Made by a program: the position numbers and the translations under genes. A stretch of 64,000 nucleotides of DNA from Candidatus Saccharimonadota bacterium (GTDB lineage: Bacteria; Patescibacteriota; Saccharimonadia; Saccharimonadales; Saccharimonadaceae). Under the pieces are notes generated by a model that was given only the letters and a program-made list of their open reading frames with translations, was not told where the DNA came from and ran no database searches. Location of the stretch: NCBI GenBank assembly GCA_946893605.1, contig OX335598.1:434001-498000 (forward strand), read 5' to 3'. Below are positions 1-64,000 of this stretch, piece by piece (positions within the stretch are counted from its first letter, which is position 1; every line of letters starts with the position of its first letter).

Positions 1-1
1 C

Positions 2-109
2 ATCGTCATTATCCTCATCGTCGCCCCCCCGATCATCGCGAAGGTCGCTGCCGGCGGTCTCGTCGACTTCCTTGTCGCGAAGTATCTGAACAAGAAGGAT
101 GGTGAGTGA
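2..109 (+). CDS. C-terminal end of a small hydrophobic protein (5' end outside window)
   Basis: An open frame entering from the left edge encodes 35 residues: a strongly hydrophobic stretch (VIILIVAPPIIAKVAAGG) followed by a polar tail ending KKDGE and a TGA stop. It looks like the last membrane segment of a small membrane protein. The codons (ATC, GTC, CTC, GGC) and local base composition are clearly GC-richer than the rest of the window. It overlaps the GTG of the next ORF. Family not recognised; holin-like proteins look similar but nothing here proves that. Confidence 0.45.
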   Translation: MVIILIVAPPIIAKVAAGGLVDFLVAKYLNKKDGE

Positions 110-222
110 GTCAAAACTCAGTGGTGTTCCTGGCGGGAGTCATGGCGCTCCCACCGGGATTCATCATTTTCTGGATCGACACGCTCCAACTACCCTTCCC
201 GCTAGAGGATGTTGGCGGTTGA
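106..222 (+). CDS. Tiny hydrophobic ORF, unknown
   Basis: A 38-residue frame starting at GTG, overlapping the stop of the preceding ORF (GTGA arrangement), which suggests translational coupling. It contains one hydrophobic segment (VVFLAGVMALPPGFIIFWI) and ends at TGA. It shares the GC-rich character of the preceding ORF, so both may have come in together. No family recognised; the frame is short enough that it could be chance. Confidence 0.3.
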   Translation: MSQNSVVFLAGVMALPPGFIIFWIDTLQLPFPLEDVGG

Positions 223-250
223 GTCTCTCGACCCATCACAAAGGGCTAAC

Positions 251-312
251 GCCCGCCAATGAGAATAGCTCGCCTTGAGACATTAAGTCTCGGCTTGAGC
301 CTCTTGGCGGGC
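251..312. terminator. Long imperfect hairpin downstream of the GC-rich ORFs
   Basis: GCCCGCCAA (251-259) pairs with TTGGCGGGC (304-312). Inside sit further pairs, GCTC/GAGC and GAGAC (277-281)/GTCTC (287-291), separated by a symmetric internal loop, so the whole element folds as one long stem. It is followed by TATTTTCATGTCTTTTTG. It could act as terminator for the two small ORFs or be the end of a mobile element; sequence alone does not decide. Confidence 0.5.
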
Positions 313-348
313 TATTTTCATGTCTTTTTGCAGAAATTATTCCCCACC

Positions 349-379
349 AAAAAACCGTCCTTATTGGGACGGTTTTTTA
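349..379. terminator. Bidirectional rho-independent terminator
   Basis: AAAAAACCGTCC, loop TTATTG, GGACGGTTTTTT. A 6-bp GC-rich stem is flanked by A and T tracts on both sides, so it can end transcription from the left-edge ORFs and from the minus-strand rpmF-to-KH operon that stops at 462. Confidence 0.85.
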
Positions 380-461
380 GCACAAATAAGGCTCTCAATG
401 GTTTCCCATTGTCTCGCATAGAGCTGTTCTCGCATAATGTCTGTGCTTGAACTGGTTTTAA

Positions 462-851
462 TTATATATCAAGATCGTCGAGTTCTGCAAGCTCTTTTCT
501 GGTGTTTTCTGCGTAAGATGATTCATTTTCCACAGTTTTATCTGTTGAGTTATCCACAGAAGCATGATCATTATAGCTATTGCTCTCACGCTCACCAGAA
601 AAACCATCATTGTTAACGATCTTCAAGTTATATCGAGCGTCATTCTTTGCGCCCAAAGCTCGCAGAAGTGTACGCAAACTCTGTGCCGTACTGCCGCGCT
701 TACCAATAACTCGACCCAAATCTGCTGGATTAACTGTCAATGTTAGTAAAACGCCCTTTTCATCAATTGTTCGATCTACTACAACATCTTCTGGATGTCC
801 AACCAACGCCTTTACAGTATATTCTACAAACTGCTGATCTATTGTTGACAT
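462..851 (-). CDS. khpA: KH-domain RNA-binding protein (KhpA-like)
   Basis: A 129-residue protein. The first ~80 residues match the small bacterial KH protein KhpA, with the RNA-contacting GxxG loop as GKRG (residues 50-53) in the context VIGKRGSTAQSLRTLL. KhpA proteins bind RNA, often with a KhpB/Jag partner, and affect cell division and envelope genes. From ~85 on there is an acidic, Asn/Ser-rich tail that is longer than in typical KhpA (75-80 aa) and probably disordered. The start is the ATG preceded by AGGAGG; a longer frame to 914 has no SD. It is the last gene of the rpmF-nusB-NUDIX-rnc operon. Confidence 0.85.
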   Translation of the reverse strand: MSTIDQQFVEYTVKALVGHPEDVVVDRTIDEKGVLLTLTVNPADLGRVIGKRGSTAQSLRTLLRALGAKNDARYNLKIVNNDGFSGERESNSYNDHASVDNSTDKTVENESSYAENTRKELAELDDLDI

Positions 852-921
852 TCTGCCCCTCCTCCTGGAATTAAACTGTATTTTCATTATACACGAGCAG
901 TTTACGCCGTGCAAACTTTAA

Positions 922-1638
922 TTATTTCTCGCCAGATTCTTTATATTTAGCAATTGCAGCACGAGCAGCTTGCTGTTGAGCAACTTGCTTAGATGGACCA
1001 ATGCCTCGCCCCATCATATTATCGCCAACAAAAACCCCAAGGGTAAAGACCTTATCATGATCTGGACCTTCTTCGCTCAGGACTTTATATATTGGCGTTT
1101 GATTGTCAACTCGCTGAGAAATCTCCTGCAAATATGACTTCGGATCACGCCAACTGCCCGACTCTAAAATTCCATCCAACTTAACAATTATATGCTTGTG
1201 AATAAAATCGCGAGCATCGTCAAAGCCACGCTCCAAATAAATAGCGCCGATTACCGCCTCAAACGCATTAGCTAAAATCTGTAAATGTGCTCGCTCCGAG
1301 CCGTTCTTCTCACCCTTTGACATGCGAATCAGCGGACCATAGCCCAACTTATCGCCAGCATCGCCAATACTTTCTGTTCGCACCAAAGCTGCCCGCCAAG
1401 CAGTCAAAATTCCCTCTGGCTCAGAAAAATGCGTAAACAAATATTCTGTTACCGCCAATTCCAAAACCGCATCGCCTAAGAATTCCAAGCGCTCATTGTG
1501 GTGATGAACGGATTTTCGATGCTCATTCACATAACTACGATGAGTCAAAGCTGTAATCAGCAAATCCAAATTCGTAAATTCAAAACCTAATTTTTCGCGC
1601 GCAAAATCTTGATATGGCGCAGTGTTCATTCCGTTCAT
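922..1638 (-). CDS. rnc: Ribonuclease III
   Basis: This 238-residue protein should cleave double-stranded RNA in rRNA precursors and structured mRNAs. The RNase III signature ERLEFLGDAVLE is at residues 49-60, carrying catalytic acidic residues, and a second metal-binding Glu lies in NAFEAVIGAIYLE (~125-138). A C-terminal dsRNA-binding domain starts near DPKSYLQEISQ (~165) and includes the basic GPSKQVAQQQAARAA helix. The first ATG follows the NUDIX stop TAA with no gap, with an AGGAG 8 nt upstream; a second ATG three codons in is less well spaced. It is of normal family length. Confidence 0.96.
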   Translation of the reverse strand: MNGMNTAPYQDFAREKLGFEFTNLDLLITALTHRSYVNEHRKSVHHHNERLEFLGDAVLELAVTEYLFTHFSEPEGILTAWRAALVRTESIGDAGDKLGYGPLIRMSKGEKNGSERAHLQILANAFEAVIGAIYLERGFDDARDFIHKHIIVKLDGILESGSWRDPKSYLQEISQRVDNQTPIYKVLSEEGPDHDKVFTLGVFVGDNMMGRGIGPSKQVAQQQAARAAIAKYKESGEK

Positions 1639-2136
1639 TTATAAATTCTCCTGTCTAATTCGTTTCATCGCCAAAAGAATCAGCTTGCCAATATCTTCAT
1701 ATTCAACTTCATCCAGCGCCTCATGAAAACTAAACCATTTAAGACCATTCATCCACTCTTCCTTTTGGAGTTTCTCATTAGGATCCAACGCCTTAACTAG
1801 ATAAACTTGCGTCGTCATCAATACCAATTTATCGATTCGACGATAACGAAAATTCACCTTGCCTAGCCAGCCGTGCAGCTCAATTTTCTTCAGTCCAGTT
1901 TCCTCACCGATTTCCCTACGAGCCGTCACTTGAGCTGTTTCACCTGGCTCAATGTGCCCTTTTGGAATTGTCCAGCGGTCGCGAGCGTCTTGATATAGCA
2001 AAAATTCCGCCTCGCCCTTTTTATTACGACGAAAAATCACGCCACCAGCAGTTGGCTCGCGTACAATTTCCTGGATCAATGGCTTCTTGCTGCCACTAAA
2101 ATATTTTTTTATCTTATCAAAGTTGCTTGTTCTCAC
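1639..2136 (-). CDS. NUDIX hydrolase (Ap4A/nucleotide type)
   Basis: The 165-residue protein carries a complete Nudix box GX5EX7REUXEEXGU at residues 60-82 (GHIEPGETAQ to EEXGL), which binds the divalent metal and diphosphate. The preceding RWTIPKGHIEPGE resembles Ap4A and nucleoside polyphosphate pyrophosphohydrolases; the exact substrate cannot be told. I choose the GTG at 2136 because GGAGGAG lies 7 nt upstream, inside the end of nusB, giving a 20-nt overlap with nusB and coupled translation. The longer ATG frame to 2184 lies deeper in nusB and has no SD. Confidence 0.88.
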   Translation of the reverse strand: MRTSNFDKIKKYFSGSKKPLIQEIVREPTAGGVIFRRNKKGEAEFLLYQDARDRWTIPKGHIEPGETAQVTARREIGEETGLKKIELHGWLGKVNFRYRRIDKLVLMTTQVYLVKALDPNEKLQKEEWMNGLKWFSFHEALDEVEYEDIGKLILLAMKRIRQENL

Positions 2137-2575
2137 TGTCGGACTCCTCCACGAGAGTACGGAGTGCCGTGCCAAGCACGCCATTCACAAACTTACCCGA
2201 GTTATCCGAACCGAACGCTTTCGCTAATTCTACCGCTTCGTTAATCACCACTTTCGGCGGAACGGTATCTGCACAATATAGCAATTCATATAAACCAATT
2301 CTAAGTACCGCCCGATCAATTCGCGGCAACTGACTAATAGGCCATTCTGGCGCCAATGGTTGCAATTTCTCGTCCAATCGACTCTGCGTCGAAAGTACGC
2401 CGCTGATCAAATTATCGATAAATTCAATATCGTCAACTGATGATTTATATTCAGCCAAATTACGCTTTAAAATAGTCTTATAATCAACATCGCTATCACC
2501 AACCTCTTTGCGAAATTCATGTTCATAAAGTGTTTGCAGTGCGACAATTCGTCCCAAATGACGGTTTGATGCCAT
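2117..2575 (-). CDS. nusB: Transcription antitermination factor NusB
   Basis: At 152 residues this is standard NusB length and all-helical. It begins MASNRHLGRIVALQTLYEHEF and ends with the typical ELLYCADTVPPKVVINEAVELAKAFG then GKFVNGVLGTALR block. NusB binds boxA RNA with S10 (NusE) in rRNA antitermination. It lies just downstream of rpmF, with a weak SD (CAGGA, 9 nt from ATG), and its 3' end contains the SD and start of the NUDIX gene. Confidence 0.95.
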   Translation of the reverse strand: MASNRHLGRIVALQTLYEHEFRKEVGDSDVDYKTILKRNLAEYKSSVDDIEFIDNLISGVLSTQSRLDEKLQPLAPEWPISQLPRIDRAVLRIGLYELLYCADTVPPKVVINEAVELAKAFGSDNSGKFVNGVLGTALRTLVEESDSENKQL

Positions 2576-2599
2576 TATTAAGCGTCCTGTTCGTAATTA

Positions 2600-2746
2600 T
2601 TATTTTGTTGTTTTACCAGTTTCACGCTTGGTTGTCTTCACCTTAACTGGTGAAGTTGCGTTAACACGACGTGCCAATTTTAATACCAAGTGGCTGCGAC
2701 GAAGACCAGTTTTACGTGGGCTACTCTGTTTCTTAGGTTGTGCCAT
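2600..2746 (-). CDS. rpmF: 50S ribosomal protein L32
   Basis: A 48-residue basic protein beginning MAQPKKQSSPRKTGLRRSHL, the classic L32 N-terminus. It lacks the zinc-ribbon cysteines found in some L32 proteins and is slightly shorter than usual, ending GKTTK. The SD is GAGGAG and a canonical promoter lies upstream (TTGAGA-N17-TATAAT). It heads the operon with nusB, the NUDIX gene, rnc and the KH-protein gene. Confidence 0.9.
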   Translation of the reverse strand: MAQPKKQSSPRKTGLRRSHLVLKLARRVNATSPVKVKTTKRETGKTTK

Positions 2747-2788
2747 AATTTATTCTCCTCTTTTAGGTTGTCATAAAACTTACGTACC

Positions 2789-2817
2789 ATTATACCTTTT
2801 TTATTGGACAATCTCAA
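2789..2817 (-). promoter_or_regulatory. rpmF operon promoter
   Basis: TTGAGA and TATAAT are separated by exactly 17 nt on the minus strand. The predicted start lies ~36 nt before the rpmF ATG, leaving a leader with an SD. It is divergent from the promoter at 2846. Confidence 0.8.
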
Positions 2818-2845
2818 GAGCTTGTCTGCAAATTAGATAATAATA

Positions 2846-2874
2846 TTGACTTTTTATGTCGTTTATGGTAATAT
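2846..2874 (+). promoter_or_regulatory. Promoter giving a leaderless mRNA
   Basis: TTGACT, 17-nt spacer, TAATAT, then 7 nt to the ATG at 2882. The transcript would begin at or one base before the start codon; there is no SD. Confidence 0.75.
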
Positions 2875-2881
2875 ACAAGAC

Positions 2882-3388
2882 ATGAGTAAAGAACTATCAC
2901 AAAATATAGTAGAATCTAAAAATAAAACAACGACAACAGAATCTCCTAAAAAGTTAGGAAGGATAGCTCTGGCCCTCTCCCTAATAGCTGGCGGCACTCT
3001 CGTGTATGCAGCAAGACAAGCCAATATGCCCGAGCAAAAGCCTAGTGCGCAAGAAGAGATCGCTCGGTTTGTAGATGACTACAGAGAAGGAACGGCAGAC
3101 TTGCCTGATGATGCAGTAGTGGAGACGTTCACTATAGAAGAAGGCGGAAATATAGTTAACGAAACCACCAAACTAGCCAAGGAGAACAACTTCAGCCAAG
3201 ACGAAATGAATCATCTAGGCGAAGGTGTTCTAGCAAGTGCACAAGCAGTATACGGCTTCAATAAAGAACAAGGAGAAGAGCCTTCATCGTCAGCGAAAGT
3301 GCGGGCGGGCGATCAAGTCAAGGCTGTCGTTGGAGACGCAAATGGAGACGGCATACGAGACGTAGTAGTAGTAGAGGTGGAACGCTAA
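2882..3388 (+). CDS. Membrane-anchored protein with a calcium-loop-like C-terminus
   Basis: A 168-residue protein with a short cytoplasmic Lys-rich N-terminus, one transmembrane helix (IALALSLIAGGTLVYAA, ~residues 37-53) and an acidic extracellular part. Near the end, DANGDGIRD resembles a Dx[DN]xDG calcium-binding loop of the EF-hand/dockerin kind. Function unknown. The ATG at 2882 is chosen over the upstream ATG at 2846 because the promoter occupies 2846-2874. It stands alone, divergent from the rpmF operon and convergent with leuS (7-bp gap). Confidence 0.7.
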   Translation: MSKELSQNIVESKNKTTTTESPKKLGRIALALSLIAGGTLVYAARQANMPEQKPSAQEEIARFVDDYREGTADLPDDAVVETFTIEEGGNIVNETTKLAKENNFSQDEMNHLGEGVLASAQAVYGFNKEQGEEPSSSAKVRAGDQVKAVVGDANGDGIRDVVVVEVER

Positions 3389-3394
3389 GTCAAC

Positions 3395-5896
3395 TTAGCT
3401 AACAATATTCACCAACTTACTTGGAACATAAACCATCTTTTTAGGTGGTTTATTGTTTGTAAACTTTTGGACGTTTTCGTCAGCCAGAGCCGCCGCTTCA
3501 ACACTCTGCTCGTCCATATCACTCGGCAGTTCAAGTTTCGCACGAAGCTTGCCGTTCACTTGAACTATAATAGTCACCGTATCGCTCTTTAGATATTCTT
3601 CGTCCCACTTCGGCCAGTGACCAACGTGAACCGTATCATCATGACCCATTTCACGCCACAATTCCTCTGTGATATGCGGAGCAAAAGGCGCCAAAATCTG
3701 GATCAAACTTTCTAACGCAAATCGCCACTCGTCCGACATGTCAATTCCATGCGACTCTTTTATCTTATACAGACCATTGACCATTTCCATCATCGAAGCC
3801 ACGGCTGTATTAAACTTCTCATCTTCAATATCGCGAGTAACTTTTTTAATCGTCAAATGAGTTAACCGCAATAATTCTTGGGTTGTTTTTTCATTCGCGC
3901 CAAGAGAGTCGTTTGGATTCCTATCAACGAACTCCTGAACCAAGTTCCATGCTCGATTTAAGAACCTGTAAGTTCCCGGAACGCCACGAGGATCCCATGG
4001 TGCGTCCATGTCATAAGGCGCGATGAACATTTCGTAAACTCGCAACGCGTCGGCACCATATCCGCTGTCCATAATCTCCATTGGATCAATGACATTGCCC
4101 TTAGACTTGGACATTTTCTGACCGTCTGGCGCCATAATGTATGCATTGTACATCATTCGCTTAAAAGGTTCTGGAGTCGGAACGAGACCGAGCTTATGGA
4201 AAAATCGCATCCAAAAACGACTGTATAGCAAGTGAGCCACGGCGTGATCGGCGCCATTGTAATAATCAATCGGCATCCAATGGTTAATTCTCTCAGGATT
4301 CCACGCTTCATTATCATTGTGCGGGTCGAGATATCGCAAGAAATACCAGCTAGAACAAGCATAGCCATCCAAAGTATCGGTCTCGCGTCGACCTTCTACC
4401 CAATTATCGCCATCAGGCTTGTTTTCTGTAATCGGCACAGTTTTTCCAGTTTCAACATCCACCCAGACTCGCACCCAATCATCAACTTGGGCCAAAACAG
4501 AAGTATTCCCGCCCGTTGGCTTAAAGTTCTCCACCTCTGGTAAAATCACCGGCAAGCACTCATCAGCCACGGCAATTGGCGCGCGGCCATCAACATGAAC
4601 AATTGGAATCGGAGCGCCCCAATAGCGCTGACGAGAAATCAACCAATCGCGCATTTTATACGTGGTTTTGCTTCGTCCGGAATTCTGCTGCTCCAGCCAC
4701 GCAACAATTTGCTCACGGGCATCCTCACTCCTGGTCCCGTTAAATTGTCCGGAATTTATCAACTCACCCTCACCAGAATAACAGCCAACATCGGCCGAAT
4801 GCTCAGGCTTATCAATAACTTGGATAATCGGTAAGTCAAACTTCTCAGCAAACGCAAAATCGCGCTCGTCGTGCGCTGGCACAGCCATGACTGCGCCGGT
4901 TCCATAGCCGCCCAAAACATAATCCGCCACCCAGATCGGCAATTTTTGACCATTAACTGGGTTTATGACATAACTGCCGGTAAATACGCCTGTTTTCTCT
5001 TTATTCTCTTGACGTTCAACATCAGATTTTTGTTGCGAAGCTTGGACATACACTTCAACCTTTTCGCGCGTATCAGAATTGACCAACTGAGGAATCAGAG
5101 GATGCTCCGGCGCCAAAGCTACATACGTCGCGCCAAATAACGTGTCAGGACGAGTTGTGAAAACTGTAATCTTGTAATCTTGACCACTAACCGCAAACTC
5201 AACTTCCGCGCCAGCTGATCGACCGATCCAATTCTTCTGCATGGTTTTAACCATTTCCGTCCAATCAAGCGCATCGGTTGCCTCTAAAATTTCATCTGCA
5301 TACGCCGTAATTCGGAAAAACCACTGCTTGAGATTTCGCTTGGTTACAGGATTGCCGCAGCGCCAACATTTGCCACCTTCAACCTGTTCGTTAGCAAGCA
5401 CCGTGTTATCAGTTTCGCACCACCATTGCGGCTGCTCTTTTTGATATGCCAAATCGTGCTTATACAATTGTGTAAAAATCCACTGAGTCCATTTGTAATA
5501 CTCTGGATCAGCTGTAGAAATTTCTTTTGTCCAATCATAACTAAACCCAAGTTGCTTCAATTGCTCCTTAAAATGAACTTTTGCCTCATCATGCGCTACA
5601 CGCGGCGTTTTTCCGACTTTAATAGCGTAATTTTCAACCGGCAGACCAAAGCTGTCCCAGCCGATTGGATGATAGACATTATAGCCCTGCTGACGCTTAA
5701 ATCGTGCCTTGATGTCGGCAAATTGAAAAGTACGACCGTGACCAATGTGAATTCCCGCCCCTGTAATCCCCGGAAGCATGCTCAAACTGTAATATTTCGG
5801 TCGGGTCGTGTCATTAAAATCAACCGCGTAAGTGCCGTCAGCCTCCCATTTGTTTTGCCATTTTTGTTCAATTTCTGTCGGATTATAGCGTCTCAT
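3395..5896 (-). CDS. leuS: Leucyl-tRNA synthetase
   Basis: This 833-residue class I synthetase charges tRNA-Leu. Visible motifs are HIGH at ~50-53 in AGIHIGHGRTF, a zinc-knuckle-like CETDN/CWRC region, the editing insertion with TTRPDTLFGATYVA, and KMSKSKGNVID at ~residue 600, followed by the anticodon-binding and C-terminal domains ending in the characteristic VYVPSKLVNIV. Length is normal. It is uninterrupted, unlike alaS and metG in this window. Its own extended -10 lies 7 nt before the ATG with no SD, so a leaderless message is expected. Confidence 0.97.
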   Translation of the reverse strand: MRRYNPTEIEQKWQNKWEADGTYAVDFNDTTRPKYYSLSMLPGITGAGIHIGHGRTFQFADIKARFKRQQGYNVYHPIGWDSFGLPVENYAIKVGKTPRVAHDEAKVHFKEQLKQLGFSYDWTKEISTADPEYYKWTQWIFTQLYKHDLAYQKEQPQWWCETDNTVLANEQVEGGKCWRCGNPVTKRNLKQWFFRITAYADEILEATDALDWTEMVKTMQKNWIGRSAGAEVEFAVSGQDYKITVFTTRPDTLFGATYVALAPEHPLIPQLVNSDTREKVEVYVQASQQKSDVERQENKEKTGVFTGSYVINPVNGQKLPIWVADYVLGGYGTGAVMAVPAHDERDFAFAEKFDLPIIQVIDKPEHSADVGCYSGEGELINSGQFNGTRSEDAREQIVAWLEQQNSGRSKTTYKMRDWLISRQRYWGAPIPIVHVDGRAPIAVADECLPVILPEVENFKPTGGNTSVLAQVDDWVRVWVDVETGKTVPITENKPDGDNWVEGRRETDTLDGYACSSWYFLRYLDPHNDNEAWNPERINHWMPIDYYNGADHAVAHLLYSRFWMRFFHKLGLVPTPEPFKRMMYNAYIMAPDGQKMSKSKGNVIDPMEIMDSGYGADALRVYEMFIAPYDMDAPWDPRGVPGTYRFLNRAWNLVQEFVDRNPNDSLGANEKTTQELLRLTHLTIKKVTRDIEDEKFNTAVASMMEMVNGLYKIKESHGIDMSDEWRFALESLIQILAPFAPHITEELWREMGHDDTVHVGHWPKWDEEYLKSDTVTIIVQVNGKLRAKLELPSDMDEQSVEAAALADENVQKFTNNKPPKKMVYVPSKLVNIVS

Positions 5897-5903
5897 ATCT
5901 GTA

Positions 5904-5912
5904 ATTATAGCA
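5904..5912 (-). promoter_or_regulatory. Extended -10 of leuS
   Basis: TGCTATAAT on the minus strand, 7 nt before the leuS ATG. Its TG element follows directly from the tail of the upstream terminator. Confidence 0.75.
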
Positions 5913-5943
5913 AATAATCCCGCTCATTACGAACGGGATTATT
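5913..5943 (-). terminator. Terminator abutting the leuS promoter
   Basis: AATAATCCCG / CGGGATTATT form a 10-bp stem downstream of the 5962-7050 gene. The 3' arm runs into TTTGCTATAAT, so terminator and next promoter are merged. Confidence 0.75.
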
Positions 5944-5961
5944 ATTAGGCAATTAAGCTAT

Positions 5962-7050
5962 TTACCTAGTCGAGGTTGATGACAATCCGCTCGAATACCC
6001 TTCCATAAAACCTTCTACAAATTCTTTCAAGCTTTCAGCACTCGAAGGAACCTTGATTTCTTCAGATTTATTCACATTGATGTCAAATGAAATTTCTACA
6101 GAAGCCTTCTTATCATTACCCTTAAGCTCTACAGCCTTCAGTTCATGAGATGACCTATCAACCCACACTTTCAATGAAGATTCGTCAATAGACATCGATT
6201 CGTCATTGCTATCGTAGCCATTCGATTTTCCACACTTACTGAGCGCCTTACCGACCGATGAATTCTTAAACTCTTCATCAAATTTTGACGAATTAGATTT
6301 ATTATTACCTTGCAATTCAAAGCCGCGTCCGCCGTTACGATCACTAATCTTTGAATCTTTTATTGTGAAGGAACTATTCTTTTGATAAATCTGAGCCAAT
6401 TCCTTACGCGCACTTTCGTCACTTTGAATTTTCTTCAGAGCGTTAATTCCACACTTGTATTCGCTACCGATTTCATCTGGAGAAATCTTCATCCACGTGT
6501 CGCTCATTTTATCTATCTCAGAGCTCATCTTCTCCAATGCCTGATCGCGGTAAGTTTCTATTTGAGATCTTGATAGGTTTCCGCCAGACGAAGACTCCAT
6601 AACTATCTCAAGCAAAGTACCATACAAATCCTTAAAGTTATTTATCTTCACATATATCGTTCCGTCACTATCAAGAACCGCATCACCCTTAAGAGGGATA
6701 TTTTTCTCAACTCCCTTAACATTAAGCTTAGCGTCAATACTAGCCTTTGACTTTCCCGACTCAGTAGCAGTCTTTACGTTTAGTTCTATTTTTCCTTGGT
6801 CGCGCATGTCAATAACCACCTTACCGTCGGCAGTCATCTTCTTTGCCATAATAGCATTAGACACAGCGTCCGTAACCATCTTTTCTGGATTCTGCCACCA
6901 CAAGAAATAAACTAACACAGCAGAAATAATAGCAATAAGAGCTACAACTCCCAGCACTATGCCAATTATCAATCCCGTTTTCTTCTTTTTTGGCTGCATC
7001 AGCATGCCGTTATATTGCGGCTGCGGTGCAGGTTGATTACCCTGATCCAT
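5962..7050 (-). CDS. Single-pass membrane protein with large extracellular domain
   Basis: A 362-residue protein: proline/glutamine-rich cytoplasmic start, a KKKK stop-transfer, one transmembrane helix (IIGIVLGVVALIAIISAVLV, ~28-48) ending FLWW, and then ~310 residues outside. The outer part has alternating Ser/Lys-rich strands and reads like an LprG/DUF6612-style lipid- or stress-binding fold (conserved DGTIYVKI, SSHELKAVELKG), but there is no lipobox. Function unknown. The SD is AAGGGGGAG just before the ATG. Confidence 0.7.
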   Translation of the reverse strand: MDQGNQPAPQPQYNGMLMQPKKKKTGLIIGIVLGVVALIAIISAVLVYFLWWQNPEKMVTDAVSNAIMAKKMTADGKVVIDMRDQGKIELNVKTATESGKSKASIDAKLNVKGVEKNIPLKGDAVLDSDGTIYVKINNFKDLYGTLLEIVMESSSGGNLSRSQIETYRDQALEKMSSEIDKMSDTWMKISPDEIGSEYKCGINALKKIQSDESARKELAQIYQKNSSFTIKDSKISDRNGGRGFELQGNNKSNSSKFDEEFKNSSVGKALSKCGKSNGYDSNDESMSIDESSLKVWVDRSSHELKAVELKGNDKKASVEISFDINVNKSEEIKVPSSAESLKEFVEGFMEGYSSGLSSTSTR

Positions 7051-7091
7051 ACTCCCCCTTGTTTTATATAACTTGAATTTAATATATCACA

Positions 7092-8377
7092 TCAATCTTT
7101 AAATTGTGAGAAAAATTGGTTTTTCCTAGCAATCCACTCCGGCGTTTGCCTGACTAAGTATTTATCGTCCTCAGTGCTATGAAGGTTGATTTTTATAGAT
7201 TCCTCTAGCCATACACCGCCGCTTGAACCCTTAAACAGAGCAACGCCTTCAGATTTCAATTTGTCGCGCACGAAAGACCCAGCCTCGATGGCATTCTTAC
7301 ATTCCTTCACCTGGCAACCTCTTTGGCGTGCAGCTGGCGCTAAATATTGATTAGCTTTCTCACCAACCGTCACAACCCAATCCAACAAATCCGGGCTACA
7401 ATGAGAACCAAGTTCGGCGTGAGCTTGCTCGAAAATTCCCTTTAAGCCATTCATATTGCCAAGTACAGCAATTCGCTGCGGAGTCTCAATTCGATACAAA
7501 GACTGCAAAGCAGCCAAAGCAGTCAACGGCGTCGAACTATAGCTATCATCAATCAGCCAAGTATTATCCGCGCCCTTCAGCAAATTCATCCTGCCAGGCA
7601 GTGGACGCAAATTCTCTATACCTTTTTTATATTCTCCTCAGTTTCACCAAACGCATACCCAATAGCTGCCGCCACGATTGCTGGACGAATATTATGCTCG
7701 CCAATTAGCTTAACATTGACTTCTAATCCATTAGGATTTTCTGGCGACACAATAAAGCCATGATGTCCGTCTTTCAGGGAAAAATTACGATCGTCAAAAT
7801 TATACTCCGCCACGGGATCACTTCCGTAAGTAGTGATATTAGGATTTGTCAAAACTAGCAAAACGCCCGTCGATGTCATCACGATTTATCATCGCCATTC
7901 GCGAGAAATTCGCCAGCGAAATCATCTCATTCGCCACTTCCTCCAAAGAATATTCAACCTGCATTCGACCATTCGTCACAGAAGTTACAACCGTAATATC
8001 CGGCACAACATAGTCCTTAAACCAGTCGTTATAGCCAAGTTCCTTTGGATTAAATTCCTGAACAATTACCTGAACTTCCGGTTTTTCGGCCTTAATTCTC
8101 TTCTTTACGGCGCGCATCACTTTCCACCATTTGAACAAGCCTTTTTCAGGCATTTTCACACCCATCATCTGAAGGAAAACGTCAGCTTTCGTCTTCGGCT
8201 CTTCATTACGAAGCTGAATATCAAATTGTTGCGCCAAAACCGTACCGATAGCTATTTTTGCGCTAGCCTTTCCAGCGCTACCAGTTATCGCCACAAGCTT
8301 CACATCTGGATGAACAGCAAAAAATTCTCGCACTAATTTTGCTAGTTTTTCTTCCCTTTTTTTGAAACAGTAACCAT
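7092..8377 (-). CDS. murF: MurF-like Mur ligase, interrupted by frameshifts
   Basis: Mur-ligase family, most like UDP-MurNAc-tripeptide:D-Ala-D-Ala ligase. The parts in order are a P-loop variant ITGSAGKASAK (the usual GKTT is GKAS), a central domain with TSVTNGRM and MINRDDIDGRFAS, HNIRPAIVAAAIGYAFG, and a C-terminal domain with LRPLPGRMNLLKG and LIDDSYSSTP. Single-base slips split the frame near 8360 (A run), 7850 (T run) and 7620 (A run). Restoring one base at each site gives a continuous protein of ~428 aa. The start at 8377 is set by a leaderless-type promoter. These could be sequencing errors or real decay; the altered P-loop deserves a check. Confidence 0.75.
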
Positions 8378-8383
8378 AACTAT

Positions 8384-8392
8384 ATCATACCA
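8384..8392 (-). promoter_or_regulatory. Extended -10 of the murF-like gene
   Basis: TGGTATGAT with a 6-nt gap to the ATG at 8377, placing the A of ATG at +1. Confidence 0.6.
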
Positions 8393-8406
8393 TAAGCACT
8401 ATAGAA

Positions 8407-8497
8407 GAGCTGCTACGCGCCCACCCGGGGCATATTTGAATATGTGTTTGTCTTTCAATTGGCAAGCATAGGAGAATGCCCCTATGCGTACCAGCTC
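8407..8497 (-). ncRNA. Candidate structured RNA with pseudoknot
   Basis: The gap between ligA and the murF-like gene folds strongly on the minus strand. GAGCTGGTACGC pairs with GCGTAGCAGCTC (12 bp with one G-G mismatch). An inner hairpin ATAGG/CCTAT has GGGGCAT reaching from stem and loop, complementary to a downstream ATGCCCC (7 bp), giving an H-type pseudoknot. A further TTGAA/TTCAA pairing lies between. Upstream, TTGTGT-N17-CATAAT ends 7 nt before the first paired base, so it may be its own transcript. It does not match SRP RNA, 6S, RNase P or tmRNA as I know them. Identity unknown. Confidence 0.5.
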
Positions 8498-8552
8498 ATG
8501 TTTAATTATGCATTATCGCCCAAAAAAACACAAGCTTTATATCTCACTGCGA

Positions 8553-11646
<3,094 letters not shown>

Positions 11647-11648
11647 AA

Positions 11649-12524
11649 TTACATCTTTGTTGCGTTATTTCTCAACCTTGCAATTCTGTCTTCTAGTGGT
11701 GGATGAGTACTAAATAGTTTCGAGAAAAATCCGGGCTTCAAAGGATTATTCATGAACAAGTTGGCAGTGGAAGAACTTTGTTTTTGCATTGGTCTGCCGT
11801 ATTGACGTAATTTTTCCAGCGCGCTTGCTAGCCCTTCAGTATCTCGTGTCAATAATACACCCGAAGCATCCGCCAGATATTCACGCTGCCTACTAACTGC
11901 CAGCTGAGTTATCGTTGCCAAAAGCGGCGCCAATATACCCACAGTCAACCCGAAAGCGTAGATGATAGGATTGACACCTCTATCACGGTCGTCACTATAA
12001 AACATCATCCTAAGCGCCAAATCTGCAAATAGACCAATTGCACTAACCAGACCAAAAGCGATCATACTCACACGGATGTCGTAATTTCGCACGTGGCTCA
12101 TTTCATGCGCCATAACTGCCTCCAGCTCACGCTTGTCCATAATATCCAAAAGCCCAGTAGTCGCACCAACAATAGCATGATTCGGATCGCGACCAGTAGC
12201 AAAAGCGTTTGGAGCTGGATCATTGATAATATAGACTTTCGGCATCGGCATACCAGAAGCGATAGACAAATTTTCCACCACTCGCCAAAGCTCAGGAGCG
12301 TCATTTTTACTAATTTCCTGAGCGCCAGTCATCATCATAGCCAACTTGCCAGCTATAAAATATTGCAGCCAAGCATACAATATCGCGCATATGAAAATGA
12401 TAAGCGCCAGTGAATAGCTATCAGTTGCCACGCCGATAAACAAACCGATAATTCCAATAATTATCACAAACACAGACATAATTAATATTGTGTTGCGTTT
12501 GTTTTGAGAAACTGCATTGTACAT
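11649..12524 (-). CDS. htpX: HtpX-type membrane zinc metalloprotease
   Basis: 291 residues with two N-terminal transmembrane helices, the M48 zinc motif HEMSH (in MAHEMSHVRNYDIR), two more helices and the downstream zinc-ligand region SRQREYLADASG. HtpX degrades misfolded membrane proteins from the cytoplasmic side. Length fits the family. The extended -10 (12531-12539) lies 6 nt before the ATG, giving a leaderless message. It follows lemA, a common partner in bacteria. Confidence 0.96.
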   Translation of the reverse strand: MYNAVSQNKRNTILIMSVFVIIIGIIGLFIGVATDSYSLALIIFICAILYAWLQYFIAGKLAMMMTGAQEISKNDAPELWRVVENLSIASGMPMPKVYIINDPAPNAFATGRDPNHAIVGATTGLLDIMDKRELEAVMAHEMSHVRNYDIRVSMIAFGLVSAIGLFADLALRMMFYSDDRDRGVNPIIYAFGLTVGILAPLLATITQLAVSRQREYLADASGVLLTRDTEGLASALEKLRQYGRPMQKQSSSTANLFMNNPLKPGFFSKLFSTHPPLEDRIARLRNNATKM

Positions 12525-12530
12525 ATGTTA

Positions 12531-12539
12531 ATTATACCA
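12531..12539 (-). promoter_or_regulatory. Extended -10 of htpX
   Basis: TGGTATAAT, 6 nt before the htpX ATG, directly after the terminator U-tract. Confidence 0.75.
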
Positions 12540-12572
12540 AAAATCGCCCGCTAAAAATAGACGAGCGATTTT
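12540..12572 (-). terminator. lemA terminator fused to htpX promoter
   Basis: AAAATCGC / GCGATTTTT stem on the minus strand, with the T run continuing into TGGTATAAT of htpX. Confidence 0.8.
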
Positions 12573-12587
12573 CATTTCAGGGTTCAA

Positions 12588-13157
12588 TTAGAACTTTACT
12601 TCAACTGGATTTTCGATGCTTGCGCGATCCTCAACGTCGAAGAATTCTTTAGCTTGGAAGCCAAACATTCCTGCGATGATATTTGTTGGAAAAGTCTGAA
12701 TCTTCGTGTTTAAGTCGCGAACGCCACCGTTGTAGAATCGGCGAGCTGCTTGGATTTTATCCTCGGTGTCAACCAATTCCTGTTGCAATTGCAAGAAGTT
12801 CTGGTTTGCTTTCAATTCTGGATAAGCCTCAGATACGGCAAACAAGCTCTTCAACGCGCCTTCCAAAGCATTTTCAGCCTTAGCGGTTTCAGCCACGCTG
12901 CCGGCATTCATAATTGCTGAACGAGCTTCTGCAACCTTTTCAAACACTTCTTTTTCGTGTGTAGCGTAGCCTTTTACTGAATTGACCAAATTTGGAATTA
13001 AATCAGTTCGGCGCTTTAGCTGAACAGTAATGTCGCTCCATGCTTCTTCTACGCGGTTACGCAATACAACCAAACCATTGTACGCGCCAATTACAACTCC
13101 TATGAGTACTAATAAAACTACCACTGTAACAATAAGTACAATTACCAATGGACTCAT
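12588..13157 (-). CDS. lemA: LemA family protein
   Basis: 189 residues: an N-terminal transmembrane helix ([20 protein letters not shown]) followed by the LemA helical bundle with the family signature [20 protein letters not shown] and [20 protein letters not shown], ending in NIIAGMFGF. The molecular role of LemA is unknown; it is often found with HtpX-type proteases, as here, and is linked to envelope stress. Complete and of typical length. Confidence 0.95.
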
Positions 13158-13204
13158 TTCTTACCTTGTCCCTTTCCTATTCAATATTACTTTCTTTACA
13201 ACTT

Positions 13205-13290
13205 TGGTGCGCAAGGCGGGAATCGAACCCGCACGACTTTTGGTCAAGGGATTTTAAGTCCCTCGCGTCTACCAATTCCGCCACTCGCGC
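13205..13290 (-). tRNA. tRNA-Leu (UAA)
   Basis: Cloverleaf read on the minus strand: acceptor GCGCGAG pairs with CTTGCGC, long variable arm as expected for Leu, T-loop GGTTCGATTC, anticodon TAA in the loop CTTAAAA. The 3' end ACCA is genome-encoded. Confidence 0.93.
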
Positions 13291-13379
13291 TTATTTATAT
13301 ACAATCCAGGCACCTACGCGCCAGACTGCTTATATTATACTATATTCGCTAAGTAAAGTGTACAATTTCGCAAAATAAA

Positions 13380-13405
13380 AAATAGCCCGATACTCAGGAC
13401 TATTT
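13380..13405 (-). terminator. Terminator after tRNA-Cys
   Basis: On the minus strand AATAG-CC / GG-CTATT stem followed by TTTTTTATTTT, ~10 nt beyond the tRNA-Cys 3' end. Confidence 0.7.
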
Positions 13406-13414
13406 ATCAAAAAT

Positions 13415-13488
13415 TGGAGGCACGTACGAGAGTCGAACTCGTCTAAAAGGTTTTGCAGACCTCTGCGTAACCGCTCCGCCAACGCGCC
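13415..13488 (-). tRNA. tRNA-Cys (GCA)
   Basis: Acceptor GGCGCGT pairs with ACGTGCC, anticodon GCA in the loop CTGCAAA, T-loop GTTCGAC, discriminator T, and encoded CCA. Confidence 0.93.
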
Positions 13489-13556
13489 ACCGCCTTTATT
13501 ATATCAGATTTTACAAAACATATCACGAACAGATCGTCTAATAGTTGCAATATGTT

Positions 13557-13644
13557 TGGTGCGAGCGAGAAGACTTGAACTTCCACGAGCGCAATGCTCA
13601 CTAGCCCCTCAAGCTAGCGCGTCTACCAATTCCGCCACGCCCGC
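13557..13644 (-). tRNA. tRNA-Leu (GAG)
   Basis: Acceptor GCGGGCG pairs with CGCTCGC (one G-T pair), anticodon stem GCTAGC/GCTAGT with loop TTGAGGG, anticodon GAG, long variable arm, encoded ACCA end. It forms a three-tRNA cluster with the Cys and Leu(UAA) genes. Confidence 0.92.
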
Positions 13645-13668
13645 ATAACCACTTACCATTATACCCGA

Positions 13669-15458
13669 TTACGGGGTTTTGTAAACGGACTTTTTCTCTG
13701 TCGCCCAATATTGAACATCAACATAGCGATCGACGGGATTGACAACTTCGGTGCTTGCGTCGAGAGCTTTAACATTCCGAATATGGATATAATCAAACTT
13801 CGGCTGATACAGGGCAATCGCTGGAGCGTCCGCTTGCCAAATGGCAGTGAACTTCGCATAGCGATCAGCGCGTTGCTTCGCCGAGATTTTAGATCGACCA
13901 CTCTCCAAAGCATCGTCCGCTATCGCGTTATTGTAATTGGAGAAATTCAAACCATTGTTGGTTGCCTGCGAAGAATGCCAATAGGCGTAAACATCGGGGT
14001 CGCCGCCCAAGGAGAGTTCGTAAACCAGCACGTCAAAATTGCGCGGCTGCAAAACTGTCTGAAGAATATTTTGAGTGGCGTCGTTAGGATCGACAACTTT
14101 AATATCCGATTCTATGTTCAGCTCGTCATACCAAACTTGAGCCAAGTACCTAGCGACCTTTTCGTAATTGCTATTCTTCAAAACGACCACATTGAGCTTT
14201 AACTTATCATTTCCTTCTGGCGAACATTGTTTACACTCTTCCAGCCCTCAGCGTCGAGTAGAGATTTCGCTTTCTTGACGTCATAACTAGACGAATTCGA
14301 ACTCTTTCCTAGAAATTTGTTAAGCGTTGGGCCAGATAATTCTTCCGTAGACAACGACAATGATTGACGCATCTTGAATGTGTCGACACTGAGCGACAAA
14401 GCTTGACGAACAGCTTTTGATCGCAAAAACTGACTATTGTTGTTAAACAGCGCATAAACTCCGTTGTTCAAAGAATGTGCTTCTGCGGCGTACATAGATT
14501 TCACCTCGGCGGATTGATCATTATAAATCAATTCTGGAGTTCCTGTAATTTCTCGCGTACGCAAACTTTTCGCAATATCATCCTGCGTCGGATACGCATA
14601 CAACTGGAATCGCTCCAACTTAGGCGTGCTGCCATAATAATTGCTATTCGACTGCAAATATAGCACTTTTTTACTACCATCGCTTGTTACGTTCTGCAGC
14701 AACCTAAAGGCAAACGGACCGCTGGATATAGGTGATTTATTAAAATCATGTTCACGTAAATTCGACGGCTTAACGTCTTTCAATATATGCTTAGGGACAA
14801 TCGGGAATGTCAAAGCGTGAACAAACGGCGAATACGACGACGGCAAGATAAACTTCACCGAATCGTCAGACACTTTCTCGAATTTTATAGATTTCCAACC
14901 AGATATCTCAGCTCCAACTTCTGGATTCGCTAATAACCTCAACGTAAAGATTACGTCGTCCGCCGTTAAATCTTGTCCGTCTGACCACTTCAAGCCCTTC
15001 TTTAGCTTAACCGTATATTCAGCTTCTTTATCATTCACGCTGATACTATCCGCCATATCAGCCTTTATATTGCCCGTTGAGTCATATCGGTACAAACTTG
15101 AAAATAGCAATTTAGCGGCAGATTTTTCAGCATTGGTTTTTGCGAAAATCGGATTTAGATTTTCCAAAGGACCCAGCACACCCTCAGAATATGATCCGCC
15201 AGAAGTGTACGCCATTGTCGTGAAAGAATTGCGAGAAATATGCCACTGCACCGCACTGGCGCCAATCATAACCAATACTAGAATAATCCAGACAGAAACC
15301 CGACGTCGCACATTAGACAAACGGTCTAACCTGGATGTCACGAATTTATGCGCATGACGCAAGCTTCCCTTTTCAATCTTGCGCAGACGCTTATTGACAT
15401 CTTTACTGGAAACTTTTAGCCGTGCAAAACGATTCCATGACGAATTATCCGAGCTCAA
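13669..15458 (-). CDS. Oligopeptide ABC transporter substrate-binding protein (family 5), frameshifted
   Basis: ~596 residues once one frameshift near 14210 is repaired. The N-terminus is basic and followed by a transmembrane anchor (VWIILVLVMIGASAVQW, ~56-72) instead of a lipobox. The SBP_bac_5 fold follows, with KADMADSISVNDKEAEYTVKLK-type strands, LKWSDGQDLTADDVIFTL, and FPIVPKHIL. The C-terminal part includes GGDPDVYAYWHSSQ and ends PVDRYVDVQYW. The start is TTG at 15458 with AGGAG 8 nt upstream. No permease or ATPase genes are in this window. It is co-directional with secG, 10 bp upstream. Confidence 0.87.
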
Positions 15459-15468
15459 ATCTATTCTC

Positions 15469-15705
15469 CTATTTTTGCAATCCCGGCAAAATCATACTTG
15501 CCAAAATCGATAGCACAAAAATCACCGCAAAAACAATAGTTACATCAAACAAGTTTTTATCAAATCCGCGACGAGTAGTGAATAATTCCCCAGACGAGCC
15601 GAATCCTGCACCCAAACTTGCGCCTCGTTGCTGCAACAAAATTGCGATAATCATCAGTACGGCAGATCCAAGCGTCACGTACGGTAAAATTGTATCAATT
15701 GACAT
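15469..15705 (-). CDS. secG: Protein translocase subunit SecG
   Basis: 78 residues with two transmembrane helices around the conserved LLQQRGASLGAGFGSSGELF loop, the hallmark of SecG. It assists SecYEG-mediated export. The SD AAGGAG overlaps the stop of the preceding gene, so translation is probably coupled. Confidence 0.93.
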   Translation of the reverse strand: MSIDTILPYVTLGSAVLMIIAILLQQRGASLGAGFGSSGELFTTRRGFDKNLFDVTIVFAVIFVLSILASMILPGLQK

Positions 15706-15706
15706 A

Positions 15707-16081
15707 TTACTCCTTTTCTTCCCGCTGCAAAACCAGCGCGCTACTTATAATATAGTTTACCAAACTCAATATAATCCCGGCAATAATTGAATGCGCAAAA
15801 GTCATAGAAATTCCTGGTGCCAAAGCGAGCGAAATATAAACCATAAAGCCGTTCACAATTAAGGTAAACAGTCCTAATGTCAATAGAATTGCTGGCAGAG
15901 CTAAAATTGTAACAATTGGCTTCAATACGCTATTCACTACCGAAAATATCAACCCCGCCATCATAAACGTCCACGCAGAAGTTGTACCCGGAGTTTCGTT
16001 TCCAAGCAGCCGCACCGCAACCCAAATACCTACCGAGTTAAGAATCAGCCGAATCAAGAACGTTGCAAATTGTCTTTTCAT
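15707..16081 (-). CDS. YvlD/holin-family-4-like membrane protein
   Basis: 124 residues with four hydrophobic segments and the pattern of the YvlD/'phage holin family 4' superfamily: an N-terminal FLIRLILNSVGIWVAVRLLG and a central SVVNSVLKPIVTILALPAILLTLGLF. Function of this family is unknown; despite the name it is a chromosomal envelope protein. TATAAT lies 7 nt before the ATG with no SD, making it the leaderless first gene of an operon with secG and the peptide-binding protein. Confidence 0.82.
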   Translation of the reverse strand: MKRQFATFLIRLILNSVGIWVAVRLLGNETPGTTSAWTFMMAGLIFSVVNSVLKPIVTILALPAILLTLGLFTLIVNGFMVYISLALAPGISMTFAHSIIAGIILSLVNYIISSALVLQREEKE

Positions 16082-16088
16082 TAGTCTT

Positions 16089-16094
16089 ATTATA
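16089..16094 (-). promoter_or_regulatory. -10 hexamer of the YvlD-like/secG operon
   Basis: TATAAT, 7 nt before the ATG at 16081. Confidence 0.65.
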
Positions 16095-16131
16095 TATAAT
16101 TTATGCTTTATTGTCGATTGAATACTTGATT

Positions 16132-17717
16132 TTAAGATAGGCGCTTAATCAAATTCGCCTTTTTCGTGCCAACTTCCGCCTGCAATTCCGCATAATCCGC
16201 CTCAATAATTTTTTTCACACTGCCAAACTTCCTCAGCAATTTCGCACGCGTCTTTGGACCAATTCCCGGAATTTCTTCCAGCTGATTTTTCGTCTGATTT
16301 TGACGCTTCAACGCTGTATGATAGCTCACAGCAAATCGGTGCGATTCGTCACGAATCCGCTGGAAAAGTTTGACAATGTCTGTCGTCGCAATAGAACTTT
16401 TTGTAAAACTGTCCCGGCTGGAATCGCCATCGATATCAGAGCCTCGTAGATTCCTTGAATGAGATCCAGCGTTGTGCTGAGCAGGATGCAAATTTACCAC
16501 ATACACATCATTATCTTCATAAATGGCGACATCCCGATAAATGGATTTTTGCAACTCCTCAATATATGACATGCCGATTTGCGAGCCAGTTTTATGAATA
16601 ATAATTTCCTCCTCACGCTTAGCGATGCTAATAATCGGCAATTTAATTCCGCGCTCACCCCTTGCCTTAATCGCCGCCGAAAGTTGACTCTTTCCGCCGT
16701 CAATCAACAACAGATCTGGACAGCCCCAGCTTTTGATATTTCGCTCGCCAAGTCGCCTAAAAATCACCTCATACATATTTCCAGTATCGTCGTTTTTTTC
16801 GCTCACCTTAAATTTGCGGTATTCCGCACGATCGCTCGCACCATTCGTAAAAACTACCATACTCGCCACGACTTGGCGTCCGCTCATATGCGAAATATCA
16901 TAACCCTCAATTCGCACTGGAATATTTTTCAAGCCAAGTAGTTTTGCTAAATCAGCCAGCGCCTTATCTTTTGAAATATCCAAAAATTCTTTGTCGCCAA
17001 ACATAACGCGTCGCTGAAGCTCTTGCATGGCACGCAACTTATTTCTCAAACTTGCCGCCCGCTCAAAATCGTGAAGTCCCTCGCATTACGTTTTCATGTC
17101 ACGCTCCAACTCCACAGCAATAGCCCTGCGATTTCCCTTAATATGAAAGCAGCTTATCAATTTACGCAAACCAGCTTTATACGCGTCCGAGCCATCGCTT
17201 ATCTTCGGGCTTAAGCCCAAATCCTCATCAACTTTGATTGACCAGGACGTCTTTGGCGAGTGAGATACGGAAAAATTCGCCTCAAATAGTGCAATGCCTT
17301 TTTCAACGCAAAACCATTGTAAAATGGACCAAAATAATCTGCGCCATCATCGGCAGGATTCCGCGTAAAACTGACCGTTGGCCAATCGCTTTTCATATCA
17401 ATCCGAACGTACATCTGAGATTTGTCGTCGCGCAACAGGACGTTGTATCGCGGCATATAACGCTTGATCATCTCGCTTTCCAAAAACAGCGCATCAACCT
17501 CACTCTCAGTTTCAATCCAATCAGTATCAAAAATCTCCGCCACCAGCGCCATAGTTTTATTATCTCGCCCGCGCGAATCTTGAAAATACTGACGTACGCG
17601 ATTTTTAAGAACCGCCGCCTTGCCAACATAAATTACCTCGCCGCTCGCCGACTTATGAAAATAAACGCCGGGCGTTCGCGGCAAAGTTTTCAGCTTAGCT
17701 TGCAATGCTTGATTCAT
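16132..17717 (-). CDS. uvrC: Excinuclease ABC subunit C, disrupted
   Basis: The N-terminal part is a GIY-YIG nuclease: TPGVYFHKSASGEVIYVGKA, and YKMPRYN-like MIKRYMPRYNVLLRDDKS. The C-terminal part has the RNase H-like UvrC nuclease fold (VRIEGYDISHMSG, LLIDGGKSQL) and helix-hairpin-helix (LEEIPGIGPKTRAKLLRKFGS). Two lesions split it: a 1-bp slip at ~17230 (AAA run in CAAAG) and an in-frame TAA at 17086-17088 inside the UVR region, between LERDMKT and EGLHDFERAA. The repaired length (~528) is somewhat short for UvrC. Whether the gene is functional depends on resequencing. Confidence 0.82.
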
Positions 17718-17772
17718 TAAATATATTACAATCTAAATACACCAATTATGCAAGCATTCTTCTAACGATTGA

Positions 17773-18120
17773 CTAATCTTCCAACCACTTTTTGAGAACT
17801 ACTGCCTGATTATGTTCCGCATCTTTGGCGCCATATAACAGCGTAACTGCAGATTGTTTACTCCAATTATTCTTCGCCTCGGCAGCCGCAGGATTACCAT
17901 CCAACTCCTTCACATAACGGCGAGAAAATTCCGGGAATTTTTCTGGATCGTGATTAAACCATTTGCGCAATTCATCGGTCGGGGCAATTTCTTTATTCCA
18001 CTCGTCCAATGCAGCTCGCTCTTTGCTAATTCCGCGCGGCCACAATCGATCGACCAGTACACGATAACTACCGTCCGACGCGGTCGACCCATAAATCCGT
18101 TCAATTTTATAATTTGTCAT
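17773..18120 (-). CDS. DUF488 family protein
   Basis: 115 residues matching the DUF488 (YeaO-like) family: KIERIYGSTASDGSYRVLVDRLWPRG, then WNKEIAPTDELRKWFNHDPEKFPEFSRRY and LLYGAKDAEHNQAVVLKKWL. The Arg/Trp-rich LWPRG and final KDAEHN are conserved across the family. Biochemical role is unknown. It stands alone between uvrC and the HD gene. Confidence 0.9.
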   Translation of the reverse strand: MTNYKIERIYGSTASDGSYRVLVDRLWPRGISKERAALDEWNKEIAPTDELRKWFNHDPEKFPEFSRRYVKELDGNPAAAEAKNNWSKQSAVTLLYGAKDAEHNQAVVLKKWLED

Positions 18121-18186
18121 AATTTCATATAACTACAAAGCGCTGATCAGATCAATAAAAAGCGAAAGCTAGCCATTCTTCAATAT

Positions 18187-18906
18187 TTAATCGATGCTAC
18201 GTAAATATTCCTCCAAAAACCCACTCCACTCGGGCGCATTCTTCTCGTGGAAATAGGCACGAAGAAAATCAACCATAATTTGATGACGATTTTCTGCTTC
18301 TGCTCGTCCTGGTTCAGTCAACATCAAACCTTTCAATTTCAGCAGCTTCTCAAAGAAGTGATTGATAAATCCATCAGTGTCATGCGTATTACCATCAGCG
18401 TTATATTCGTGCGCCGCCAGATTGACATTCGGCCAGACTTTAGGGTCAAAAATCCGACCGCCGTGATGACAAGCATAAGTCAACGCCCGCTCAATGCCGA
18501 CCGCACCAATAGCATCACACATATCAGCGTCAGACGCCAATTTCCCCGCCAGCCGCTGCGACTGCTTGCCGTTCAGCCGTTTGCTATAACCAATCGCCGC
18601 AATATTTTCCAGCACAACCTGGCTTAAATCATCAGCTATCTCTGCCTGCTCCATAATATCTACTGCGTTTGTCAATTTTTCCGCCTGCGTTTTACCGACC
18701 AATTTATAATCATCAACATCATGTAGCCAAGCCGTCAATAGCACTTCTTGCAGGTTCACTGATTCGCTGCATTCGTTAGCAAAACGCTCCGCCAGCAACG
18801 CCACTCGCTCGACATGATCATCAGCATGTCCCGAAGTGTCGCCGCCTAGCAACTGCCGAACTTTAGCCTTTACTATTTCAAGCTGGGAAATTTGTCGATC
18901 GTTCAT
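18187..18906 (-). CDS. HD-domain phosphohydrolase (YedJ-like)
   Basis: 239 residues with HD metal motifs: an early His in HADDHVERVA, HD in TAWLHDVDDYKL, and a later Asp in LASDADMCDAIG, as in YedJ/PA2701-type HD hydrolases. The helix AACHHGG-like ALTYACHHGGRIF and AHEYNADGNTHDTDGFINHFFEKLLKL are typical. Substrate unknown. I start at the ATG at 18906 because TATAAT lies exactly 6 nt upstream; the longer frame to 18954 would start inside the promoter. Confidence 0.85.
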   Translation of the reverse strand: MNDRQISQLEIVKAKVRQLLGGDTSGHADDHVERVALLAERFANECSESVNLQEVLLTAWLHDVDDYKLVGKTQAEKLTNAVDIMEQAEIADDLSQVVLENIAAIGYSKRLNGKQSQRLAGKLASDADMCDAIGAVGIERALTYACHHGGRIFDPKVWPNVNLAAHEYNADGNTHDTDGFINHFFEKLLKLKGLMLTEPGRAEAENRHQIMVDFLRAYFHEKNAPEWSGFLEEYLRSID

Positions 18907-18912
18907 ACTCAT

Positions 18913-18918
18913 ATTATA
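18913..18918 (-). promoter_or_regulatory. -10 hexamer of the HD gene
   Basis: TATAAT preceded by TG, 6 nt before the ATG at 18906; no SD. Confidence 0.65.
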
Positions 18919-18934
18919 CATAAAACAGCGTCGC

Positions 18935-19399
18935 CTACTGACGCTTATTAACATACAAAGTGCAATATTCTTCAGGAAGATAATTCATATTAAGCCACCG
19001 GGCTTCCATTATTTCAAAGTTGCATTTTATGTCATAATCAGACGCGTGCGCCGCAAAAACTCGAACTGAAAATTTGGCATACGATTCATGAGAATTAGCT
19101 TTTCCGAGATATCGCAGATTATGTATCTTTAATCCAATTTCTTCCAAGACTTCTCTAACGGCAGCCCGCTCATAACTCTCATTACGATTCACTCCGCCTC
19201 CTGGCAAAGCCCATTTTTGACGACTAAAGCGACCTCTAACTAATAAAATCTTACCATCATCACGATAAACAATTACCCGCACACGGTCCCTCTTCGGTAC
19301 AATCCTAAAAATTAGCGATATGACGCATGCAGTTCCACGAAAAATTGCCCGCTCGAACGAGCTGAATATCTCGCCAACTATCGATCCTTTGTGAGGCAT
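18935..19399 (-). CDS. NUDIX hydrolase
   Basis: 154 residues with a full Nudix box GGGVNRNESYERAAVREVLEE-IGL (residues ~67-90). The N-terminus has an amphipathic/hydrophobic stretch (FERAIFRGTACVISLIFRIV). Substrate unknown; the WALPGGG context is that of generic NTP/ADP-ribose pyrophosphatases. An SD-like AAAGGAG is ~16 nt upstream, farther than normal, so the true start could differ. Its end overlaps the promoter of the HD gene. Confidence 0.82.
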   Translation of the reverse strand: MPHKGSIVGEIFSSFERAIFRGTACVISLIFRIVPKRDRVRVIVYRDDGKILLVRGRFSRQKWALPGGGVNRNESYERAAVREVLEEIGLKIHNLRYLGKANSHESYAKFSVRVFAAHASDYDIKCNFEIMEARWLNMNYLPEEYCTLYVNKRQ

Positions 19400-19431
19400 A
19401 ATCAGTAGAGACTTTCTCCTTTGGCGACAGT

Positions 19432-19827
19432 TTATTCTGTAGTTACACCATCAAAATCTTCTTCGTTAGCCTCTGCTTCTTCACGCGTTGCCCGAACAAT
19501 TCCATCTTTATGATGCGCTGGACTATAAATAGTATAAAGCTTAAGTGGCTCTTCGCCAGTATTTATCACATTATGTTCAGCGCCCGCCGGCACAATAATA
19601 GCACTACCGTCAGAAACAGCATATTCATTGCCATCAATCAAAACCTTACCTTCGCCAGACTCAAATCTGAAAAACTGATCATTCTCCTCGTGAATCTCCG
19701 AACCAATTTCCCCACCAACGGGCAGGCTCATCAACACCAATTGGCAATGCTTCGCAGTATATAGAACCTGACGAAAATTATCATTTTCTAATGTAAGCTC
19801 TTCGATATTTCCACTAAAGCCCTTCAT
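19432..19827 (-). CDS. Cupin-domain protein
   Basis: 131 residues forming a single cupin barrel: motif 1 GSEIHEENDQFFRFESGEG provides His/Glu metal ligands, motif 2 is VPAGAEHNVINTGEEPLKLY. Such small cupins bind a metal and may be isomerases or sensors; the function here is not known. It sits just downstream of trxA, so it may belong to the same redox-related operon. Confidence 0.87.
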   Translation of the reverse strand: MKGFSGNIEELTLENDNFRQVLYTAKHCQLVLMSLPVGGEIGSEIHEENDQFFRFESGEGKVLIDGNEYAVSDGSAIIVPAGAEHNVINTGEEPLKLYTIYSPAHHKDGIVRATREEAEANEEDFDGVTTE

Positions 19828-19845
19828 AAATCCCCATCCTACTTT

Positions 19846-20175
19846 TTATTTCGCAGCTTTTTCCAAAGCGTCAATCAACGTCTGCTTTGGCTTCATGCCA
19901 ATCATTTCAGCAACTTCCTCGCCGCCAACAAAAATCTTCATGTTTGGAATTCCCTGCACGCGATATTCCATAGCCAATTGCGCATTTTCCTGACTCGCTT
20001 CAGTGTCAACCTTAACAATATCAAACTCTGTTTCTTCAGCAATTTGATGCAAGAGCGGAGCCATTGCTCGACATGGCGGACACCACGGCGCCCAAAAATC
20101 AACTAGTACAGGGCCGTCGCTTTTTAGCACCTTATCTTCGAATTCTTGCTTTGTTGTAGTTTCATATAAAGCCAT
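19846..20175 (-). CDS. trxA: Thioredoxin
   Basis: 109 residues with the active-site WCPPC at 31-35 (FWAPWCPPCRAMAP; the middle pair is PP instead of the usual GP) and the cis-Pro segment VQGIPNMKIF. It reduces protein disulfides. The ATG at 20175 shares one base with the fur stop (TAATG), and the SD AAAAGGAGGAAA is the codons for the last residues of Fur, so translation is coupled. A longer frame to 20196 has no SD. Confidence 0.95.
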   Translation of the reverse strand: MALYETTTKQEFEDKVLKSDGPVLVDFWAPWCPPCRAMAPLLHQIAEETEFDIVKVDTEASQENAQLAMEYRVQGIPNMKIFVGGEEVAEMIGMKPKQTLIDALEKAAK

Positions 20176-20567
20176 TATTTCCTCCTTTTCTGGCATTTTT
20201 TACAAACTCCCGTCACAACCAACGGACCGTCAATATAACAATCGCTAATTTCATGCGCAATTTGCTTTCTCATTTCATCGGCAATTTTAATATCCATCAA
20301 GCCATCACAGTCACTACACACAAAATGATCGTGATCGTCCTTACGAATATCATATCGCAAGCAGCCTTTTTTGGTCGGCGGCGCCAAACCAATCACCCCG
20401 TCGCCACACAGGCGCTGAGTTATTCGATGCACCGTCGTGTCGCTGACTTCAGGATGAATATTCCGCAACTCCTGAGCAATTTCCGCATTCGTCGCGTGAT
20501 GTTTACTCTTTAAAATCGCCATCACATCATTCGTGTATTTTGTTGATCGCCTAGCAATTTGCGTCAT
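20175..20567 (-). CDS. Fur/PerR-family metalloregulator
   Basis: 130 residues: winged-helix DNA-binding domain (TNAEIAQELRNIHPEVSDTTVHRITQRL) and a dimerisation half with the regulatory HDHFVCSDC segment and a structural zinc site made of C84/C87 and C122/C125. PerR, Zur or Fur specificity cannot be told, but cotranscription with thioredoxin points to peroxide/redox control. The promoter -10 is part of a perfect palindromic box, so it likely represses itself. Leaderless: TACAAT lies 6 nt from ATG. Confidence 0.9.
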   Translation of the reverse strand: MTQIARRSTKYTNDVMAILKSKHHATNAEIAQELRNIHPEVSDTTVHRITQRLCGDGVIGLAPPTKKGCLRYDIRKDDHDHFVCSDCDGLMDIKIADEMRKQIAHEISDCYIDGPLVVTGVCKKCQKRRK

Positions 20568-20573
20568 ATCCCT

Positions 20574-20592
20574 ATTGTAAAGTATTTACAAT
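20574..20592. promoter_or_regulatory. Palindromic Fur/PerR-type operator over the fur -10
   Basis: ATTGTAAAGTATTTACAAT: 8-bp arms ATTGTAAA/TTTACAAT around a 3-nt centre. On the minus strand its last six bases TACAAT are the fur -10. The architecture is that of a Fur-family box and predicts autorepression of fur-trxA. Confidence 0.75.
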
Positions 20593-20619
20593 AAATAAAC
20601 AAGGACTTTGCTACATAAA

Positions 20620-20648
20620 TTGACTTATATCTATATATTCCATATAAT
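20620..20648 (+). promoter_or_regulatory. Consensus promoter of the ABC exporter gene
   Basis: TTGACT, 17-nt spacer, TATAAT. It is only ~30 bp from the Fur-type operator, so divergent control is possible. Confidence 0.8.
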
Positions 20649-20659
20649 AGTCAAAGTCT

Positions 20660-20707
20660 ATGAACTCCCGACGACGAGTTCCTCTAATATACATTTTGAA
20701 TGATTAA
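20660..20707 (+). CDS. Possible 15-codon leader peptide
   Basis: ATG 11 nt after the -10 opens MNSRRRVPLIYILND and stops at TAA, overlapping the ATG of the ABC gene by 8 nt. Within it GAACTC (20662-20667)/GAGTTC (20676-20681) can form a small hairpin. The position suggests a translated leader coupled to the exporter; three consecutive Arg codons are suggestive but not proof of attenuation. Confidence 0.35.
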   Translation: MNSRRRVPLIYILND

Positions 20708-22538
20708 GAACGCTCAGTTTTCTGCGCAGTTTATAAATACTAATTTATTATCGAAAGGAATTGATTTGAAAAACAAACCAAACAGCAAAGAAATATTTTG
20801 TCTATTCTGGAAAACGTCAGTACCATACAAACACCGCCGAAACTTGGCAATATTTTTTGCAATGCTCACACTCGTGGTTACTATTTTTGTCGGCCCACTT
20901 ATAATTGCTCAACTTCTTAGTATTATCCAACATAATCAGTTACACGACTCAAAAAACCTATGGACATTAATCGCCCTATATAGCGTCAGTGGATTGTGGT
21001 CAAGCGTTATCGGTTGGCGATTAGTCTTATATCTCGTCTGGACATTTGAAACCGCCATGCAACGAGATTTGTACACTCGATGCTTCAGCAAACTGACCAA
21101 CCAAACATTATTCTTCCACTCAAATAAATTCGGCGGGTCGCTCGTTAGCCAAACAAATAAATTAGTCGGCGCGGTAGAAAGTTTTTGGGACACGATAATT
21201 TGGTCAGTTTTGCCGCTAGTTGTTTCACTAGTCGGTTCAATAATTGTCCTATCAACTCTCCTCTGGCAATACGCGTTATTCTTACTCATCTTCTCAATCG
21301 TTTTCAGCATCGTCGTTTATTACGGATCCAAGCCAATGGCGAAATTGACAAAAAAGAAGCCAAATCCAGCAATAAATTAAACGGCCAGTTAGCCGACGTA
21401 ATCTCAAACGTTCTGGCGGTCAAGTCATCTGGCGCCGAATCTACGGAACAGAAATTTTTCGCAAAAACCGTCAACTCTTGGCGAAACTCAGAGTCTCGAC
21501 GTAATGCGCGGATTCTTAAAAGTCAGCACCGTGTATTCGTCAATCAACATGGTTATTAAAATTGGAGCAATCGCCTTCGCAGTATACGCGGCCCAGAATA
21601 ATTTGGTATCAGTGGCGTCTGTTTATCTTATTATCACCTACACTGGAAGTGTCGCGCATGAATTATGGAACATGAACGGAATTATGCGCAATTACAACCG
21701 AATTATCGGTAACGCAAATGACATGGTAGAAATCTTACAAACGCCAACGACATTGATTGATAAAAGCGATTTGAAGCTAAAAGTTACAAACGGCGAAATT
21801 TCTATGGATAAAATAACTTTCACGCACGACGAGGGTCAAGGCGACACTCTATTCCACGACTTTTCTCTGGATATTAAACCAGGCGAAAAAATAGGTTTAG
21901 TCGGAGCGAGCGGTTCCGGAAAAACGACACTCACCAAATTGCTATTACGCTTCGCTGATATTGACTCGGGAAAAATTACCATCGATGGACAAGATATTTC
22001 CGAAGTCACCCAAGCAAGCCTGCGCGCAAAAATCGCTTACGTACCGCAAGAGCCATTACTATTCCACCGCTCCGTGCGCGAAAACATCGCTTACGGCCGA
22101 CCTGATGCAACTGACACAGAAATTGAAGAAGCCGCCAAAAAAGCTGGCGCTTACGATTTTATCGTTGGACTTAAAGACGGTTTCGACACAATGGTTGGCG
22201 AGCGCGGAATTAAATTATCTGGCGGACAGCGACAACGAGTTGCAATTGCTAGGGCAATCCTAAAAGATGCGCCAATTCTAGTCCTCGACGAGGCGACTTC
22301 AGCGCTAGATTCTGAGTCAGAAGCGTTGATACAAAAATCCTTGGAAACGTTGATGGAGAATCGAACCTCAATTGTCATTGCCCATCGCTTGTCTACAATT
22401 GCTAAGTTGGACCGTATAATTGTTTTGAAGGATGGAAAAATTGTCGAGGATGGATCACACGACGAACTCATCAATAAAAAACGCGGTGTTTACGCGAAAT
22501 TATGGGCGCGGCAATCTGGCGGATTTATTGAAGAATAG
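20700..22538 (+). CDS. ABC exporter, fused membrane and ATPase domains, frameshifted
   Basis: ~610 residues: a six-helix exporter membrane domain followed by an ATPase with Walker A GASGSGKTT, signature LSGGQRQRVAIARA, Walker B ILVLDEATSALD and the H-loop IAHRLST. This is the half-transporter type that dimerises (MsbA/LmrA/MdlB-like); substrate unknown. Two single-base slips break it: one A missing in the run at ~21350, and one near 21485. The ATG at 20700 follows the leader peptide; an internal TTG at 20766 with AAAGGA upstream is an alternative start. Confidence 0.88.
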
Positions 22539-22560
22539 CTCAATCTGCATACGCCAATCA

Positions 22561-22569
22561 TGCTATAAT
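22561..22569 (+). promoter_or_regulatory. Extended -10 of the DedA gene
   Basis: TGCTATAAT, 6 nt before ATG 22576; no SD. Confidence 0.75.
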
Positions 22570-22575
22570 TAAGGT

Positions 22576-23224
22576 ATGGAATCTTTTATTCACTTGATAA
22601 CTAGCTTCGGCGTATTGGCAATTTTATCAGTAATTTTCGCAGAATCCGGTCTACTAATCGGCTTCGTCTTACCTGGCGACAGTCTGCTTTTCACCGCTGG
22701 ATACATGGTTCAGCAGAACATCCTACACATTGACATTCACATTTTTGCGCTTTTGGTTTTGCGGCTGCAGTGCTGGGCGACAGTGTTGGTTATAGTTTTG
22801 GTCACAAAGTTGGGCGCAAGTTGTTTGGAAAAGAAAATTCCCGATTCTTCAGAAAAAATATTTGGAGCAAACAGAAAAGTTTTACGATAAGCACGGCTCA
22901 GCGACAATCGTCCTGGCTCGGTTTGTGCCAATTGTAAGAACCTTCGCCCCAATCGTTGCCGGCGCCAGTAAAATGCACTATAAAACGTTCTTAACTTTCA
23001 ATCTTATCGGTGGATTTCTTTGGTCGTCACTGTTCGTTTATCTAGGCTTCTACGCCGGAGAATTCCTAACCAAAGCGGGCGTAAATATTGAAGTTGCAGC
23101 AATCCTCATTATCTTCCTGTCTGTCTCACCAATGGCTATTCATGCTTTGAAACAACCAAATACTCGCGCTTTATTAAGAAAACAATTGTCAGTTCTCCTC
23201 TCGAAAACCAAGCGTAAAAAGTAG
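22576..23224 (+). CDS. DedA-family membrane protein, frameshifted
   Basis: ~215 residues after repair. Family marks: ESGLLIGFVLPGDSLLFTAGY, GDSVGYSFGHKVGRKLFG (in the shifted frame), and FVPIVRTFAPIVAGASKM followed by NLIGGFLWSSLFVYLGFYAG. DedA proteins are lipid scramblase/flippase-like and move undecaprenyl phosphate or phospholipids. One base is lost at ~22755 (T run) and one at ~22858 (A run). Leaderless start. Confidence 0.9.
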
Positions 23225-23226
23225 TC

Positions 23227-26036
23227 TTAAAGCATCTTTTTCAGATATTTGCCAGTGAACGAATTTGGCACCTTGGCGATATCTTCAGGCGTACCGCAAG
23301 CCACAACGGTACCGCCACCAATTCCGCCCTCTGGACCCATATCAATTATCCAGTCAGCCGACTTTATGACGTCCAAATTATGCTCAATGATAATCATGCT
23401 ATTACCGCCTTCAACCAATTGCTGTAAAATCCCCAACAGTCGTTTTACGTCAGCAGAATGAAGCCCAGTGGTTGGCTCGTCCAGAATGTACATAGTTTTT
23501 CCAGTGGAACGCTTGGAAAGTTCCGTTGCCAATTTAATTCGCTGCGCCTCACCGCCCGAAAAAGTAGTTGCTGGCTGACCAAGTTTAATATAGCCAAGCC
23601 CAACCTCAACCAGCGTCTGAAGTTTACGTGCAATATTCGGCACGCTATCAAAAAACTCCGCCGCTTGATCAATTGTCATATCCAAAACATCGGCAATCGT
23701 CTTGTCTTTATACTTAATTTCCAGCGCCTCGCGATTGTAACGTTTGCCGTGACACTCGTCACATTGAACGTAAACGTCCGGCAAAAAGTGCATTTCAATT
23801 TTTATCACACCATCACCCTGACAATTTTCGCAGCGACCACCTTTAACATTAAAGCTAAAGCGTCCAGATTTATAACCTCTAACATTAGCCTCGGGCGTGC
23901 TGGCAAAAAGTTCGCGAATCGGCGTAAAAATTCCAGTGTAAGTCGCTGGATTGGAGCGCGGCGTTCGACCAATTGGCGACTGATCTATGACAATCGTCTT
24001 ATCAAGCAAATTCACACCTTCTATAGAGTCGTGCAATCCTGGCGCCGTCGTTGCGCGATTCAGCTCCGCCGCTAGTTCCCGCGCCACAATATCATTCACA
24101 AGCGTCGACTTTCCGCTACCAGAAACACCAGACACTACAGTCATCAAACCCAAAGGAAACTCCACATCAATGTTCTTAAGATTATTTTCGCGAGCGCCAC
24201 GAACAATCAACTTTCTATCTTTCACAACTTTGCGACGCTTTTTCGGAACGGCAATTTTTTCCGCCCCAGATAAATAGCGCCCCGTTATGCTGTTCTCATT
24301 TTTCGCAACAATTTCAGGCGTCCCCATTGCCACTACTTGACCGCCATTCACACCAGCTCCCGGTCCCATATCAACCAAAAAATCACTCTGACGAATCGTG
24401 TCCTCGTCGTGCTCAACCACCAGCACAGAATTTCCTAAATCACGAAGGCGCTTCAACATATCAATCAACTTGTCGTTGTCACGTTGATGAAGCCCAATTG
24501 ACGGCTCGTCCAGTACATAAAGCACACCCTGAAGCCCAGCACCAATTTGCGTCGCCAAGCGAATTCGTTGCGCCTCGCCACCGCTAAGCGTGTTAGCTGC
24601 TCGACTTAGCTCCAAATAGTTCAGTCCAACGTTGCTCATAAACGCCAAACGAGATTTAATTTCCTTCACAATTAAGCGAGCAATCGTCATTTCTTGCTCA
24701 GTCAATTGAAGCTTATTGTCAAACAAATCCAGTGCGTCATCAACACTCAAATCACACACGTCAACAATATTCAATTCATGAACCGTCACCGCCAAAACCA
24801 CAGGTTTCAGGCGCGCACCTTTACAAGCATAATCCCTCTCGCGCATAAATCGCTCAATATCTCGTCGCATAAAATCACTATCAGTTTCTTTCCAGCGTCG
24901 CTCCAGATTAGGAATAACACCCTCATAAGTCGTATCATAATGTCGACCGCCACCCAAATCAACGCGATATTTTTGGTCGCCAGTTCCGTATAATATTTTA
25001 TGTTTAGCATCATCAGAAAGCTTGCCTACGGGGACTTTCAAACTAAAGCCGTGAGCTTCAGCAACAGACGCCAATCGCTTCATATTCCAAGCGTCAGAAT
25101 TCATTCGATTATAAGGTCGAATTGCTCCTTCGGAAATCGTCAAATTGTTATTAAAGACCAATTCTGGATAACCTCCAACCTCGACCCCAAACCCGTACAC
25201 ACAGGACAAGCTCCTTGCGGCGCGTTAAAACTAAACAGTCGCGGCTCCAGCTCTGGAATATCGACATCAGGGTGATCAACACAGGCGTATCTCTGCGAAA
25301 ATGTCTTCACTTCGTCGCTATCCGCGTCCAAAACCTCGATAACTCCCTGACCCAAATCCAGCGCCTGCTCAACGCTCTGACTTAGTCGAGATCGCATTTC
25401 CGCCGCCAACGCCAACCTATCAACAACCAACTCGATGTTATGCTTGTAGCTTTTTTGTAACTCTGGAAATTCATCCAGCGCGTACACTACGCCGTCCACG
25501 CGAACCCTGGCATAACCAAGCCGCTGATATTGCTCCGGAATATGAGCAAACTCGCCTTTTTTATTCTTAATAATTGGCGCCAATAGCAAAATTCGCTTAT
25601 CAACAAATTGCCGCAGAATCTCATCAATAATCACCTCGGTCGTGCGACGCGTCACTTCATTGCCACAAATCGGACAATGCGGCACACCAATTCGCGCGAA
25701 CAAAAGCCTCAGATAATCATAAATTTCTGTCACCGTAGCCACGGTCGAACGCGGATTACGGCTGGTCGACTTCTGGTCAATCGAAATCGCTGGACTAAGC
25801 CCTTCAATCGAATCAACATCAGGCTTATCCATCGTACCCAAGAATTGACGCGCATAGGAATTGAGGCTCTCCATATAACGGCGCTGACCTTCGGCATAAA
25901 TCGTGTCAAATGCCAAACTAGATTTCCCAGACCCACTAAGCCCCGTAATCACCACCAGCTGATCTCGCGGAATCTCAATATCTACATTTTTCAGATTGTG
26001 CTCACGAGCACCTTTAACACGAATTACCTCTGTCAT
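23227..26036 (-). CDS. uvrA: Excinuclease ABC subunit A, one frameshift
   Basis: ~936 residues, normal for UvrA. It has two ABC modules: first Walker A GLSGSGKSS near the N-terminus, signature LSGGEAQRIRLATQIG, second Walker A GVSGSGKST, signature FSGGEAQRIKLATEL. Zinc-binding cysteines are in CPICGNE/CPVC and CENCQGDG/CDECHGKRYN. It recognises DNA lesions with UvrB. One base is missing near 25195 (between SRLEV and PELVFNNN). TATAAT lies 9 nt upstream of ATG. Convergent with dedA, 2-bp gap. Confidence 0.95.
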
Positions 26037-26045
26037 AACCGCTAT

Positions 26046-26051
26046 ATTATA
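26046..26051 (-). promoter_or_regulatory. -10 hexamer of uvrA
   Basis: TATAAT 9 nt before the uvrA ATG, leaving a leader of 2-3 nt at most. Confidence 0.55.
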
Positions 26052-26121
26052 CAGGTTTTTGACAATTTTTTCCAGTCCAAATATCGACGCAAATCAGAGT
26101 TAAAACACATTACGCTTATGA

Positions 26122-26150
26122 TTGCAAGTCAATATCTTATTTGCTACAGT
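26122..26150 (+). promoter_or_regulatory. Promoter of the 26158 gene
   Basis: TTGCAA, 17-nt spacer, TACAGT, then 7 nt to ATG 26158; leaderless. Confidence 0.65.
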
Positions 26151-26157
26151 TAGATCT

Positions 26158-26544
26158 ATGAGAAAGCTGGGCATTTACTTAATTATGATCATCGGAGCGA
26201 TACTACTCGCACCTTTTGTAATTGACCAACTTTTTTTCTTCTTTTTCCTAGGAAAAATTCCCTTCACGAACATCAGCCTGCCCGCAATTTTAATGGTTAT
26301 TTTCTGGGCAATTATCGTACCGTTGGCAATTATCCTCAGAAAATCACTTTCTGTCCTGTTTTGGGAATTCATTAGCATTGCCGGCGAAATCGCACAACGA
26401 CGAATCAACAGAAAAATCCGCTACTTTACACCAAACCAAAAAAGCGAACTTATTTTATTATCAATTTATCTACTTTCCAATATGAAAAAGAGCGAGCCTT
26501 ATGATGAGATTGAATCTCAAAAGCTCGCTCCGTCTATGACCTAA
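26158..26544 (+). CDS. Small two-helix membrane protein, unknown
   Basis: 128 residues: two transmembrane helices (LIMIIGAILLAPFVIDQLFFFFF and ILMVIFWAIIVPLAIIL) followed by a basic C-terminus (QRRINRKIRYF). No family recognised. The ATG at 26158 is fixed by the promoter at 7 nt; the in-frame ATG at 26122 lies in the -35. A terminator hairpin is built into its last codons. Confidence 0.6.
   Translation: MRKLGIYLIMIIGAILLAPFVIDQLFFFFFLGKIPFTNISLPAILMVIFWAIIVPLAIILRKSLSVLFWEFISIAGEIAQRRINRKIRYFTPNQKSELILLSIYLLSNMKKSEPYDEIESQKLAPSMT
26490..26530 (+). terminator. Terminator inside the 3' end of the 26158 gene
   Basis: GAGCGAGC pairs with GCTCGCTC, with GAGATT/AATCTC nested within. The coding sequence ends 14 nt later and TTTTTT follows, so the last 18 codons double as a hairpin. 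Confidence 0.6.
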
Positions 26545-26548
26545 TTTT

Positions 26549-27826
26549 TTACAGCCGTTTTCTCAATACCAACACACCAGCTGCGACAGCCACAACAGCT
26601 AATCCGCCAACTACCCAAACAGAGTTTCCTGTTTCTGCAAGAATTCTTGAGGGTTTTTCTGGTTTTTTATTAAAAGTGGACGATGATGATGTTGTAGCGG
26701 TTGCCGAAATACCCGAAGATGAAGAGCTTGTGGATGGAGCGGCAGCTCCGCTCGCGCCTGAGCCGGTACCGCCAGGAGCTACAGGTAGAGGTGTTGGTAG
26801 AGTTGCTAGACGATAGATATTGTCACCTGGCGATACAGCCAATATCTTGTGACCATCAGCCGACATAGAGATAGATGCCGCAGAAGAAACCGCCTCATCA
26901 CCCCATTTCTGCCAAGTTTCACCCCCATCCGTAGTCACAACAACTGGTACAGCTGGAGTACCATCAAATGTAGCAAATATTTTTTTACCGTCATTACTAA
27001 TACCACTCAACACGACATTACGTATGTCGTTTATAGGATACTCGGGTAGCTGAACCCAGTTGGCGCCACCATCTACAGATGTATGAAAGCCATCAAACAC
27101 ACCTTTACTATTAGGGCTAAAGCTGACACGATCAACATAATATCCAATAGTAGACCAAGTCATACCGTAGTCAGTAGATTGCCGCAGCGTGCGATCACTA
27201 TTCCGGCGAGTCATCTTTCCGCCATTAAAGACATAGTCGGGGCACTCCCCTCCTTTTCTGGCACCCAAGTATTGCCGCCGTCGGTAGATACGCTCATAGG
27301 GGGCTGTATGGGAAGTTACGCTCCCACACATAGCCAACGTGGAGCCGTCTGGACTCATCAATACGCGCGCGGTATCTGCAACGAACTGATTACGCTTAGT
27401 CCAAGTTCGACCGCCATCAGTAGAGATGTAGATAGCATTTTCACCATGCTTCCCCTTTACGACCAGCCTAGAGCCATCGGAGCTAACTAGCAATCCATTC
27501 GCACCTTCTGGCGCAGCGAAAGTATTCCAGCTTGCGCCATCGTCCACAGAAACCAGAAGACTAACGCCACCACCAGACAAATTTTTCCGCAAGACAAAAA
27601 GCTTTGACCCGTCCAGACTGACACGCGACTCCGAAATATTCCCCTGTCCAGGTATAGTTATATCTCTCCATGTATACTTAGGCGATTCCTCTGCTCTAAC
27701 CAAAGGCGACAGAACTGCCAATGCTGATAATACAAATACTAAGGACAGCATTCCTATACATACTACGTGTTTTCTGTTCTTAATCAACGTCACTCCTCCA
27801 TTTTTTATTTTTCTATGCGAAACCAT
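26549..27826 (-). CDS. Cell-wall-anchored Asp-box (BNR/sialidase-fold) surface protein
   Basis: ~425 residues. A signal peptide (VVCIGMLSLVFVLSALAVL...VRA) precedes a beta-propeller-like domain with repeated Asp-boxes (S/TxDxGxTW): VDDGASW, TDGGRTW, TDYGMTW, VDGGANW, TDGGETW. A Ser-rich linker leads to a sorting signal LAETG, a hydrophobic helix and RKRL, as in sortase substrates. Between ~27245 and ~27305 another Asp-box (STDGGNTW) appears in a shifted frame, so two compensating indels lie at C and G runs. Start 27826 follows TGCTAAAAT by 7 nt; a TTG after GGAGG is an alternative. The ligand is unknown. Confidence 0.82.
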   Translation of the reverse strand: MVSHRKIKNGGVTLIKNRKHVVCIGMLSLVFVLSALAVLSPLVRAEESPKYTWRDITIPGQGNISESRVSLDGSKLFVLRKNLSGGGVSLLVSVDDGASWNTFAAPEGANGLLVSSDGSRLVVKGKHGENAIYISTDGGRTWTKRNQFVADTARVLMSPDGSTLAMCGSVTSHTAPYERIYRRRQYLGARKGGECPDYVFNGGKMTRRNSDRTLRQSTDYGMTWSTIGYYVDRVSFSPNSKGVFDGFHTSVDGGANWVQLPEYPINDIRNVVLSGISNDGKKIFATFDGTPAVPVVVTTDGGETWQKWGDEAVSSAASISMSADGHKILAVSPGDNIYRLATLPTPLPVAPGGTGSGASGAAAPSTSSSSSGISATATTSSSSTFNKKPEKPSRILAETGNSVWVVGGLAVVAVAAGVLVLRKRL

Positions 27827-27833
27827 CTTTCTG

Positions 27834-27842
27834 ATTTTAGCA
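27834..27842 (-). promoter_or_regulatory. Extended -10 of the Asp-box protein gene
   Basis: TGCTAAAAT, 7 nt before ATG 27826. It overlaps the end of the sbcB coding region, so the promoter lies inside the upstream gene. Confidence 0.55.
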
Positions 27843-27852
27843 TAACCGCATT

Positions 27853-29271
27853 TCAAGCGTCAACAGAAGGTAGAACCGATTCCAGCCATAATTGCAATTC
27901 TTGCAAAATAAACTGCTGTTCGTCAGTCGCACTAGGCGCCAATCGTTGCAAAGATTTCATAAATTGCGGCAGTTGCGCCTGTAAATGCTCATTGCGCCAT
28001 TCTTCCCATTGTCGTAACTCATCTTCACTAAGCAAATTAGGAAAACTTCGCGCTTTATAATGCAACAATAGTGACGACAATCGCTCATCCTGAAAATCCG
28101 GATGAAAATCAGCCAACTCACGCTCGCCAGCATTACGCACAGCTTCAACGCGAACTCGATCACTATTGTCCAAAAACCCATCGTATAATTGCGCTTCTGG
28201 ATCGGTCATTTTCTTAAACTCTGGCCTATTCTCAAATATACTACGCAGCCTTTCGGCAAAATCTGGATGAGAAAGTAAAATATCTTGGTGCTTCTGTACA
28301 GTTTCCGCATCCAGAGAAATTTTCTTCCAGCCATCGCCCTGAGTTAACACGCCAAGTGGCGAAACTGCTGGGCAACGATTATATTGCAATTCCTTAACTG
28401 GCAATTTAACGAAATCCTCAGCTTGCCTTTCTTCCCACGTTGCAAATATCTTCGCCGACAATTCCTCAACGCTCAGATCAACAAACGGCGTCGGATCATA
28501 GCGCAAATCATAAACAATCACGCCACCGTTTCGGCTCGTAGTTAGCGGAAAAGCCACGGTCGTTTTGGCAAATTCTTTATCATAACGACCACTCGCATAA
28601 ACAAAAGGTTTCTTATCATCGACATTCACCAGTTTTTGGACCAATTTCTTGTCGCGCATTTTTAGTAAATAGTCGTACATTTGCGGCTGATTCTGCTTAA
28701 TCAATTTAGTCACAGCAATCAACGCCGTCACGTCTGCCAACGCATCATGGGCGTTTTCGTGTTCTATTCCGTTGGCTTTCGTGATGAGCTCCAAGCGGTT
28801 GCTCGGCTCACCTTTATCGTCAATTGGCCACTCAATTCCCTCAGGTCGAAGTGCCCTGGTTAAACGCACCACGTCCAACAAATCCCATCTGGATCGACCG
28901 TCTTTCCAAGTCCATTCGTATGGATCGTAAAAATTTCGCCAGAACAAATGACGAATAAACTCGTCGTCAAAACGGATATTATTAAAACCAACAGCAATCG
29001 TATCAGGCGTAAATATTTCCTCGCTTAACATACGCGCAAATTGAGCCTCAGTATAGCCTTCTTCGACAGTTTTTTGCGGCGTTATGCCCGTCACCATCAA
29101 CGCATCAGGACTCGGCAGCGTATCGTCATTTAGTGTCACGAGGATATTGTACGATTCACCAATCGGCTGCAAATCCATATCGGTTCGCTGACCGGCAAAT
29201 TGCATAATTCGATCTTGTCGAGGATTAAGACCGCTAGTTTCAAGATCATAGAAGAAAAATGTTTGCGCCAT
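27853..29271 (-). CDS. sbcB: Exodeoxyribonuclease I
   Basis: 472 residues, the usual ExoI length. The DEDDh exonuclease starts at once: TFFFYDLETSGLNPRQDRIMQFAGQRTD, then IAVGFNNIRFDDEF and HENAHDALADVTALIA with the catalytic His/Asp. The SH3-like and C-terminal helical domains follow (PEFKKMTDPEAQLYDGF, LLLHYKARSFPNLLSEDE). It degrades ssDNA 3' to 5' in repair and recombination. Leaderless start. Confidence 0.95.
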   Translation of the reverse strand: MAQTFFFYDLETSGLNPRQDRIMQFAGQRTDMDLQPIGESYNILVTLNDDTLPSPDALMVTGITPQKTVEEGYTEAQFARMLSEEIFTPDTIAVGFNNIRFDDEFIRHLFWRNFYDPYEWTWKDGRSRWDLLDVVRLTRALRPEGIEWPIDDKGEPSNRLELITKANGIEHENAHDALADVTALIAVTKLIKQNQPQMYDYLLKMRDKKLVQKLVNVDDKKPFVYASGRYDKEFAKTTVAFPLTTSRNGGVIVYDLRYDPTPFVDLSVEELSAKIFATWEERQAEDFVKLPVKELQYNRCPAVSPLGVLTQGDGWKKISLDAETVQKHQDILLSHPDFAERLRSIFENRPEFKKMTDPEAQLYDGFLDNSDRVRVEAVRNAGERELADFHPDFQDERLSSLLLHYKARSFPNLLSEDELRQWEEWRNEHLQAQLPQFMKSLQRLAPSATDEQQFILQELQLWLESVLPSVDA

Positions 29272-29277
29272 ATTTAT

Positions 29278-29286
29278 ATTATATCA
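29278..29286 (-). promoter_or_regulatory. Extended -10 of sbcB
   Basis: TGATATAAT, 6 nt before ATG 29271; no SD. Confidence 0.75.
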
Positions 29287-29318
29287 TCAAGCTCACGCTA
29301 ATTTACGCAATTAAAAAT

Positions 29319-30683
<1,365 letters not shown>

Positions 30684-30706
30684 TTACACTGGTGTCATTT
30701 TAAATT

Positions 30707-31876
30707 TTAGTGAATGAAGTTATAACGACGAGCCTCAGCAAGCGGTACGGTACGAGGAGAGATAATATTATAACCCTTATAATTCATTTCCGAAATATAG
30801 ATATTCTGACCATCTACTCGCTCCACGATACCGACATGTCCGTAACCAAAGCCACCCCAAGTATTCTGTATAATAGCACCCGGCGCTGGAACATTGTTAA
30901 CCACGAGCCCAGCAGCACGAGCACTATCACTCCAAGCCTTAGCATGACCCCAGAAACTACCAATTGGACGACCCAGCTGCAAACGACGCTCATATGCATA
31001 CCAAGTACAGTTACCCGCCGCATAACGGTTACCGACAGAAGCGGTTAGCCAATTTCGACTTGCACTCGTAGTGGTAGACCTACTTCGTGAAGCGACATAA
31101 CCAGGTCGCTCATTTTCTGGAAGCTCACCTCCAGGCAACACAATCCTAGAGCCAGCAGACAACTTCGCACCATCATCAATATCATTATACAGAACGACGC
31201 GTTCAGCACTCGTTTTATACTTTTCTGCCAGAGATTGGGCAGTATCACCGTCTTTAATAGTATAAACAACACCGTCAACAAGAGGCACGACTAGAGTCTT
31301 ATTCGGCTCTACAGCATCCGAAGTTGTATTATTAGCCCAACGAAGCGTCTGAGATGAAATCTTAAATTTCTTAGCAATAGATTCCATCGTGTCACCTTCT
31401 TTGGTTACATAAGACGAAATGCCACGCGCCGCCGAAGTATCCGGCTTAACAATATCAGGTTTTGTTATAACTTCTGTATCGTTCTGAGAAAGATTCTTCT
31501 TAATCGTTAGCGAGGTTTCAGATTCGCGCAAATCACCAGCTGAAGGCAATTCCGCCGTTTCCGCCAAGTTAGTTACAGCATTAGCTGCCGTTAATTCATC
31601 TACTGAAGCTGTTTTAGACTTAGCAGACTTAGATACCGATGAAACACCAGTAGCTTCAGATGATGCCAAAGTTTTTGATCTTTCAGCGGATACATTACTA
31701 CCGCTATTACCGTAGACCAAAAATGATATAGTCAATAAAAATATTCCACCGTAGATTGCAAATGATTGCAGTTTACGTTTCTTACTCCGAAGAGATGTAA
31801 AATGGTTACGAATAATCGTTCTCCTTGCGCCAATGTTACCACTAGCGCCTCTACCAAATTGTCTTTCTTCTCGCAA
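30707..31876 (-). CDS. Secreted LysM-CHAP peptidoglycan hydrolase
   Basis: 389 residues: basic N-terminus, one membrane/signal helix (IYGGIFLLTISFLVYG), a linker, two LysM repeats (YVTKEGDTMESIAKKF... and YTIKDGDTAQSLAEKY...) and a C-terminal CHAP domain with the catalytic Cys in AAGNCTWYAYERR and His in GFGYGHVGIVERV. Such enzymes cut peptide cross-links, for self-remodelling or against a host wall. The first codon is TTG without clear SD; the true start is uncertain. Confidence 0.9.
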   Translation of the reverse strand: MREERQFGRGASGNIGARRTIIRNHFTSLRSKKRKLQSFAIYGGIFLLTISFLVYGNSGSNVSAERSKTLASSEATGVSSVSKSAKSKTASVDELTAANAVTNLAETAELPSAGDLRESETSLTIKKNLSQNDTEVITKPDIVKPDTSAARGISSYVTKEGDTMESIAKKFKISSQTLRWANNTTSDAVEPNKTLVVPLVDGVVYTIKDGDTAQSLAEKYKTSAERVVLYNDIDDGAKLSAGSRIVLPGGELPENERPGYVASRSRSTTTSASRNWLTASVGNRYAAGNCTWYAYERRLQLGRPIGSFWGHAKAWSDSARAAGLVVNNVPAPGAIIQNTWGGFGYGHVGIVERVDGQNIYISEMNYKGYNIISPRTVPLAEARRYNFIH

Positions 31877-32065
31877 TAGAACAGGATATGTTGTCGACCT
31901 AATTGATTATTATTATTCTACATTAGTTTTGCTATATCCGTAGCGACAATTTTGGCAGGTCATTTATCGTAATTCACCCCTGTTGATAAATTAGACAAAT
32001 GATCTAACATCTATTTTACACAACATTGACAATAAAGTCAATAAATTTTATAAAATGCGTTTTTG

Positions 32066-33142
32066 TCAAGAAATCTGGCACTTCTTTTGACAATGAGCCT
32101 TGACATTAGCCTCGTGCTCTTCGTTGGTTTTCGCAAAATACGTAATATCATCGTCGCTGCTCAGGAAATATAGATAATCAGAGTTTATCGGGTCAGCAGC
32201 AGCATTCAACGCGCTCAAACTAGGCGAAGCGATTGGTCCAGGAGTTAAGCCTTTTTGGATGCGTGTATTATATGGCGATTTAAGGTTCGGCGAGCGCTCT
32301 ACTCCTGTTTTGTCAGCAATATATTGATATGTTACATCAGAGCCCAACGGCATATTGGCTTTCAGGCGATTGTAAAATACGCTAGCAATCTTACGCTGAT
32401 CCTCGCAAGTTTCCACACCAGACCCACAGCCAATCGATTCGCGCTGAATAATCGACGCTAGTGTTATCCCTTGATATAAGGTCAGCCCACGAGCTTTAAA
32501 TTTCTCCTCCAGATTATATTTCTTAACATTTTTCTCCAGATGATCAATTGAGCGCTGCAAAACCTGTTCTGCAGTTTCGTCTGGGGAAATATAGAATGTT
32601 TCACCGTAAATGTACCCTTCAAGCCCAGCATTTTCTGGTCTACCTGCAAAAACCGGACTGTCATACTTAGCGGCAAATGCCTTTTTTATCTGATCATCCG
32701 AGAATCCCGCCTTAAGCAACACAGATTCAACCTCTCTGCCATCAGAATTCTTTATTTTTTTATTCAGAGTCGATCCAGGATAAAATGTTATAGCAATCTC
32801 ATCAGTTTTACCGCTGGTCAAATGATTAATTATTTCATCGACAGACTGTGAAGCTTTTACAGAATAAACGCCAGCCTTAAATTTGCTCGCCGAATTATGG
32901 ATCCTTGTGTAAATAGAAAACGCTAAAGAGTTTTTAATAATTTTATTATCCTCTAAAGTTTTGGCGATATCGCTAGACCCCATGCCTTCTTTAATATTAA
33001 TTCTGAAGGTTTGCTGACTATTTACATCGACAGGAGAAAGCATCTGCTTATACCATACCGTTGCCCCAAGGGCGCCGATTCCAGCGATAGCCACAACTAT
33101 TGACAGCACTAATAGCCAAATACGTTGTTTACGAATTTTCAT
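32066..33142 (-). CDS. mltG: Endolytic murein transglycosylase MltG
   Basis: 358 residues: N-terminal transmembrane helix (IWLLVLSIVVAIAGIGALGA), a LysM-like subdomain (INIKEGMGSSDIAKTLEDNKII) and the YceG catalytic domain with the conserved Glu in LASIIQRESIG and the SPYNTR block (NLKSPYNTRIQKGLTPGPIASPSLSAL). It cuts nascent glycan strands. It overlaps the end of ruvX by 14 nt, so translation is coupled. The 190 bp upstream of the LysM gene, downstream of mltG, contain only a weak ATTGAC/GTCAAT hairpin at 32024-32041. Confidence 0.95.
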   Translation of the reverse strand: MKIRKQRIWLLVLSIVVAIAGIGALGATVWYKQMLSPVDVNSQQTFRINIKEGMGSSDIAKTLEDNKIIKNSLAFSIYTRIHNSASKFKAGVYSVKASQSVDEIINHLTSGKTDEIAITFYPGSTLNKKIKNSDGREVESVLLKAGFSDDQIKKAFAAKYDSPVFAGRPENAGLEGYIYGETFYISPDETAEQVLQRSIDHLEKNVKKYNLEEKFKARGLTLYQGITLASIIQRESIGCGSGVETCEDQRKIASVFYNRLKANMPLGSDVTYQYIADKTGVERSPNLKSPYNTRIQKGLTPGPIASPSLSALNAAADPINSDYLYFLSSDDDITYFAKTNEEHEANVKAHCQKKCQIS

Positions 33143-33542
33143 AATTCTCCTCCAAAAAATCCTGCAAAATTATGCTAGCAGCCTCCGCATCAATCTCGCC
33201 CTTATCTTTAATTTTATTCCCCAATCTCTGCTCAGCCTGCACGCTCGTTAAAGATTCGTCTTGAAAAACAATCTCCGTATCAAGCTCAATGTCTTCAAAT
33301 TGCTTAACAAATTCTTCTACAAATTCCGTCTGCTTCGTTGGTTCGCCAGATTGGTTTCGTGGATATCCCACTACGATCGTATCAATATCGTGCCTCAATA
33401 CTAACTCTGTTATTTCCTGGACGATATTTTCATTATTCTCCAACCAACCGAACGGCACGGCAATTTTCACTTGCGAATCTGCCATAGCCAAGCCAATTCG
33501 CCGCGATCCAACATCCAGCGCTAAAAAATTTTTACTTGACAT
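33129..33542 (-). CDS. ruvX: Holliday junction resolvase-like RuvX (YqgF)
   Basis: 137 residues of the RNase H-like YqgF fold: LALDVGSRRIGLAMAD, IDTIVVGYPRNQSGEPT and FQDESLTSVQAEQRL, with closing Asp in IDAEAASIILQDFLE. It is implicated in 16S rRNA processing and proposed as a junction resolvase. It overlaps its neighbours on both sides (33532 and 33142), forming one operon with mltG. Confidence 0.95.
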   Translation of the reverse strand: MSSKNFLALDVGSRRIGLAMADSQVKIAVPFGWLENNENIVQEITELVLRHDIDTIVVGYPRNQSGEPTKQTEFVEEFVKQFEDIELDTEIVFQDESLTSVQAEQRLGNKIKDKGEIDAEAASIILQDFLEENYENS

Positions 33543-35163
33543 CTTTTATCTTAAACTCGACATTAATCTTATTGATATCTTTTGGAACAGATTTAACCCA
33601 GAATGGCGAAAATTTAACATCGACATCCTCAACACCTTCGATAGACTCAATAGCAGACTGAACCTCTCCGTAACTCTTGCCTTTAGCTTGATCCTTTACG
33701 CTCGCTTCTTTAATATCTGGGCCAACCTTGCCATTCGTAGTTAAGCGCACGGTCTGTGTATTATGCGCCTTAGAAAATTGCGAGAACGCAACCTTGCTTA
33801 CTCCATTGTCATAAATTCTCTGCGACTTCTTACCAGAAATCTCCTCTTTAAGCTTTGCTTCCACAAAGTTCTTTAGCTCATTCTTATCAATAGCTAACGC
33901 GCTGGCGGTAATTGTCGATTTCAGAGTTACAGCTCCAGTCGCCTCGCCATCCACAGCCACGCTCGAGCTAGGATCTGATCGATTTTCAACGTAGCTTTCT
34001 GTTATAACCGTTGCCGAATCGCCGAACGATGACAACAATTGCTCCTTTAATCCATCAATCTTCTTTTCGCTCAGCTTGCTTTTTGCCGATTCTATATCAC
34101 TAGCCGTCACAACCGTCGCAGTTTTATCAGTACCGCCACTAGTAGCAGACCGTAGCGACGCAGAAATATCATCAACCGAAATACTCATACTACCAGTTGC
34201 CGCATTATACTGAGCCCCGCCCTCACTGGCGGTAATAGACCCAGAAGCAGATCCCGAACATTTATATCCTGGACAACTCCAACCCAACGTAGCCCCTGGA
34301 ACAGTCACAGAAGAATTCAAAGTATAAGATAGTCCACTATTTTTCAAAATTGTGCCAGCTGAAATAGTCACACTACTTGACGACGAGTTGCTAAAGACAA
34401 CTACTCCAGTAGCTTTTTCTCCGACATTCTTTTTGCCTGTAGCAGAAAATTCAACACTAACCTCTTTAGCCAGCTCCTTTTTCACAGACTTAATGACATT
34501 AGATTTTGCACTTGTAGTGGCTGTTTCATTCAAGTTGACGGTATCACTAACTGTCATACTAGTAGTCTTTGCTGAAATAACGACCGTGGCATGTGGAGCG
34601 AACCAAATTGCCCAAACCAAAAATACAATCAAAAGTAAGGCGCCACCTCCAATTAATAAGAACTTCTTACGAAATGTATTAAAATCAGGGACTTTCGGTT
34701 TTTTAACCATCTTTTTCAGAGAGTCCAGCCCCTTAGACTCCTTCTTGTTTGCGTCAGCTATAGCATCATCTACGGCAGAATCTTCATCAGATTTCTTTGA
34801 TCTTTTCGCAGAATCTGCCATATCTCCAACCGCCAGTTTGCCGCCATCAATCACATCATTGTCGTCATCAACTTTCAGAACCGGAATCTCCGCAATTTCT
34901 GGCTTGCTCTGAAGTGTTTTTGCAATAGGAATTTTCGCCGTTGCCGCCAATCCAGCCAAAACCGAATCATTCGTGATTAATACAATTCTCTTATCCGCCG
35001 AAGTTGCCGCTCGAGCTAGCAATCGAATATTGACCGCACTCTGTAAAACGCCAATTCTTCGAGGCGGCACTAACGCAATAATTCTCTCTTTCGACGCCTT
35101 AATCTTACTAATTATCGTCGTAATGTCGTCTTCTACATCGATATAAATAACGTCTTTATTCAT
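33532..35163 (-). CDS. Membrane protein with baseplate-J-like outer domain
   Basis: 543 residues. Residues 1-100 form a Rossmann-like cytoplasmic domain (DVIYIDVEDDITTIISKI, RIIALVPPRRIGVLQSAVN, DKRIVLITND). After an acidic linker, one transmembrane helix (~180-198, LLIGGGALLLIVFLVWAIW) leads to a large extracellular part. There, GVVVFSNSSSSSVTISAGT and YNAATG resemble the baseplate J/gp47 fold. Homologous architectures occur in CPR genomes; the role is unknown, possibly envelope assembly given the ftsA-like neighbour 1 bp upstream and mltG downstream. Confidence 0.7.
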   Translation of the reverse strand: MNKDVIYIDVEDDITTIISKIKASKERIIALVPPRRIGVLQSAVNIRLLARAATSADKRIVLITNDSVLAGLAATAKIPIAKTLQSKPEIAEIPVLKVDDDNDVIDGGKLAVGDMADSAKRSKKSDEDSAVDDAIADANKKESKGLDSLKKMVKKPKVPDFNTFRKKFLLIGGGALLLIVFLVWAIWFAPHATVVISAKTTSMTVSDTVNLNETATTSAKSNVIKSVKKELAKEVSVEFSATGKKNVGEKATGVVVFSNSSSSSVTISAGTILKNSGLSYTLNSSVTVPGATLGWSCPGYKCSGSASGSITASEGGAQYNAATGSMSISVDDISASLRSATSGGTDKTATVVTASDIESAKSKLSEKKIDGLKEQLLSSFGDSATVITESYVENRSDPSSSVAVDGEATGAVTLKSTITASALAIDKNELKNFVEAKLKEEISGKKSQRIYDNGVSKVAFSQFSKAHNTQTVRLTTNGKVGPDIKEASVKDQAKGKSYGEVQSAIESIEGVEDVDVKFSPFWVKSVPKDINKINVEFKIKDVK

Positions 35164-35164
35164 T

Positions 35165-36427
35165 TTAAATCTTTAACAACCTATTTACTTTTTCAACTAA
35201 ACTATTACCGTCTTGACTACCGATAATTGTATCATATCCAACTCGCAACAAGCCCATTGCAGTTACAAATGTGTGATCGCTAATATCTCCAGTTTCATCA
35301 ATTATCCCTGTAATATCACTCGGATTGATATATTGAACCACAGGTTTCTTAGTAAAAGGCAGGTCTTCTGGCCAGCGTCGAGTTTTCAGAGCTTCAGTAA
35401 TTTTCTGCAAGCTCGATCCGCCGCCACACAGTAAAATCCTATTCGGCAAATAATCGACATTATCAAAATCGCTCAGCGCCAATTCAACGCCTGATAGCCA
35501 AACTTCCAAAGTCTTGTCGATCGCCGCATCAACTTTTTTCTTTACACTAGGCTTCAAATTCTCATTATCAATATTCAGCTTCAACTTTTCTGCATCTTTG
35601 AAGCTTAAATCCAGGTCAGCCGCAATAGTTCTAGTGAAACTTCGTCCACCAATACCAAACATTTTTGTGCCTTCGACTCCGCCGTCATTAACAACTGCAA
35701 TATCTGTCGTGCCACCACCGATGTCTGCTAGAATCGCCGTAAAATTGCTATCCGTATCCGATCCCAAAACGCTCCTACTCACCGCAAATGGCTCGGCAGC
35801 CACAGCCACCAAATCCAGCGCAAGCTCGTCTGCAACCTTCTCCAGCGCGCCGATATGAACCATCGGAGCAAACGCCGTGTAAATCTGCACCGCCACATCT
35901 CGCCCCTGAAAACTAATCGGGTTCGAAACTTTATAGCCATCAATATGAATACTCACCAACGCCGAGTTGACCAGCTTCACTTCAACATCCTCATTGCCGG
36001 TTTCCAGTGCAATTTGAGCCTGAGCTTTTCCCTGGGCTCGCTCCTGAACTTTCTCAATGATAAATTCCATCTCAGCAATGTCTAGTGGCTTATTTGGCTG
36101 CGGTCTGCGATAGCGGATAGTGTTCGTCACACCTTTGACCAGTTCGCCAGCGATGCCAATAACAACCCGCTTTCCCTGAACGTCAGCTTGATCCTCAGCT
36201 TCAGACAGAGCCTCCTCGCAATTCGCTACAACACCAGCAATATCAGCAATCGCACCACTGTGCATATCGCCCATTTCCTGCTGTTTTCGCCCAACGCCAA
36301 TAATCTTCAGCTCGTCGTCTTTGACTTCGGCGATCAACGCCTTAACCACTTCCGTACCAATATCTAAGCTAACCAATAGTTCTCGACTATCTTTATCAGA
36401 CTTCTTCAACATGTCTTTCAATGCCAT
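35165..36427 (-). CDS. FtsA-like actin-fold ATPase
   Basis: 420 residues. Actin-fold phosphate loops are visible: LVSLDIGTEVVKALIAEV, ADIGGGTTDIAVVNDGG, and RILLCGGGSSLQKITEAL; the inserted SHS2-type domain (FTFAFQGRDVAVQIYTAFAP) fits FtsA or PilM. FtsA tethers FtsZ to the membrane, but the C-terminal membrane-targeting helix is not obvious and no ftsZ is in the window, so I do not assign the symbol. TATAAT lies 9 nt before ATG. It probably works with the membrane protein encoded directly downstream. Confidence 0.85.
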   Translation of the reverse strand: MALKDMLKKSDKDSRELLVSLDIGTEVVKALIAEVKDDELKIIGVGRKQQEMGDMHSGAIADIAGVVANCEEALSEAEDQADVQGKRVVIGIAGELVKGVTNTIRYRRPQPNKPLDIAEMEFIIEKVQERAQGKAQAQIALETGNEDVEVKLVNSALVSIHIDGYKVSNPISFQGRDVAVQIYTAFAPMVHIGALEKVADELALDLVAVAAEPFAVSRSVLGSDTDSNFTAILADIGGGTTDIAVVNDGGVEGTKMFGIGGRSFTRTIAADLDLSFKDAEKLKLNIDNENLKPSVKKKVDAAIDKTLEVWLSGVELALSDFDNVDYLPNRILLCGGGSSLQKITEALKTRRWPEDLPFTKKPVVQYINPSDITGIIDETGDISDHTFVTAMGLLRVGYDTIIGSQDGNSLVEKVNRLLKI

Positions 36428-36436
36428 ATAAGAAAT

Positions 36437-36442
36437 ATTATA
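36437..36442 (-). promoter_or_regulatory. -10 hexamer of the ftsA-like operon
   Basis: TATAAT, 9 nt before ATG 36427. Confidence 0.6.
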
Positions 36443-36476
36443 TAACGCTTGTGATTTTAGAGCAACAGTTAATTAT

Positions 36477-38359
36477 CTATCTTAAAACAGCCTTGATTCG
36501 ACGAATTCCAGCCGAGCTAGATTCTTCTTTGGTGATTTTAAATCGCTTGCCATCTTCAGCCAAAACTCCAGTATGCTCGACGTGCGGACCGCCGCAAACT
36601 TCGAAGCTGACTACATTATCATCCTTGCCAATAGAATACACCTTAACTTCGTCGCCGTAACGCTCACCGAACGCGCCAATTGCACCCATATTTAGCGCCT
36701 CGCTCGTTGGATAAACAGCAAAACTAACTGGCAAATCTTCATCAATCCAAGCATTAACTTGATCTTCGACCGCCTGTTTTTCTTCTGGTGTCAATTTGTC
36801 GTGATTAAAATCAAAGCGCAATCGATCGGTGGTAATATTACTTCCGTGTTGCTGTAAATCTGGCGCATTCAAAACCTTGCGTAACGCTGCACCCAACAAA
36901 TGCGTCGCAGTGTGATATTTCAGATGAATAGAGTCATGACCTTCCAGGCCGCCGCTAAATTGTCCCTTGCGAGCCGTCTTAGAGCGCTGCCTCTGCTCAT
37001 CCATTTTCTTAGCGAATTCATCACGCCAATTGTCCGAAAGTTTAATTCCTTGTTTATACGCCTCTTCCGTACTGAGTTCCACTGGGAAACCGAAAGTGTC
37101 GTACAAAGTGAACAATTCTTCACCAGTCAAGCCATCATCAATATAGCGCTGCATTTGTCGCAAACCTTTTCTCAAAGTCTGGCGAAAAGCTTTCTCTTCC
37201 TTAACGAGGACAGCAATTATATTGTCGCGATTATTCTTTACCTCTGGAAAATCGGCTTCGTACAAATCAGCAATCGTCGGCACAACTTCTTGCAGGAAAT
37301 TCTGCTCGATTCCCAAATCAAAACTATAACGAATTGCCCGACGGAGCAGACGACGCATCACATAGCCCTGCTCTTTATTACTTGGCACGCACCCATCAAC
37401 CGCCATAAACGTCGCAGCCCTCAAATGGTCAGCAATCACTCGCATACTTTCGGTATGTGAAGCGTAATCCTTGCCGCTCAGATCTTGTAGCTTTTCAATA
37501 ATCGGCCAAAGCAAACTAATCTTAAAGACGTCAGGATCATTATTTACTGCAGCCGCGATTCGCTCAAGTCCAGATCCATGGTCAATATTTGGCTTATCGA
37601 GTGACTCAAATTTTCCCTCAGCAACTTTTTTATATGCCATAAATACGTTATTGCCAATCTCCATAAATCGACCACAATCACAGTTCGGATGACAATTTTC
37701 ACCAAATTTTGGATCATGCTCAATGAAATCAAACTCATAAAACATCTCACTATCCGGACCGCACGGATCACCAGCCGGAGTAGTTTCCGGACCGCCATTA
37801 CGGCTCCACCAGTTTTTACTGCCGTCATAAAGAAAATTCTTTCACCTGGATTTACACCACGCGCCGCTCCCTGCTCTTCGCTGCCGATGTCCGCCATTTT
37901 TGCATCGATGCCCTTTTCTGCAAACTTTTTCTGCCACAATTTAGCCGCTTCAACATCTTTCTCAATATCATATTCCGGCGCACCAATAAAACACGTTACG
38001 TACAATCTCTGCGGATCAAGACCAATTTCCTCAGTCAAAAACGTCCACATCCAGCCAATTTGCTCTTCCTTAAAATAGTCGCCCAAACTCCAGTTTCCAA
38101 GCATCTCAAAAAACGTTGTATGACGATTATCGCCAATGTCGTCGATGTCCTGCGCTCGCAAACACGTTTGAGAATCGGCAATTCTCTTACCTTCGGGATG
38201 TGCCTCACCAAGCAAGTACGGAATCATCGGCTGCATTCCGGCACCCGTGAATAAAGTCGTCGGGTCATTAGTTAAAATCAACGGCGCACGCTCAACAACG
38301 GCGTGACCCTGTTTTTTATAAAATTCAAGATATTTACTACGTATTTTTTGGGCATTCAT
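36477..38359 (-). CDS. alaS: Alanyl-tRNA synthetase, short form, one frameshift
   Basis: ~627 residues. Class II catalytic core (FLTNDPTTLFTGAGMQPMIPYL, TTFFEMLGNWSLGDYFK, HGSGLERI), tRNA-binding helices and the editing domain with zinc ligands in HTATHLL and CGGPHVEHTG. It stops right after the FKITKEESSSAGIRRIKAV motif, so the C-terminal coiled-coil/C-Ala domain of ordinary ~870-residue AlaS is missing. One T is lost near 37840, between ERIF and YDGSKNWWSRNGGPE. The start is the ATG at 38359, 7 nt after the -10; the longer frame starts inside the terminator. Confidence 0.93.
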
Positions 38360-38366
38360 GAGTGTT

Positions 38367-38375
38367 ATTATACCA
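38367..38375 (-). promoter_or_regulatory. Extended -10 of alaS
   Basis: TGGTATAAT, 7 nt before ATG 38359. Confidence 0.75.
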
Positions 38376-38381
38376 TAAAAT

Positions 38382-38404
38382 AACCCCACCTTATAGATGG
38401 GGTT
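38382..38404 (-). terminator. rpsP terminator next to the alaS promoter
   Basis: AACCCCA / TGGGGTT stem on the minus strand followed by ATTTTATGG and then TATAAT of alaS. Confidence 0.75.
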
Positions 38405-38432
38405 TATAGGTCAAATCGCCAATCTCAACAGA

Positions 38433-38780
38433 TTATTCAGCTACTTCTTCAGCTGGCTCTTCTTTTGGTTGATTCTTGCGAAGTTTTTCTGGATTACGGA
38501 TGGCTTTGTGCTTGTCAGCTGAAACTTCCTTAACCCACTTTGGCAACTTAACGCCAGCTTCTTTCAATAGCTTAACTACGCGTGGTGTTGGCTGTGCGCC
38601 ATTGTCCAAATATTTCTGAGCCAATTCAACTTGGATATTTGATTCTTTAGTGTGTGGATTGTAGCTACCGACATAAGCGACTACACGACCGCTTGATGGA
38701 TGACGATGTGCTTCTTGTACCGCCAAGCGATATACTGGATAACCTTTGCGACCCAAACGTTGCAAACGAATTGCTAGCAT
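38433..38780 (-). CDS. rpsP: 30S ribosomal protein S16
   Basis: 115 residues, starting MLAIRLQRLGRKGYPVYRLAVQEAHRHPSSGRVVAYVGSYNP-type S16 core, with an extra Lys/Glu-rich tail. It binds 16S rRNA early in assembly. The SD is AAAGGAAG. Complete; monocistronic, between mnmA and a terminator. Confidence 0.97.
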   Translation of the reverse strand: MLAIRLQRLGRKGYPVYRLAVQEAHRHPSSGRVVAYVGSYNPHTKESNIQVELAQKYLDNGAQPTPRVVKLLKEAGVKLPKWVKEVSADKHKAIRNPEKLRKNQPKEEPAEEVAE

Positions 38781-38856
38781 AAAATTAATTCTTCCTTTAA
38801 CTCTACGTTTTATTATTCCTTACTTTAGAACAGTTTACACTATTTCTCCCATAACG

Positions 38857-39909
38857 TCAATCTGTTTTCACGATTCCGCCACCCAAACATTCATCGCCGT
38901 CATATATTACCGCCGATTGACCCGCGGCTACGGCACGCTCCGAAGCAGAAAGGTGCACAATATCTCCGTCAATTTTCGCGTCGAATAAAGCGCCTCGATG
39001 ACGCAACCGAACTTGTACATTCTTATCTTTATGCGGTGCTTGGTTAATCCAATGAATATCCGCCAGCCTAAGTTCTTTTCGCCACAAATTACTATTATCA
39101 ATTGAGCGCGACACGTAAACCTCATTTTTCTCCATATCTTTACCGACGACATAGTACGGTAATCCGCCACCAACATTCAAACCATGACGCTGACCGAGTG
39201 TATAAAAAATTGCGCCGTCATGTTTACCGATGACAGATCCCGTCTGCTGATCAATGATGTTTCCTGGCGCAGTTTTAACATATTCCGACAAAAACTCACG
39301 AATTCCAACTTGCCCAACAAAACAAATTCCCATTGATTCCTTTTTGCTAGCCGTCCACAAACCGCGCTCTTTCGCCATTTCGCGAACTTCCGCCTTAGTA
39401 AAATCGCCCAACGGAAATATGGTTTTTGACAAGGCCTCCGAAGTCACTCGATATAAGAAGTAGGTTTGGTCTTTATTATCATCACGAGCGCGTAACAATT
39501 TAGCCGACGAAGACGATTCATGAGCAACGCGCGCATAATGCCCTGTCGCGATATAATCCGCTCCAGCCGCCAACGAGGCCTCTAAAAATATCTTAAACTT
39601 CACTTCTTGATTACACATAATATCTGGGTTTGGTGTGCGACCCGCTTGATATTCACTAATCATATAATCGACAACGTTTTGCTTGTATTCTTTCTGGAAA
39701 TCAAAAACTCGAAAATCAATGCCCAAGCCAACCGCCACACGCTTGGCGTCAGCAACGTCTTCCGCCCACGGACAATGCATCCCAGGAAGATCTTCAGACC
39801 AGTTTTTCATATAAACACCCGTTACATCGTAACCCTGCTCAACCAAAAGTGCTGCGGCCACGGAGGAATCCACACCGCCCGACATTCCAACAAAAACTTT
39901 CTTACTCAT
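38857..39909 (-). CDS. mnmA: tRNA-specific 2-thiouridylase MnmA
   Basis: 350 residues. PP-loop GMSGGVDSSVAAALL, the catalytic Cys in NPDIMCNQEVKFK and the second in SMGICFVGQ, and the C-terminal beta-barrel (GLNVGGGLPYYVVGKD). It puts sulfur on U34 of tRNA-Lys/Glu/Gln. Its ATG overlaps the ydcF-like stop (ATGA), and the sulfur donor iscS is two genes upstream in the same operon. Confidence 0.96.
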   Translation of the reverse strand: MSKKVFVGMSGGVDSSVAAALLVEQGYDVTGVYMKNWSEDLPGMHCPWAEDVADAKRVAVGLGIDFRVFDFQKEYKQNVVDYMISEYQAGRTPNPDIMCNQEVKFKIFLEASLAAGADYIATGHYARVAHESSSSAKLLRARDDNKDQTYFLYRVTSEALSKTIFPLGDFTKAEVREMAKERGLWTASKKESMGICFVGQVGIREFLSEYVKTAPGNIIDQQTGSVIGKHDGAIFYTLGQRHGLNVGGGLPYYVVGKDMEKNEVYVSRSIDNSNLWRKELRLADIHWINQAPHKDKNVQVRLRHRGALFDAKIDGDIVHLSASERAVAAGQSAVIYDGDECLGGGIVKTD

Positions 39910-40502
39910 CTAGACAACCCCAGGGCGAATAGCCCAATTCTCATTAGTTCGCCCATTGCCAGCCACCAGCCCCACGGAGTCAACCACCACAACGAACTCC
40001 AGTTTTTATCAGAAGCAACTGGATGGCTTCGAATCTTCACATCGTTAAACTGTGCTGAAAATTCGAGTTGCGCCCGACGCATATGATATCCACTTGTTAC
40101 CAGAATCACATCTTCAATTTTTCGCGAATCGACAATTTTCTTCACTTCAGTGGCGTTCTGTCTGGTCGTCTCGGAAGACTCGTCCATAACAATGGCTTTC
40201 TCAGAAACGCCGCTATTAATCGCTCGCTGGTACATAGCCTTAGCGTTGGACGGACCAGTCTTATCGGCCGCCGCGCCCGACACAACGATCAACGGTGCCC
40301 AACCTTCTTTGTACAATTTAATAGCCTCGTCGGTTCGCGCATTCGTATCGCCACCACTGACAACAACTATCGCATCAGCCTTACGACAATCACCCTCGCC
40401 CACGCTTTGACATTTACCCAAATCATTCGGCGACAAATATGCGCTAAGCCCAAAAATCACCAAAGCAGCAAAAATAATCAAGCCAACTAGTTTATGAATC
40501 AT
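39906..40502 (-). CDS. DUF218/YdcF-like membrane protein
   Basis: 198 residues. An N-terminal membrane helix (LVGLIIFAALVIFGLSAYL) precedes the DUF218 (YdcF/ElyC/SanA) domain: AIVVVSGGDTNARTDEAIKLY, PLIVVSGAA, SSETTRQNATEV and LVTSGYHMRRA. The family is linked to envelope and vancomycin-related phenotypes; its activity is not settled. It is joined to both neighbours by ATGA overlaps. Confidence 0.88.
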   Translation of the reverse strand: MIHKLVGLIIFAALVIFGLSAYLSPNDLGKCQSVGEGDCRKADAIVVVSGGDTNARTDEAIKLYKEGWAPLIVVSGAAADKTGPSNAKAMYQRAINSGVSEKAIVMDESSETTRQNATEVKKIVDSRKIEDVILVTSGYHMRRAQLEFSAQFNDVKIRSHPVASDKNWSSLWWLTPWGWWLAMGELMRIGLFALGLSR

Positions 40503-41655
40503 CGACGAGCCCTCTTCATTTCCGCTTGCACAGCCTCAATGATAAATTCGCCAGCTCGCTTTATATTCTCATCATTATTCAACTTGCCTAAGGTAAGCCT
40601 TAGACTTCCGTCAATCTCTGATTCGCTCAGACCAACACTCGCTAACACATGAGAACGCGTTCCAGAATTAGCCGCGCAAGCACTACCCGTAGCCACTAAA
40701 ACTCCACGAGATTCTAATAAAAACACCAATCTTTCAGCATCAACTCCAGGAAATGATATATTCAAAAAACTCACCAAACTTTTTTTCATATCTGATGATA
40801 TCAACATATCAGGAAAAGCCTGCCTCAAATCTTTTACCAAATTTTCTCGTAGTTTTCGCAGTCGCTTCACTTCGGCAGAACGTCGTTTTTGTGCCAATTC
40901 CAAAGCAGTCGCAAACCCAACCACGCCAGCAACATTTTCAGTTCCGCTGCGAAGACCCAATTCTTGACCACCGCCAAAAATATTAGCTTTCAGCGTAACG
41001 CCAGGTCGCACCCACAGTAAACCAACTTGCTTTGGACCATAAACTTTTGCCGCAGATAATGTCAATAGATCAACGCCCAGCCTTTTAATTTTCACATCAA
41101 TTAAAGCCGCCGCCTGCGAAGCGTCAGTATGAAAAATCAACGGTAAAGGTTCGCCATTTTCTTGACGCCTGAGCCGCTCAGCTTTTACAATTTCCGCAAT
41201 TTCTTCAATTGGCTGGATGTAGCCTAGCTCATGATTCACCAGCGCAACACTAACAAATCCAACATCTGGCGTTAACATTTTTTTAACCGTGTTCGGGTCT
41301 ATTCGTCCATTTTTCATTGGCGGAATTAACTTCACTTCCGAACACGCTTTTGCAGAGTTGATCACCGAATCATGCTCAATTGCCGAAATTAAACTTACGC
41401 CATTTGCTGCATTGAACGCCAAATTGACAGACTCAGTTGCTCCAGCTGTCATTATTAATTCGTCAGCCATCACGCCCAAGCAGCGCGCCAGCCGAGCCTT
41501 CGCGTCTTGATATTCACGCTTTGTAAATATTGCCGGAGCGTAAGGACTAGACGGATTGAAAAACTTTTCAGAAAATATGGCAACATCGCCTCAATCACCA
41601 ATGGATCCATTGGCGTGGCAGCAGCATGATCAAGATAGATATAGTCTTTATTCAC
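40499..41655 (-). CDS. iscS: Cysteine desulfurase, one frameshift
   Basis: ~385 residues, PLP-dependent NifS/IscS class. It begins YIYLDHAAATPMDP, and has GATESVNLAF, FHTDASQAA and the PLP lysine in LTLSAAKVYGPKQVG; the active-site loop contains ATGSACAANSG. It mobilises sulfur from cysteine, here most likely for MnmA. One T is missing near 41575 (after MLPYF). The start is GTG with TGATATAAT 6 nt upstream, a leaderless GTG start. Confidence 0.92.
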
Positions 41656-41661
41656 TTTTTT

Positions 41662-41670
41662 ATTATATCA
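41662..41670 (-). promoter_or_regulatory. Extended -10 of the iscS operon
   Basis: TGATATAAT, 6 nt before GTG 41655; it overlaps the end of the 41668-42105 gene. Confidence 0.7.
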
Positions 41671-42105
41671 AAGAGGCTGACCGGTTTGCGGATCTTTCTT
41701 ATACAATTGTCGAGAAACTCGCTCGTAATATTCCTTAGTTGCCAAGACAAAATTCTGAAGCTCGTCGCCCTCCAAGTAACTATAGCGATAATTCGGCTGA
41801 ATCTTCAAGATTCCCTTTGGTTGCACTTCATAACGCGTCGTCAATTCTTGCCGACCGCCCTTACCGTCAGCAACTTCTTCGTACCAAATCCAGGTATCTT
41901 TATCTAAATTAAAAAATTCTCGTCGCGCAACATACGCCGGCTTCTCGCCAAAAATTGTTGCGCCAATCTCACTTTCCAATTGGATTAGTTCGCGCTCGGT
42001 AAATTTCTTTAATGGACGATCTTTTTTACGGAATTTCAACAAAGACACCGCGTCGCTATCATCAGCAAAAACCAAACTTCGTACTTTTTCAAAAAACTTA
42101 GTCAC
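41668..42105 (-). CDS. Conserved hypothetical protein
   Basis: 145 residues, soluble, mixed alpha/beta: acidic/basic N-terminus, ELIQLESEIGATIFGEKP, then strands with many aromatic residues (DTWIWYEEV, TRYEVQPKGILKIQPNYRYSYL) and a C-terminal helix (FVLATKEYYERVSRQLY). No known domain recognised with confidence. Coupled to the preceding gene by an ATGA overlap; last gene of the metG-tatD operon. Confidence 0.7.
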   Translation of the reverse strand: MTKFFEKVRSLVFADDSDAVSLLKFRKKDRPLKKFTERELIQLESEIGATIFGEKPAYVARREFFNLDKDTWIWYEEVADGKGGRQELTTRYEVQPKGILKIQPNYRYSYLEGDELQNFVLATKEYYERVSRQLYKKDPQTGQPL

Positions 42106-42437
42106 TTACAACTCTCCTTAGTTTTGTCTTCACGGAAGAGTTGGAGTGAACTACCAATTGCCTGCACGGTTTTAAGCGGATTGTTGTTAATGTAGTCAAG
42201 ACTTTTTCCATAGCTACCAAGTGTTTGATTACATAAATCAACCGCCTCATTATCAGCAGAGTCCATCTTGGAAGTGTTTTCAATATCAATCGCAGTCTTC
42301 CCCAATTCAGGGCTTACTTTAGAATTGTCACTGCGCTGCTCGGCGTCAGAAAAAATAGCGGCAAGTTTTTCGCGAGCTTCAATTTCAGGTGTTTTTGTAA
42401 CACATTCCGGCGTACTATTCATTTTCTCCACTTTCAA
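42102..42437 (-). CDS. Small acidic hypothetical protein
   Basis: 111 residues, acidic and mostly helical or disordered, with no membrane segment. Contains AREKLAAIFSDAEQ and NNNPLKTVQAIGSSLQLF. No family recognised. It is tied to tatD and to the next gene by 4-nt ATGA overlaps, so it is very likely translated. Confidence 0.65.
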   Translation of the reverse strand: MKVEKMNSTPECVTKTPEIEAREKLAAIFSDAEQRSDNSKVSPELGKTAIDIENTSKMDSADNEAVDLCNQTLGSYGKSLDYINNNPLKTVQAIGSSLQLFREDKTKESCK

Positions 42438-43251
42438 ATGCCAAAAAGTTCTTTTGTGTTGTGAAGAGTAGCTTGGCTTAAAACATCAAAATCAATATTT
42501 CGCTGTTTCGCCCAATGTTCAGCCACCAATCTCACATATTCTGGCTTGTTTATATTACCACGAAACGGCGCTGGTGTCAAGAACGGCGCGTCAGTTTCTA
42601 GCAATAATCGCTCCAGCGGAATTGAAGCGAACAATTCTTTCTGCAATTGATCCTTTGTGAACGTACTAATTCCATTAAGTCCAACGTATAAATTTCGCGA
42701 GAAACCTTTTCCAAATTTTCACGCGTATCTGTAAAACTATGCAACACGCCGCACAGTCCAGGAAAATTATCGAAGATTGGCCAAAAATCATCCCAAACCG
42801 ACGGTTGACCTGCGGCGCCATCGCGAACATGAAAACTTACCGGCAAATCATAATCTATTGCCATTTGAAGTTGCGCCTCCAAGCCCTCAATTTGTATTTC
42901 CCGCGGACTGTTATTGTAATAATAATCAAGCCCAATCTCACCAATTGCCACAATCGGAGAATTTTCCGTCTTATTCTCCAGCAAAGTTCTGACATCTTCC
43001 CAGCCATCTTTCGTATCGTGCGGATGAACACCAATTGCCGCCCAAGTAAACTCATGATTCGCGGCAAATTCCACAGCCTGGCGACTGCTTCGTTGGTCAG
43101 TACCGACACAAATCATGCCAATATTCGCCTCGACCGTTTCTTTATAAAATTGCTCACGATTGTCCGTAAAAAATTCCGTATCGTGCAAATGACAATGCGA
43201 ATCTATCAGACGTAAACCCTCAGTCACACTTTTCTTATCAGCCTCAATCAT
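42434..43251 (-). CDS. tatD: TatD-family metal-dependent DNase, one frameshift
   Basis: ~272 residues. TatD fold with LIDSHCHLHD, AIGVHPHD, AIGEIGLDYYY, PVSFHVRDG, VLHSFTDT and LLLETDAPFLTPAPFRG, which supply the metal ligands. TatD enzymes are 3'-5' DNases. A single-base loss near 42685 moves the C-terminal ~90 residues to another frame (Y then VGLNGISTFTKDQ). Directly follows metG, a common pairing in bacteria. Confidence 0.92.
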
Positions 43252-43254
43252 AAA

Positions 43255-44768
43255 CTATTTAACCTGAGATTCTGTTTTCGGAGCGCGTGGATCTGGCGTG
43301 TGAATATATTTGCGCGGGAACAAAGGCGTCAATTCTGACGGCACGACACCACTGGCAAACATATCATGAATTTTCTCAGCAGTTTGCGGCATAAATGGAC
43401 GAAGCATGTCAGATACTTGCAATAATGTGCCACAAGCGTGTGCCAAGATCTCACTCAAATGCAACTCTGCTTCTGGATCTTTATCACGATTTTTAGCAAC
43501 TTGCCAAGGCTGAACTCGCTCAATATATTGATTCAAAGAACGAACAATTAGCCAAATTTCGTCCATTGCTTGGTCAAACATATAACTTTCCATCGCCTGA
43601 CGATACGGTCCCATATCGTGTTCTGATTGTGGAGCGTCACCAATAACGCCCGCTTGATAACTCTGCACCATTTTAGCGACTCGCTGAACCAAATTGCCCA
43701 AATCATTGCCAAGCTCACCATTATACGCAGCTTCAAACTTTTCCCAAGTAAAGTCACCGTCGTCTTGCGTTGGTACGTGGCGCAAAAAATAATATCGAAA
43801 CGCCTCGGCACCATAATCTGGAATAATATCGGGCTGACCAACACCATTTCCGAGACTCTTTGACATTTTCATTCCGCCAGAATTAATAAATCCATGAACA
43901 AGCAGAACCTTCGGAAGCGGTAAATCTAGCGCCATGAGCATTGCTGGCCAAATACCAGCGTGGAAACGGAGAATGTCCTTGCCAATGACTTGCACGTCAG
44001 CCGGCCAAAAAGATTGCCACTCTTCTGGACGATCAGGATAACCGATAACCGTAATGTAATTACTCAGAGCGTCCAACCAGACGTACATGACTTGATTATC
44101 ATCACCAGGAACCGGTACGCCCCAGCTAAGATTTTTACGCGGGCGAGAAACCGACACGTCTTTCAGGCCGTCTTTCATCAATTCCAAAAACTCTTTTTTA
44201 CGGAACTCAGGTACGATTCTCATTTTATTTGACTCAATTGCCTGGCGAATATTGTCCGAAAAAGCACTGGTTTTAAAATAGTAATTTTCCTCACTCAAAC
44301 GCTGATATGTGGCGTCTGGTGATCTGGACAAACCCCATTATTATCGGCAGCTTCTTTATCCGTAACGAAAGCTTCGCACCCCTGACAATACCAGCCTTCA
44401 TATGAACCTTTGTAAATGTAACCAGCCTCAACGAGCTTTTGCCAAATATATTGCACCGCAGCAACGTGATGCGCGTCAGTTGTTCGAATAAAATCTGTCA
44501 CTGAAATATTCAGCTCAGCAATCATCTTCTTAAAATTGACGTGCGTTTGATCGACGTATTCTTGAGGGGTTTGATTTTGACTGGCGGCTTTGGCGGCAAT
44601 TTTATTGCCATGCTCATCCGCGCCAGCTTGAAAACGAACTTCACGCCCGTTCTGTCTGGAATAACGCGCCCACACGTCCGCCAACATATAATCCATAGCG
44701 TGCCCAACGTGTGGCAAGCCGTTTACGTAAGGAATAGCGGTAGTGATGTAAGCGTGTTTCTTAGTCAT
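43255..44768 (-). CDS. metG: Methionyl-tRNA synthetase, one frameshift
   Basis: ~504 residues. HIGH-type LPHVGHAMDYMLADVWARY, a knuckle with CQGCEAFVTD and CPDH, KMSKSLGNGVGQPD, and the anticodon-binding helices. No C-terminal tRNA-binding (Trbp111) domain. One C is missing near 44310 (CPDHP-DATYQR). Extended -10 TGCTATAAT lies 6 nt upstream of ATG, no SD. It heads an operon with tatD and two small unknowns. Confidence 0.95.
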
Positions 44769-44774
44769 AGGTAA

Positions 44775-44783
44775 ATTATAGCA
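44775..44783 (-). promoter_or_regulatory. Extended -10 of metG
   Basis: TGCTATAAT, 6 nt before ATG 44768. Confidence 0.75.
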
Positions 44784-44826
44784 AATTCAACAGATCATGA
44801 CCAATGATGAAGGATGCTAATTGACA

Positions 44827-44835
44827 TGATATAAT
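44827..44835 (+). promoter_or_regulatory. Extended -10 of the 44865 gene
   Basis: TGATATAAT, followed by a second TATAAT at 44836-44841. The leader (~23 nt) contains AGGAGGGG at 44853-44860, so unlike most operon leaders this gene has a normal SD. Confidence 0.65.
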
Positions 44836-44864
44836 TATAATCACAATTTATTAGGAGGGGAGTT

Positions 44865-46310
44865 ATGAACAAACTCATAAAAAACTTAACCGTAGCCGCA
44901 GCTATTAGCATTGCTATAATCGGCGTCTACACACCAGCAACAGCAAGCGCCAACGGAGGAAGCTGGCAGAGGGATTCAGTTGGATGGTGGTATAAAAATT
45001 CCAATGGAAGTTACCCAAAGAATGATTGGCAACGAATAGATGGTAAATGGTATTACTTTGATGGACGCGGATACATCACACATAGCAAATGGGAGCGTAT
45101 AAAGGATTATTGGTATTACTTTAATACCAGCGGACATATGACCGAAAACGCCTGGGAAATGATTGGCGACAAGTGGTACTACTTCGACAACAAAGGTCAT
45201 ATGCTGTCCAATCAATGGGTCGGCGACTACTACGTCGGCAGAGATGGTTACATGTTAAAGAACACTATTACACCAGACAATTATGTAGTTGGAAGCGACG
45301 GAAAATGGGACAAGAGGTTTTCAAGAGAATTAGCAGAGAAAGCTAAAAACCGAAACCTATATAGGTCCGATATTTCCAAATATGCAGAAGCTTACAATAT
45401 TACCTTCGGAAATAGAGGAGAATACAATAACGCACTCCAATTAATCGAGATAATTTACCCAGAATACAACGCTGTAGATAACGCGAAAAGAGCAATTAAA
45501 AAAATTGTAAACAACCAAAACAGCTCTAACAATCCTGGAGAGTTCCGATACTCAAAATATTTAATAATACAAAGCCTTACTGACCGTAAAGTCAGTGAAA
45601 ACAGCCACAGTACTTACATGTTCTCAGAAGAAGAGGTTAATAAGGCTTTTGCGGCACTGAGAAGCGAAATCGACTTTTCTAAATTCTTTAAAGATCAAGC
45701 TATAAAGAGCCTACAGAATATAGAACACGTGTATACCATCTCATCAAAAGTCAACTACGAAAAATACCTCGCAGCTAAAAGATTCACTAAAGAAGAGATT
45801 GACAATGCCTTTAATACAGTAAAAATTGACTTTGCATATAACGCTCAACGACAAGCAGAAAGACTACTGAAAGATTATATGTCTGAATCTTCAAAATTGC
45901 GCATCATAAAATGGCTGCAGAATGAGGACAACCACTTCACTAAAGAAGAGGCAGAAGCAGGAGTTAATCGGCTAAATTACGACTTCAAGATAAATATACG
46001 CAATTGGATAAATATACGTTCCTTAGGTGACGACAACACACAGGCATGGGCTAAACTGTATTCAAAGAATAGCATAATACGTCATCTGACAGATAGTAAT
46101 GAATTCGTAGAATCAGAGGTTCGGGAAGTGCTAGCAGAATACAATATCAATTACACCGAGCGAGCACGACTACGAGCTATAGATATTCTGAAAAATGAAA
46201 AATATAGTAGAAGTAACTTGATAAAAACTCTTATCAACTATTATAAGTTCACCGAAGAAGAGGCCACCAACGCCGTTAAGGATTTAAAACACGAAAATCT
46301 AACTGATTAA
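44865..46310 (+). CDS. Secreted protein: choline-binding-type repeats plus Ltp-like repeats
   Basis: 481 residues. Signal peptide (LTVAAAISIAIIGVYTPATASA), then four or five ~20-residue aromatic repeats (W..I.GKWYYFDGRGYITH, WERIKDYWYYFNTSGHM, WEMIGDKWYYFDNKGHM) of the cell-wall/choline-binding type. From ~150 on there are about six ~45-residue helical repeats ending FTEEEATNAV or FTKEEAEAGV, resembling the host-cell surface-exposed (Ltp) lipoprotein family. No lipobox or sortase signal. Wall-binding repeats could hold it on its own or a host's wall. The AT-rich, Asn/Lys-rich coding sequence and isolated position could mean acquisition. Confidence 0.8.
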   Translation: MNKLIKNLTVAAAISIAIIGVYTPATASANGGSWQRDSVGWWYKNSNGSYPKNDWQRIDGKWYYFDGRGYITHSKWERIKDYWYYFNTSGHMTENAWEMIGDKWYYFDNKGHMLSNQWVGDYYVGRDGYMLKNTITPDNYVVGSDGKWDKRFSRELAEKAKNRNLYRSDISKYAEAYNITFGNRGEYNNALQLIEIIYPEYNAVDNAKRAIKKIVNNQNSSNNPGEFRYSKYLIIQSLTDRKVSENSHSTYMFSEEEVNKAFAALRSEIDFSKFFKDQAIKSLQNIEHVYTISSKVNYEKYLAAKRFTKEEIDNAFNTVKIDFAYNAQRQAERLLKDYMSESSKLRIIKWLQNEDNHFTKEEAEAGVNRLNYDFKINIRNWINIRSLGDDNTQAWAKLYSKNSIIRHLTDSNEFVESEVREVLAEYNINYTERARLRAIDILKNEKYSRSNLIKTLINYYKFTEEEATNAVKDLKHENLTD

Positions 46311-46325
46311 TTAACCTCTAATCAC

Positions 46326-46362
46326 AAAAGCGACTCAGTTTAAATGCATTGAGTCGCTTTTT
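46326..46362 (+). terminator. Terminator of the repeat-protein gene
   Basis: AAAAGCGACTCA / TGAGTCGCTTTTT, a 12-bp stem with flanking A and T tracts; it can also serve the minus-strand rsmA gene only weakly because rsmA ends just beyond it. Confidence 0.85.
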
Positions 46363-46385
46363 GTTCGAGAATAAATTCTAAACAA

Positions 46386-47173
46386 TTATAGCGCCCGCCA
46401 TTCTTTGAGCAACTTCTTCCAATCTTCAATCGCCAAATCTTCAGCGCGAGCATCTGGTGAAATTCCTGCATTTTTCAGCAATTCTTCCGCCACACTTTTA
46501 TCAATCCCCAGTCCACCACTCAAGCTAGACCGCAACTTCTTTCGCTTGGCAGAGAATCCAGCCTTAACAATGCGGAAAAAATCTCTCTGATCTTCTGGAA
46601 TAATTAACGGATTATTACGAGTTCTCAAAACCACAACCTGCGAGTCAACTTTTGGCGGTGGCGTAAAGAATTGCCGCGGCACGCCCAATATCCAGCTCAC
46701 TTCGGCAAAAACTTGAACGCTCACAGACAGAATACTCGCATATTCCCAACCTCTGCCACAATTCGCTCGGCAACTTTAACTTTTCATAGCACCGCAATGC
46801 TTGGCTTATTTTCCGCGGTCATCAATTTTTCAACAATTTTGCTAGTGATGTAATATGGGACGTTAGCTACGACTTTGTAATTTTTTGGTAATTGGTTCAG
46901 GTCAAATTGCAATATATCCTGATTCACTACAGTTAATTTTTTCCCAGGAAATTGCCCTGGTAATTTTCGTGCCAAATCCGCGTCAAACTCCACGGCGGTC
47001 ACCGAATTAGCCCGAGCCAACAAGCGACTAGTCAAGGTACCTAGCCCCGGGCCGATCTCCAATACGACATCATCACCCGTCAATTCGGCCGCCTCAGCAA
47101 TATCCGCTAAAATCTCCGGATCCTTCAGCCAGTGCTGTCCGAGCGATTTTTTTGGTCCATGAGAAGAAGCCAT
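46386..47173 (-). CDS. rsmA: 16S rRNA dimethyladenosine transferase, disrupted
   Basis: KsgA/RsmA: KKSLGQHWLKDPEI, SAM-binding VLEIGPGLGTLT, catalytic NVPYYITS (NxPY), and FTPPPKVDSQVV in the C-terminal part. ~262 residues overall. Two lesions: an in-frame TGA right after KPSIAVL (~46794) and a missing G near 46740. The TGA can be explained by a T loss plus an A gain in adjacent runs. RsmA dimethylates A1518/A1519 of 16S rRNA. The SD overlaps the preceding gene, whose stop is 1 bp upstream. Confidence 0.85.
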
Positions 47174-48192
47174 TTAGCGCCCATCTCCATTAGTCCAGTC
47201 GGTCGCTAGGTCAAATCCGTGCGGATGTTTGGCTGCAAATCCACCAGTATCGTAAACCTTGCCTAGACCCATACTAGTCTCAACCACCGAGCATCGTGGA
47301 TAATTACCATAATTAGCCGCCACCAAAATATAGCCATCCTTATCGACCTTCGCGCCGTCCGCCCGCACCGTATAAGTACCGCCGCTACCACAAGCTTTTA
47401 TCACAATATTCATCGGCAAATCATAATACGTTTCACGATGCGCCACGCCCTTAGAGTCGGTAAATATCTGCGCGCCCTTACTTTTCGTCAATGGATTTTT
47501 AGGCTTCGTGCCAATTATTTCAATCTGCTTCTTTGACTGCTTTGTGATTTCGCTAGCAACTTCCTTACGACTAATCTCGCGCTCGTTCTCTACCTCAACC
47601 TGATAAGTCATCTTCCGCACACCCTTTTCTCCAAGTTGTTTTACACTCTTAAATCCAATCGGCTGAGAATCGTCCTTAATCTGCTCAATCTCAAAATTGA
47701 CATCAACTTCTTCGGCTATCGTTCGCTGTTTTGATCGTTCAATCTTCATCACCAAGCCAACGCCGTTCACCAAAAGATCGTCAGAATTTGTAAAATGCGT
47801 CTTATCTTCGCGATACAAAGTCAGCCCAGCAGCCTTCGCAATCAAAGCTGGCGTTTGTTCAGCGGTGGTTATTTTCAGGCGTTTATTCCCATCGACAATT
47901 GTTATTGGACGAGCGCGGAAAATATTGACCTGGTATTTTGCACCCGTCAATTCCATATCAATATTTGGCTCAACCGCGTCAATCTTTTCATCAATCGTAA
48001 TCTTAGCTGCACGCAAAGCCTGCCGGACGGTCAATGCACTTGTGATAATGGTCTTTTCTTCGCCGCGATCATAAATACGAACTAAATACTCACCAAGTCT
48101 TTCCGTCAACAAACGAAATCATTGGAGTCCTCAATCGCAACCAACACAGCTAATCCAATAATTTTTCCAAAAAATAAACCTTTTGCGCGCAT
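47174..48192 (-). CDS. YabE/Rpf-like wall protein with DUF348, G5 and 3D domains
   Basis: ~340 residues. N-terminal membrane/signal helix (GLFFGKIIGLAVLVA) from ATG 48192, then two DUF348 repeats (YDRGEEKTIITSALTVRQAL), a G5 domain (VNFEIEQIKDDSQPIG...KQIEIIGTK) and a C-terminal 3D domain with the three Asp (VYDTGGFAAKHPHGFDLATDW) as in YabE and MltA, a glycan-cleaving fold. A frameshift near 48120 separates the signal helix from the rest. TATTAT lies 6 nt before the ATG. Tandem paralogue of the next gene. Confidence 0.83.
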
Positions 48193-48198
48193 AATCAT

Positions 48199-48204
48199 AT
48201 AATA
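48199..48204 (-). promoter_or_regulatory. -10 hexamer of the 3D-domain gene
   Basis: TATTAT, 6 nt before ATG 48192. Confidence 0.5.
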
Positions 48205-48286
48205 ACTCGTTAACCTAGTCAAATAAATTATACCAGATTAAGCACTTTTATCTATAGGCTACGGCCAGCACGTCGCCAGCGTTGGT

Positions 48287-49474
48287 CTACCATTTTTGGC
48301 GATTCCATGCATTGTAAGCCCCAGCCCAACTGCCATATCTACTTACGGCATAATTATTGAAAACTCTAATCTGACAAACTGGATCACTTTGCCAATTTGG
48401 GCAAGCCTGAGAAAGCTTATTTATATTCGTCTGACCAAGCCCAGCATATTGCCCGTTCCTAGCCGTTGTTCGCCAAGTTGACTCTCTCGTAAAAATGAAG
48501 TTCACATAGCCATAATCATCAGGGCTAATACCAGCCGCAGACATCCAATCCGAATGAGATCCAGAAGGTAGGCTAACTTTCGTCCCCACAATCTCAATCT
48601 GCTTCTTTGGCTCTTTTGTTACAACACTAGCGATTTCCTTACGGCTCACCTCCACGCCGTTCTTCATTTCAACCTCATAGGTGACATTTTTCTTACCATT
48701 CTCGCCCACCTGTTTTACTTCGCGATATCCCGAATCTCGATTCGCGTCTTGAACTTTTTCAACCTCAAATTTCACATCTTCTTCGGCGGTTATAGTTTGC
48801 TTGCCATTACGCCAGAGTTCAATTTTCATTCCAGGAATAATTTTTGCCGAACGATCCACAGATAGCGTATCATCTTTCTTTGGGTTAATATTCTTCTCTT
48901 TCAATAGCTCGCCAACCGTCTTAGCATGTGTACGAATGACAGATTCTTTACCATAAAGCACAAAATTAACCATCGACGCTCTGTCAATTTTCATCACCAT
49001 GTTTGCGCCATCAACCGCCATATTATCGGAATTGGATAGAGTAGTTTTGTCCTCTTCAAAAACTTCAATTCCAACGGCCTTCGCAATTAAAGCCGGCGTC
49101 TGCTCGGCGGTAGTTATTTTTAGACGTTTATTTCCATCGACGATTGTTATTGGGCGAGCGCGGAAAATATTAATATTATACTTCTCCGCCACCATCTCCG
49201 AATCAAGACTAGGCTCGACTACGTCTTGGCGTTCATCAATAGAAAACTTAGCCAATTTCAAAGCCTCACGAATCGTCCTCGCTTTTGTAACAATCGTCTT
49301 TTCTGCACCTCTGTCGTAAATCGTCACCAACTTTTCACCAGCCTTAGCTGCTGGCTTAGTAGCGTCAGCCAATGCTTGATTGACAAAAAATAAACCGCCA
49401 ACCAGCATCAATATCGCGCCAGAAACGAACGTAATTTTCTTAGAATAATGTTTTGCTTGTAATCTTATACCCAT
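48287..49474 (-). CDS. Rpf-like secreted protein with DUF348, G5 and lysozyme-like domains
   Basis: 395 residues: signal peptide (FVSGAILMLVGGLFFVNQALA), three DUF348 modules, a G5 domain, and a C-terminal transglycosylase/lysozyme-like domain with a candidate catalytic Glu in FIFTRESTWRTTA and NGQYAGLGQTN. This is the architecture of actinobacterial resuscitation-promoting factors (RpfB). It shares near-identical blocks with its downstream neighbour (RARPITIVDGNKRLKITTAE), showing tandem duplication with exchange of the catalytic end. Complete. Confidence 0.88.
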   Translation of the reverse strand: MGIRLQAKHYSKKITFVSGAILMLVGGLFFVNQALADATKPAAKAGEKLVTIYDRGAEKTIVTKARTIREALKLAKFSIDERQDVVEPSLDSEMVAEKYNINIFRARPITIVDGNKRLKITTAEQTPALIAKAVGIEVFEEDKTTLSNSDNMAVDGANMVMKIDRASMVNFVLYGKESVIRTHAKTVGELLKEKNINPKKDDTLSVDRSAKIIPGMKIELWRNGKQTITAEEDVKFEVEKVQDANRDSGYREVKQVGENGKKNVTYEVEMKNGVEVSRKEIASVVTKEPKKQIEIVGTKVSLPSGSHSDWMSAAGISPDDYGYVNFIFTRESTWRTTARNGQYAGLGQTNINKLSQACPNWQSDPVCQIRVFNNYAVSRYGSWAGAYNAWNRQKW

Positions 49475-49509
49475 AAGTTCACACCCACAACGCAGGTATT
49501 CTTATTATA

Positions 49510-51611
49510 TCAAATTTTCTCCAAGCGTGCGAACTCGACGTTCAATTTCTTGATATTTCCATTGTCAAACTGAACCGTAACGCTCAGCCCTTCGCTATCA
49601 ATAATTTTCCCCGAACCAAAACTCGGGCTGCGAACTCGATCACCAACTTCCAAACCAATATCTTCTGAATAAAAATCAGGCTCTATCATCGGCTGAGCTG
49701 GTCTATCAACACCACCAGCCATCAAGCCCATCTCATCCAAAAACCTCGATGGCATATTATAGCCGATCTGACCAAATTGCGTCCGAGAACTAGCACAACT
49801 AACGAATAATTCTTCCCTCGCCCGAGTTACTCCAACGTAGCACAACCTGCGCTCCTCTTCGACATCATCAGCGTTGCCGCTATCAAACACCCTCGCGTGC
49901 GGCAAAATCCCCTCTTCCAGTCCCGCCAAAAAAACCACCGGAAACTCCAAACCTTTAGCCGCATGAAGCGTCATGAGCGTTACTTGTTGATCGGCAGTTG
50001 TATCCGTCGAAGACATCAAAGCCATCTCTTCCAAAAACGTCGCCACATCAACGTAAGCCTTCGCCTCCGACAAAAGCACGCCGATATTTTCCATTCGCTC
50101 TTCAGCTTGCGGCGTTCCGTCGTTTATAAAATCTTCATAGCCAGTACTTTTCATAATTTTTTCAATCAGTTCGGCTGGAGATCCGTCAATTTCCTGCTGC
50201 AAATCGTGCAATTTTTGACCAAACTCTAGCAACGGACGTTTTGCGCGCGCTGTCAAAGTATCCGCCTCCTCAACCGCCAGCAACCCGCTAACTATGTCTT
50301 TCCCCGACGCGTCATTCCAGTCCAGAAACTTAGAAATACTTACTACCCCAACACCGCGTTTTGGTGTATTCACAATTCGCAAAAAACTAACTCGATCACT
50401 CGGCTGATATAACAATCGCAGATATGCCAATAGATCCTTAACGACCGCTCGATCCAAAAATCGCAGACCGCCGACGATTTTATACGGAATATAGCTCTGA
50501 CGCAAGGCTCGCTCAATTGCGTAACTTTGCGCATTCGTTCGATATAGCACCGCCACATCGCCATATTGACGACCGTTCGCAATTTGCGCCTGAATCTCAT
50601 TCGCAATCGCCAAAGCCTCCTCAGACTCATTGTATAATTGCCATAATTTTGGCTCAACACCGTCGCCATTCGCCGTCCATAAATTTTTATCAGTTCTATG
50701 AATATTATGACTAATCAGCGCATTTGCCATATTCAAAATCGCGCCAGTCGAACGATAATTTTGCTCCAGCTTAACCACCGTCGTGCCTGGAAAATCACGC
50801 TCAAAATTGAGAATATTAGTATAATCAGCCCCACGAAAACTATAAATCGACTGAGCGTCATCACCAACCACACATAAATTGCGACGCGAATTAACCAACA
50901 GCTTAATTAGCGCATACTGCACCGCATTCGTGTCCTGATACTCGTCAATCAGAATATGCTCGAATTGCTGCTGCCATTTATGGCGGATATCTGGCTTATT
51001 TCTCAATAATTCCACAGTTTTTATCAATAAATCGTCAAAATCCAACGCCGAAGCATCTTTCAAAGCTTTTTCGTAAGCGAAAAACAGCTCGGCTATTTTC
51101 TGCTCTCTTGGGTCGCGAGTCGAAGCAGAAAAATCCTCAACACTTCTCATCTCATTTTTAGCGTTTGAAATAGCCGAAAGTACAGCTCGAGGTTTAATAT
51201 CTTTATCCGTCAAACCGCGAGCTTTCATAATTTGCTTCATCAAGCTTATTTGATCATCGGTATCGTAAATTAAGAATCGCTTGTTCAGACCAATATTTTC
51301 ACCATCCATCCGCAACATTCGCACGCAAATACTGTGAAAAGTTCCCATCCACGGCATAAATTGCCGATTTTCAGAATCTTCACCCAATATTTGCGCCCAA
51401 TCGCTGACATTTCCTTCGCGGCTTTATTGGTAAATGTAACCGCCAATATTCGACTAGGAAATATTTTCAACTCGCCAATCAAATAAGCAATTCTATGAGT
51501 CAGAGTTTTGGTCTTTCCAGATCCGGCTCCAGCCAAAATCAACAACGACCCATCAACGTGCGTCACCGCTCGAGCCTGCTCGCTATTTAATCCGTCAGTA
51601 AATTTAGACAT
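49510..51611 (-). CDS. pcrA: UvrD/PcrA-type DNA helicase, one frameshift
   Basis: ~700 residues. SF1A helicase: Walker [14 protein letters not shown], motif [15 protein letters not shown], motif [18 protein letters not shown], motif [32 protein letters not shown], and VTRAREELF. It ends with the Tudor-like tail [20 protein letters not shown], as in PcrA. One base is lost near 51410 (after KEMSA). Extended -10 TGATAAAAT lies 6 nt before ATG, inside the upstream gene's last codons. Confidence 0.94.
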
Positions 51612-51615
51612 ATAT

Positions 51616-51905
51616 CTATTTTATCAGCAAAAAGTACGAAGCAGCGCCGCCAGCCATGCCAATTGCCAAAAATAGAACAATAAGCAACGCTAATAATCCA
51701 GATTTTTCTTTTCTTTGTCGGCTGAAGGCTTTACTTCTGTAGATACGGCGGCAAACATCGGTGCCGGCTCAGAATCCATAGTTTCTTTTTCGGATAATTC
51801 GGAAGATTCAATCAAAGAACTGTCAATGTCGGTGGACAATTTATCGTCTGAATCTTCAGGAACGCCAGCCTCCTCAATTGCTATAATTTCTGGACTCAAA
51901 TCCAT
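51616..51905 (-). CDS. Acidic protein with C-terminal membrane anchor, frameshifted
   Basis: ~95 residues after adding one A in the run at ~51708: an acidic, disordered stretch ([34 protein letters not shown]) followed by a basic turn and a transmembrane helix ([24 protein letters not shown]) ending LIK. Its ATG overlaps the stop of the preceding gene (TAATG) and has no good SD. Either it is translationally coupled to that gene, or both are one ~410-residue tail-anchored protein split by another indel. Confidence 0.55.
51618..51626 (-). promoter_or_regulatory. Extended -10 of pcrA
   Basis: TGATAAAAT, 6 nt before the pcrA ATG at 51611. Confidence 0.7.
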
Positions 51906-52849
51906 TAGCGAGTCGGTGCATCGCCCAAAGAATTTTCGCTCATGCTGTAATTAGATAAATTGGTATTATATTGATGTTCCAATTTTATATCCTCAGAATC
52001 AGCAGACATAGACGCATCTTCATCGCTATTCATCTCAGAATTAGTCATGACCTGGTTAACAGAACCAAGCGGTCGCTTCTCCACTTCAACATTAGCAATA
52101 AACGGAGACTCCAGCGGCGTAGTCATCGGTGCAGCAGGAGCTTCGCTATTACTTACGGCTAATGATTGCGCTATCTTATCAGTCAATGATAATTCCTCAG
52201 TGGGCGCATCTTCAATCTCCGCAAAAGTAGATTCATTATGTACGTCTTTAAGATCAGGGGCGTCACTAAGATTATCTGGTTGAGTAACTATACCAGACAT
52301 CTCTTTCCCTACCGCAGAATGCCTATTATTTGTGCTAATCACGTCCACCAAATCAGGCGAAGGCTGAATCGTCGTGCCAGTGCGGGATGGAGCGGGAGTA
52401 GCAGGTTTTTGGATAGCACTAACAGATGAAGGTCTAACAACATCCATGAAACGACCAGTCGAGCGTCTCGCGATTACTGGCGCAGCTTTGACTTCGCTAG
52501 CAGCCACACCAGGAGTTCTGTTAGCTATTGAGTCGTTAGTAACTTTCTCGCTCGTAGGACTATCAATCTCTTTAGAAATCATATTGTCGCTAGAAGGCTC
52601 TTTTTTTACTTCAGGCTGAGAGATCGATGATAAAGGAGTAGAAGCAACAGACGAAGGCGTAAATGGAGTTACTGGAGGTGCAAAACTAGTACCAATAGAG
52701 TTCTCTGATACAGGTTTTTCCTCTACGGGCACAGACGCAGAAACCTCGCTATTATTTTCATTAGCCACCACTGGAGCTTCCTTTTCTCGCTGCTTATCCA
52801 TAAGAGAGCTTACTGCTCTATCCAACTCATCAAAATCAATATCTGTCAT
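51905..52849 (-). CDS. Disordered Ser/Pro/Thr-rich protein
   Basis: 314 residues, low complexity and rich in Ser, Pro, Thr, Glu; only the first ~20 residues (DIDFDELDRAVSSLMDKQR) look like an ordered helix. A short RRSTGRFMDVVRPSS segment resembles a conserved linear motif found in CPR disordered proteins, but this is memory, not proof. No enzyme domain. SD AGGGGGC before ATG. Between tpiA and the tail-anchored ORF; probably a cytoplasmic scaffold or membrane-linked protein when joined with the downstream ORF. Confidence 0.65.
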   Translation of the reverse strand: MTDIDFDELDRAVSSLMDKQREKEAPVVANENNSEVSASVPVEEKPVSENSIGTSFAPPVTPFTPSSVASTPLSSISQPEVKKEPSSDNMISKEIDSPTSEKVTNDSIANRTPGVAASEVKAAPVIARRSTGRFMDVVRPSSVSAIQKPATPAPSRTGTTIQPSPDLVDVISTNNRHSAVGKEMSGIVTQPDNLSDAPDLKDVHNESTFAEIEDAPTEELSLTDKIAQSLAVSNSEAPAAPMTTPLESPFIANVEVEKRPLGSVNQVMTNSEMNSDEDASMSADSEDIKLEHQYNTNLSNYSMSENSLGDAPTR

Positions 52850-52863
52850 ATGCCCCCTATTTT

Positions 52864-53622
52864 TTAACCTTTATGTGCTTTCGAGATTATCTCCTTAAAT
52901 TGATATGCATCCAAACTGGCTGCCCCAACCAATAAACCATCAAGTTCATCAATTGCTAAATAATCTGCGGCGTTTATTGACGTAATACTTCCACCATAGA
53001 CAACTTGAACTGATTCCGCCGCTTTTTTACCGTACAAATGAGAAATATGTCGTCGAATCATCTGTGTAGCTTTTTTTACATCAGACGCTTTAGCGCTGTC
53101 GCCAGTACCGATCGCCCAAACTGGCTCATACGCAATAACTACTTCATCCAGCTCGTCCGCCGTCACATTAGCCAGACCGCTAGTCAATTGATCAGCCAGA
53201 ACATCCTTCGTTTCGCCAAGAGTCTTCTCTTGAATCGTCTCACCAACACACAAAATCGGATGAATACGATTTCGAATTGCCGCCTGAACTTTCAGCCGAA
53301 TGTCTTTTTCGCTTTCAATGAAAATGTAGCGACGTTCCGAATGACCAATTATCACATAATCAGCAATTCCACGAAGATGCGCCGCTGGAATTTCTCCCGT
53401 GTACGCCCCCGAATCTCGCCAATAGCAATTCTGAGCCGCCAACTTAGCGATTCGACGATTAATTTGTAAACTCAAACTCTGCAGCGTCAAAATAGTAGGC
53501 GCCAGCACCACTTCAACATCTCTATACGATGGCAGCGTGTTCATCAGCTTATGCAAATATAAGCTAGCCTCTTGCATATTGAAGTTCATTTTCCAGTTAC
53601 CAATGATTAACTTTTTTCTCAT
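52864..53622 (-). CDS. tpiA: Triosephosphate isomerase
   Basis: 252 residues: KLIIGNWKMNFN, catalytic His in YVIIGHSERRYI, catalytic Glu in VIAYEPVWAIGTGDSA, and VQVVYGGSI. Interconverts DHAP and glyceraldehyde-3-phosphate. Third gene of the pyk-pgk-tpiA operon. Confidence 0.97.
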   Translation of the reverse strand: MRKKLIIGNWKMNFNMQEASLYLHKLMNTLPSYRDVEVVLAPTILTLQSLSLQINRRIAKLAAQNCYWRDSGAYTGEIPAAHLRGIADYVIIGHSERRYIFIESEKDIRLKVQAAIRNRIHPILCVGETIQEKTLGETKDVLADQLTSGLANVTADELDEVVIAYEPVWAIGTGDSAKASDVKKATQMIRRHISHLYGKKAAESVQVVYGGSITSINAADYLAIDELDGLLVGAASLDAYQFKEIISKAHKG

Positions 53623-53646
53623 GAGATAATCCTTATGCTTAGTTTA

Positions 53647-54885
53647 TCACCTCAAACCGTATGCGTCTAGTAAACTTTCAATTCCAGGCAATTTTTTACC
53701 AGCCATCAAGGCCATACTAGCTCCACCACCAGTGGAAACATGGGTAAAATTGGCGCCGTCATGCCCGTCCCATTTTAATATAAAATCAGCCGTATCTCCA
53801 CCGCCGACTATTGAAACTACTTCTTTATTCTGGGCAATAGCTAACGCTACTCGCGCTGAACCGATTGCAAAATTATCAATTTCAGCATAGCCCAGCGGAC
53901 CGTTCCAAATAACCGTCTTCGCGCCTGCCAGTATTTTCGTGAATTTCTCAATTGTCTGACTTCCGATATCCAGCGCCATATCTGAGTTTTTTATCTTACC
54001 AACATTGACTTCTTGACGAGGAAAATCCTTAGAAATCTCTGGCGCAACCGCCACATCAATCGGCAATACCAAAAAATCGTCAACATTCTCTACACCAACC
54101 TTAGCCGCCGCCAAATCATAAATTTCCGCGACAACCTTTTCCATTCCCGGCTCAAACACGCTCTTGCCGACATTAAATCCACGACAATGTAAAAACGTGT
54201 TTGACATGGCGCCGCCAATTAAAATCCGATCTGCCTTTTTAATCAGACGCTTAATCAGTAATATTTTATCGCTAACTTTCGCGCCGCCAATAACCGCAAC
54301 CAACGGGCGTTTTGGCTTATTCATCGCCTCGGTGATAGTTACATATTCTTTCTCTAATAGTAATCCGGCTAGCCCTGGAACGCACAACGTAATCGCATGA
54401 GTACTGGCGTGCGCCCTGTGCGCGACCGCAAATCCGTCTTGCACAAAATAATCCGCTTGGACAGCGCGTTGAATCGACTTGGCAAATGTTAAATCATCAG
54501 CCTCCTCCTCGTCATAAAAGCGTAAATTCTCCAACATAAGAATACTGCCTCGTGGCGCGCGGCGAACGGCTTGATGAACGGCTTCACCCACGCAATCATC
54601 CAGCAATTCTACCGGACGGCTCAACAACTTGGACAGGTGATCTGCGACGACTTTCAGGCTAAATTTAAGATCCTTACCTTTTGGTCGCCCCAGATGAGAC
54701 ATGATAACAATCTTGCAATTCTGCTCCAATAAATATCGGAGTGTGGGCAGCGAAGCACGAATTCTTAGATCATCAGAAATCTGACCACGCTTTGTTAGTG
54801 GCACATTATAATCTGCTCGCAGAAGAATAGTTTTTCCACGTAGATCAACGTCGCGAATTGTTTGCTTCGGAAATTTTCTGCCCAC
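53647..54885 (-). CDS. pgk: Phosphoglycerate kinase
   Basis: 412 residues: RADYNVPL, IVMSHLGRPKGKDLKFSL, the substrate-binding Arg/Asn residues, ALDIGSQTIEKF and the C-terminal VSIVGGGDTADF and FTHVSTGGGASMALMAGKKLPGI. Makes ATP from 1,3-bisphosphoglycerate. The start is GTG with AAGGAGGA upstream, inside the pyk end (coupled). Confidence 0.97.
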   Translation of the reverse strand: MGRKFPKQTIRDVDLRGKTILLRADYNVPLTKRGQISDDLRIRASLPTLRYLLEQNCKIVIMSHLGRPKGKDLKFSLKVVADHLSKLLSRPVELLDDCVGEAVHQAVRRAPRGSILMLENLRFYDEEEADDLTFAKSIQRAVQADYFVQDGFAVAHRAHASTHAITLCVPGLAGLLLEKEYVTITEAMNKPKRPLVAVIGGAKVSDKILLIKRLIKKADRILIGGAMSNTFLHCRGFNVGKSVFEPGMEKVVAEIYDLAAAKVGVENVDDFLVLPIDVAVAPEISKDFPRQEVNVGKIKNSDMALDIGSQTIEKFTKILAGAKTVIWNGPLGYAEIDNFAIGSARVALAIAQNKEVVSIVGGGDTADFILKWDGHDGANFTHVSTGGGASMALMAGKKLPGIESLLDAYGLR

Positions 54886-54896
54886 CCAAATCCTCC

Positions 54897-56318
54897 TTAT
54901 GACAACGTCTTGACTTGGATATTGTCAGTTTTACCTGGCTCTGGATTGTGACCGCTAACAAGCACAACCGTAACTGGGTCTGCGCCGAAATAGCCTTCTT
55001 GTTTCAACTCATCAGCTAGCTTAGTTGCTGCATTTGAATCGTTTGGTCGAACATATGGACGAGAAGCGTACCTTAGCGCCAACTTTTGCGCAGTCTTCAC
55101 GTCTTCGGTCACACAAACAATTGGTAGGTTCGGACGATATGCAGCAACGTTAATTGCAGTAGCGCCAGTGTGTGTTTCCGCAATAATAGCTCGAGCCTTA
55201 ATTCTCCTTGCCAGTTGAGCTGCTGTGTAGCTTAAAATCGCGTCAGTTTTTTCACGCATTTCAGCCTTTTCTACCAACATCACTTCACTGTGTTCTTGAG
55301 TGTAGATAATGGTCTTGCGCATTGCACGAACGGTTTCAACAGGATATTTACCATTGGCAGTCTCATCAGACAACATAACTACGTCAGCGCCTTGGATTAC
55401 GGCATTAGCAACGTCGCTTACTTCAGCACGACTTGGCTCTGGATTATCAACCATACTGCCCATCATTTGTGTTGCAACGATTACTAGCTTGCAATATTTA
55501 CGACACAAGGCAATAATTCGACGCTGTACAACTGGGACAATTTCCGCACCAGCTTCAACCGCCAAGTCACCGCGAGCAACCATAATACCGTCACTAGCCT
55601 TAACGATTTCCTCCAAATTCTCTGGATCAACGGCAGACTTAGTCTCAATCTTGGCAATAATATTTGCTGTCGAGCCCAGGTCTGTCAATCGACGACGTAA
55701 ATCAATAATGTCATCAGCTTTTTGGATAAAGCTCAATGCAACATAATCAAAATCTTGGCTTGCACCCCACTCCAAATCGTTAATATCTTTCTGAGTAAGA
55801 ATGTCGCCACCAAAATCTGTGTCTGGCAAATTCAAGCCCTTGCGACTCATCAAAAAACCGTCGTTCTGAACTTCTACGCGAATTGCAGTTGGGCTAACAA
55901 TTTCTCGCACAACCGTCCTGATCTTGCCGTCAAACATGTAAAGTGGCTCGCCGACTTTCATCTTCTCCGCCAAATTGTACTGCACTGGCAAATTGAAACT
56001 GCCGTCATGCTCGGTAATTTCTGAATCCAAGACCAACATATCGCCAACCTTAACATTCAGCATATTGTCTTTCAAAACGCCCAAGCGAATCTTTGGACCT
56101 TGCAAATCTTGTAGAATTGCTACAGGCTTACCCAGCTGTTTACTAGCTGTGCGCACCCAATCGATCTGCTCAATTCGCTCCTCATTAGCGCCGTGGCTAA
56201 AGTTCATACGGATGCCGTTAACGCCGGCCTCCAACAATTGGTAAACCTTTTCTTGGCTGAACGTTGCTGGCCCAATTGTTGCTAATATTTTTGTTCGTTT
56301 AAATATATTATTGCTCAT
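54897..56318 (-). CDS. pyk: Pyruvate kinase
   Basis: 473 residues: TKILATIGPATFSQEK, MNFSHGANEER, ILQDLQGPKIRLG, MVARGDLAVEAG (substrate/metal site) and TQMMGSMVDNPEPSRAEVSDVANAV, ending with the allosteric-type C domain. The ATG at 56318 is taken because TGATATAAT lies 7 nt upstream; the longer frame to 56393 would start before the promoter. It heads a lower-glycolysis operon; no gap gene is present here. Confidence 0.97.
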   Translation of the reverse strand: MSNNIFKRTKILATIGPATFSQEKVYQLLEAGVNGIRMNFSHGANEERIEQIDWVRTASKQLGKPVAILQDLQGPKIRLGVLKDNMLNVKVGDMLVLDSEITEHDGSFNLPVQYNLAEKMKVGEPLYMFDGKIRTVVREIVSPTAIRVEVQNDGFLMSRKGLNLPDTDFGGDILTQKDINDLEWGASQDFDYVALSFIQKADDIIDLRRRLTDLGSTANIIAKIETKSAVDPENLEEIVKASDGIMVARGDLAVEAGAEIVPVVQRRIIALCRKYCKLVIVATQMMGSMVDNPEPSRAEVSDVANAVIQGADVVMLSDETANGKYPVETVRAMRKTIIYTQEHSEVMLVEKAEMREKTDAILSYTAAQLARRIKARAIIAETHTGATAINVAAYRPNLPIVCVTEDVKTAQKLALRYASRPYVRPNDSNAATKLADELKQEGYFGADPVTVVLVSGHNPEPGKTDNIQVKTLS

Positions 56319-56325
56319 TTTTAAA

Positions 56326-56334
56326 ATTATATCA
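56326..56334 (-). promoter_or_regulatory. Extended -10 of the glycolytic operon
   Basis: TGATATAAT, 7 nt before pyk ATG 56318; leaderless. Confidence 0.75.
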
Positions 56335-56432
56335 CGAAATAACAGTGATGAGAAATGGTGCCAAGGATACTTGTAATACTTATTTAATGTCAAGATTTGC
56401 GTTAATCAAAACTAGCTTACCTATTTTCTTGA

Positions 56433-56441
56433 TGCTAGAAT
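56433..56441 (+). promoter_or_regulatory. Extended -10 of the 56451 gene
   Basis: TGCTAGAAT, 9 nt before ATG 56451; no SD, so the leader is about 2 nt. Confidence 0.55.
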
Positions 56442-56450
56442 ATAAATATT

Positions 56451-56753
56451 ATGCCAGAAATAGATAAATATATTATCTCAAAAATTCTATTCTTCATTTT
56501 CGGATCAACTACTGTAATTATTTTCTTTTTATTCTATACTGGAGTATTTGTAAATATCGTGGGGTCCATAGAAGCTGCAATTACGATATATTGCATAAAC
56601 ACCATCCTGCTGATACCCGTAACAATCTGGTATGCAATCGAGCGCTCACATAAACCGAAATATAAGGAGAGCGACATACTTGAAGCCTATTCTGAAATGA
56701 TGTCTCAGACTGACGATGAATCTGCCGCCAAAGAAACTACGAAGCGACAATGA
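56451..56753 (+). CDS. Small two-helix membrane protein, unknown
   Basis: 100 residues with two hydrophobic helices (ILFFIFGSTTVIIFFLFYTGVF and AITIYCINTILLIPVTIWY) and a Lys/Glu-rich C-terminus. No domain recognised. Last chromosomal gene before the tRNA-Glu-associated island. Confidence 0.65.
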   Translation: MPEIDKYIISKILFFIFGSTTVIIFFLFYTGVFVNIVGSIEAAITIYCINTILLIPVTIWYAIERSHKPKYKESDILEAYSEMMSQTDDESAAKETTKRQ

Positions 56754-56757
56754 AAAA

Positions 56758-56779
56758 AGCTCGCCACAATAAGCGAGCT
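56758..56779 (-). terminator. Probable original tRNA-Glu terminator, now displaced
   Basis: On the minus strand AGCTCGC / GCGAGCT stem followed by TTTTTT. It lies 13 nt beyond the distal copy of the tRNA-Glu 3' end (56792-56808), where a tRNA terminator would be before insertion of the island. Confidence 0.65.
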
Positions 56780-56791
56780 ATTCCAAACAAT

Positions 56792-56808
56792 CTTTATGGT
56801 GACCTTAC
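56792..56808. repeat. Direct repeat / att site, distal copy
   Basis: CTTTATGGTGACCTTAC, identical to 60940-60956. It is the 3' end of tRNA-Glu (acceptor strand, discriminator, CCA and 5 nt) without the rest of the tRNA. Confidence 0.85.
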
Positions 56809-56933
56809 AAATATTAAATATGGAACTCCTTTTTCGCGATTTGTTTGCATTGCATGATCGTTTCAAGGAGCTGGGTATGGTCATTAAAAATGGCGAGGTG
56901 CATTTGCCGGATTTGGAGGAGCGCGATGTTTAA
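56796..56933 (+). CDS. Small ORF coupled to the PLD gene, possible remnant
   Basis: 45 codons, opening inside the att repeat (or 37 from the ATG at 56820): RDLFALHDRFKELGMVIKNG then EVHLPDLEERDV. It could be a helical small protein or the tail of a gene cut by integration. Its stop overlaps the start of the PLD gene (ATGTTTAA), and it contains that gene's SD GGAGGAG. No family recognised. Confidence 0.4.
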   Translation: MVTLQILNMELLFRDLFALHDRFKELGMVIKNGEVHLPDLEERDV

Positions 56934-57377
56934 TTTGCAGAAGATCATATTCAAAATTCTATGACCAAAGCACTTTTGACGACCAGTTTATGCGTGACTT
57001 ACAAAAGGCCCGAAAAAGCGCTATCATCGAAAGTCTGTTTCTCAGAACTGTCCGAGTCGAAAAATTTATTCCAATACTTCACCGGCTCAAAAAGCGCGGC
57101 GTGACAATATTACTTAACACCAAACCGCTTGAAGAACACGACGAAATATACAGACTATAAGTCCAAAACTCTGAGTTTACTACAATCAGTAGGCGTCGAA
57201 GTGCTTTTTACAGTCAAATATCACCGCAAATTAGCCATCATCGATAGAGAAATTATTTATGAAGGCAGTCTAAATATTTTTTTGTATCACAACAGTTGTA
57301 AGATAATGAGAAGGACAATATCTGCGCTTGAGGCGGAAATGTTGATAGATTTTATCGGCTTAAATAAATTTGTGTAG
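56926..57377 (+). CDS. Phospholipase D-like nuclease/phosphodiesterase, frameshifted
   Basis: ~150 residues after repair. FYDQSTFDDQFMRDLQKARKS, SLFLRTVRVEKFIPILHRLKKRGVTILLNTKP and EEHDE match small stand-alone PLD proteins, and the single HKD motif is YHRKLAIIDREIIYEGSLNIF (HxK-x4-D-x6-GSxN). Such proteins usually dimerise to make an active site and include nucleases linked to restriction or defence. Frameshifts lie at ~56943 and at ~57158 (after EIYRL). SD GGAGGAG is 6 nt before ATG 56926. Confidence 0.75.
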
Positions 57378-57388
57378 GTGAAATAATC

Positions 57389-57562
57389 ATGAACGACGGG
57401 GATACAATCAAGAATTTTCATCTGTACGAAGATGAAGAAACGATCCATTACCTGGAGCTTCACGACCCAGAAAATGCCAACCGCGAATACGCGGTCGGAT
57501 TTCTGAAATTTATGCAGCGATTTGCGCATGTTGCGAGCAAGGATGAGGGGTCTGATTTTTGA
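57389..57562 (+). CDS. 57-residue acidic protein downstream of the PLD gene
   Basis: MNDGDTIKNFHLYEDEE start, then HYLELHDPENANREYAVGFL and KFMQRFAHVASKDEGSDF. Acidic, probably alpha/beta. SD AGGTG 8 nt before ATG and a gap of only 11 nt from the PLD stop argue for one operon. Unknown; a binding partner or inhibitor of the PLD protein is conceivable but unproven. Confidence 0.55.
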   Translation: MNDGDTIKNFHLYEDEETIHYLELHDPENANREYAVGFLKFMQRFAHVASKDEGSDF

Positions 57563-57635
57563 GAAATTCCTGAAGGAATATAAAACAAAGCGCAGGAGTA
57601 ATTAATAATACATCTGATTTGATTAGCGGTATATT

Positions 57636-58094
57636 CTATAGCGTTTTTGTCTTCAAAGCACTAATCGTAGATTCTACCTGCCTGAAGGCACTTAGATAGT
57701 CGCTTTCAGACAATTGCACTCCCTTCTGAAACTTATCAGTTAAAGCCGGATATGCATTTCTGTCGAACGGGGACCCTATCTTCTCCTTAAAAACGGTCAA
57801 CAGAGGGCCTGACTCGCTTGATATAGTATCCATCCTATTTGTATTTTACGTATTAATCTACGCAGCTGTTTTACATTTTCTTCATCTATATTATCCTTAG
57901 TGTATGTTTCGCTGTAGAGACTATCGACAGCCTCTAATAGCTTGATGATTTCTTCAATTTCTCCACAAACTATTGCCTCATAACTTCGTTGGTTATTTAA
58001 TTTTCTATCTATAATAAAAGGTTACGGAAACTGATATCGCTAACGCCAACAGAGCAACTACAGACCCTAAATCTACTTGTGTATTGATAGACAT
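57636..58094 (-). CDS. Small membrane protein with cytoplasmic helical domain, frameshifted
   Basis: Three adjoining frames make one likely protein of ~150 residues: a transmembrane helix (GSVVALLALAISVSVTFYYR), a helical region (RSYEAIVCGEIEEIIKLLEAV, QLRRLIRKIQIGWILYQ) and a C-terminal part (LLTVFKEKIGSPFDRNAYPALT, SDYLSAFRQVESTISALK). Slips would lie at ~58006 (YYR/RKLNN) and ~57825. The middle frame has no start codon of its own, supporting fusion. The arrangement of one N-terminal helix plus cytosolic domain resembles membrane-anchored sensor or effector proteins; function unknown. Confidence 0.5.
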
Positions 58095-58164
58095 GAGCTT
58101 ATGATTAGATAAAAGTGGTATCCTATGGCTCCTATAAGGATCCACACAGCCCATAAAGACCTGT

Positions 58165-58498
58165 TTAATTATTGATGTCGATACTTTCATCAATATAACC
58201 CCAGAATCTCTCTGTTAATCCAGGCTCGTCATCGCTTTTGATTTCTATCTTTTCTCGTACATCTAGACCATCCTGTTTACACTGTTGTGATATCTCTAAT
58301 GCAAGCTCTGACAGAAATGAAGATGCGTACCCCCAAGTATTGTCGAAATCAATAATTATAAGTTCTTTATCATTGAGGTGTTGTTTAATATAGCTATCAA
58401 AAAAACTCCTCAGCAAGAACCGTCACCATCGCTTTTATATCTGGCGCCCGGTAGGGTTATTTGAAGTCGCTAACGCTTATTTTTATTCTGTTACTCAA
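58165..58498 (-). CDS. STAS-like DUF4325 protein, frameshifted
   Basis: ~110 residues after repair. The start KISVSDFK, a PTGR-like turn, AMVTVLAEEFFDSYIKQHL and the core ELIIIDFDNTWGYASSFLSELALEI followed by KIEIKSDDE match DUF4325, a STAS-like fold that typically stands next to a HATPase gene. Slips: an early stop at ~58455 and one extra T in the run at ~58400. The TTG start at 58498 lies 6 nt after GGAGG and overlaps the HATPase stop by 8 nt, so the two are coupled. Confidence 0.65.
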
Positions 58499-59516
58499 CA
58501 CAAACCTCCCAGTAGTATATTGTTGCTGACAGGCTTTCAGATGAATCCTTCTCAATACTACCAATATTAACTAGGTTAACCTTAGTTTTGTTTGTAATTA
58601 TCTCAAATCTTTTATACATATCGTCACCACTTACTGTATCGTATATATATTTTATACCTTTACCTCTGTCGCCGTGCGACTTTGTAGTGGCCTTTTGGTA
58701 TAGCTTGCCTAAAGAACTCGCCTTGAGAGCTTTTCGCTTGATTATCGTATGCCACCATGGCGATCTTCCTTGCTGCCGGCTATTAGCCTTATCGATTAGA
58801 GTTTCGTAAATACCAACGCCCATATCTATTATGCAGTATTGTTTAACCTTGTTTCCGTTGTTATTCTTGGTTTTTCATACGTGCTTTGATCAAAGAGAGG
58901 TGTAGCTGCTATCTGGATTGGCGTGATCTGCGGTATTTGTTACGATCTCAATAATTATTGGAGGAAAGGTCTCGTAGTCTTTGTTTACTGTTCTCTCCAA
59001 AATAATCGACAGTTTTCGTTAATATGTCACCTAATTGCCTCTTCGTTGACTTCATCTTCACTTCGAGATAAGAATGCTCCACTGTTAAAATCTGGTATTC
59101 TCTCCTTAATAATCATATTTTCAAACTGTGCCTCCTCGAAAAACCTGTACGCTGGAATTTTGAAAGGGGACTCGTTACTTCTAGGTATTTTGATTTTTGT
59201 ATTTCTATCCAGCATAAAACACACCCAACAACACAATGTAGGAAGGTCGATCAAGTTATCCCATATCTGTGTATATTCTTTTGATTCAGCATGCGCTTTA
59301 TGGTATTGAAGTATTTAATCACACTGTCTCTGTTATCTAGTATGGAGAAATTAGTCGGAGCATCCATTGACGTGTAGGATATATTCTTTGTAACTTTTTC
59401 GTAACCGATGATGCCTCAAAAGCCTATTGTCTTGTGAGAGTATCTAGCCCTCAACTCTCGGCGATGCCTCTTGCGAGTATTCTTTGCAGCTTTTCTCTGT
59501 CTTTAATTTTTCGCAT
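58491..59516 (-). pseudogene. HATPase-domain protein (DUF4325 partner), multiply broken
   Basis: Pieces in order on the minus strand: a start MRKIKDREKLQRILARG at 59516, RYSHKTIGF, IIGYEKVTKNISYTSMDAPT, IWDNLIDLPTLCCWVCFML, NENCRLFW, the ATPase N box PPIIIEIVTNTADHANPDSS, the G1 box IIDMGVGIYETLI and a C-terminal GDRGKGIKYIYD then IYYWEV. These form a ~340-residue GHKL ATPase of the type paired with STAS-like DUF4325 proteins. At least five frameshifts or stops separate them (e.g. near 59460, 59425, 59300, 59028, 59000, 58880), more than in core genes, so it is probably decayed as well as possibly mis-sequenced. Confidence 0.6.
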
Positions 59517-59575
59517 AGATGTACTTATTATAGCGTATAAGCGCGTACGCTTAGATTACTATGTTCAATTACATA

Positions 59576-60062
59576 TCATCTATTATCGGCTCCGTCATGA
59601 CCTGCGATTTTTTCTTTCTGGCCTCGTTTGTTGGTTTTAGGCACTTTTTCACACATCCCCGCCAGAATTTTTTCGCCCAGAAATCTCTTCTCGCTTCCTG
59701 GCAAATTACTTTCGTGAATGTTTAACAATTTCATCTCGCACTGACTCGTCACCCTCATTTTCCAGTAGTAAAGTCTACCCGGATAGCCAGCTCTTGCGCG
59801 TGCACCGCCGCCAGCCTAACGTAATAATTATATGCAGGCGGAGTTGCTGATCTCGCCCGCTCAATATATGGACTAAACATCGGCAGCAAGCACTGTTCAT
59901 CCTGCAGGTTTCCAGTTCGGAAGCAGAAAATTCCGGAGAGACAGAACCATCTTTACCTAAATAGTCCTTGGTTCTATTATTACCTATAAGATAGCCTATC
60001 GTTGTCTGTTTCTTATCGTATAATATGTGCTTATATCCGAATACGCCAGCGCGCTTAAACAT
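59576..60062 (-). pseudogene. Unrecognised protein, frameshifted
   Basis: Starts MFKRAGVFGYKHILYDKKQ with ATG 60062, continues SPEFSASELET, and then in other frames LQDEQCLLPMFSPYIERARS, PPAYNYYVRLAAVHAQELAI and EGDESVRDEIVKHSRK, ending in a basic stretch (KTNKRGQKEKIAGHDG). Overall ~160 residues, soluble, helical at the end. No family recognised. It lies 20 bp downstream of the GNAT gene and may form an operon with it. At least two slips. Confidence 0.4.
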
Positions 60063-60082
60063 AGGCCTATTTCAACGACCAG

Positions 60083-60643
60083 TTAAGTTCTTCCCAGTCC
60101 TTCTTTTTTGAGTATCATCTTCCACTCTACCGGAGCGCCATTTACATCACCTCTTTCAATCCCTTCGTAATGATATCCTAGCTTTTCAAGAGCACTCCAA
60201 CTTCGGATGTTCTGTACATATGCCTTTGCCTCAATCATATCGAATCCTCCTTCGGAAAATGCCCAATTTGATGCAGCTTTCTTTGCGGAGCTACCAAGAC
60301 CCTGCCCCCAATTACTAGGATCCCCAATCAGCGTACAGAACGCACCAGTCTTTACACCGTATTTTTGGCTAAGATCTTTGATTTCATTAATCTCTATATT
60401 CCCAACTATTTCACCGTCTAACTCAATCATCCAGCTATAACGGTCATCGTCATCAACCATATTTTCGAGGTGCTTAACTTCGTCTTCTACTGTCATTTTT
60501 GAAAAATCAGCTCCAAGATACTTCGTAACTTCATCTTTACTAATCCATTGTATAGTTACAGGAGCATATTTTGGATCGGGTTTTATGAGACGAAGTTTTT
60601 TAGTTATATAGTAAAACGGTATATCAATATCTCTAGCATACAT
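60083..60643 (-). CDS. GNAT N-acetyltransferase (RimJ/RimL type)
   Basis: 186 residues: LRLIKPDPKYAPVTIQWISKDEV, YSWMIELDGEIVGNIEI, and the acetyl-CoA loop GDPSNWGQGLGSSAKKAASNWAF, then IEAKAYVQNIRSWSALEKLGYHYEG. This is the RimJ/RimL branch, which acetylates protein N-termini or small molecules such as antibiotics. The last codons may be shifted: a frame reading KKDWEELNWSLK fits the end better. TAAAAT is 9 nt before ATG, no SD. Cargo of the island. Confidence 0.85.
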   Translation of the reverse strand: MYARDIDIPFYYITKKLRLIKPDPKYAPVTIQWISKDEVTKYLGADFSKMTVEDEVKHLENMVDDDDRYSWMIELDGEIVGNIEINEIKDLSQKYGVKTGAFCTLIGDPSNWGQGLGSSAKKAASNWAFSEGGFDMIEAKAYVQNIRSWSALEKLGYHYEGIERGDVNGAPVEWKMILKKEGLGRT

Positions 60644-60880
60644 AATACACGTATTTTACCACATGTTAGGTCTTAAGATTAGAGCTAAGCACTCAGACTA
60701 GATGTGAGTCGTCTAGCCAGGTGTGGCAGTGTTTTAATTGTCAACACTACGCCAAATATATTTTGGAACACCCGCCCGAACTACTACTTGACCTCTGTAA
60801 TACACTGCGAAAAGCCGCCTTTTTCGCTGCTATCTTCAATAAAATTCTAACTTACGATGAAATAAAGTTTGGAACTCACA

Positions 60881-60915
60881 AAAACAGCCCGCTACCAGAT
60901 GTAAACGAGCTGTTT
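60881..60915 (-). terminator. Island-supplied hairpin after tRNA-Glu
   Basis: On the minus strand ACAGCTCG / CGGGCTGT (one bulge) followed by TTTTT. It sits ~30 nt downstream of the tRNA 3' end and would replace the displaced native terminator. Confidence 0.55.
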
Positions 60916-60939
60916 CAAATCCGAACGGAATATAAATCC

Positions 60940-60956
60940 CTTTATGGTGACCTTAC
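60940..60956. repeat. Direct repeat / att site, tRNA copy
   Basis: CTTTATGGTGACCTTAC; overlaps the 3' end of the intact tRNA-Glu and matches 56792-56808 perfectly. Confidence 0.85.
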
Positions 60957-61018
60957 CGGGAATCGAACCGGATTGCCAGGATGAAAACCTGGTGTCCTAA
61001 CCGTTAGACGATAAGGCC
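60945..61018 (-). tRNA. tRNA-Glu (UUC)
   Basis: Acceptor GGCCTTA pairs with TAAGGTC, anticodon stem CAGG/CCTG with loop TTTTCAT (anticodon TTC), T-loop GTTCGATTC, encoded ACCA. It is the integration target of the island. Confidence 0.94.
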
Positions 61019-61097
61019 ACGACTTCAGATATCATAACAAATTATTGTCGAATTGTCTATAGCAAATCAGCCACTTCTCCGCCGTTATCTATTAATG

Positions 61098-61103
61098 TAT
61101 AAT
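61098..61103 (+). promoter_or_regulatory. -10 hexamer of the 61110 gene
   Basis: TATAAT preceded by TG, 6 nt before ATG 61110; leaderless. Confidence 0.65.
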
Positions 61104-61109
61104 ATTTCC

Positions 61110-61325
61110 ATGACAAAGCAGAAGAAAAAGCGCAATAAAAAATATTCTGGGATGGACGCGACATCTCAGCGACCAAAGGTAACAAGGATTACAGCAACGA
61201 ATCGCTCCAAATTATCTCAATGGTTTTTTGATCGGAAAAAGCTCATTCGCACCATTGGCATGGCGGGACTCGTTGCAATTACTTTAATTATCGTTATTTC
61301 TGGAATAATGAGTTTATTTCGTTAA
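61110..61325 (+). CDS. Small basic membrane protein
   Basis: 71 residues: a strongly basic N-terminal half (KQKKKRNKKY, RPKVTRITATNRSK) and one C-terminal transmembrane helix (GMAGLVAITLIIVISGIMSLF). Unknown, but the layout is typical of small CPR inner-membrane proteins. The ATG 61110 is set by TATAAT 6 nt upstream. Its stop overlaps the convergent kinase gene by 4 nt. Confidence 0.65.
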   Translation: MTKQKKKRNKKYSGMDATSQRPKVTRITATNRSKLSQWFFDRKKLIRTIGMAGLVAITLIIVISGIMSLFR

Positions 61326-63479
61326 CGAACTGGCAACTTAAACCCAAAAGTGCTACCTTTTCCTTCTTCTGACTCAAAGATCATTTCGCCGTCGTGCGAT
61401 AAGATAACTTTCCTCGCTAAAAATAAGCCAACACCAGTGCCGTCTGGTCGCTTTTTTCTGGCATTTGTGCCGCGGAAGAATTTACCAAACAGATTTGCTT
61501 GCTCTGATTTTGGCACACCAATTCCCGAATCTTTCACCGTAAATTCAATCGCACCATTATTATTTTTCAGAGAAATTATTACCTTTTTATGTGGATCTGA
61601 ATAGTAAATTGCATTGTCAATCATATTCAGCATAACTTGACGAATCTTCTCAGAGTCAGCCGTAATCAATGGAACTTTTCTATCAATCTTTAGGTCCATT
61701 TCGACAGACCTCTGATCTGCCACAACCTTAAGTAGAGCAACTTCATCCCGAAGAATTTGAGCAATATCTATCTTCTGTTTATCAATATTAAATTTGCCAG
61801 TCTGAAGCCTAGAAACGTTAAGAAAATCGTTTATCAGTCTCACCATACGCTCACTCGAAGAAAACGCCTCCCTAAGAACCGCACGCTGCGTCGGCGTAAT
61901 CTTCCCCAGATCACCCTCCAGCATCATATCCAGATAACCCTTAATACTAGTCAATGGCGTTCTTAACTGATGTGAAGCCATAGAAATAAATTCGTTCTTC
62001 GCCTCATCCAGTCGCTGAAGCTGTCGATTACTGAACCTCAATTCTTTCGTCGCCTCGTCAATTTTACGCTGCAAACTTTTATTCAACTCATTAATTTCTT
62101 CCAATGACAAAGAATTTCGAATCGACACCGCCAGTTCCCCAGCAATCGATTCCAACATTTCAATATCGCGAGAACTATAGCCCAAACTTTTATGCTCGCC
62201 CAGAAATAGAATTCCCGTTTCTTGATTTTGATGCAACAGCGGCATAACAATTTTCGTGCGATGAATATCCAAAAGTTTCTTCAGATCTGGATCCTTTACT
62301 TGATTTGCCAAAATAACTTCCGGAAAACTACAATTCTTATAATAGTAATCCATAATCCTGTGAACGTCTTCCTCGACAACAGATATTCGTCGCCGACCCG
62401 CTCGACCATATATTCCTTTTTCTGGAATACAAAACGCCACTTTCCGCAGCAAGAGAAGTCGCTATATAATTGCCAACACGTCGAGTTAGCAATTGCAGAT
62501 CTGCTGTGTAGGTTAATATTTTACTAATCTCACGCGTAAATGTATCAGCGTCATATTCTCCGTAATAAAAAACTCTATCAGTAAATTTATCAAAGATTTT
62601 CTTCACCGGCTGATACATAACCGCCAAAATCATAGCCAAAATCATATTCATAAGATTTACGTGACTATCAACCGTCAGGCTGCGCTGGAAAACCAAAATT
62701 GAAATAACATATGCAGAAATCACGTAGACGACAGCCAGTGCAATTAATAGCAACATATACGAAACGCTTCGAGCCACCGCCATTTTTACGTCCATCAATC
62801 GGTATCTGACAATGCTATACATAATTGCGAATAAGAAAATAATCGTAGCAATTGGACCAATCCATATATATCGATAATCACCAAGCGCCGGAAGAAACAG
62901 ATCCACTACAAAGCCAGGAATGCTACATATCAACAGACCAATCATGTAAATCGCGACTTGCTTGCGTCGAACAGGATCTGATTTGCGCCACGCTATATAA
63001 CCAAAACACATAGAAATTAAGAAGAATACCGAGAAAAAAGTTGCAAAAATAACATAGTTGACTGCATGAATCGGAATTCGAGAAAAATCTACTGGCGTGA
63101 CGATTTCTGATGTATTGATAATAAACTCAGGAACCAAAATAATATATAGCGAGAAAATCGTTATTAGTATACTAGACGCGCAGATAAAACTCTTCGTTGA
63201 TTTTGTCGATGGAAGAAACGACTTTGTAGTGAAAATAGCCAACGCAGGACAAAAAACAGCCGAAGCTACATAAAACCACCTGGACGCAGTGTCCAATGTT
63301 ACTTCCTTGTCCGCCAGAGAAAACACTTCAAGTCCAGCCGACCACACAGCCAAACATAAACAAACCAGAAAAAACCAATACTTTGCATCATGACGATGCT
63401 TCGACTTTTTAAGTACGAGCACGCCCAAAATTAGCGCCATCAACGCAACCAATCCTAGCACTAATGCTCGTATCATCAT
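61322..63479 (-). CDS. Membrane sensor histidine kinase, one frameshift
   Basis: ~718 residues: seven or eight N-terminal transmembrane helices (7TM-type sensor), a GAF-like region, HisKA with the phospho-His in ISMASHQLRTPLTS, and HATPase boxes NMIDNAIYYS, DSGIGVPKSEQANLFGKFFRG and GTGVGLFLARKVI. One T is missing near 62423 (LAAESGV then CIPEKG). TATAAT is 10 nt before ATG. No response-regulator gene is within the window, so the partner lies elsewhere. Confidence 0.9.
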
Positions 63480-63505
63480 ACTAATGCTTATTATAGCATT
63501 TTATT

Positions 63506-64000
63506 CTACGTTTCAATCGCAAAAACTGTGTAAACGCCGCTTGCAGTAACCGTAGCTTCAATAGATTCTTTTGGTATGCCAGATTTTTGGAGTAATTTAA
63601 AGCCTTCTTTAATTGAGCGCATCCTAACCTTTGGGACCCACCCCATCAGTCCATGCAAAAATTCTTTCTGCGGGCGATTTACGTTCATATTGCCAGTGAT
63701 CATTAGCCCACCAGTTCGTAAAAACTTCAATGATTCTCGCGTCAATTGCTTATAAACGCCATCCGGCAGATATTCTCGCAAGCCAGAGTCTTCCGCGATA
63801 TCCAGCTTACGATTGCCCAAAACTCCCTCCAAACTAAGAGGCTTGCCGAGCTTGCTGAATAATCGCTCGCAATGAACTTCAATCTTATCTTCCAAATTCC
63901 ATTTCTTAGCTAGACTCTGTGCCGCTGCTAGAGACAACGGATCTTGGTCCAGCAGAATTACCGTCGGCGCCTCACCCGTTTCGTCCTTAAGTTTTTTCAG
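63506..64000 (-). CDS. SAM-dependent methyltransferase (5' end outside window)
   Basis: 165 residues, C-terminal part of a class I methyltransferase: TVILLDQDPLSLAAAQSLAKKW (motif II-like), DIAEDSGLREYLPD, LKFLRTGGLMITGN and the closing beta strands VTASGVYTVFAI. The substrate cannot be told from this part. The frame runs off the right edge. Confidence 0.75.
   Translation of the reverse strand: MKKLKDETGEAPTVILLDQDPLSLAAAQSLAKKWNLEDKIEVHCERLFSKLGKPLSLEGVLGNRKLDIAEDSGLREYLPDGVYKQLTRESLKFLRTGGLMITGNMNVNRPQKEFLHGLMGWVPKVRMRSIKEGFKLLQKSGIPKESIEATVTASGVYTVFAIET

Follow-up and report, generated by a model that had tools for sequence, protein, structure and literature searches.

Putative leaderless genes with near-start -10 promoters in a Candidatus Saccharimonadota genome

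The window analysed here is a stretch of 64,000 nucleotides from a Candidatus Saccharimonadota bacterium (contig OX335598.1), in which an initial annotation had listed nineteen gene starts as having a good -10 hexamer 6-7 nt before the start codon and no Shine-Dalgarno (SD) site. Each start was read, and a -10-like hexamer with a gap of 6-7 nt was found at all 19, while the SD cores GGAG, GAGG and AGGA were absent from the 20 nt upstream of all 18 starts scored, the one at 61110 being judged by eye. The hexamers can be called good at 17 of the 19, where they match TATAAT at 5/6 or 6/6, but the match is 4/6 only at 2882 and 26158.

Most of the sites were also said to be extended (TGnTATAAT), and a TGn does lie directly 5' of the hexamer at 14 of the starts. 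With a gap of 6 nt before ATG, these are htpX (TGG-TATAAT, 12522..12539, minus strand), sbcB (TGA-TATAAT, 29269..29286, minus), obgE (TGG-TATACT, 30639..30656, minus), metG (TGC-TATAAT, 44766..44783, minus), pcrA/uvrD (TGA-TAAAAT, 51609..51626, minus), dedA (TGC-TATAAT, 22561..22578, plus) and a Mur-ligase-like gene (TGG-TATGAT, 5/6, 8375..8392, minus), and before GTG an iscS-like gene with an aminotransferase class V downstream (TGA-TATAAT, 41653..41670, minus). A gap of 7 nt before ATG is found at leuS (TGC-TATAAT, 5894..5912, minus), alaS (TGG-TATAAT, 38357..38375, minus), pyk (TGA-TATAAT, 56316..56334, minus), the 2882 gene of 168 aa (TGG-TAATAT, 2866..2884, plus), the 26158 start (TGC-TACAGT, 26142..26160, plus) and the 27826 start (TGC-TAAAAT, 27824..27842, minus). 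TATAAT without TG precedes the 16081 gene (7 nt, ATG, 16079..16097, minus), an HD gene (6 nt, ATG, 18904..18921, minus) and a 71-codon ORF starting at 61110 (6 nt, ATG, 61095..61112); fur has TACAAT (6 nt, ATG, 20565..20582, minus) and a G5-domain gene TATTAT (6 nt, ATG, 48190..48207, minus). The labels htpX, HD, fur, dedA, sbcB and pyk are those of the initial annotation. The strand of the 61110 start has been corrected to plus, there being no start codon at that place on the minus strand.

Frame breaks in this assembly cut several of the listed ORFs short: the break comes after 11 codons in the 8377 ORF, after 28 in 48192 and after 61 in 41655, and alaS, metG and pcrA each occupy two frames. 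The dedA-labelled ORF has 104 codons, and the ORF behind it overlaps it in a different frame. At the 27826 gene the listed start is doubtful, with a second, SD-led start, a TTG at 27787, lying 39 nt inside. Terminator-like hairpins, all on the minus strand, lie beside three of the promoters: a 13-bp hairpin (5913..5943) runs into the leuS extended -10, another (30662..30683) runs with its T-run into that of obgE, and a third (38382..38404) adjoins the alaS promoter. In contrast to the listed genes, the 44865 gene, which encodes a choline-binding-repeat protein, is leadered (44827..44867, plus), with TGA-TATAAT 29 nt before the ATG and, as had been claimed, a strong SD (AGGAGG).

A sharp peak of the gap at 6-7 nt had been set as a test, and it was seen in the 304 kb of the 702-kb genome (43% GC) that were counted, with starts taken from our own ORF and coding-score method. 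Hexamers of at least 5/6 stood before the ATGs of ORFs of at least 100 codons 39 times at gap 6 and 24 times at gap 7, against 1-15 times at each other gap from 0 to 40, and the ATGs of short ORFs gave a flat curve. TG-extended -10 elements preceded 27 long ORFs at gap 6 and 14 at gap 7, compared with about one ORF per gap at gaps 11-35 (Poisson P ~3e-26 for gap 6, assumed mean 1.3); the 4, 7 and 5 ORFs at gaps 8, 9 and 10 form a smaller class that is real. The strict motif TGNTATAAT-N6-ATG had 34 matches genome-wide, its reversed pattern 1 and the same motif with a gap of 12 instead of 6 only 3. At ORFs of at least 100 codons, the TG-extended gap-6/7 sites led to ATG 38 times, GTG once and TTG twice. 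The iscS-like GTG start, with 61 codons to its frame break, is an exception to ATG use. The first possible start of the ORF was used by 31 of 41 TG-extended ATGs and by 288 of 1686 other ATGs.

The same peak was present in 80 kb of a same-genus genome of 53% GC, whereas a 50-kb stretch of E. coli K-12 (82 ORFs), the negative control, gave one hexamer at gap 6 and one at gap 7. As a positive control we used 50 kb of a plasmid of the leaderless-rich Deinococcus deserti, where the TATAAT rule of at least 5/6 gave none at gap 6 and TANNNT was therefore applied; this stood before 9 of 28 annotated starts at gap 6 and before at most one at any other gap (28 of the 31 annotated starts were used; 962, 3540 and 35412, lying close behind another gene, were dropped by eye). 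In a Pfam scan of twelve leaderless-type ORFs, one (L005:13338) proved to cover just the C-terminal portion of a tRNA synthetase and probably represents a false hit inside a gene.

The sequence around the hexamers has the anatomy of a promoter. Over 63 sites the mean -35 match peaked at a 17-nt spacer from the -10, the best -35 score reached at least 4/6 at 27% of the sites versus 14% in shuffles, and the TG positions carried T in 65% and G in 71%. The TG is not universal, as is seen at the listed sites and in the polA rows described below. The genome has one sigma-70 region-3 match, whose region 2.4/3.0 sequence is RTIRIPVHMVETINK; its region 3.0 residues are presumably the TG contacts, a role known from E. 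coli. TGn, a -35 about 17 nt upstream and these residues together are the features of a sigma-70 extended -10 promoter. A pyrimidine at -1 is the usual transcription initiator, and it was found at 36 of the 39 gap-6 sites of this genome and at 10/10, 14/15 and 7/8 in three relatives, compared with 35-44% before short-ORF ATGs; for TG-extended gap-6 sites the counts were 26/27 here and 23/23 in relative G109. None of the 39 gap-6 sites had an A at -1. At gap 7 the -1 base is unbiased (about 55% pyrimidine), so that a 1-nt leader is possible there. That transcription would begin on the A of the ATG is thus supported by the -35 spacing, the -1 pyrimidine, the near-exclusive use of ATG and the register in orthologues. 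On the side of translation, the 16S 3' end carries the anti-SD CCTCC, and the genome encodes IF3 and S1 (a protein with four S1 domains).

It had further been claimed that first genes are leaderless and operon-internal genes SD-led. In this genome the leaderless signal was indeed more frequent at first genes (29/116) than at internal genes (6/92; P 0.0003), with 12/44 in an intermediate class, but the division is a tendency and not clean, since SD cores occur at 40/116 first genes as well as at 52/92 internal ones; the two classes are blurred because the gene caller, which covered 73% of the sample, misses some genes. Six of the 29 first genes with the leaderless signal also had an SD core at one of their candidate starts. 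The comparison of first with internal genes was not significant in the smaller samples of the relatives G109 (4/28 first vs 1/13 internal), G252 (10/31 vs 4/19) and G311 (2/26 vs 0/11). For leadered first genes such as 44865, a -10 was found 23-35 nt before the start in 7 of 9.

The near-start -10 is kept in relatives. In polA, among the best 30 of 61 genomes, own genome included, 23 of 29 rows had a hexamer of at least 4/6 at gap 6 and the other 6 had one at gap 7 (L177, whose N-terminus is cut by a contig end, was left out), 10 of the 29 being TG-extended, and little else upstream was kept except the hexamer and its spacing. Outside the family, 8 of 28 polA rows had no such box, a count that gives no frequency for the phylum because a high motif count was part of the reason for picking the genomes; of the 29 rows, L183 lacked a start, and in L182 and L212 the start was taken too far inside. 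In leuS, again among the best 30 of 61 genomes with our own included, 24 of 30 rows had a TG-extended -10 at gaps 6-10, the gap in relatives being mostly 7-9; L131 (read 3 nt off its ATG) and L135 look SD-led, and L136 looks leadered. A near-start -10 at gaps 6-9 was found in obgE in 27 of 34 Saccharibacteria/CPR rows versus 0 of 37 rows from other phyla, one of which had a gap of 10; this tally omits L055, L094 and seven rows whose expected start position held no start codon. The strict motif is rare in some relatives (one match in G311), where the looser gap peak persists. Taken together, these rows indicate that leaderless starts may be an old, conserved habit of the lineage.

A general fusion of terminator hairpins to leaderless promoters was considered and rejected, as hairpins lay no more than 14 nt from the -10 at 6 of 73 sites in this genome (about 1 expected) and at 11 of 123 in four genomes (about 2.8 expected), with 6 of 108 in SD-led controls. 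For individual genes the association was striking at obgE only, where 13 of the 23 rows with a promoter had a hairpin against 0.8 expected; at leuS it was weak (4 of 24 rows, 1.4 expected).

Three other explanations of the 6-7 nt gap were weighed. Single TATAAT-like hexamers are common in this genome (43% GC), and the peak could in principle come from chance or from the choice of starts. Such an origin is hardly credible, since reversed patterns, the gap-12 motif, decoy gaps and short-ORF ATGs all lacked a peak and the 53% GC genome had the same one as here. It might also be argued that the promoters lie further upstream and that the hexamer acts in translation, either as an enhancer or as an unstructured element in front of non-SD starts, such as an S1 site; the protein with four S1 domains would fit such a role, and AT-rich biases at -20 to -10 have been debated as possible S1 sites (PMC5397173). 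However, these starts are preceded not by a general A/U-rich stretch but, in many cases, by TGnTATAAT in a fixed register, with a -35 signal 17 nt upstream of it, the -1 pyrimidine has no obvious translational reading, and polA keeps little besides the hexamer and its spacing, all of which make a translational element very improbable.

The remaining alternative accepts the promoters as real and places the transcription start a few bases upstream, or scattered, giving near-leaderless mRNAs with leaders of 1-5 nt. The existence of the gap 8-10 class, the leuS rows with gaps mostly of 7-9 and the unbiased -1 base at gap 7 all speak for it. On the other hand, gap 6 is the commonest class in this genome, its -1 pyrimidine is almost invariant at TG-extended sites here and in G109, the lack of A at -1 is what would be expected if +1 were the A of the ATG, and polA keeps a gap of 6-7 in all 29 rows taken from the best 30 of 61 genomes. 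As an account of the whole set, short leaders are therefore unlikely, though a better candidate than the other two.

Very probably, then, these genes give leaderless mRNAs from sigma-70 promoters, side by side with SD-led genes; here the exact 5' end of the transcripts and their leaderless mode of translation are what we infer. The hexamers would be true -10 elements, in many cases in the extended form TGnTATAAT, belonging to sigma-70-type housekeeping promoters whose weak -35 lies 17 nt upstream, and RNA polymerase would start on the A of the ATG, behind a pyrimidine at -1, leaving a leader of 0-1 nt, or perhaps 1-3 nt in the gap 8-10 class. If the polymerase starts there, the mRNAs would be leaderless, with no room for an SD, and the ribosome would have to recognise a 5'-terminal AUG. 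SD sites, together with the intact anti-SD, would serve about half of the internal genes with tight spacing, and also a group of first genes that do have leaders. Promoter and start together take up just 15 nt in front of the ATG and would therefore fit into intergenic gaps of 20 nt.

Should core genes be leaderless, there would be no untranslated region that could be used, and any expression cassette should then be leaderless as well. The rule TGnTATAAT, 6 nt, ATG is also a checkable one that could improve gene-start annotation. Patescibacteria are a very large bacterial group, and the pattern bears on the question of whether leaderless initiation is an ancient bacterial mode. More tentatively, and with the odds somewhat against it, leaderless initiation may be ancestral and general in Patescibacteria/CPR, a cassette of about 15 nt (-10, 6 nt, AUG) having stood at core genes such as polA before the classes split and, sometimes fused to a preceding terminator T-run, having taken the place of 5' UTRs as the way in which core transcription units usually begin; control through the UTR, for example by riboswitches, would then be ruled out for those genes.

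In the open-access literature searched we found no report of leaderless starts in the phylum of Saccharibacteria, and the term 'TM7' is absent from the main text of Zheng et al. 2011 (PMC3160421). That study describes the TA-led (leaderless) genes of Actinobacteria and Deinococcus-Thermus, in which a TANNNT -10 lies about 12 bp upstream of the start, and which coexist with SD genes and are expected to be operon-proximal. The genes described here resemble them in having a TANNNT-like -10 at about 12 bp, with a peak above decoys and the gap-6 register of D. deserti, in the SD genes alongside and in their enrichment, in this genome, among operon-proximal or single genes. Leaderless mRNAs, whose 5' end coincides or nearly coincides with an AUG, are translated by 70S ribosomes, and E. 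coli prefers AUG over GUG and UUG in them (PMC9031893); the ATG preference seen here, at the level of sequence, resembles this. Common SD-led initiation is likewise represented, by the intact anti-SD, the SD cores of internal genes and the leadered first genes such as 44865, whereas the leaderless-type genes go without an SD. They differ from TA-led genes in that the -10 is near-consensus TATAAT or TATACT, often TG-extended, within DNA of 43% GC, and in that they belong to a reduced genome of another phylum.

Each of the 19 gene starts that the initial annotation had listed as leaderless candidates was inspected singly, and a -10-like hexamer was found 6-7 nt before the start codon in all 19. 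The hexamer matched TATAAT at 5/6 or 6/6 positions in 17 of them and at 4/6 in those at 2882 and 26158; the extended type claimed for most was borne out, as TGn lay directly 5' of the hexamer in 14/19. The Shine-Dalgarno (SD) sequence was absent as claimed, with no core within 20 nt upstream in any of the 18 scored starts, nor, by eye, at 61110 (+ strand). The start at 27826 is doubtful, since an SD-led TTG is also present 39 nt inside the same gene. Pfam matches were consistent with the labels alaS, metG, pcrA, iscS and Mur ligase, while htpX, HD, fur, dedA, sbcB and pyk are putative names given in the initial annotation from sequence alone. Frame breaks in the assembly shorten several of the listed ORFs and leave the start sites unaffected. 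Seven window genes seem to be frame-split (alaS, 36477-38389; iscS-like, 40499-41655; metG, 43255-44768; pcrA, 49510-51611; Mur-ligase-like, 7092-8377; dedA-like, 22576-23224; a G5-domain gene, 47174-48192), probably through assembly indel errors; such errors would likewise be in keeping with the 83% completeness of this genome, a single contig of 701,908 bases of which the window is 434001-498000.

The distance between hexamer and start codon (the gap) was then counted in 304 kb, made up of the window and twelve 20-kb stretches of the same genome. Hexamers matching at least 5/6 before the ATG of ORFs of at least 100 codons reached counts of 39 and 24 at gaps 6 and 7 and of 1-15 at each other gap, so that the sharp peak at 6-7 nt predicted for the TATAAT-to-start histogram was present; no such peak was found in the 304 kb at short-ORF ATGs, nor at GTG or TTG codons. 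With TG-extended hexamers and ORFs of at least 80 codons there were 27 at gap 6, 14 at gap 7, 4, 7 and 5 at gaps 8, 9 and 10, and 0-4 (mean about 1) at gaps 11-35, giving a Poisson P of about 3e-26 for gap 6 if a mean of 1.3 is assumed. In the whole genome the strict motif TGNTATAAT-N6-ATG had 34 matches, versus 1 for the reversed control and 3 for the gap-12 control. The TG-extended ATG was the first possible start codon of its ORF in 31/41 cases, versus 288/1686 for other ATGs, and therefore most of these starts are not an artefact of start choice; one TG-extended site in a sampled stretch (L005:13338) is probably gene-internal.

We propose that ordinary sigma-70 promoters, frequently carrying an extended -10, would set the transcription start at or beside the start codon, and that genes so promoted would be leaderless and translated from a 5'-terminal AUG, coexisting with SD-led genes. 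Judged from sequence, the promoter part of this explanation is very well supported, and the exact 5' end and the translation mode we infer. Over the 63 sites with gap 6 or 7, the TG positions held T in 65% and G in 71%, and the mean TTGACA match was highest at a 17-nt spacer; the -35 is weak, a best score of at least 4/6 being reached in 27% of these sites vs 14% in shuffles. The genome search gave one match to sigma-70 region 3, whose region 2.4/3.0 reads RTIRIPVHMVETINK, which we take to be close to the E. coli sigma segment contacting the TG of the extended -10. Bacterial RNA polymerase usually initiates with a pyrimidine at -1 and a purine at +1. A pyrimidine directly 5' of the ATG was found in 36/39 gap-6 sites of this genome and in 10/10, 14/15 and 7/8 of those in three relatives (G109, G252 and G311), compared with 35-44% of short-ORF ATGs; among TG-extended gap-6 sites the counts were 26/27 here and 23/23 in G109. 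Because this matches the usual initiator, the A of the ATG is indicated as +1. Gap-7 sites had no pyrimidine bias at -1, and their mRNAs may thus have a leader of 0 or 1 nt.

The arrangement was also found in orthologues. Among the best polA matches in the family, this genome included, a hexamer of at least 4/6 lay at gap 6 (23) or 7 (6) in 29/29 usable rows, with the upstream DNA otherwise diverged and TG-extension in 10/29. Outside the family, where one row was dropped and genomes were partly picked for high motif counts, a TAnnnT hexamer matching 5/6 or better lay at gaps 6-10 in 18/28 polA rows, two more (L182 and L212) fit if an earlier in-frame ATG is used, and 8/28 had none. For leuS, the -10 was TG-extended and placed at gaps 6-10, most often 7-9, in 24/30 rows, and 2/30 appeared SD-led. 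In obgE the hexamer was at gaps 6-9 in 27/34 Saccharibacteria/CPR rows and was TG-extended in 23 of these; the 37 rows from Campylobacterota, Bacteroidota and others had no hexamer at gaps 6-9 and a single one at gap 10. The obgE start (window 30639-30683) also has a terminator-like hairpin with a T-run that fuses into the extended -10, found at the same place, with differing stem sequences, in 13/23 promoter-bearing orthologues (L027-L061); it forms a compact terminator/promoter/AUG module.

This genome keeps the anti-SD CCTCC at its 16S 3' end and has IF3 and an ORF with four S1 domains. SD sites are genuinely used: an SD core was found at 52/92 tightly spaced internal genes (decoy 4). The leaderless signal was found at 29/116 first genes (decoy 4-5), 12/44 intermediate (1-2) and 6/92 internal genes (0-1). 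The clear division claimed between leaderless first genes and SD-led internal genes therefore stands only as a tendency: first genes are enriched in the signal over internal ones (P 0.0003, odds ratio 4.8), but the classes mix, with an SD core at 40/116 first genes (decoy 9), and G109, G252 and G311, from which less DNA was sampled, showed no significant contrast of this kind. Of 30 TG-extended leaderless genes whose closest upstream neighbour was a same-strand gene call, ten begin 20-37 nt behind that neighbour, so promoter and start fit very small intergenic gaps. Strong SDs with a TG-extended -10 at 18-59 nt were rarer (9 ORFs, seven with the -10 at 23-35 nt), and among these nine are two that overlap starts of the leaderless type. 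The window gene at 44865-46310 (+) is leadered with a strong SD, and its product, with choline-binding repeats, might be a surface factor toward the host cell. A dnaX-like gene at L008:14151-15599 (-) has TGCTATAAT and then an ATG 6 nt on, followed within 20 nt by two more ATGs that have purine-rich stretches; its leaderless-type ATG overlaps an SD-type start of another frame. In a Pfam sample of leaderless-type ORFs, 10/12 matched families, including DnaG, DNA polymerase I, a class-1 release factor, RadC, an ABC ATPase and ThrRS-like and GluRS-like synthetases, and 2/12 matched none.

With its counterpart in TM7 phylum sp. oral taxon 352 the obgE product shares 99% identity. Across the phylum, at least one strict gap-6 motif occurred in 351/379 genomes (gap 12, 213/379). 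Hand sums over the 24 sampled genomes of its own family, f1, gave 720 matches with gap 6, 44 with gap 12 and 12 for the reversed pattern; genus g3 was richest, with 86-102 per genome (G109, G157, G286), and other family members had as few as 1. Outside the class, family f81 was richest (32-37 in G163, G306, G357 and G365; 19 in G132), and in six sampled f61 genomes the motif was absent from four and numbered 3 in each of two.

Leaderless genes of such layout have been described computationally in many bacteria (PMC3160421) and reviewed (PMC9031893). No leaderless-gene report was among the matches listed for Saccharibacteria, TM7, Patescibacteria or CPR in the open-access literature: the word stands solely within reference titles in PMC6851277, PMC7441243 and PMC10434106, refers only to YchF in PMC12641178, and PMC13361665 is, judging by its title, a streptococcal review. 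As this search covered open-access papers, a prior classification of the phylum may exist; the GeneMarkS-2 paper is reported to model leaderless starts. We regard Saccharibacteria as a new lineage for an already known kind. A 50-kb stretch of E. coli K-12 gave no peak, gaps 6 and 7 having 1 and 1 among 82 ORFs. In Deinococcus deserti leaderless mRNAs possibly make up as much as 60% of genes (PMC9031893), and in 50 kb of a D. deserti plasmid TANNNT was found at gap 6 in 9/28 annotated starts, other gaps having at most 1 each; the gap-6 register is therefore shared with a known leaderless-rich bacterium.

Follow-up and report, generated by a model that had tools for sequence, protein, structure and literature searches.

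A 91-nt element on the minus strand of the window (the whole 64,000-nucleotide stretch of DNA that was analysed) belongs to a new RNA family that extends across the order Saccharimonadales (Saccharibacteria, TM7). The best explanation of the evidence as a whole, to which we assign a probability of roughly 80%, is that comparative sequence analysis has uncovered a free-standing, order-wide structured RNA gene whose product would act in trans. What is new is the family; the kind of molecule, a free-standing structured small RNA, is already known. The sequence-only reading had proposed a new structured RNA with an H-type pseudoknot. The RNA stands, as a broader family than was proposed, and the pseudoknot holds in the window's own family but not order-wide.

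Saccharimonadales is an order of ultrasmall epibionts, and the bacterium that carries the element is described as a tiny parasitic mouth bacterium. Its genome (G000) is a single, complete-looking contig of 0.70 Mb. The ligA gene of the window is 96% identical to ligA of TM7 oral taxon 352, and the source organism is an oral Saccharibacterium. The RNA element lies at 8497-8407 between ligA and a murF-like gene, and covariance-model and sequence searches found it as a single copy in this genome. Two frame changes interrupt the murF-like gene (8380-7092, minus strand) in the window's genome, whereas its reading frame is unbroken in the nearest relative (L032/L003); the split reflects either gene decay or assembly errors. 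The features of the locus are, in the order of the minus strand:

10607-8553, minus strand: ligA, on the 5' side of the RNA element
8528..8533, minus strand: -35-like element TTGTGT, read from the sequence, position kept in relatives
8505..8510, minus strand: -10-like element CATAAT, 7 nt before P1
8407..8497, minus strand: structured RNA core, 91 nt, full-length match to covariance models R1 and R2
8486..8497, minus strand: 5' strand of the P1 outer stem, GAGCTGGTACGC, with a purine-purine mismatch at position 7
8481..8485, minus strand: 5' strand of S1 (the pseudoknot helix), ATAGG, its last two G common to S2
8476..8482, minus strand: 5' strand of S2, GGGGCAT, from S2 covariation
8468..8472, minus strand: 3' strand of S1, CCTAT, from a permutation test in the window's family
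8434..8465, minus strand: long A-rich loop with a GACAAACAC segment, from alignment and motif count
8427..8433, minus strand: 3' strand of S2, ATGCCCC, from S2 covariation
8419..8426, minus strand: invariant 8-nt bulge GGGUGGGC, core GGUGGGC, in 89/89 aligned copies
8407..8418, minus strand: 3' strand of the P1 outer stem, GCGTAGCAGCTC, with covariation across the order

The stem, hairpin, crossing pairing and promoter described from the letters of the window were all found on the minus strand at 8407-8497 and just upstream. P1 pairs GAGCTGGTACGC (8497-8486) with GCGTAGCAGCTC (8418-8407) and contains a single G.G mismatch. The S1 hairpin can be extended to GCATAGG/CCTATGC, and S2 (GGGGCAT/ATGCCCC) crosses it. 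Both inner pairings are therefore present, but as originally written they share G8482-G8481, so the two helices cannot form in full at the same time in this copy. The promoter sequence, TTGTGT and CATAAT separated by 17 nt and ending 7 nt before the stem, was confirmed, and its position is conserved in relatives. The window copy scored 82.3 bits and 71.9 bits with models R1 and R2, respectively. Its folding z-score relative to shuffled sequence was -3.0 on the minus strand; the plus strand gave -4.8, a value that can occur with a palindromic layout. This folding score, together with homologues that carry compensatory changes throughout the order, indicates that the element is not a product of chance.

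A DNA search of 151 relatives recovered clear homologues that share a nearly invariant segment, ATGCCCCGGGTGGGCGCGTAGCAGC, and more than 40 distinct copies of the RNA were listed among them. We built one covariance model from 13 sequences (R1, comprising P1 and S2) and a wider model from 61 sequences (R2), and ran both on whole genomes. R2 matched 253 of 325 Saccharimonadales genomes from many families of the order, including 213 of the 252 genomes of good quality, and every genome among the matches listed carries one copy. Among 380 Patescibacteria genomes drawn evenly there were 30 matches, all from Saccharimonadales; the other approximately 348 Patescibacteria genomes, which included sampled other families of the same class, had no match to R2, a model that may miss divergent relatives outside the order. 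No match was found in viral contigs (searched with exact patterns of the window-family sequence) or in plasmids, and with one copy per genome we rejected a mobile or repeated element.

A covariation check of the homologous regions had been suggested from the window alone, and it revealed abundant compensatory changes in P1 and S2. Among 61 copies, 17 of 17 modelled P1 and S2 pairs change on both sides and 93% of cells are paired, although these counts, like all pair counts for the two helices, rest on model-fitted alignments and hence lean towards the model. No shuffle of this alignment reached any covariation measure. The 11 pairs of P1 all show both-side changes across the order, as do 6/6 pairs of S2 in a set of 33 diverse copies, where the covariation score was 0.63 compared to 0.18 for shuffled alignments. 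Paired cells amounted to 90-93% for P1 and S2 versus 20-55% in slid controls. An alignment-free permutation test of S2 on the same 33 copies gave a z of 9.1, with 0/500 permutations reaching the native value, and a set of 28 copies mostly from the window's family gave a z of 4.6 (0/400). S2 is wholly rewritten between families: GGGGCAT/ATGCCCC in the window becomes AGCGGCG/CGCCGCT in L171, GGCTCTTT/AAAGAGCC in L209, GGCCTTAAA/TTTAAGGCC in L210 and GGGTTCA/TGAACCC in L218. Within a comparative analysis, this rewriting is the decisive evidence for the predicted S2 pairing. Read on the minus strand, paired positions hold 46 G-U/U-G combinations versus 11 A-C/C-A, an excess that supports the minus strand as the RNA strand.

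The unpaired parts of the element are also conserved. The GGUGGGC bulge occurs in 89/89 aligned copies, those from other families of the order included, and an ACAAA or AUAAA-type motif occurs in the A-rich loop of 89/89, both counts covering the copies accepted by the covariance model. An alternative local hairpin (CACCC/GGGUG) at the 3' strand of S2 was considered and is not general, as the exact complement is present in about one third of the 33 copies. The predicted ancestral core of the RNA is thus P1, S2, the invariant GGUGGGC bulge and the A-rich loop.

S1 forms between the linker that joins P1 to S2 and the part of the loop that directly follows the 5' strand of S2. In the window's family, Saccharimonadaceae, S1 had a z of 7.4 with 0/1000 permutations reaching it, a z that is inflated by the relatedness of the copies, and in many cases its pairs have been exchanged altogether (CATA/TATG, CAAA/TTTG, AACA/TGTT). 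In L148 (TATTAG/CTAATA before GGGCGG) and in L136, L144 and L149, S1 and S2 hardly overlap, so a true H-type pseudoknot would be possible in these copies. S1 found no support in 18 copies from other families (z 0.9; 206/1000 permutations reach it). Two interleaved covarying helices, S2 (z 4.6, in the set drawn mostly from this family) and S1 (z 7.4), are therefore found within Saccharimonadaceae, and the pair is not kept across the whole RNA family. On this comparative evidence, the predicted H-type pseudoknot is a family-level elaboration in the window's family and not a property of the RNA family as a whole.

The sequences around the core have the organization of an independent gene. A -35/-10 pair that fits a start at P1 was found in 76% of 89 copies compared to 15% of shuffled flanks, with the -10 mostly 5-8 nt before P1. 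An intrinsic terminator occurs within approximately 70 nt after P1 in 63% of these copies versus 0.4% of shuffled flanks, and in many copies it is clear of the core and the -10 of the next gene comes after it. A generic promoter scan did not list the site in the window because its -35 is weak; the conserved position in relatives is evidence for it. No terminator is evident in the window copy or in the window's genus, where the murF-like gene follows directly with its own -10. Read-through into murF is therefore possible in this genus, and the 3' end of the RNA in the window copy is uncertain. The gene downstream of the RNA varies between genomes (tRNA-Ala, murF-like, TypA-like GTPase and others) and in some cases has the opposite orientation. 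ligA is close to the RNA in many loci and the murF-like gene in some, and the ligA/murF position is incidental. By sequence comparison, the family thus combines its own promoter and terminator with variable neighbours. The element had been read as either a small RNA or a cis-element between DNA ligase and a wall ligase; because the downstream gene varies and a terminator often intervenes, it is very probably a free-standing small RNA gene, and the cis-element did not survive the comparison.

We considered whether the neighbouring genes point to a different explanation. A leader of the downstream gene, such as a riboswitch or attenuator acting in cis on murF here and on tRNA-Ala or other genes elsewhere, would account for an RNA that immediately precedes the murF-like gene with no evident terminator in the window's genus and that ends approximately 30 nt before an ORF in L169. 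The compact pseudoknot also recalls riboswitches: in the window's family the element shares two interleaved helices and an A-rich loop with the SAM-II and preQ1 H-type pseudoknot riboswitches. It differs from them in an additional 12-bp closing stem, a pseudoknot helix that is not order-wide, and the lack of a conserved downstream gene or an Rfam match. A downstream gene that is not conserved and sometimes lies on the opposite strand, together with the many copies in which a terminator lying outside the core precedes the next gene's -10, makes a cis-acting leader improbable. The second neighbour of interest is tRNA-Ala(GGC). Of 40 sampled loci of the window's family, 17 have this gene at most 500 nt downstream and in the same orientation as the RNA, and of 24 loci from other families, 18 have a tRNA-Ala gene no more than 2 kb away. 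This gene is a persistent neighbour order-wide (L204-L223, L113-L152), often with a terminator and then a -10 in between, and the link may be old synteny. T-box and RNase P RNA pair with the 3' end of tRNA, and GGUGGG in the bulge could do likewise with UCCACC, being complementary to positions 70-75 in all 10 sampled tRNA-Ala. The GGGUGG of the element, which we take to resemble part of the T-box sequence, is an unpaired conserved segment beside helices with a tRNA gene nearby, as in the T-box leader and RNase P L15. However, other tRNAs offer the same match (tRNA-Val and tRNA-Ser equally, Leu and Glu nearly so), and we rejected this generic complementarity as specific evidence for pairing with the tRNA-Ala 3' end. 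The acceptor stem would also have to open, and the window's genus retains the RNA with no tRNA-Ala neighbour. The T-box model (RF00230) has no match at E<=10, and in place of the T-box layout of stem I with specifier and antiterminator the element is a standalone gene with a terminator. A tRNA-interacting RNA, possibly tied to tRNA-Ala(GGC), is therefore as improbable as a cis-acting leader. An unlikely, if less remote, alternative is that the RNA is the cognate partner of a divergently encoded RRM protein in a two-part RNP system. The A-rich loop is the kind of short single-stranded RNA to which RRM domains bind. A gene for a glycine-rich RRM protein, mostly single copy, is present in 70 of 91 genomes of the family (L113-L152, e.g. 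L140 5369-5711). In 19 of 40 sampled loci it is found upstream of the RNA and divergent from it, at a distance of at most 1.2 kb, and match positions suggest this arrangement in many more genomes. The gene is nevertheless absent from the window's genome, from the members of the window's genus tested and from sister species that keep the RNA, and no RRM signature was found within 2 kb in the 24 loci of other families. An RRM protein is thus ruled out as an obligate partner, and because the RNA persists in the window's genus with neither the RRM gene nor an adjoining tRNA-Ala, neither neighbour is obligatory.

We also compared the element with known RNAs. The Rfam 15 scan of the window region at E<=10 returned no family at the element and only a chance rivX fragment outside it, so the check that could have exposed an existing family left the proposed novelty intact. 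A scan of 17 homologous loci at E<=0.5 returned tRNAs only. In the literature collection searched, no paper joins Saccharibacteria with a pseudoknot or Nanosynbacter with an sRNA, and the TM7x transcriptome paper does not mention small RNA. Another structured RNA of TM7/Saccharibacteria, lysM-TM7 RNA (RF03005), has a copy in the same window (31960-31821, minus strand, 119 bits). It differs in being an Rfam cis-regulatory element of 138 positions at a separate locus, and it has no match at the element described here. A single-copy, near-universal RNA with its own promoter and terminator could in principle be a diverged SRP RNA, 6S RNA or tmRNA that Rfam does not recognise. Bacterial SRP RNA (4.5S RNA) is likewise a single-copy hairpin of approximately 100 nt, and no SRP RNA was otherwise detectable above noise in six Saccharimonadales genomes (G000, G004, G008, G023, G031 and G120). 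But the SRP RNA model (RF00169) does not match the element, which has no GGAA domain IV with a GNRA-type loop and no 6S-type central bubble. The Ffh M domain (PF02978) was found in 0/6 of the same genomes and in 14/14 controls. SRP subunits have been remarked to be absent in many CPR bacteria (PMC8080830), and SRP seems to have been lost here. With no Ffh M domain in 6/6 genomes, a substitute SRP RNA is excluded in practice. tmRNA (RF00023) is encoded elsewhere, at G000:C1:62640-63039, and 6S RNA (RF00013) has no covariance-model match in the genome or at the element; we rejected both identities. A diverged housekeeping RNA of these classes is accordingly very improbable. We give equally little credence to a self-cleaving or otherwise catalytic RNA: the conserved unpaired core and pseudoknot would be compatible with one, but known ribozyme families have no match (Rfam, E<=10 and gathering scans), and a transcript that apparently begins at P1 and stops shortly beyond it leaves little to cleave.

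The reading we prefer is therefore an RNA that works apart from its locus. Action in trans is quite probable, given that different genes follow the RNA in different genomes and that terminators stand between the RNA and these genes. Transcription would begin at P1 from a sigma-70-like promoter of the gene's own and, in many lineages, would end at the intrinsic terminator. The RNA is predicted to fold as a long hairpin, P1 followed by S2. This fold would expose the A-rich loop, which carries CAAAACAAA-like segments, and the 8-nt bulge GGGUGGGC, which is invariant. Copies from Saccharimonadaceae would add S1, formed by the P1-S2 linker and the loop, and the resulting H-type pseudoknot could allow docking of the A-rich strand on S1. 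We infer that the conserved unpaired bases may form the binding surface for a partner in trans. The likeliest partner would be a protein, in a ribonucleoprotein with a housekeeping role, and the alternative is a target RNA. Protein binding as the main mode of the RNA is a suggestion we put at just short of even odds.

Saccharimonadales genomes of 0.6-1.2 Mb have discarded most biosynthesis, and nearly all of them, from dozens of families, retain a single copy of this RNA. Such near-universal retention in reduced genomes suggests a core function. The family is ready for addition to Rfam straight away, and the RNA is realistically accessible to deletion, pull-down and probing, as some Saccharibacteria can be co-cultured with hosts. 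Our most tentative proposal is that it is a lineage-specific, essential housekeeping RNA, either an RNP core or a ribosome- or tRNA-associated RNA, with a function outside all known RNA classes. If this proposal is true, the RNA would be an invention made at the root of Saccharimonadales.
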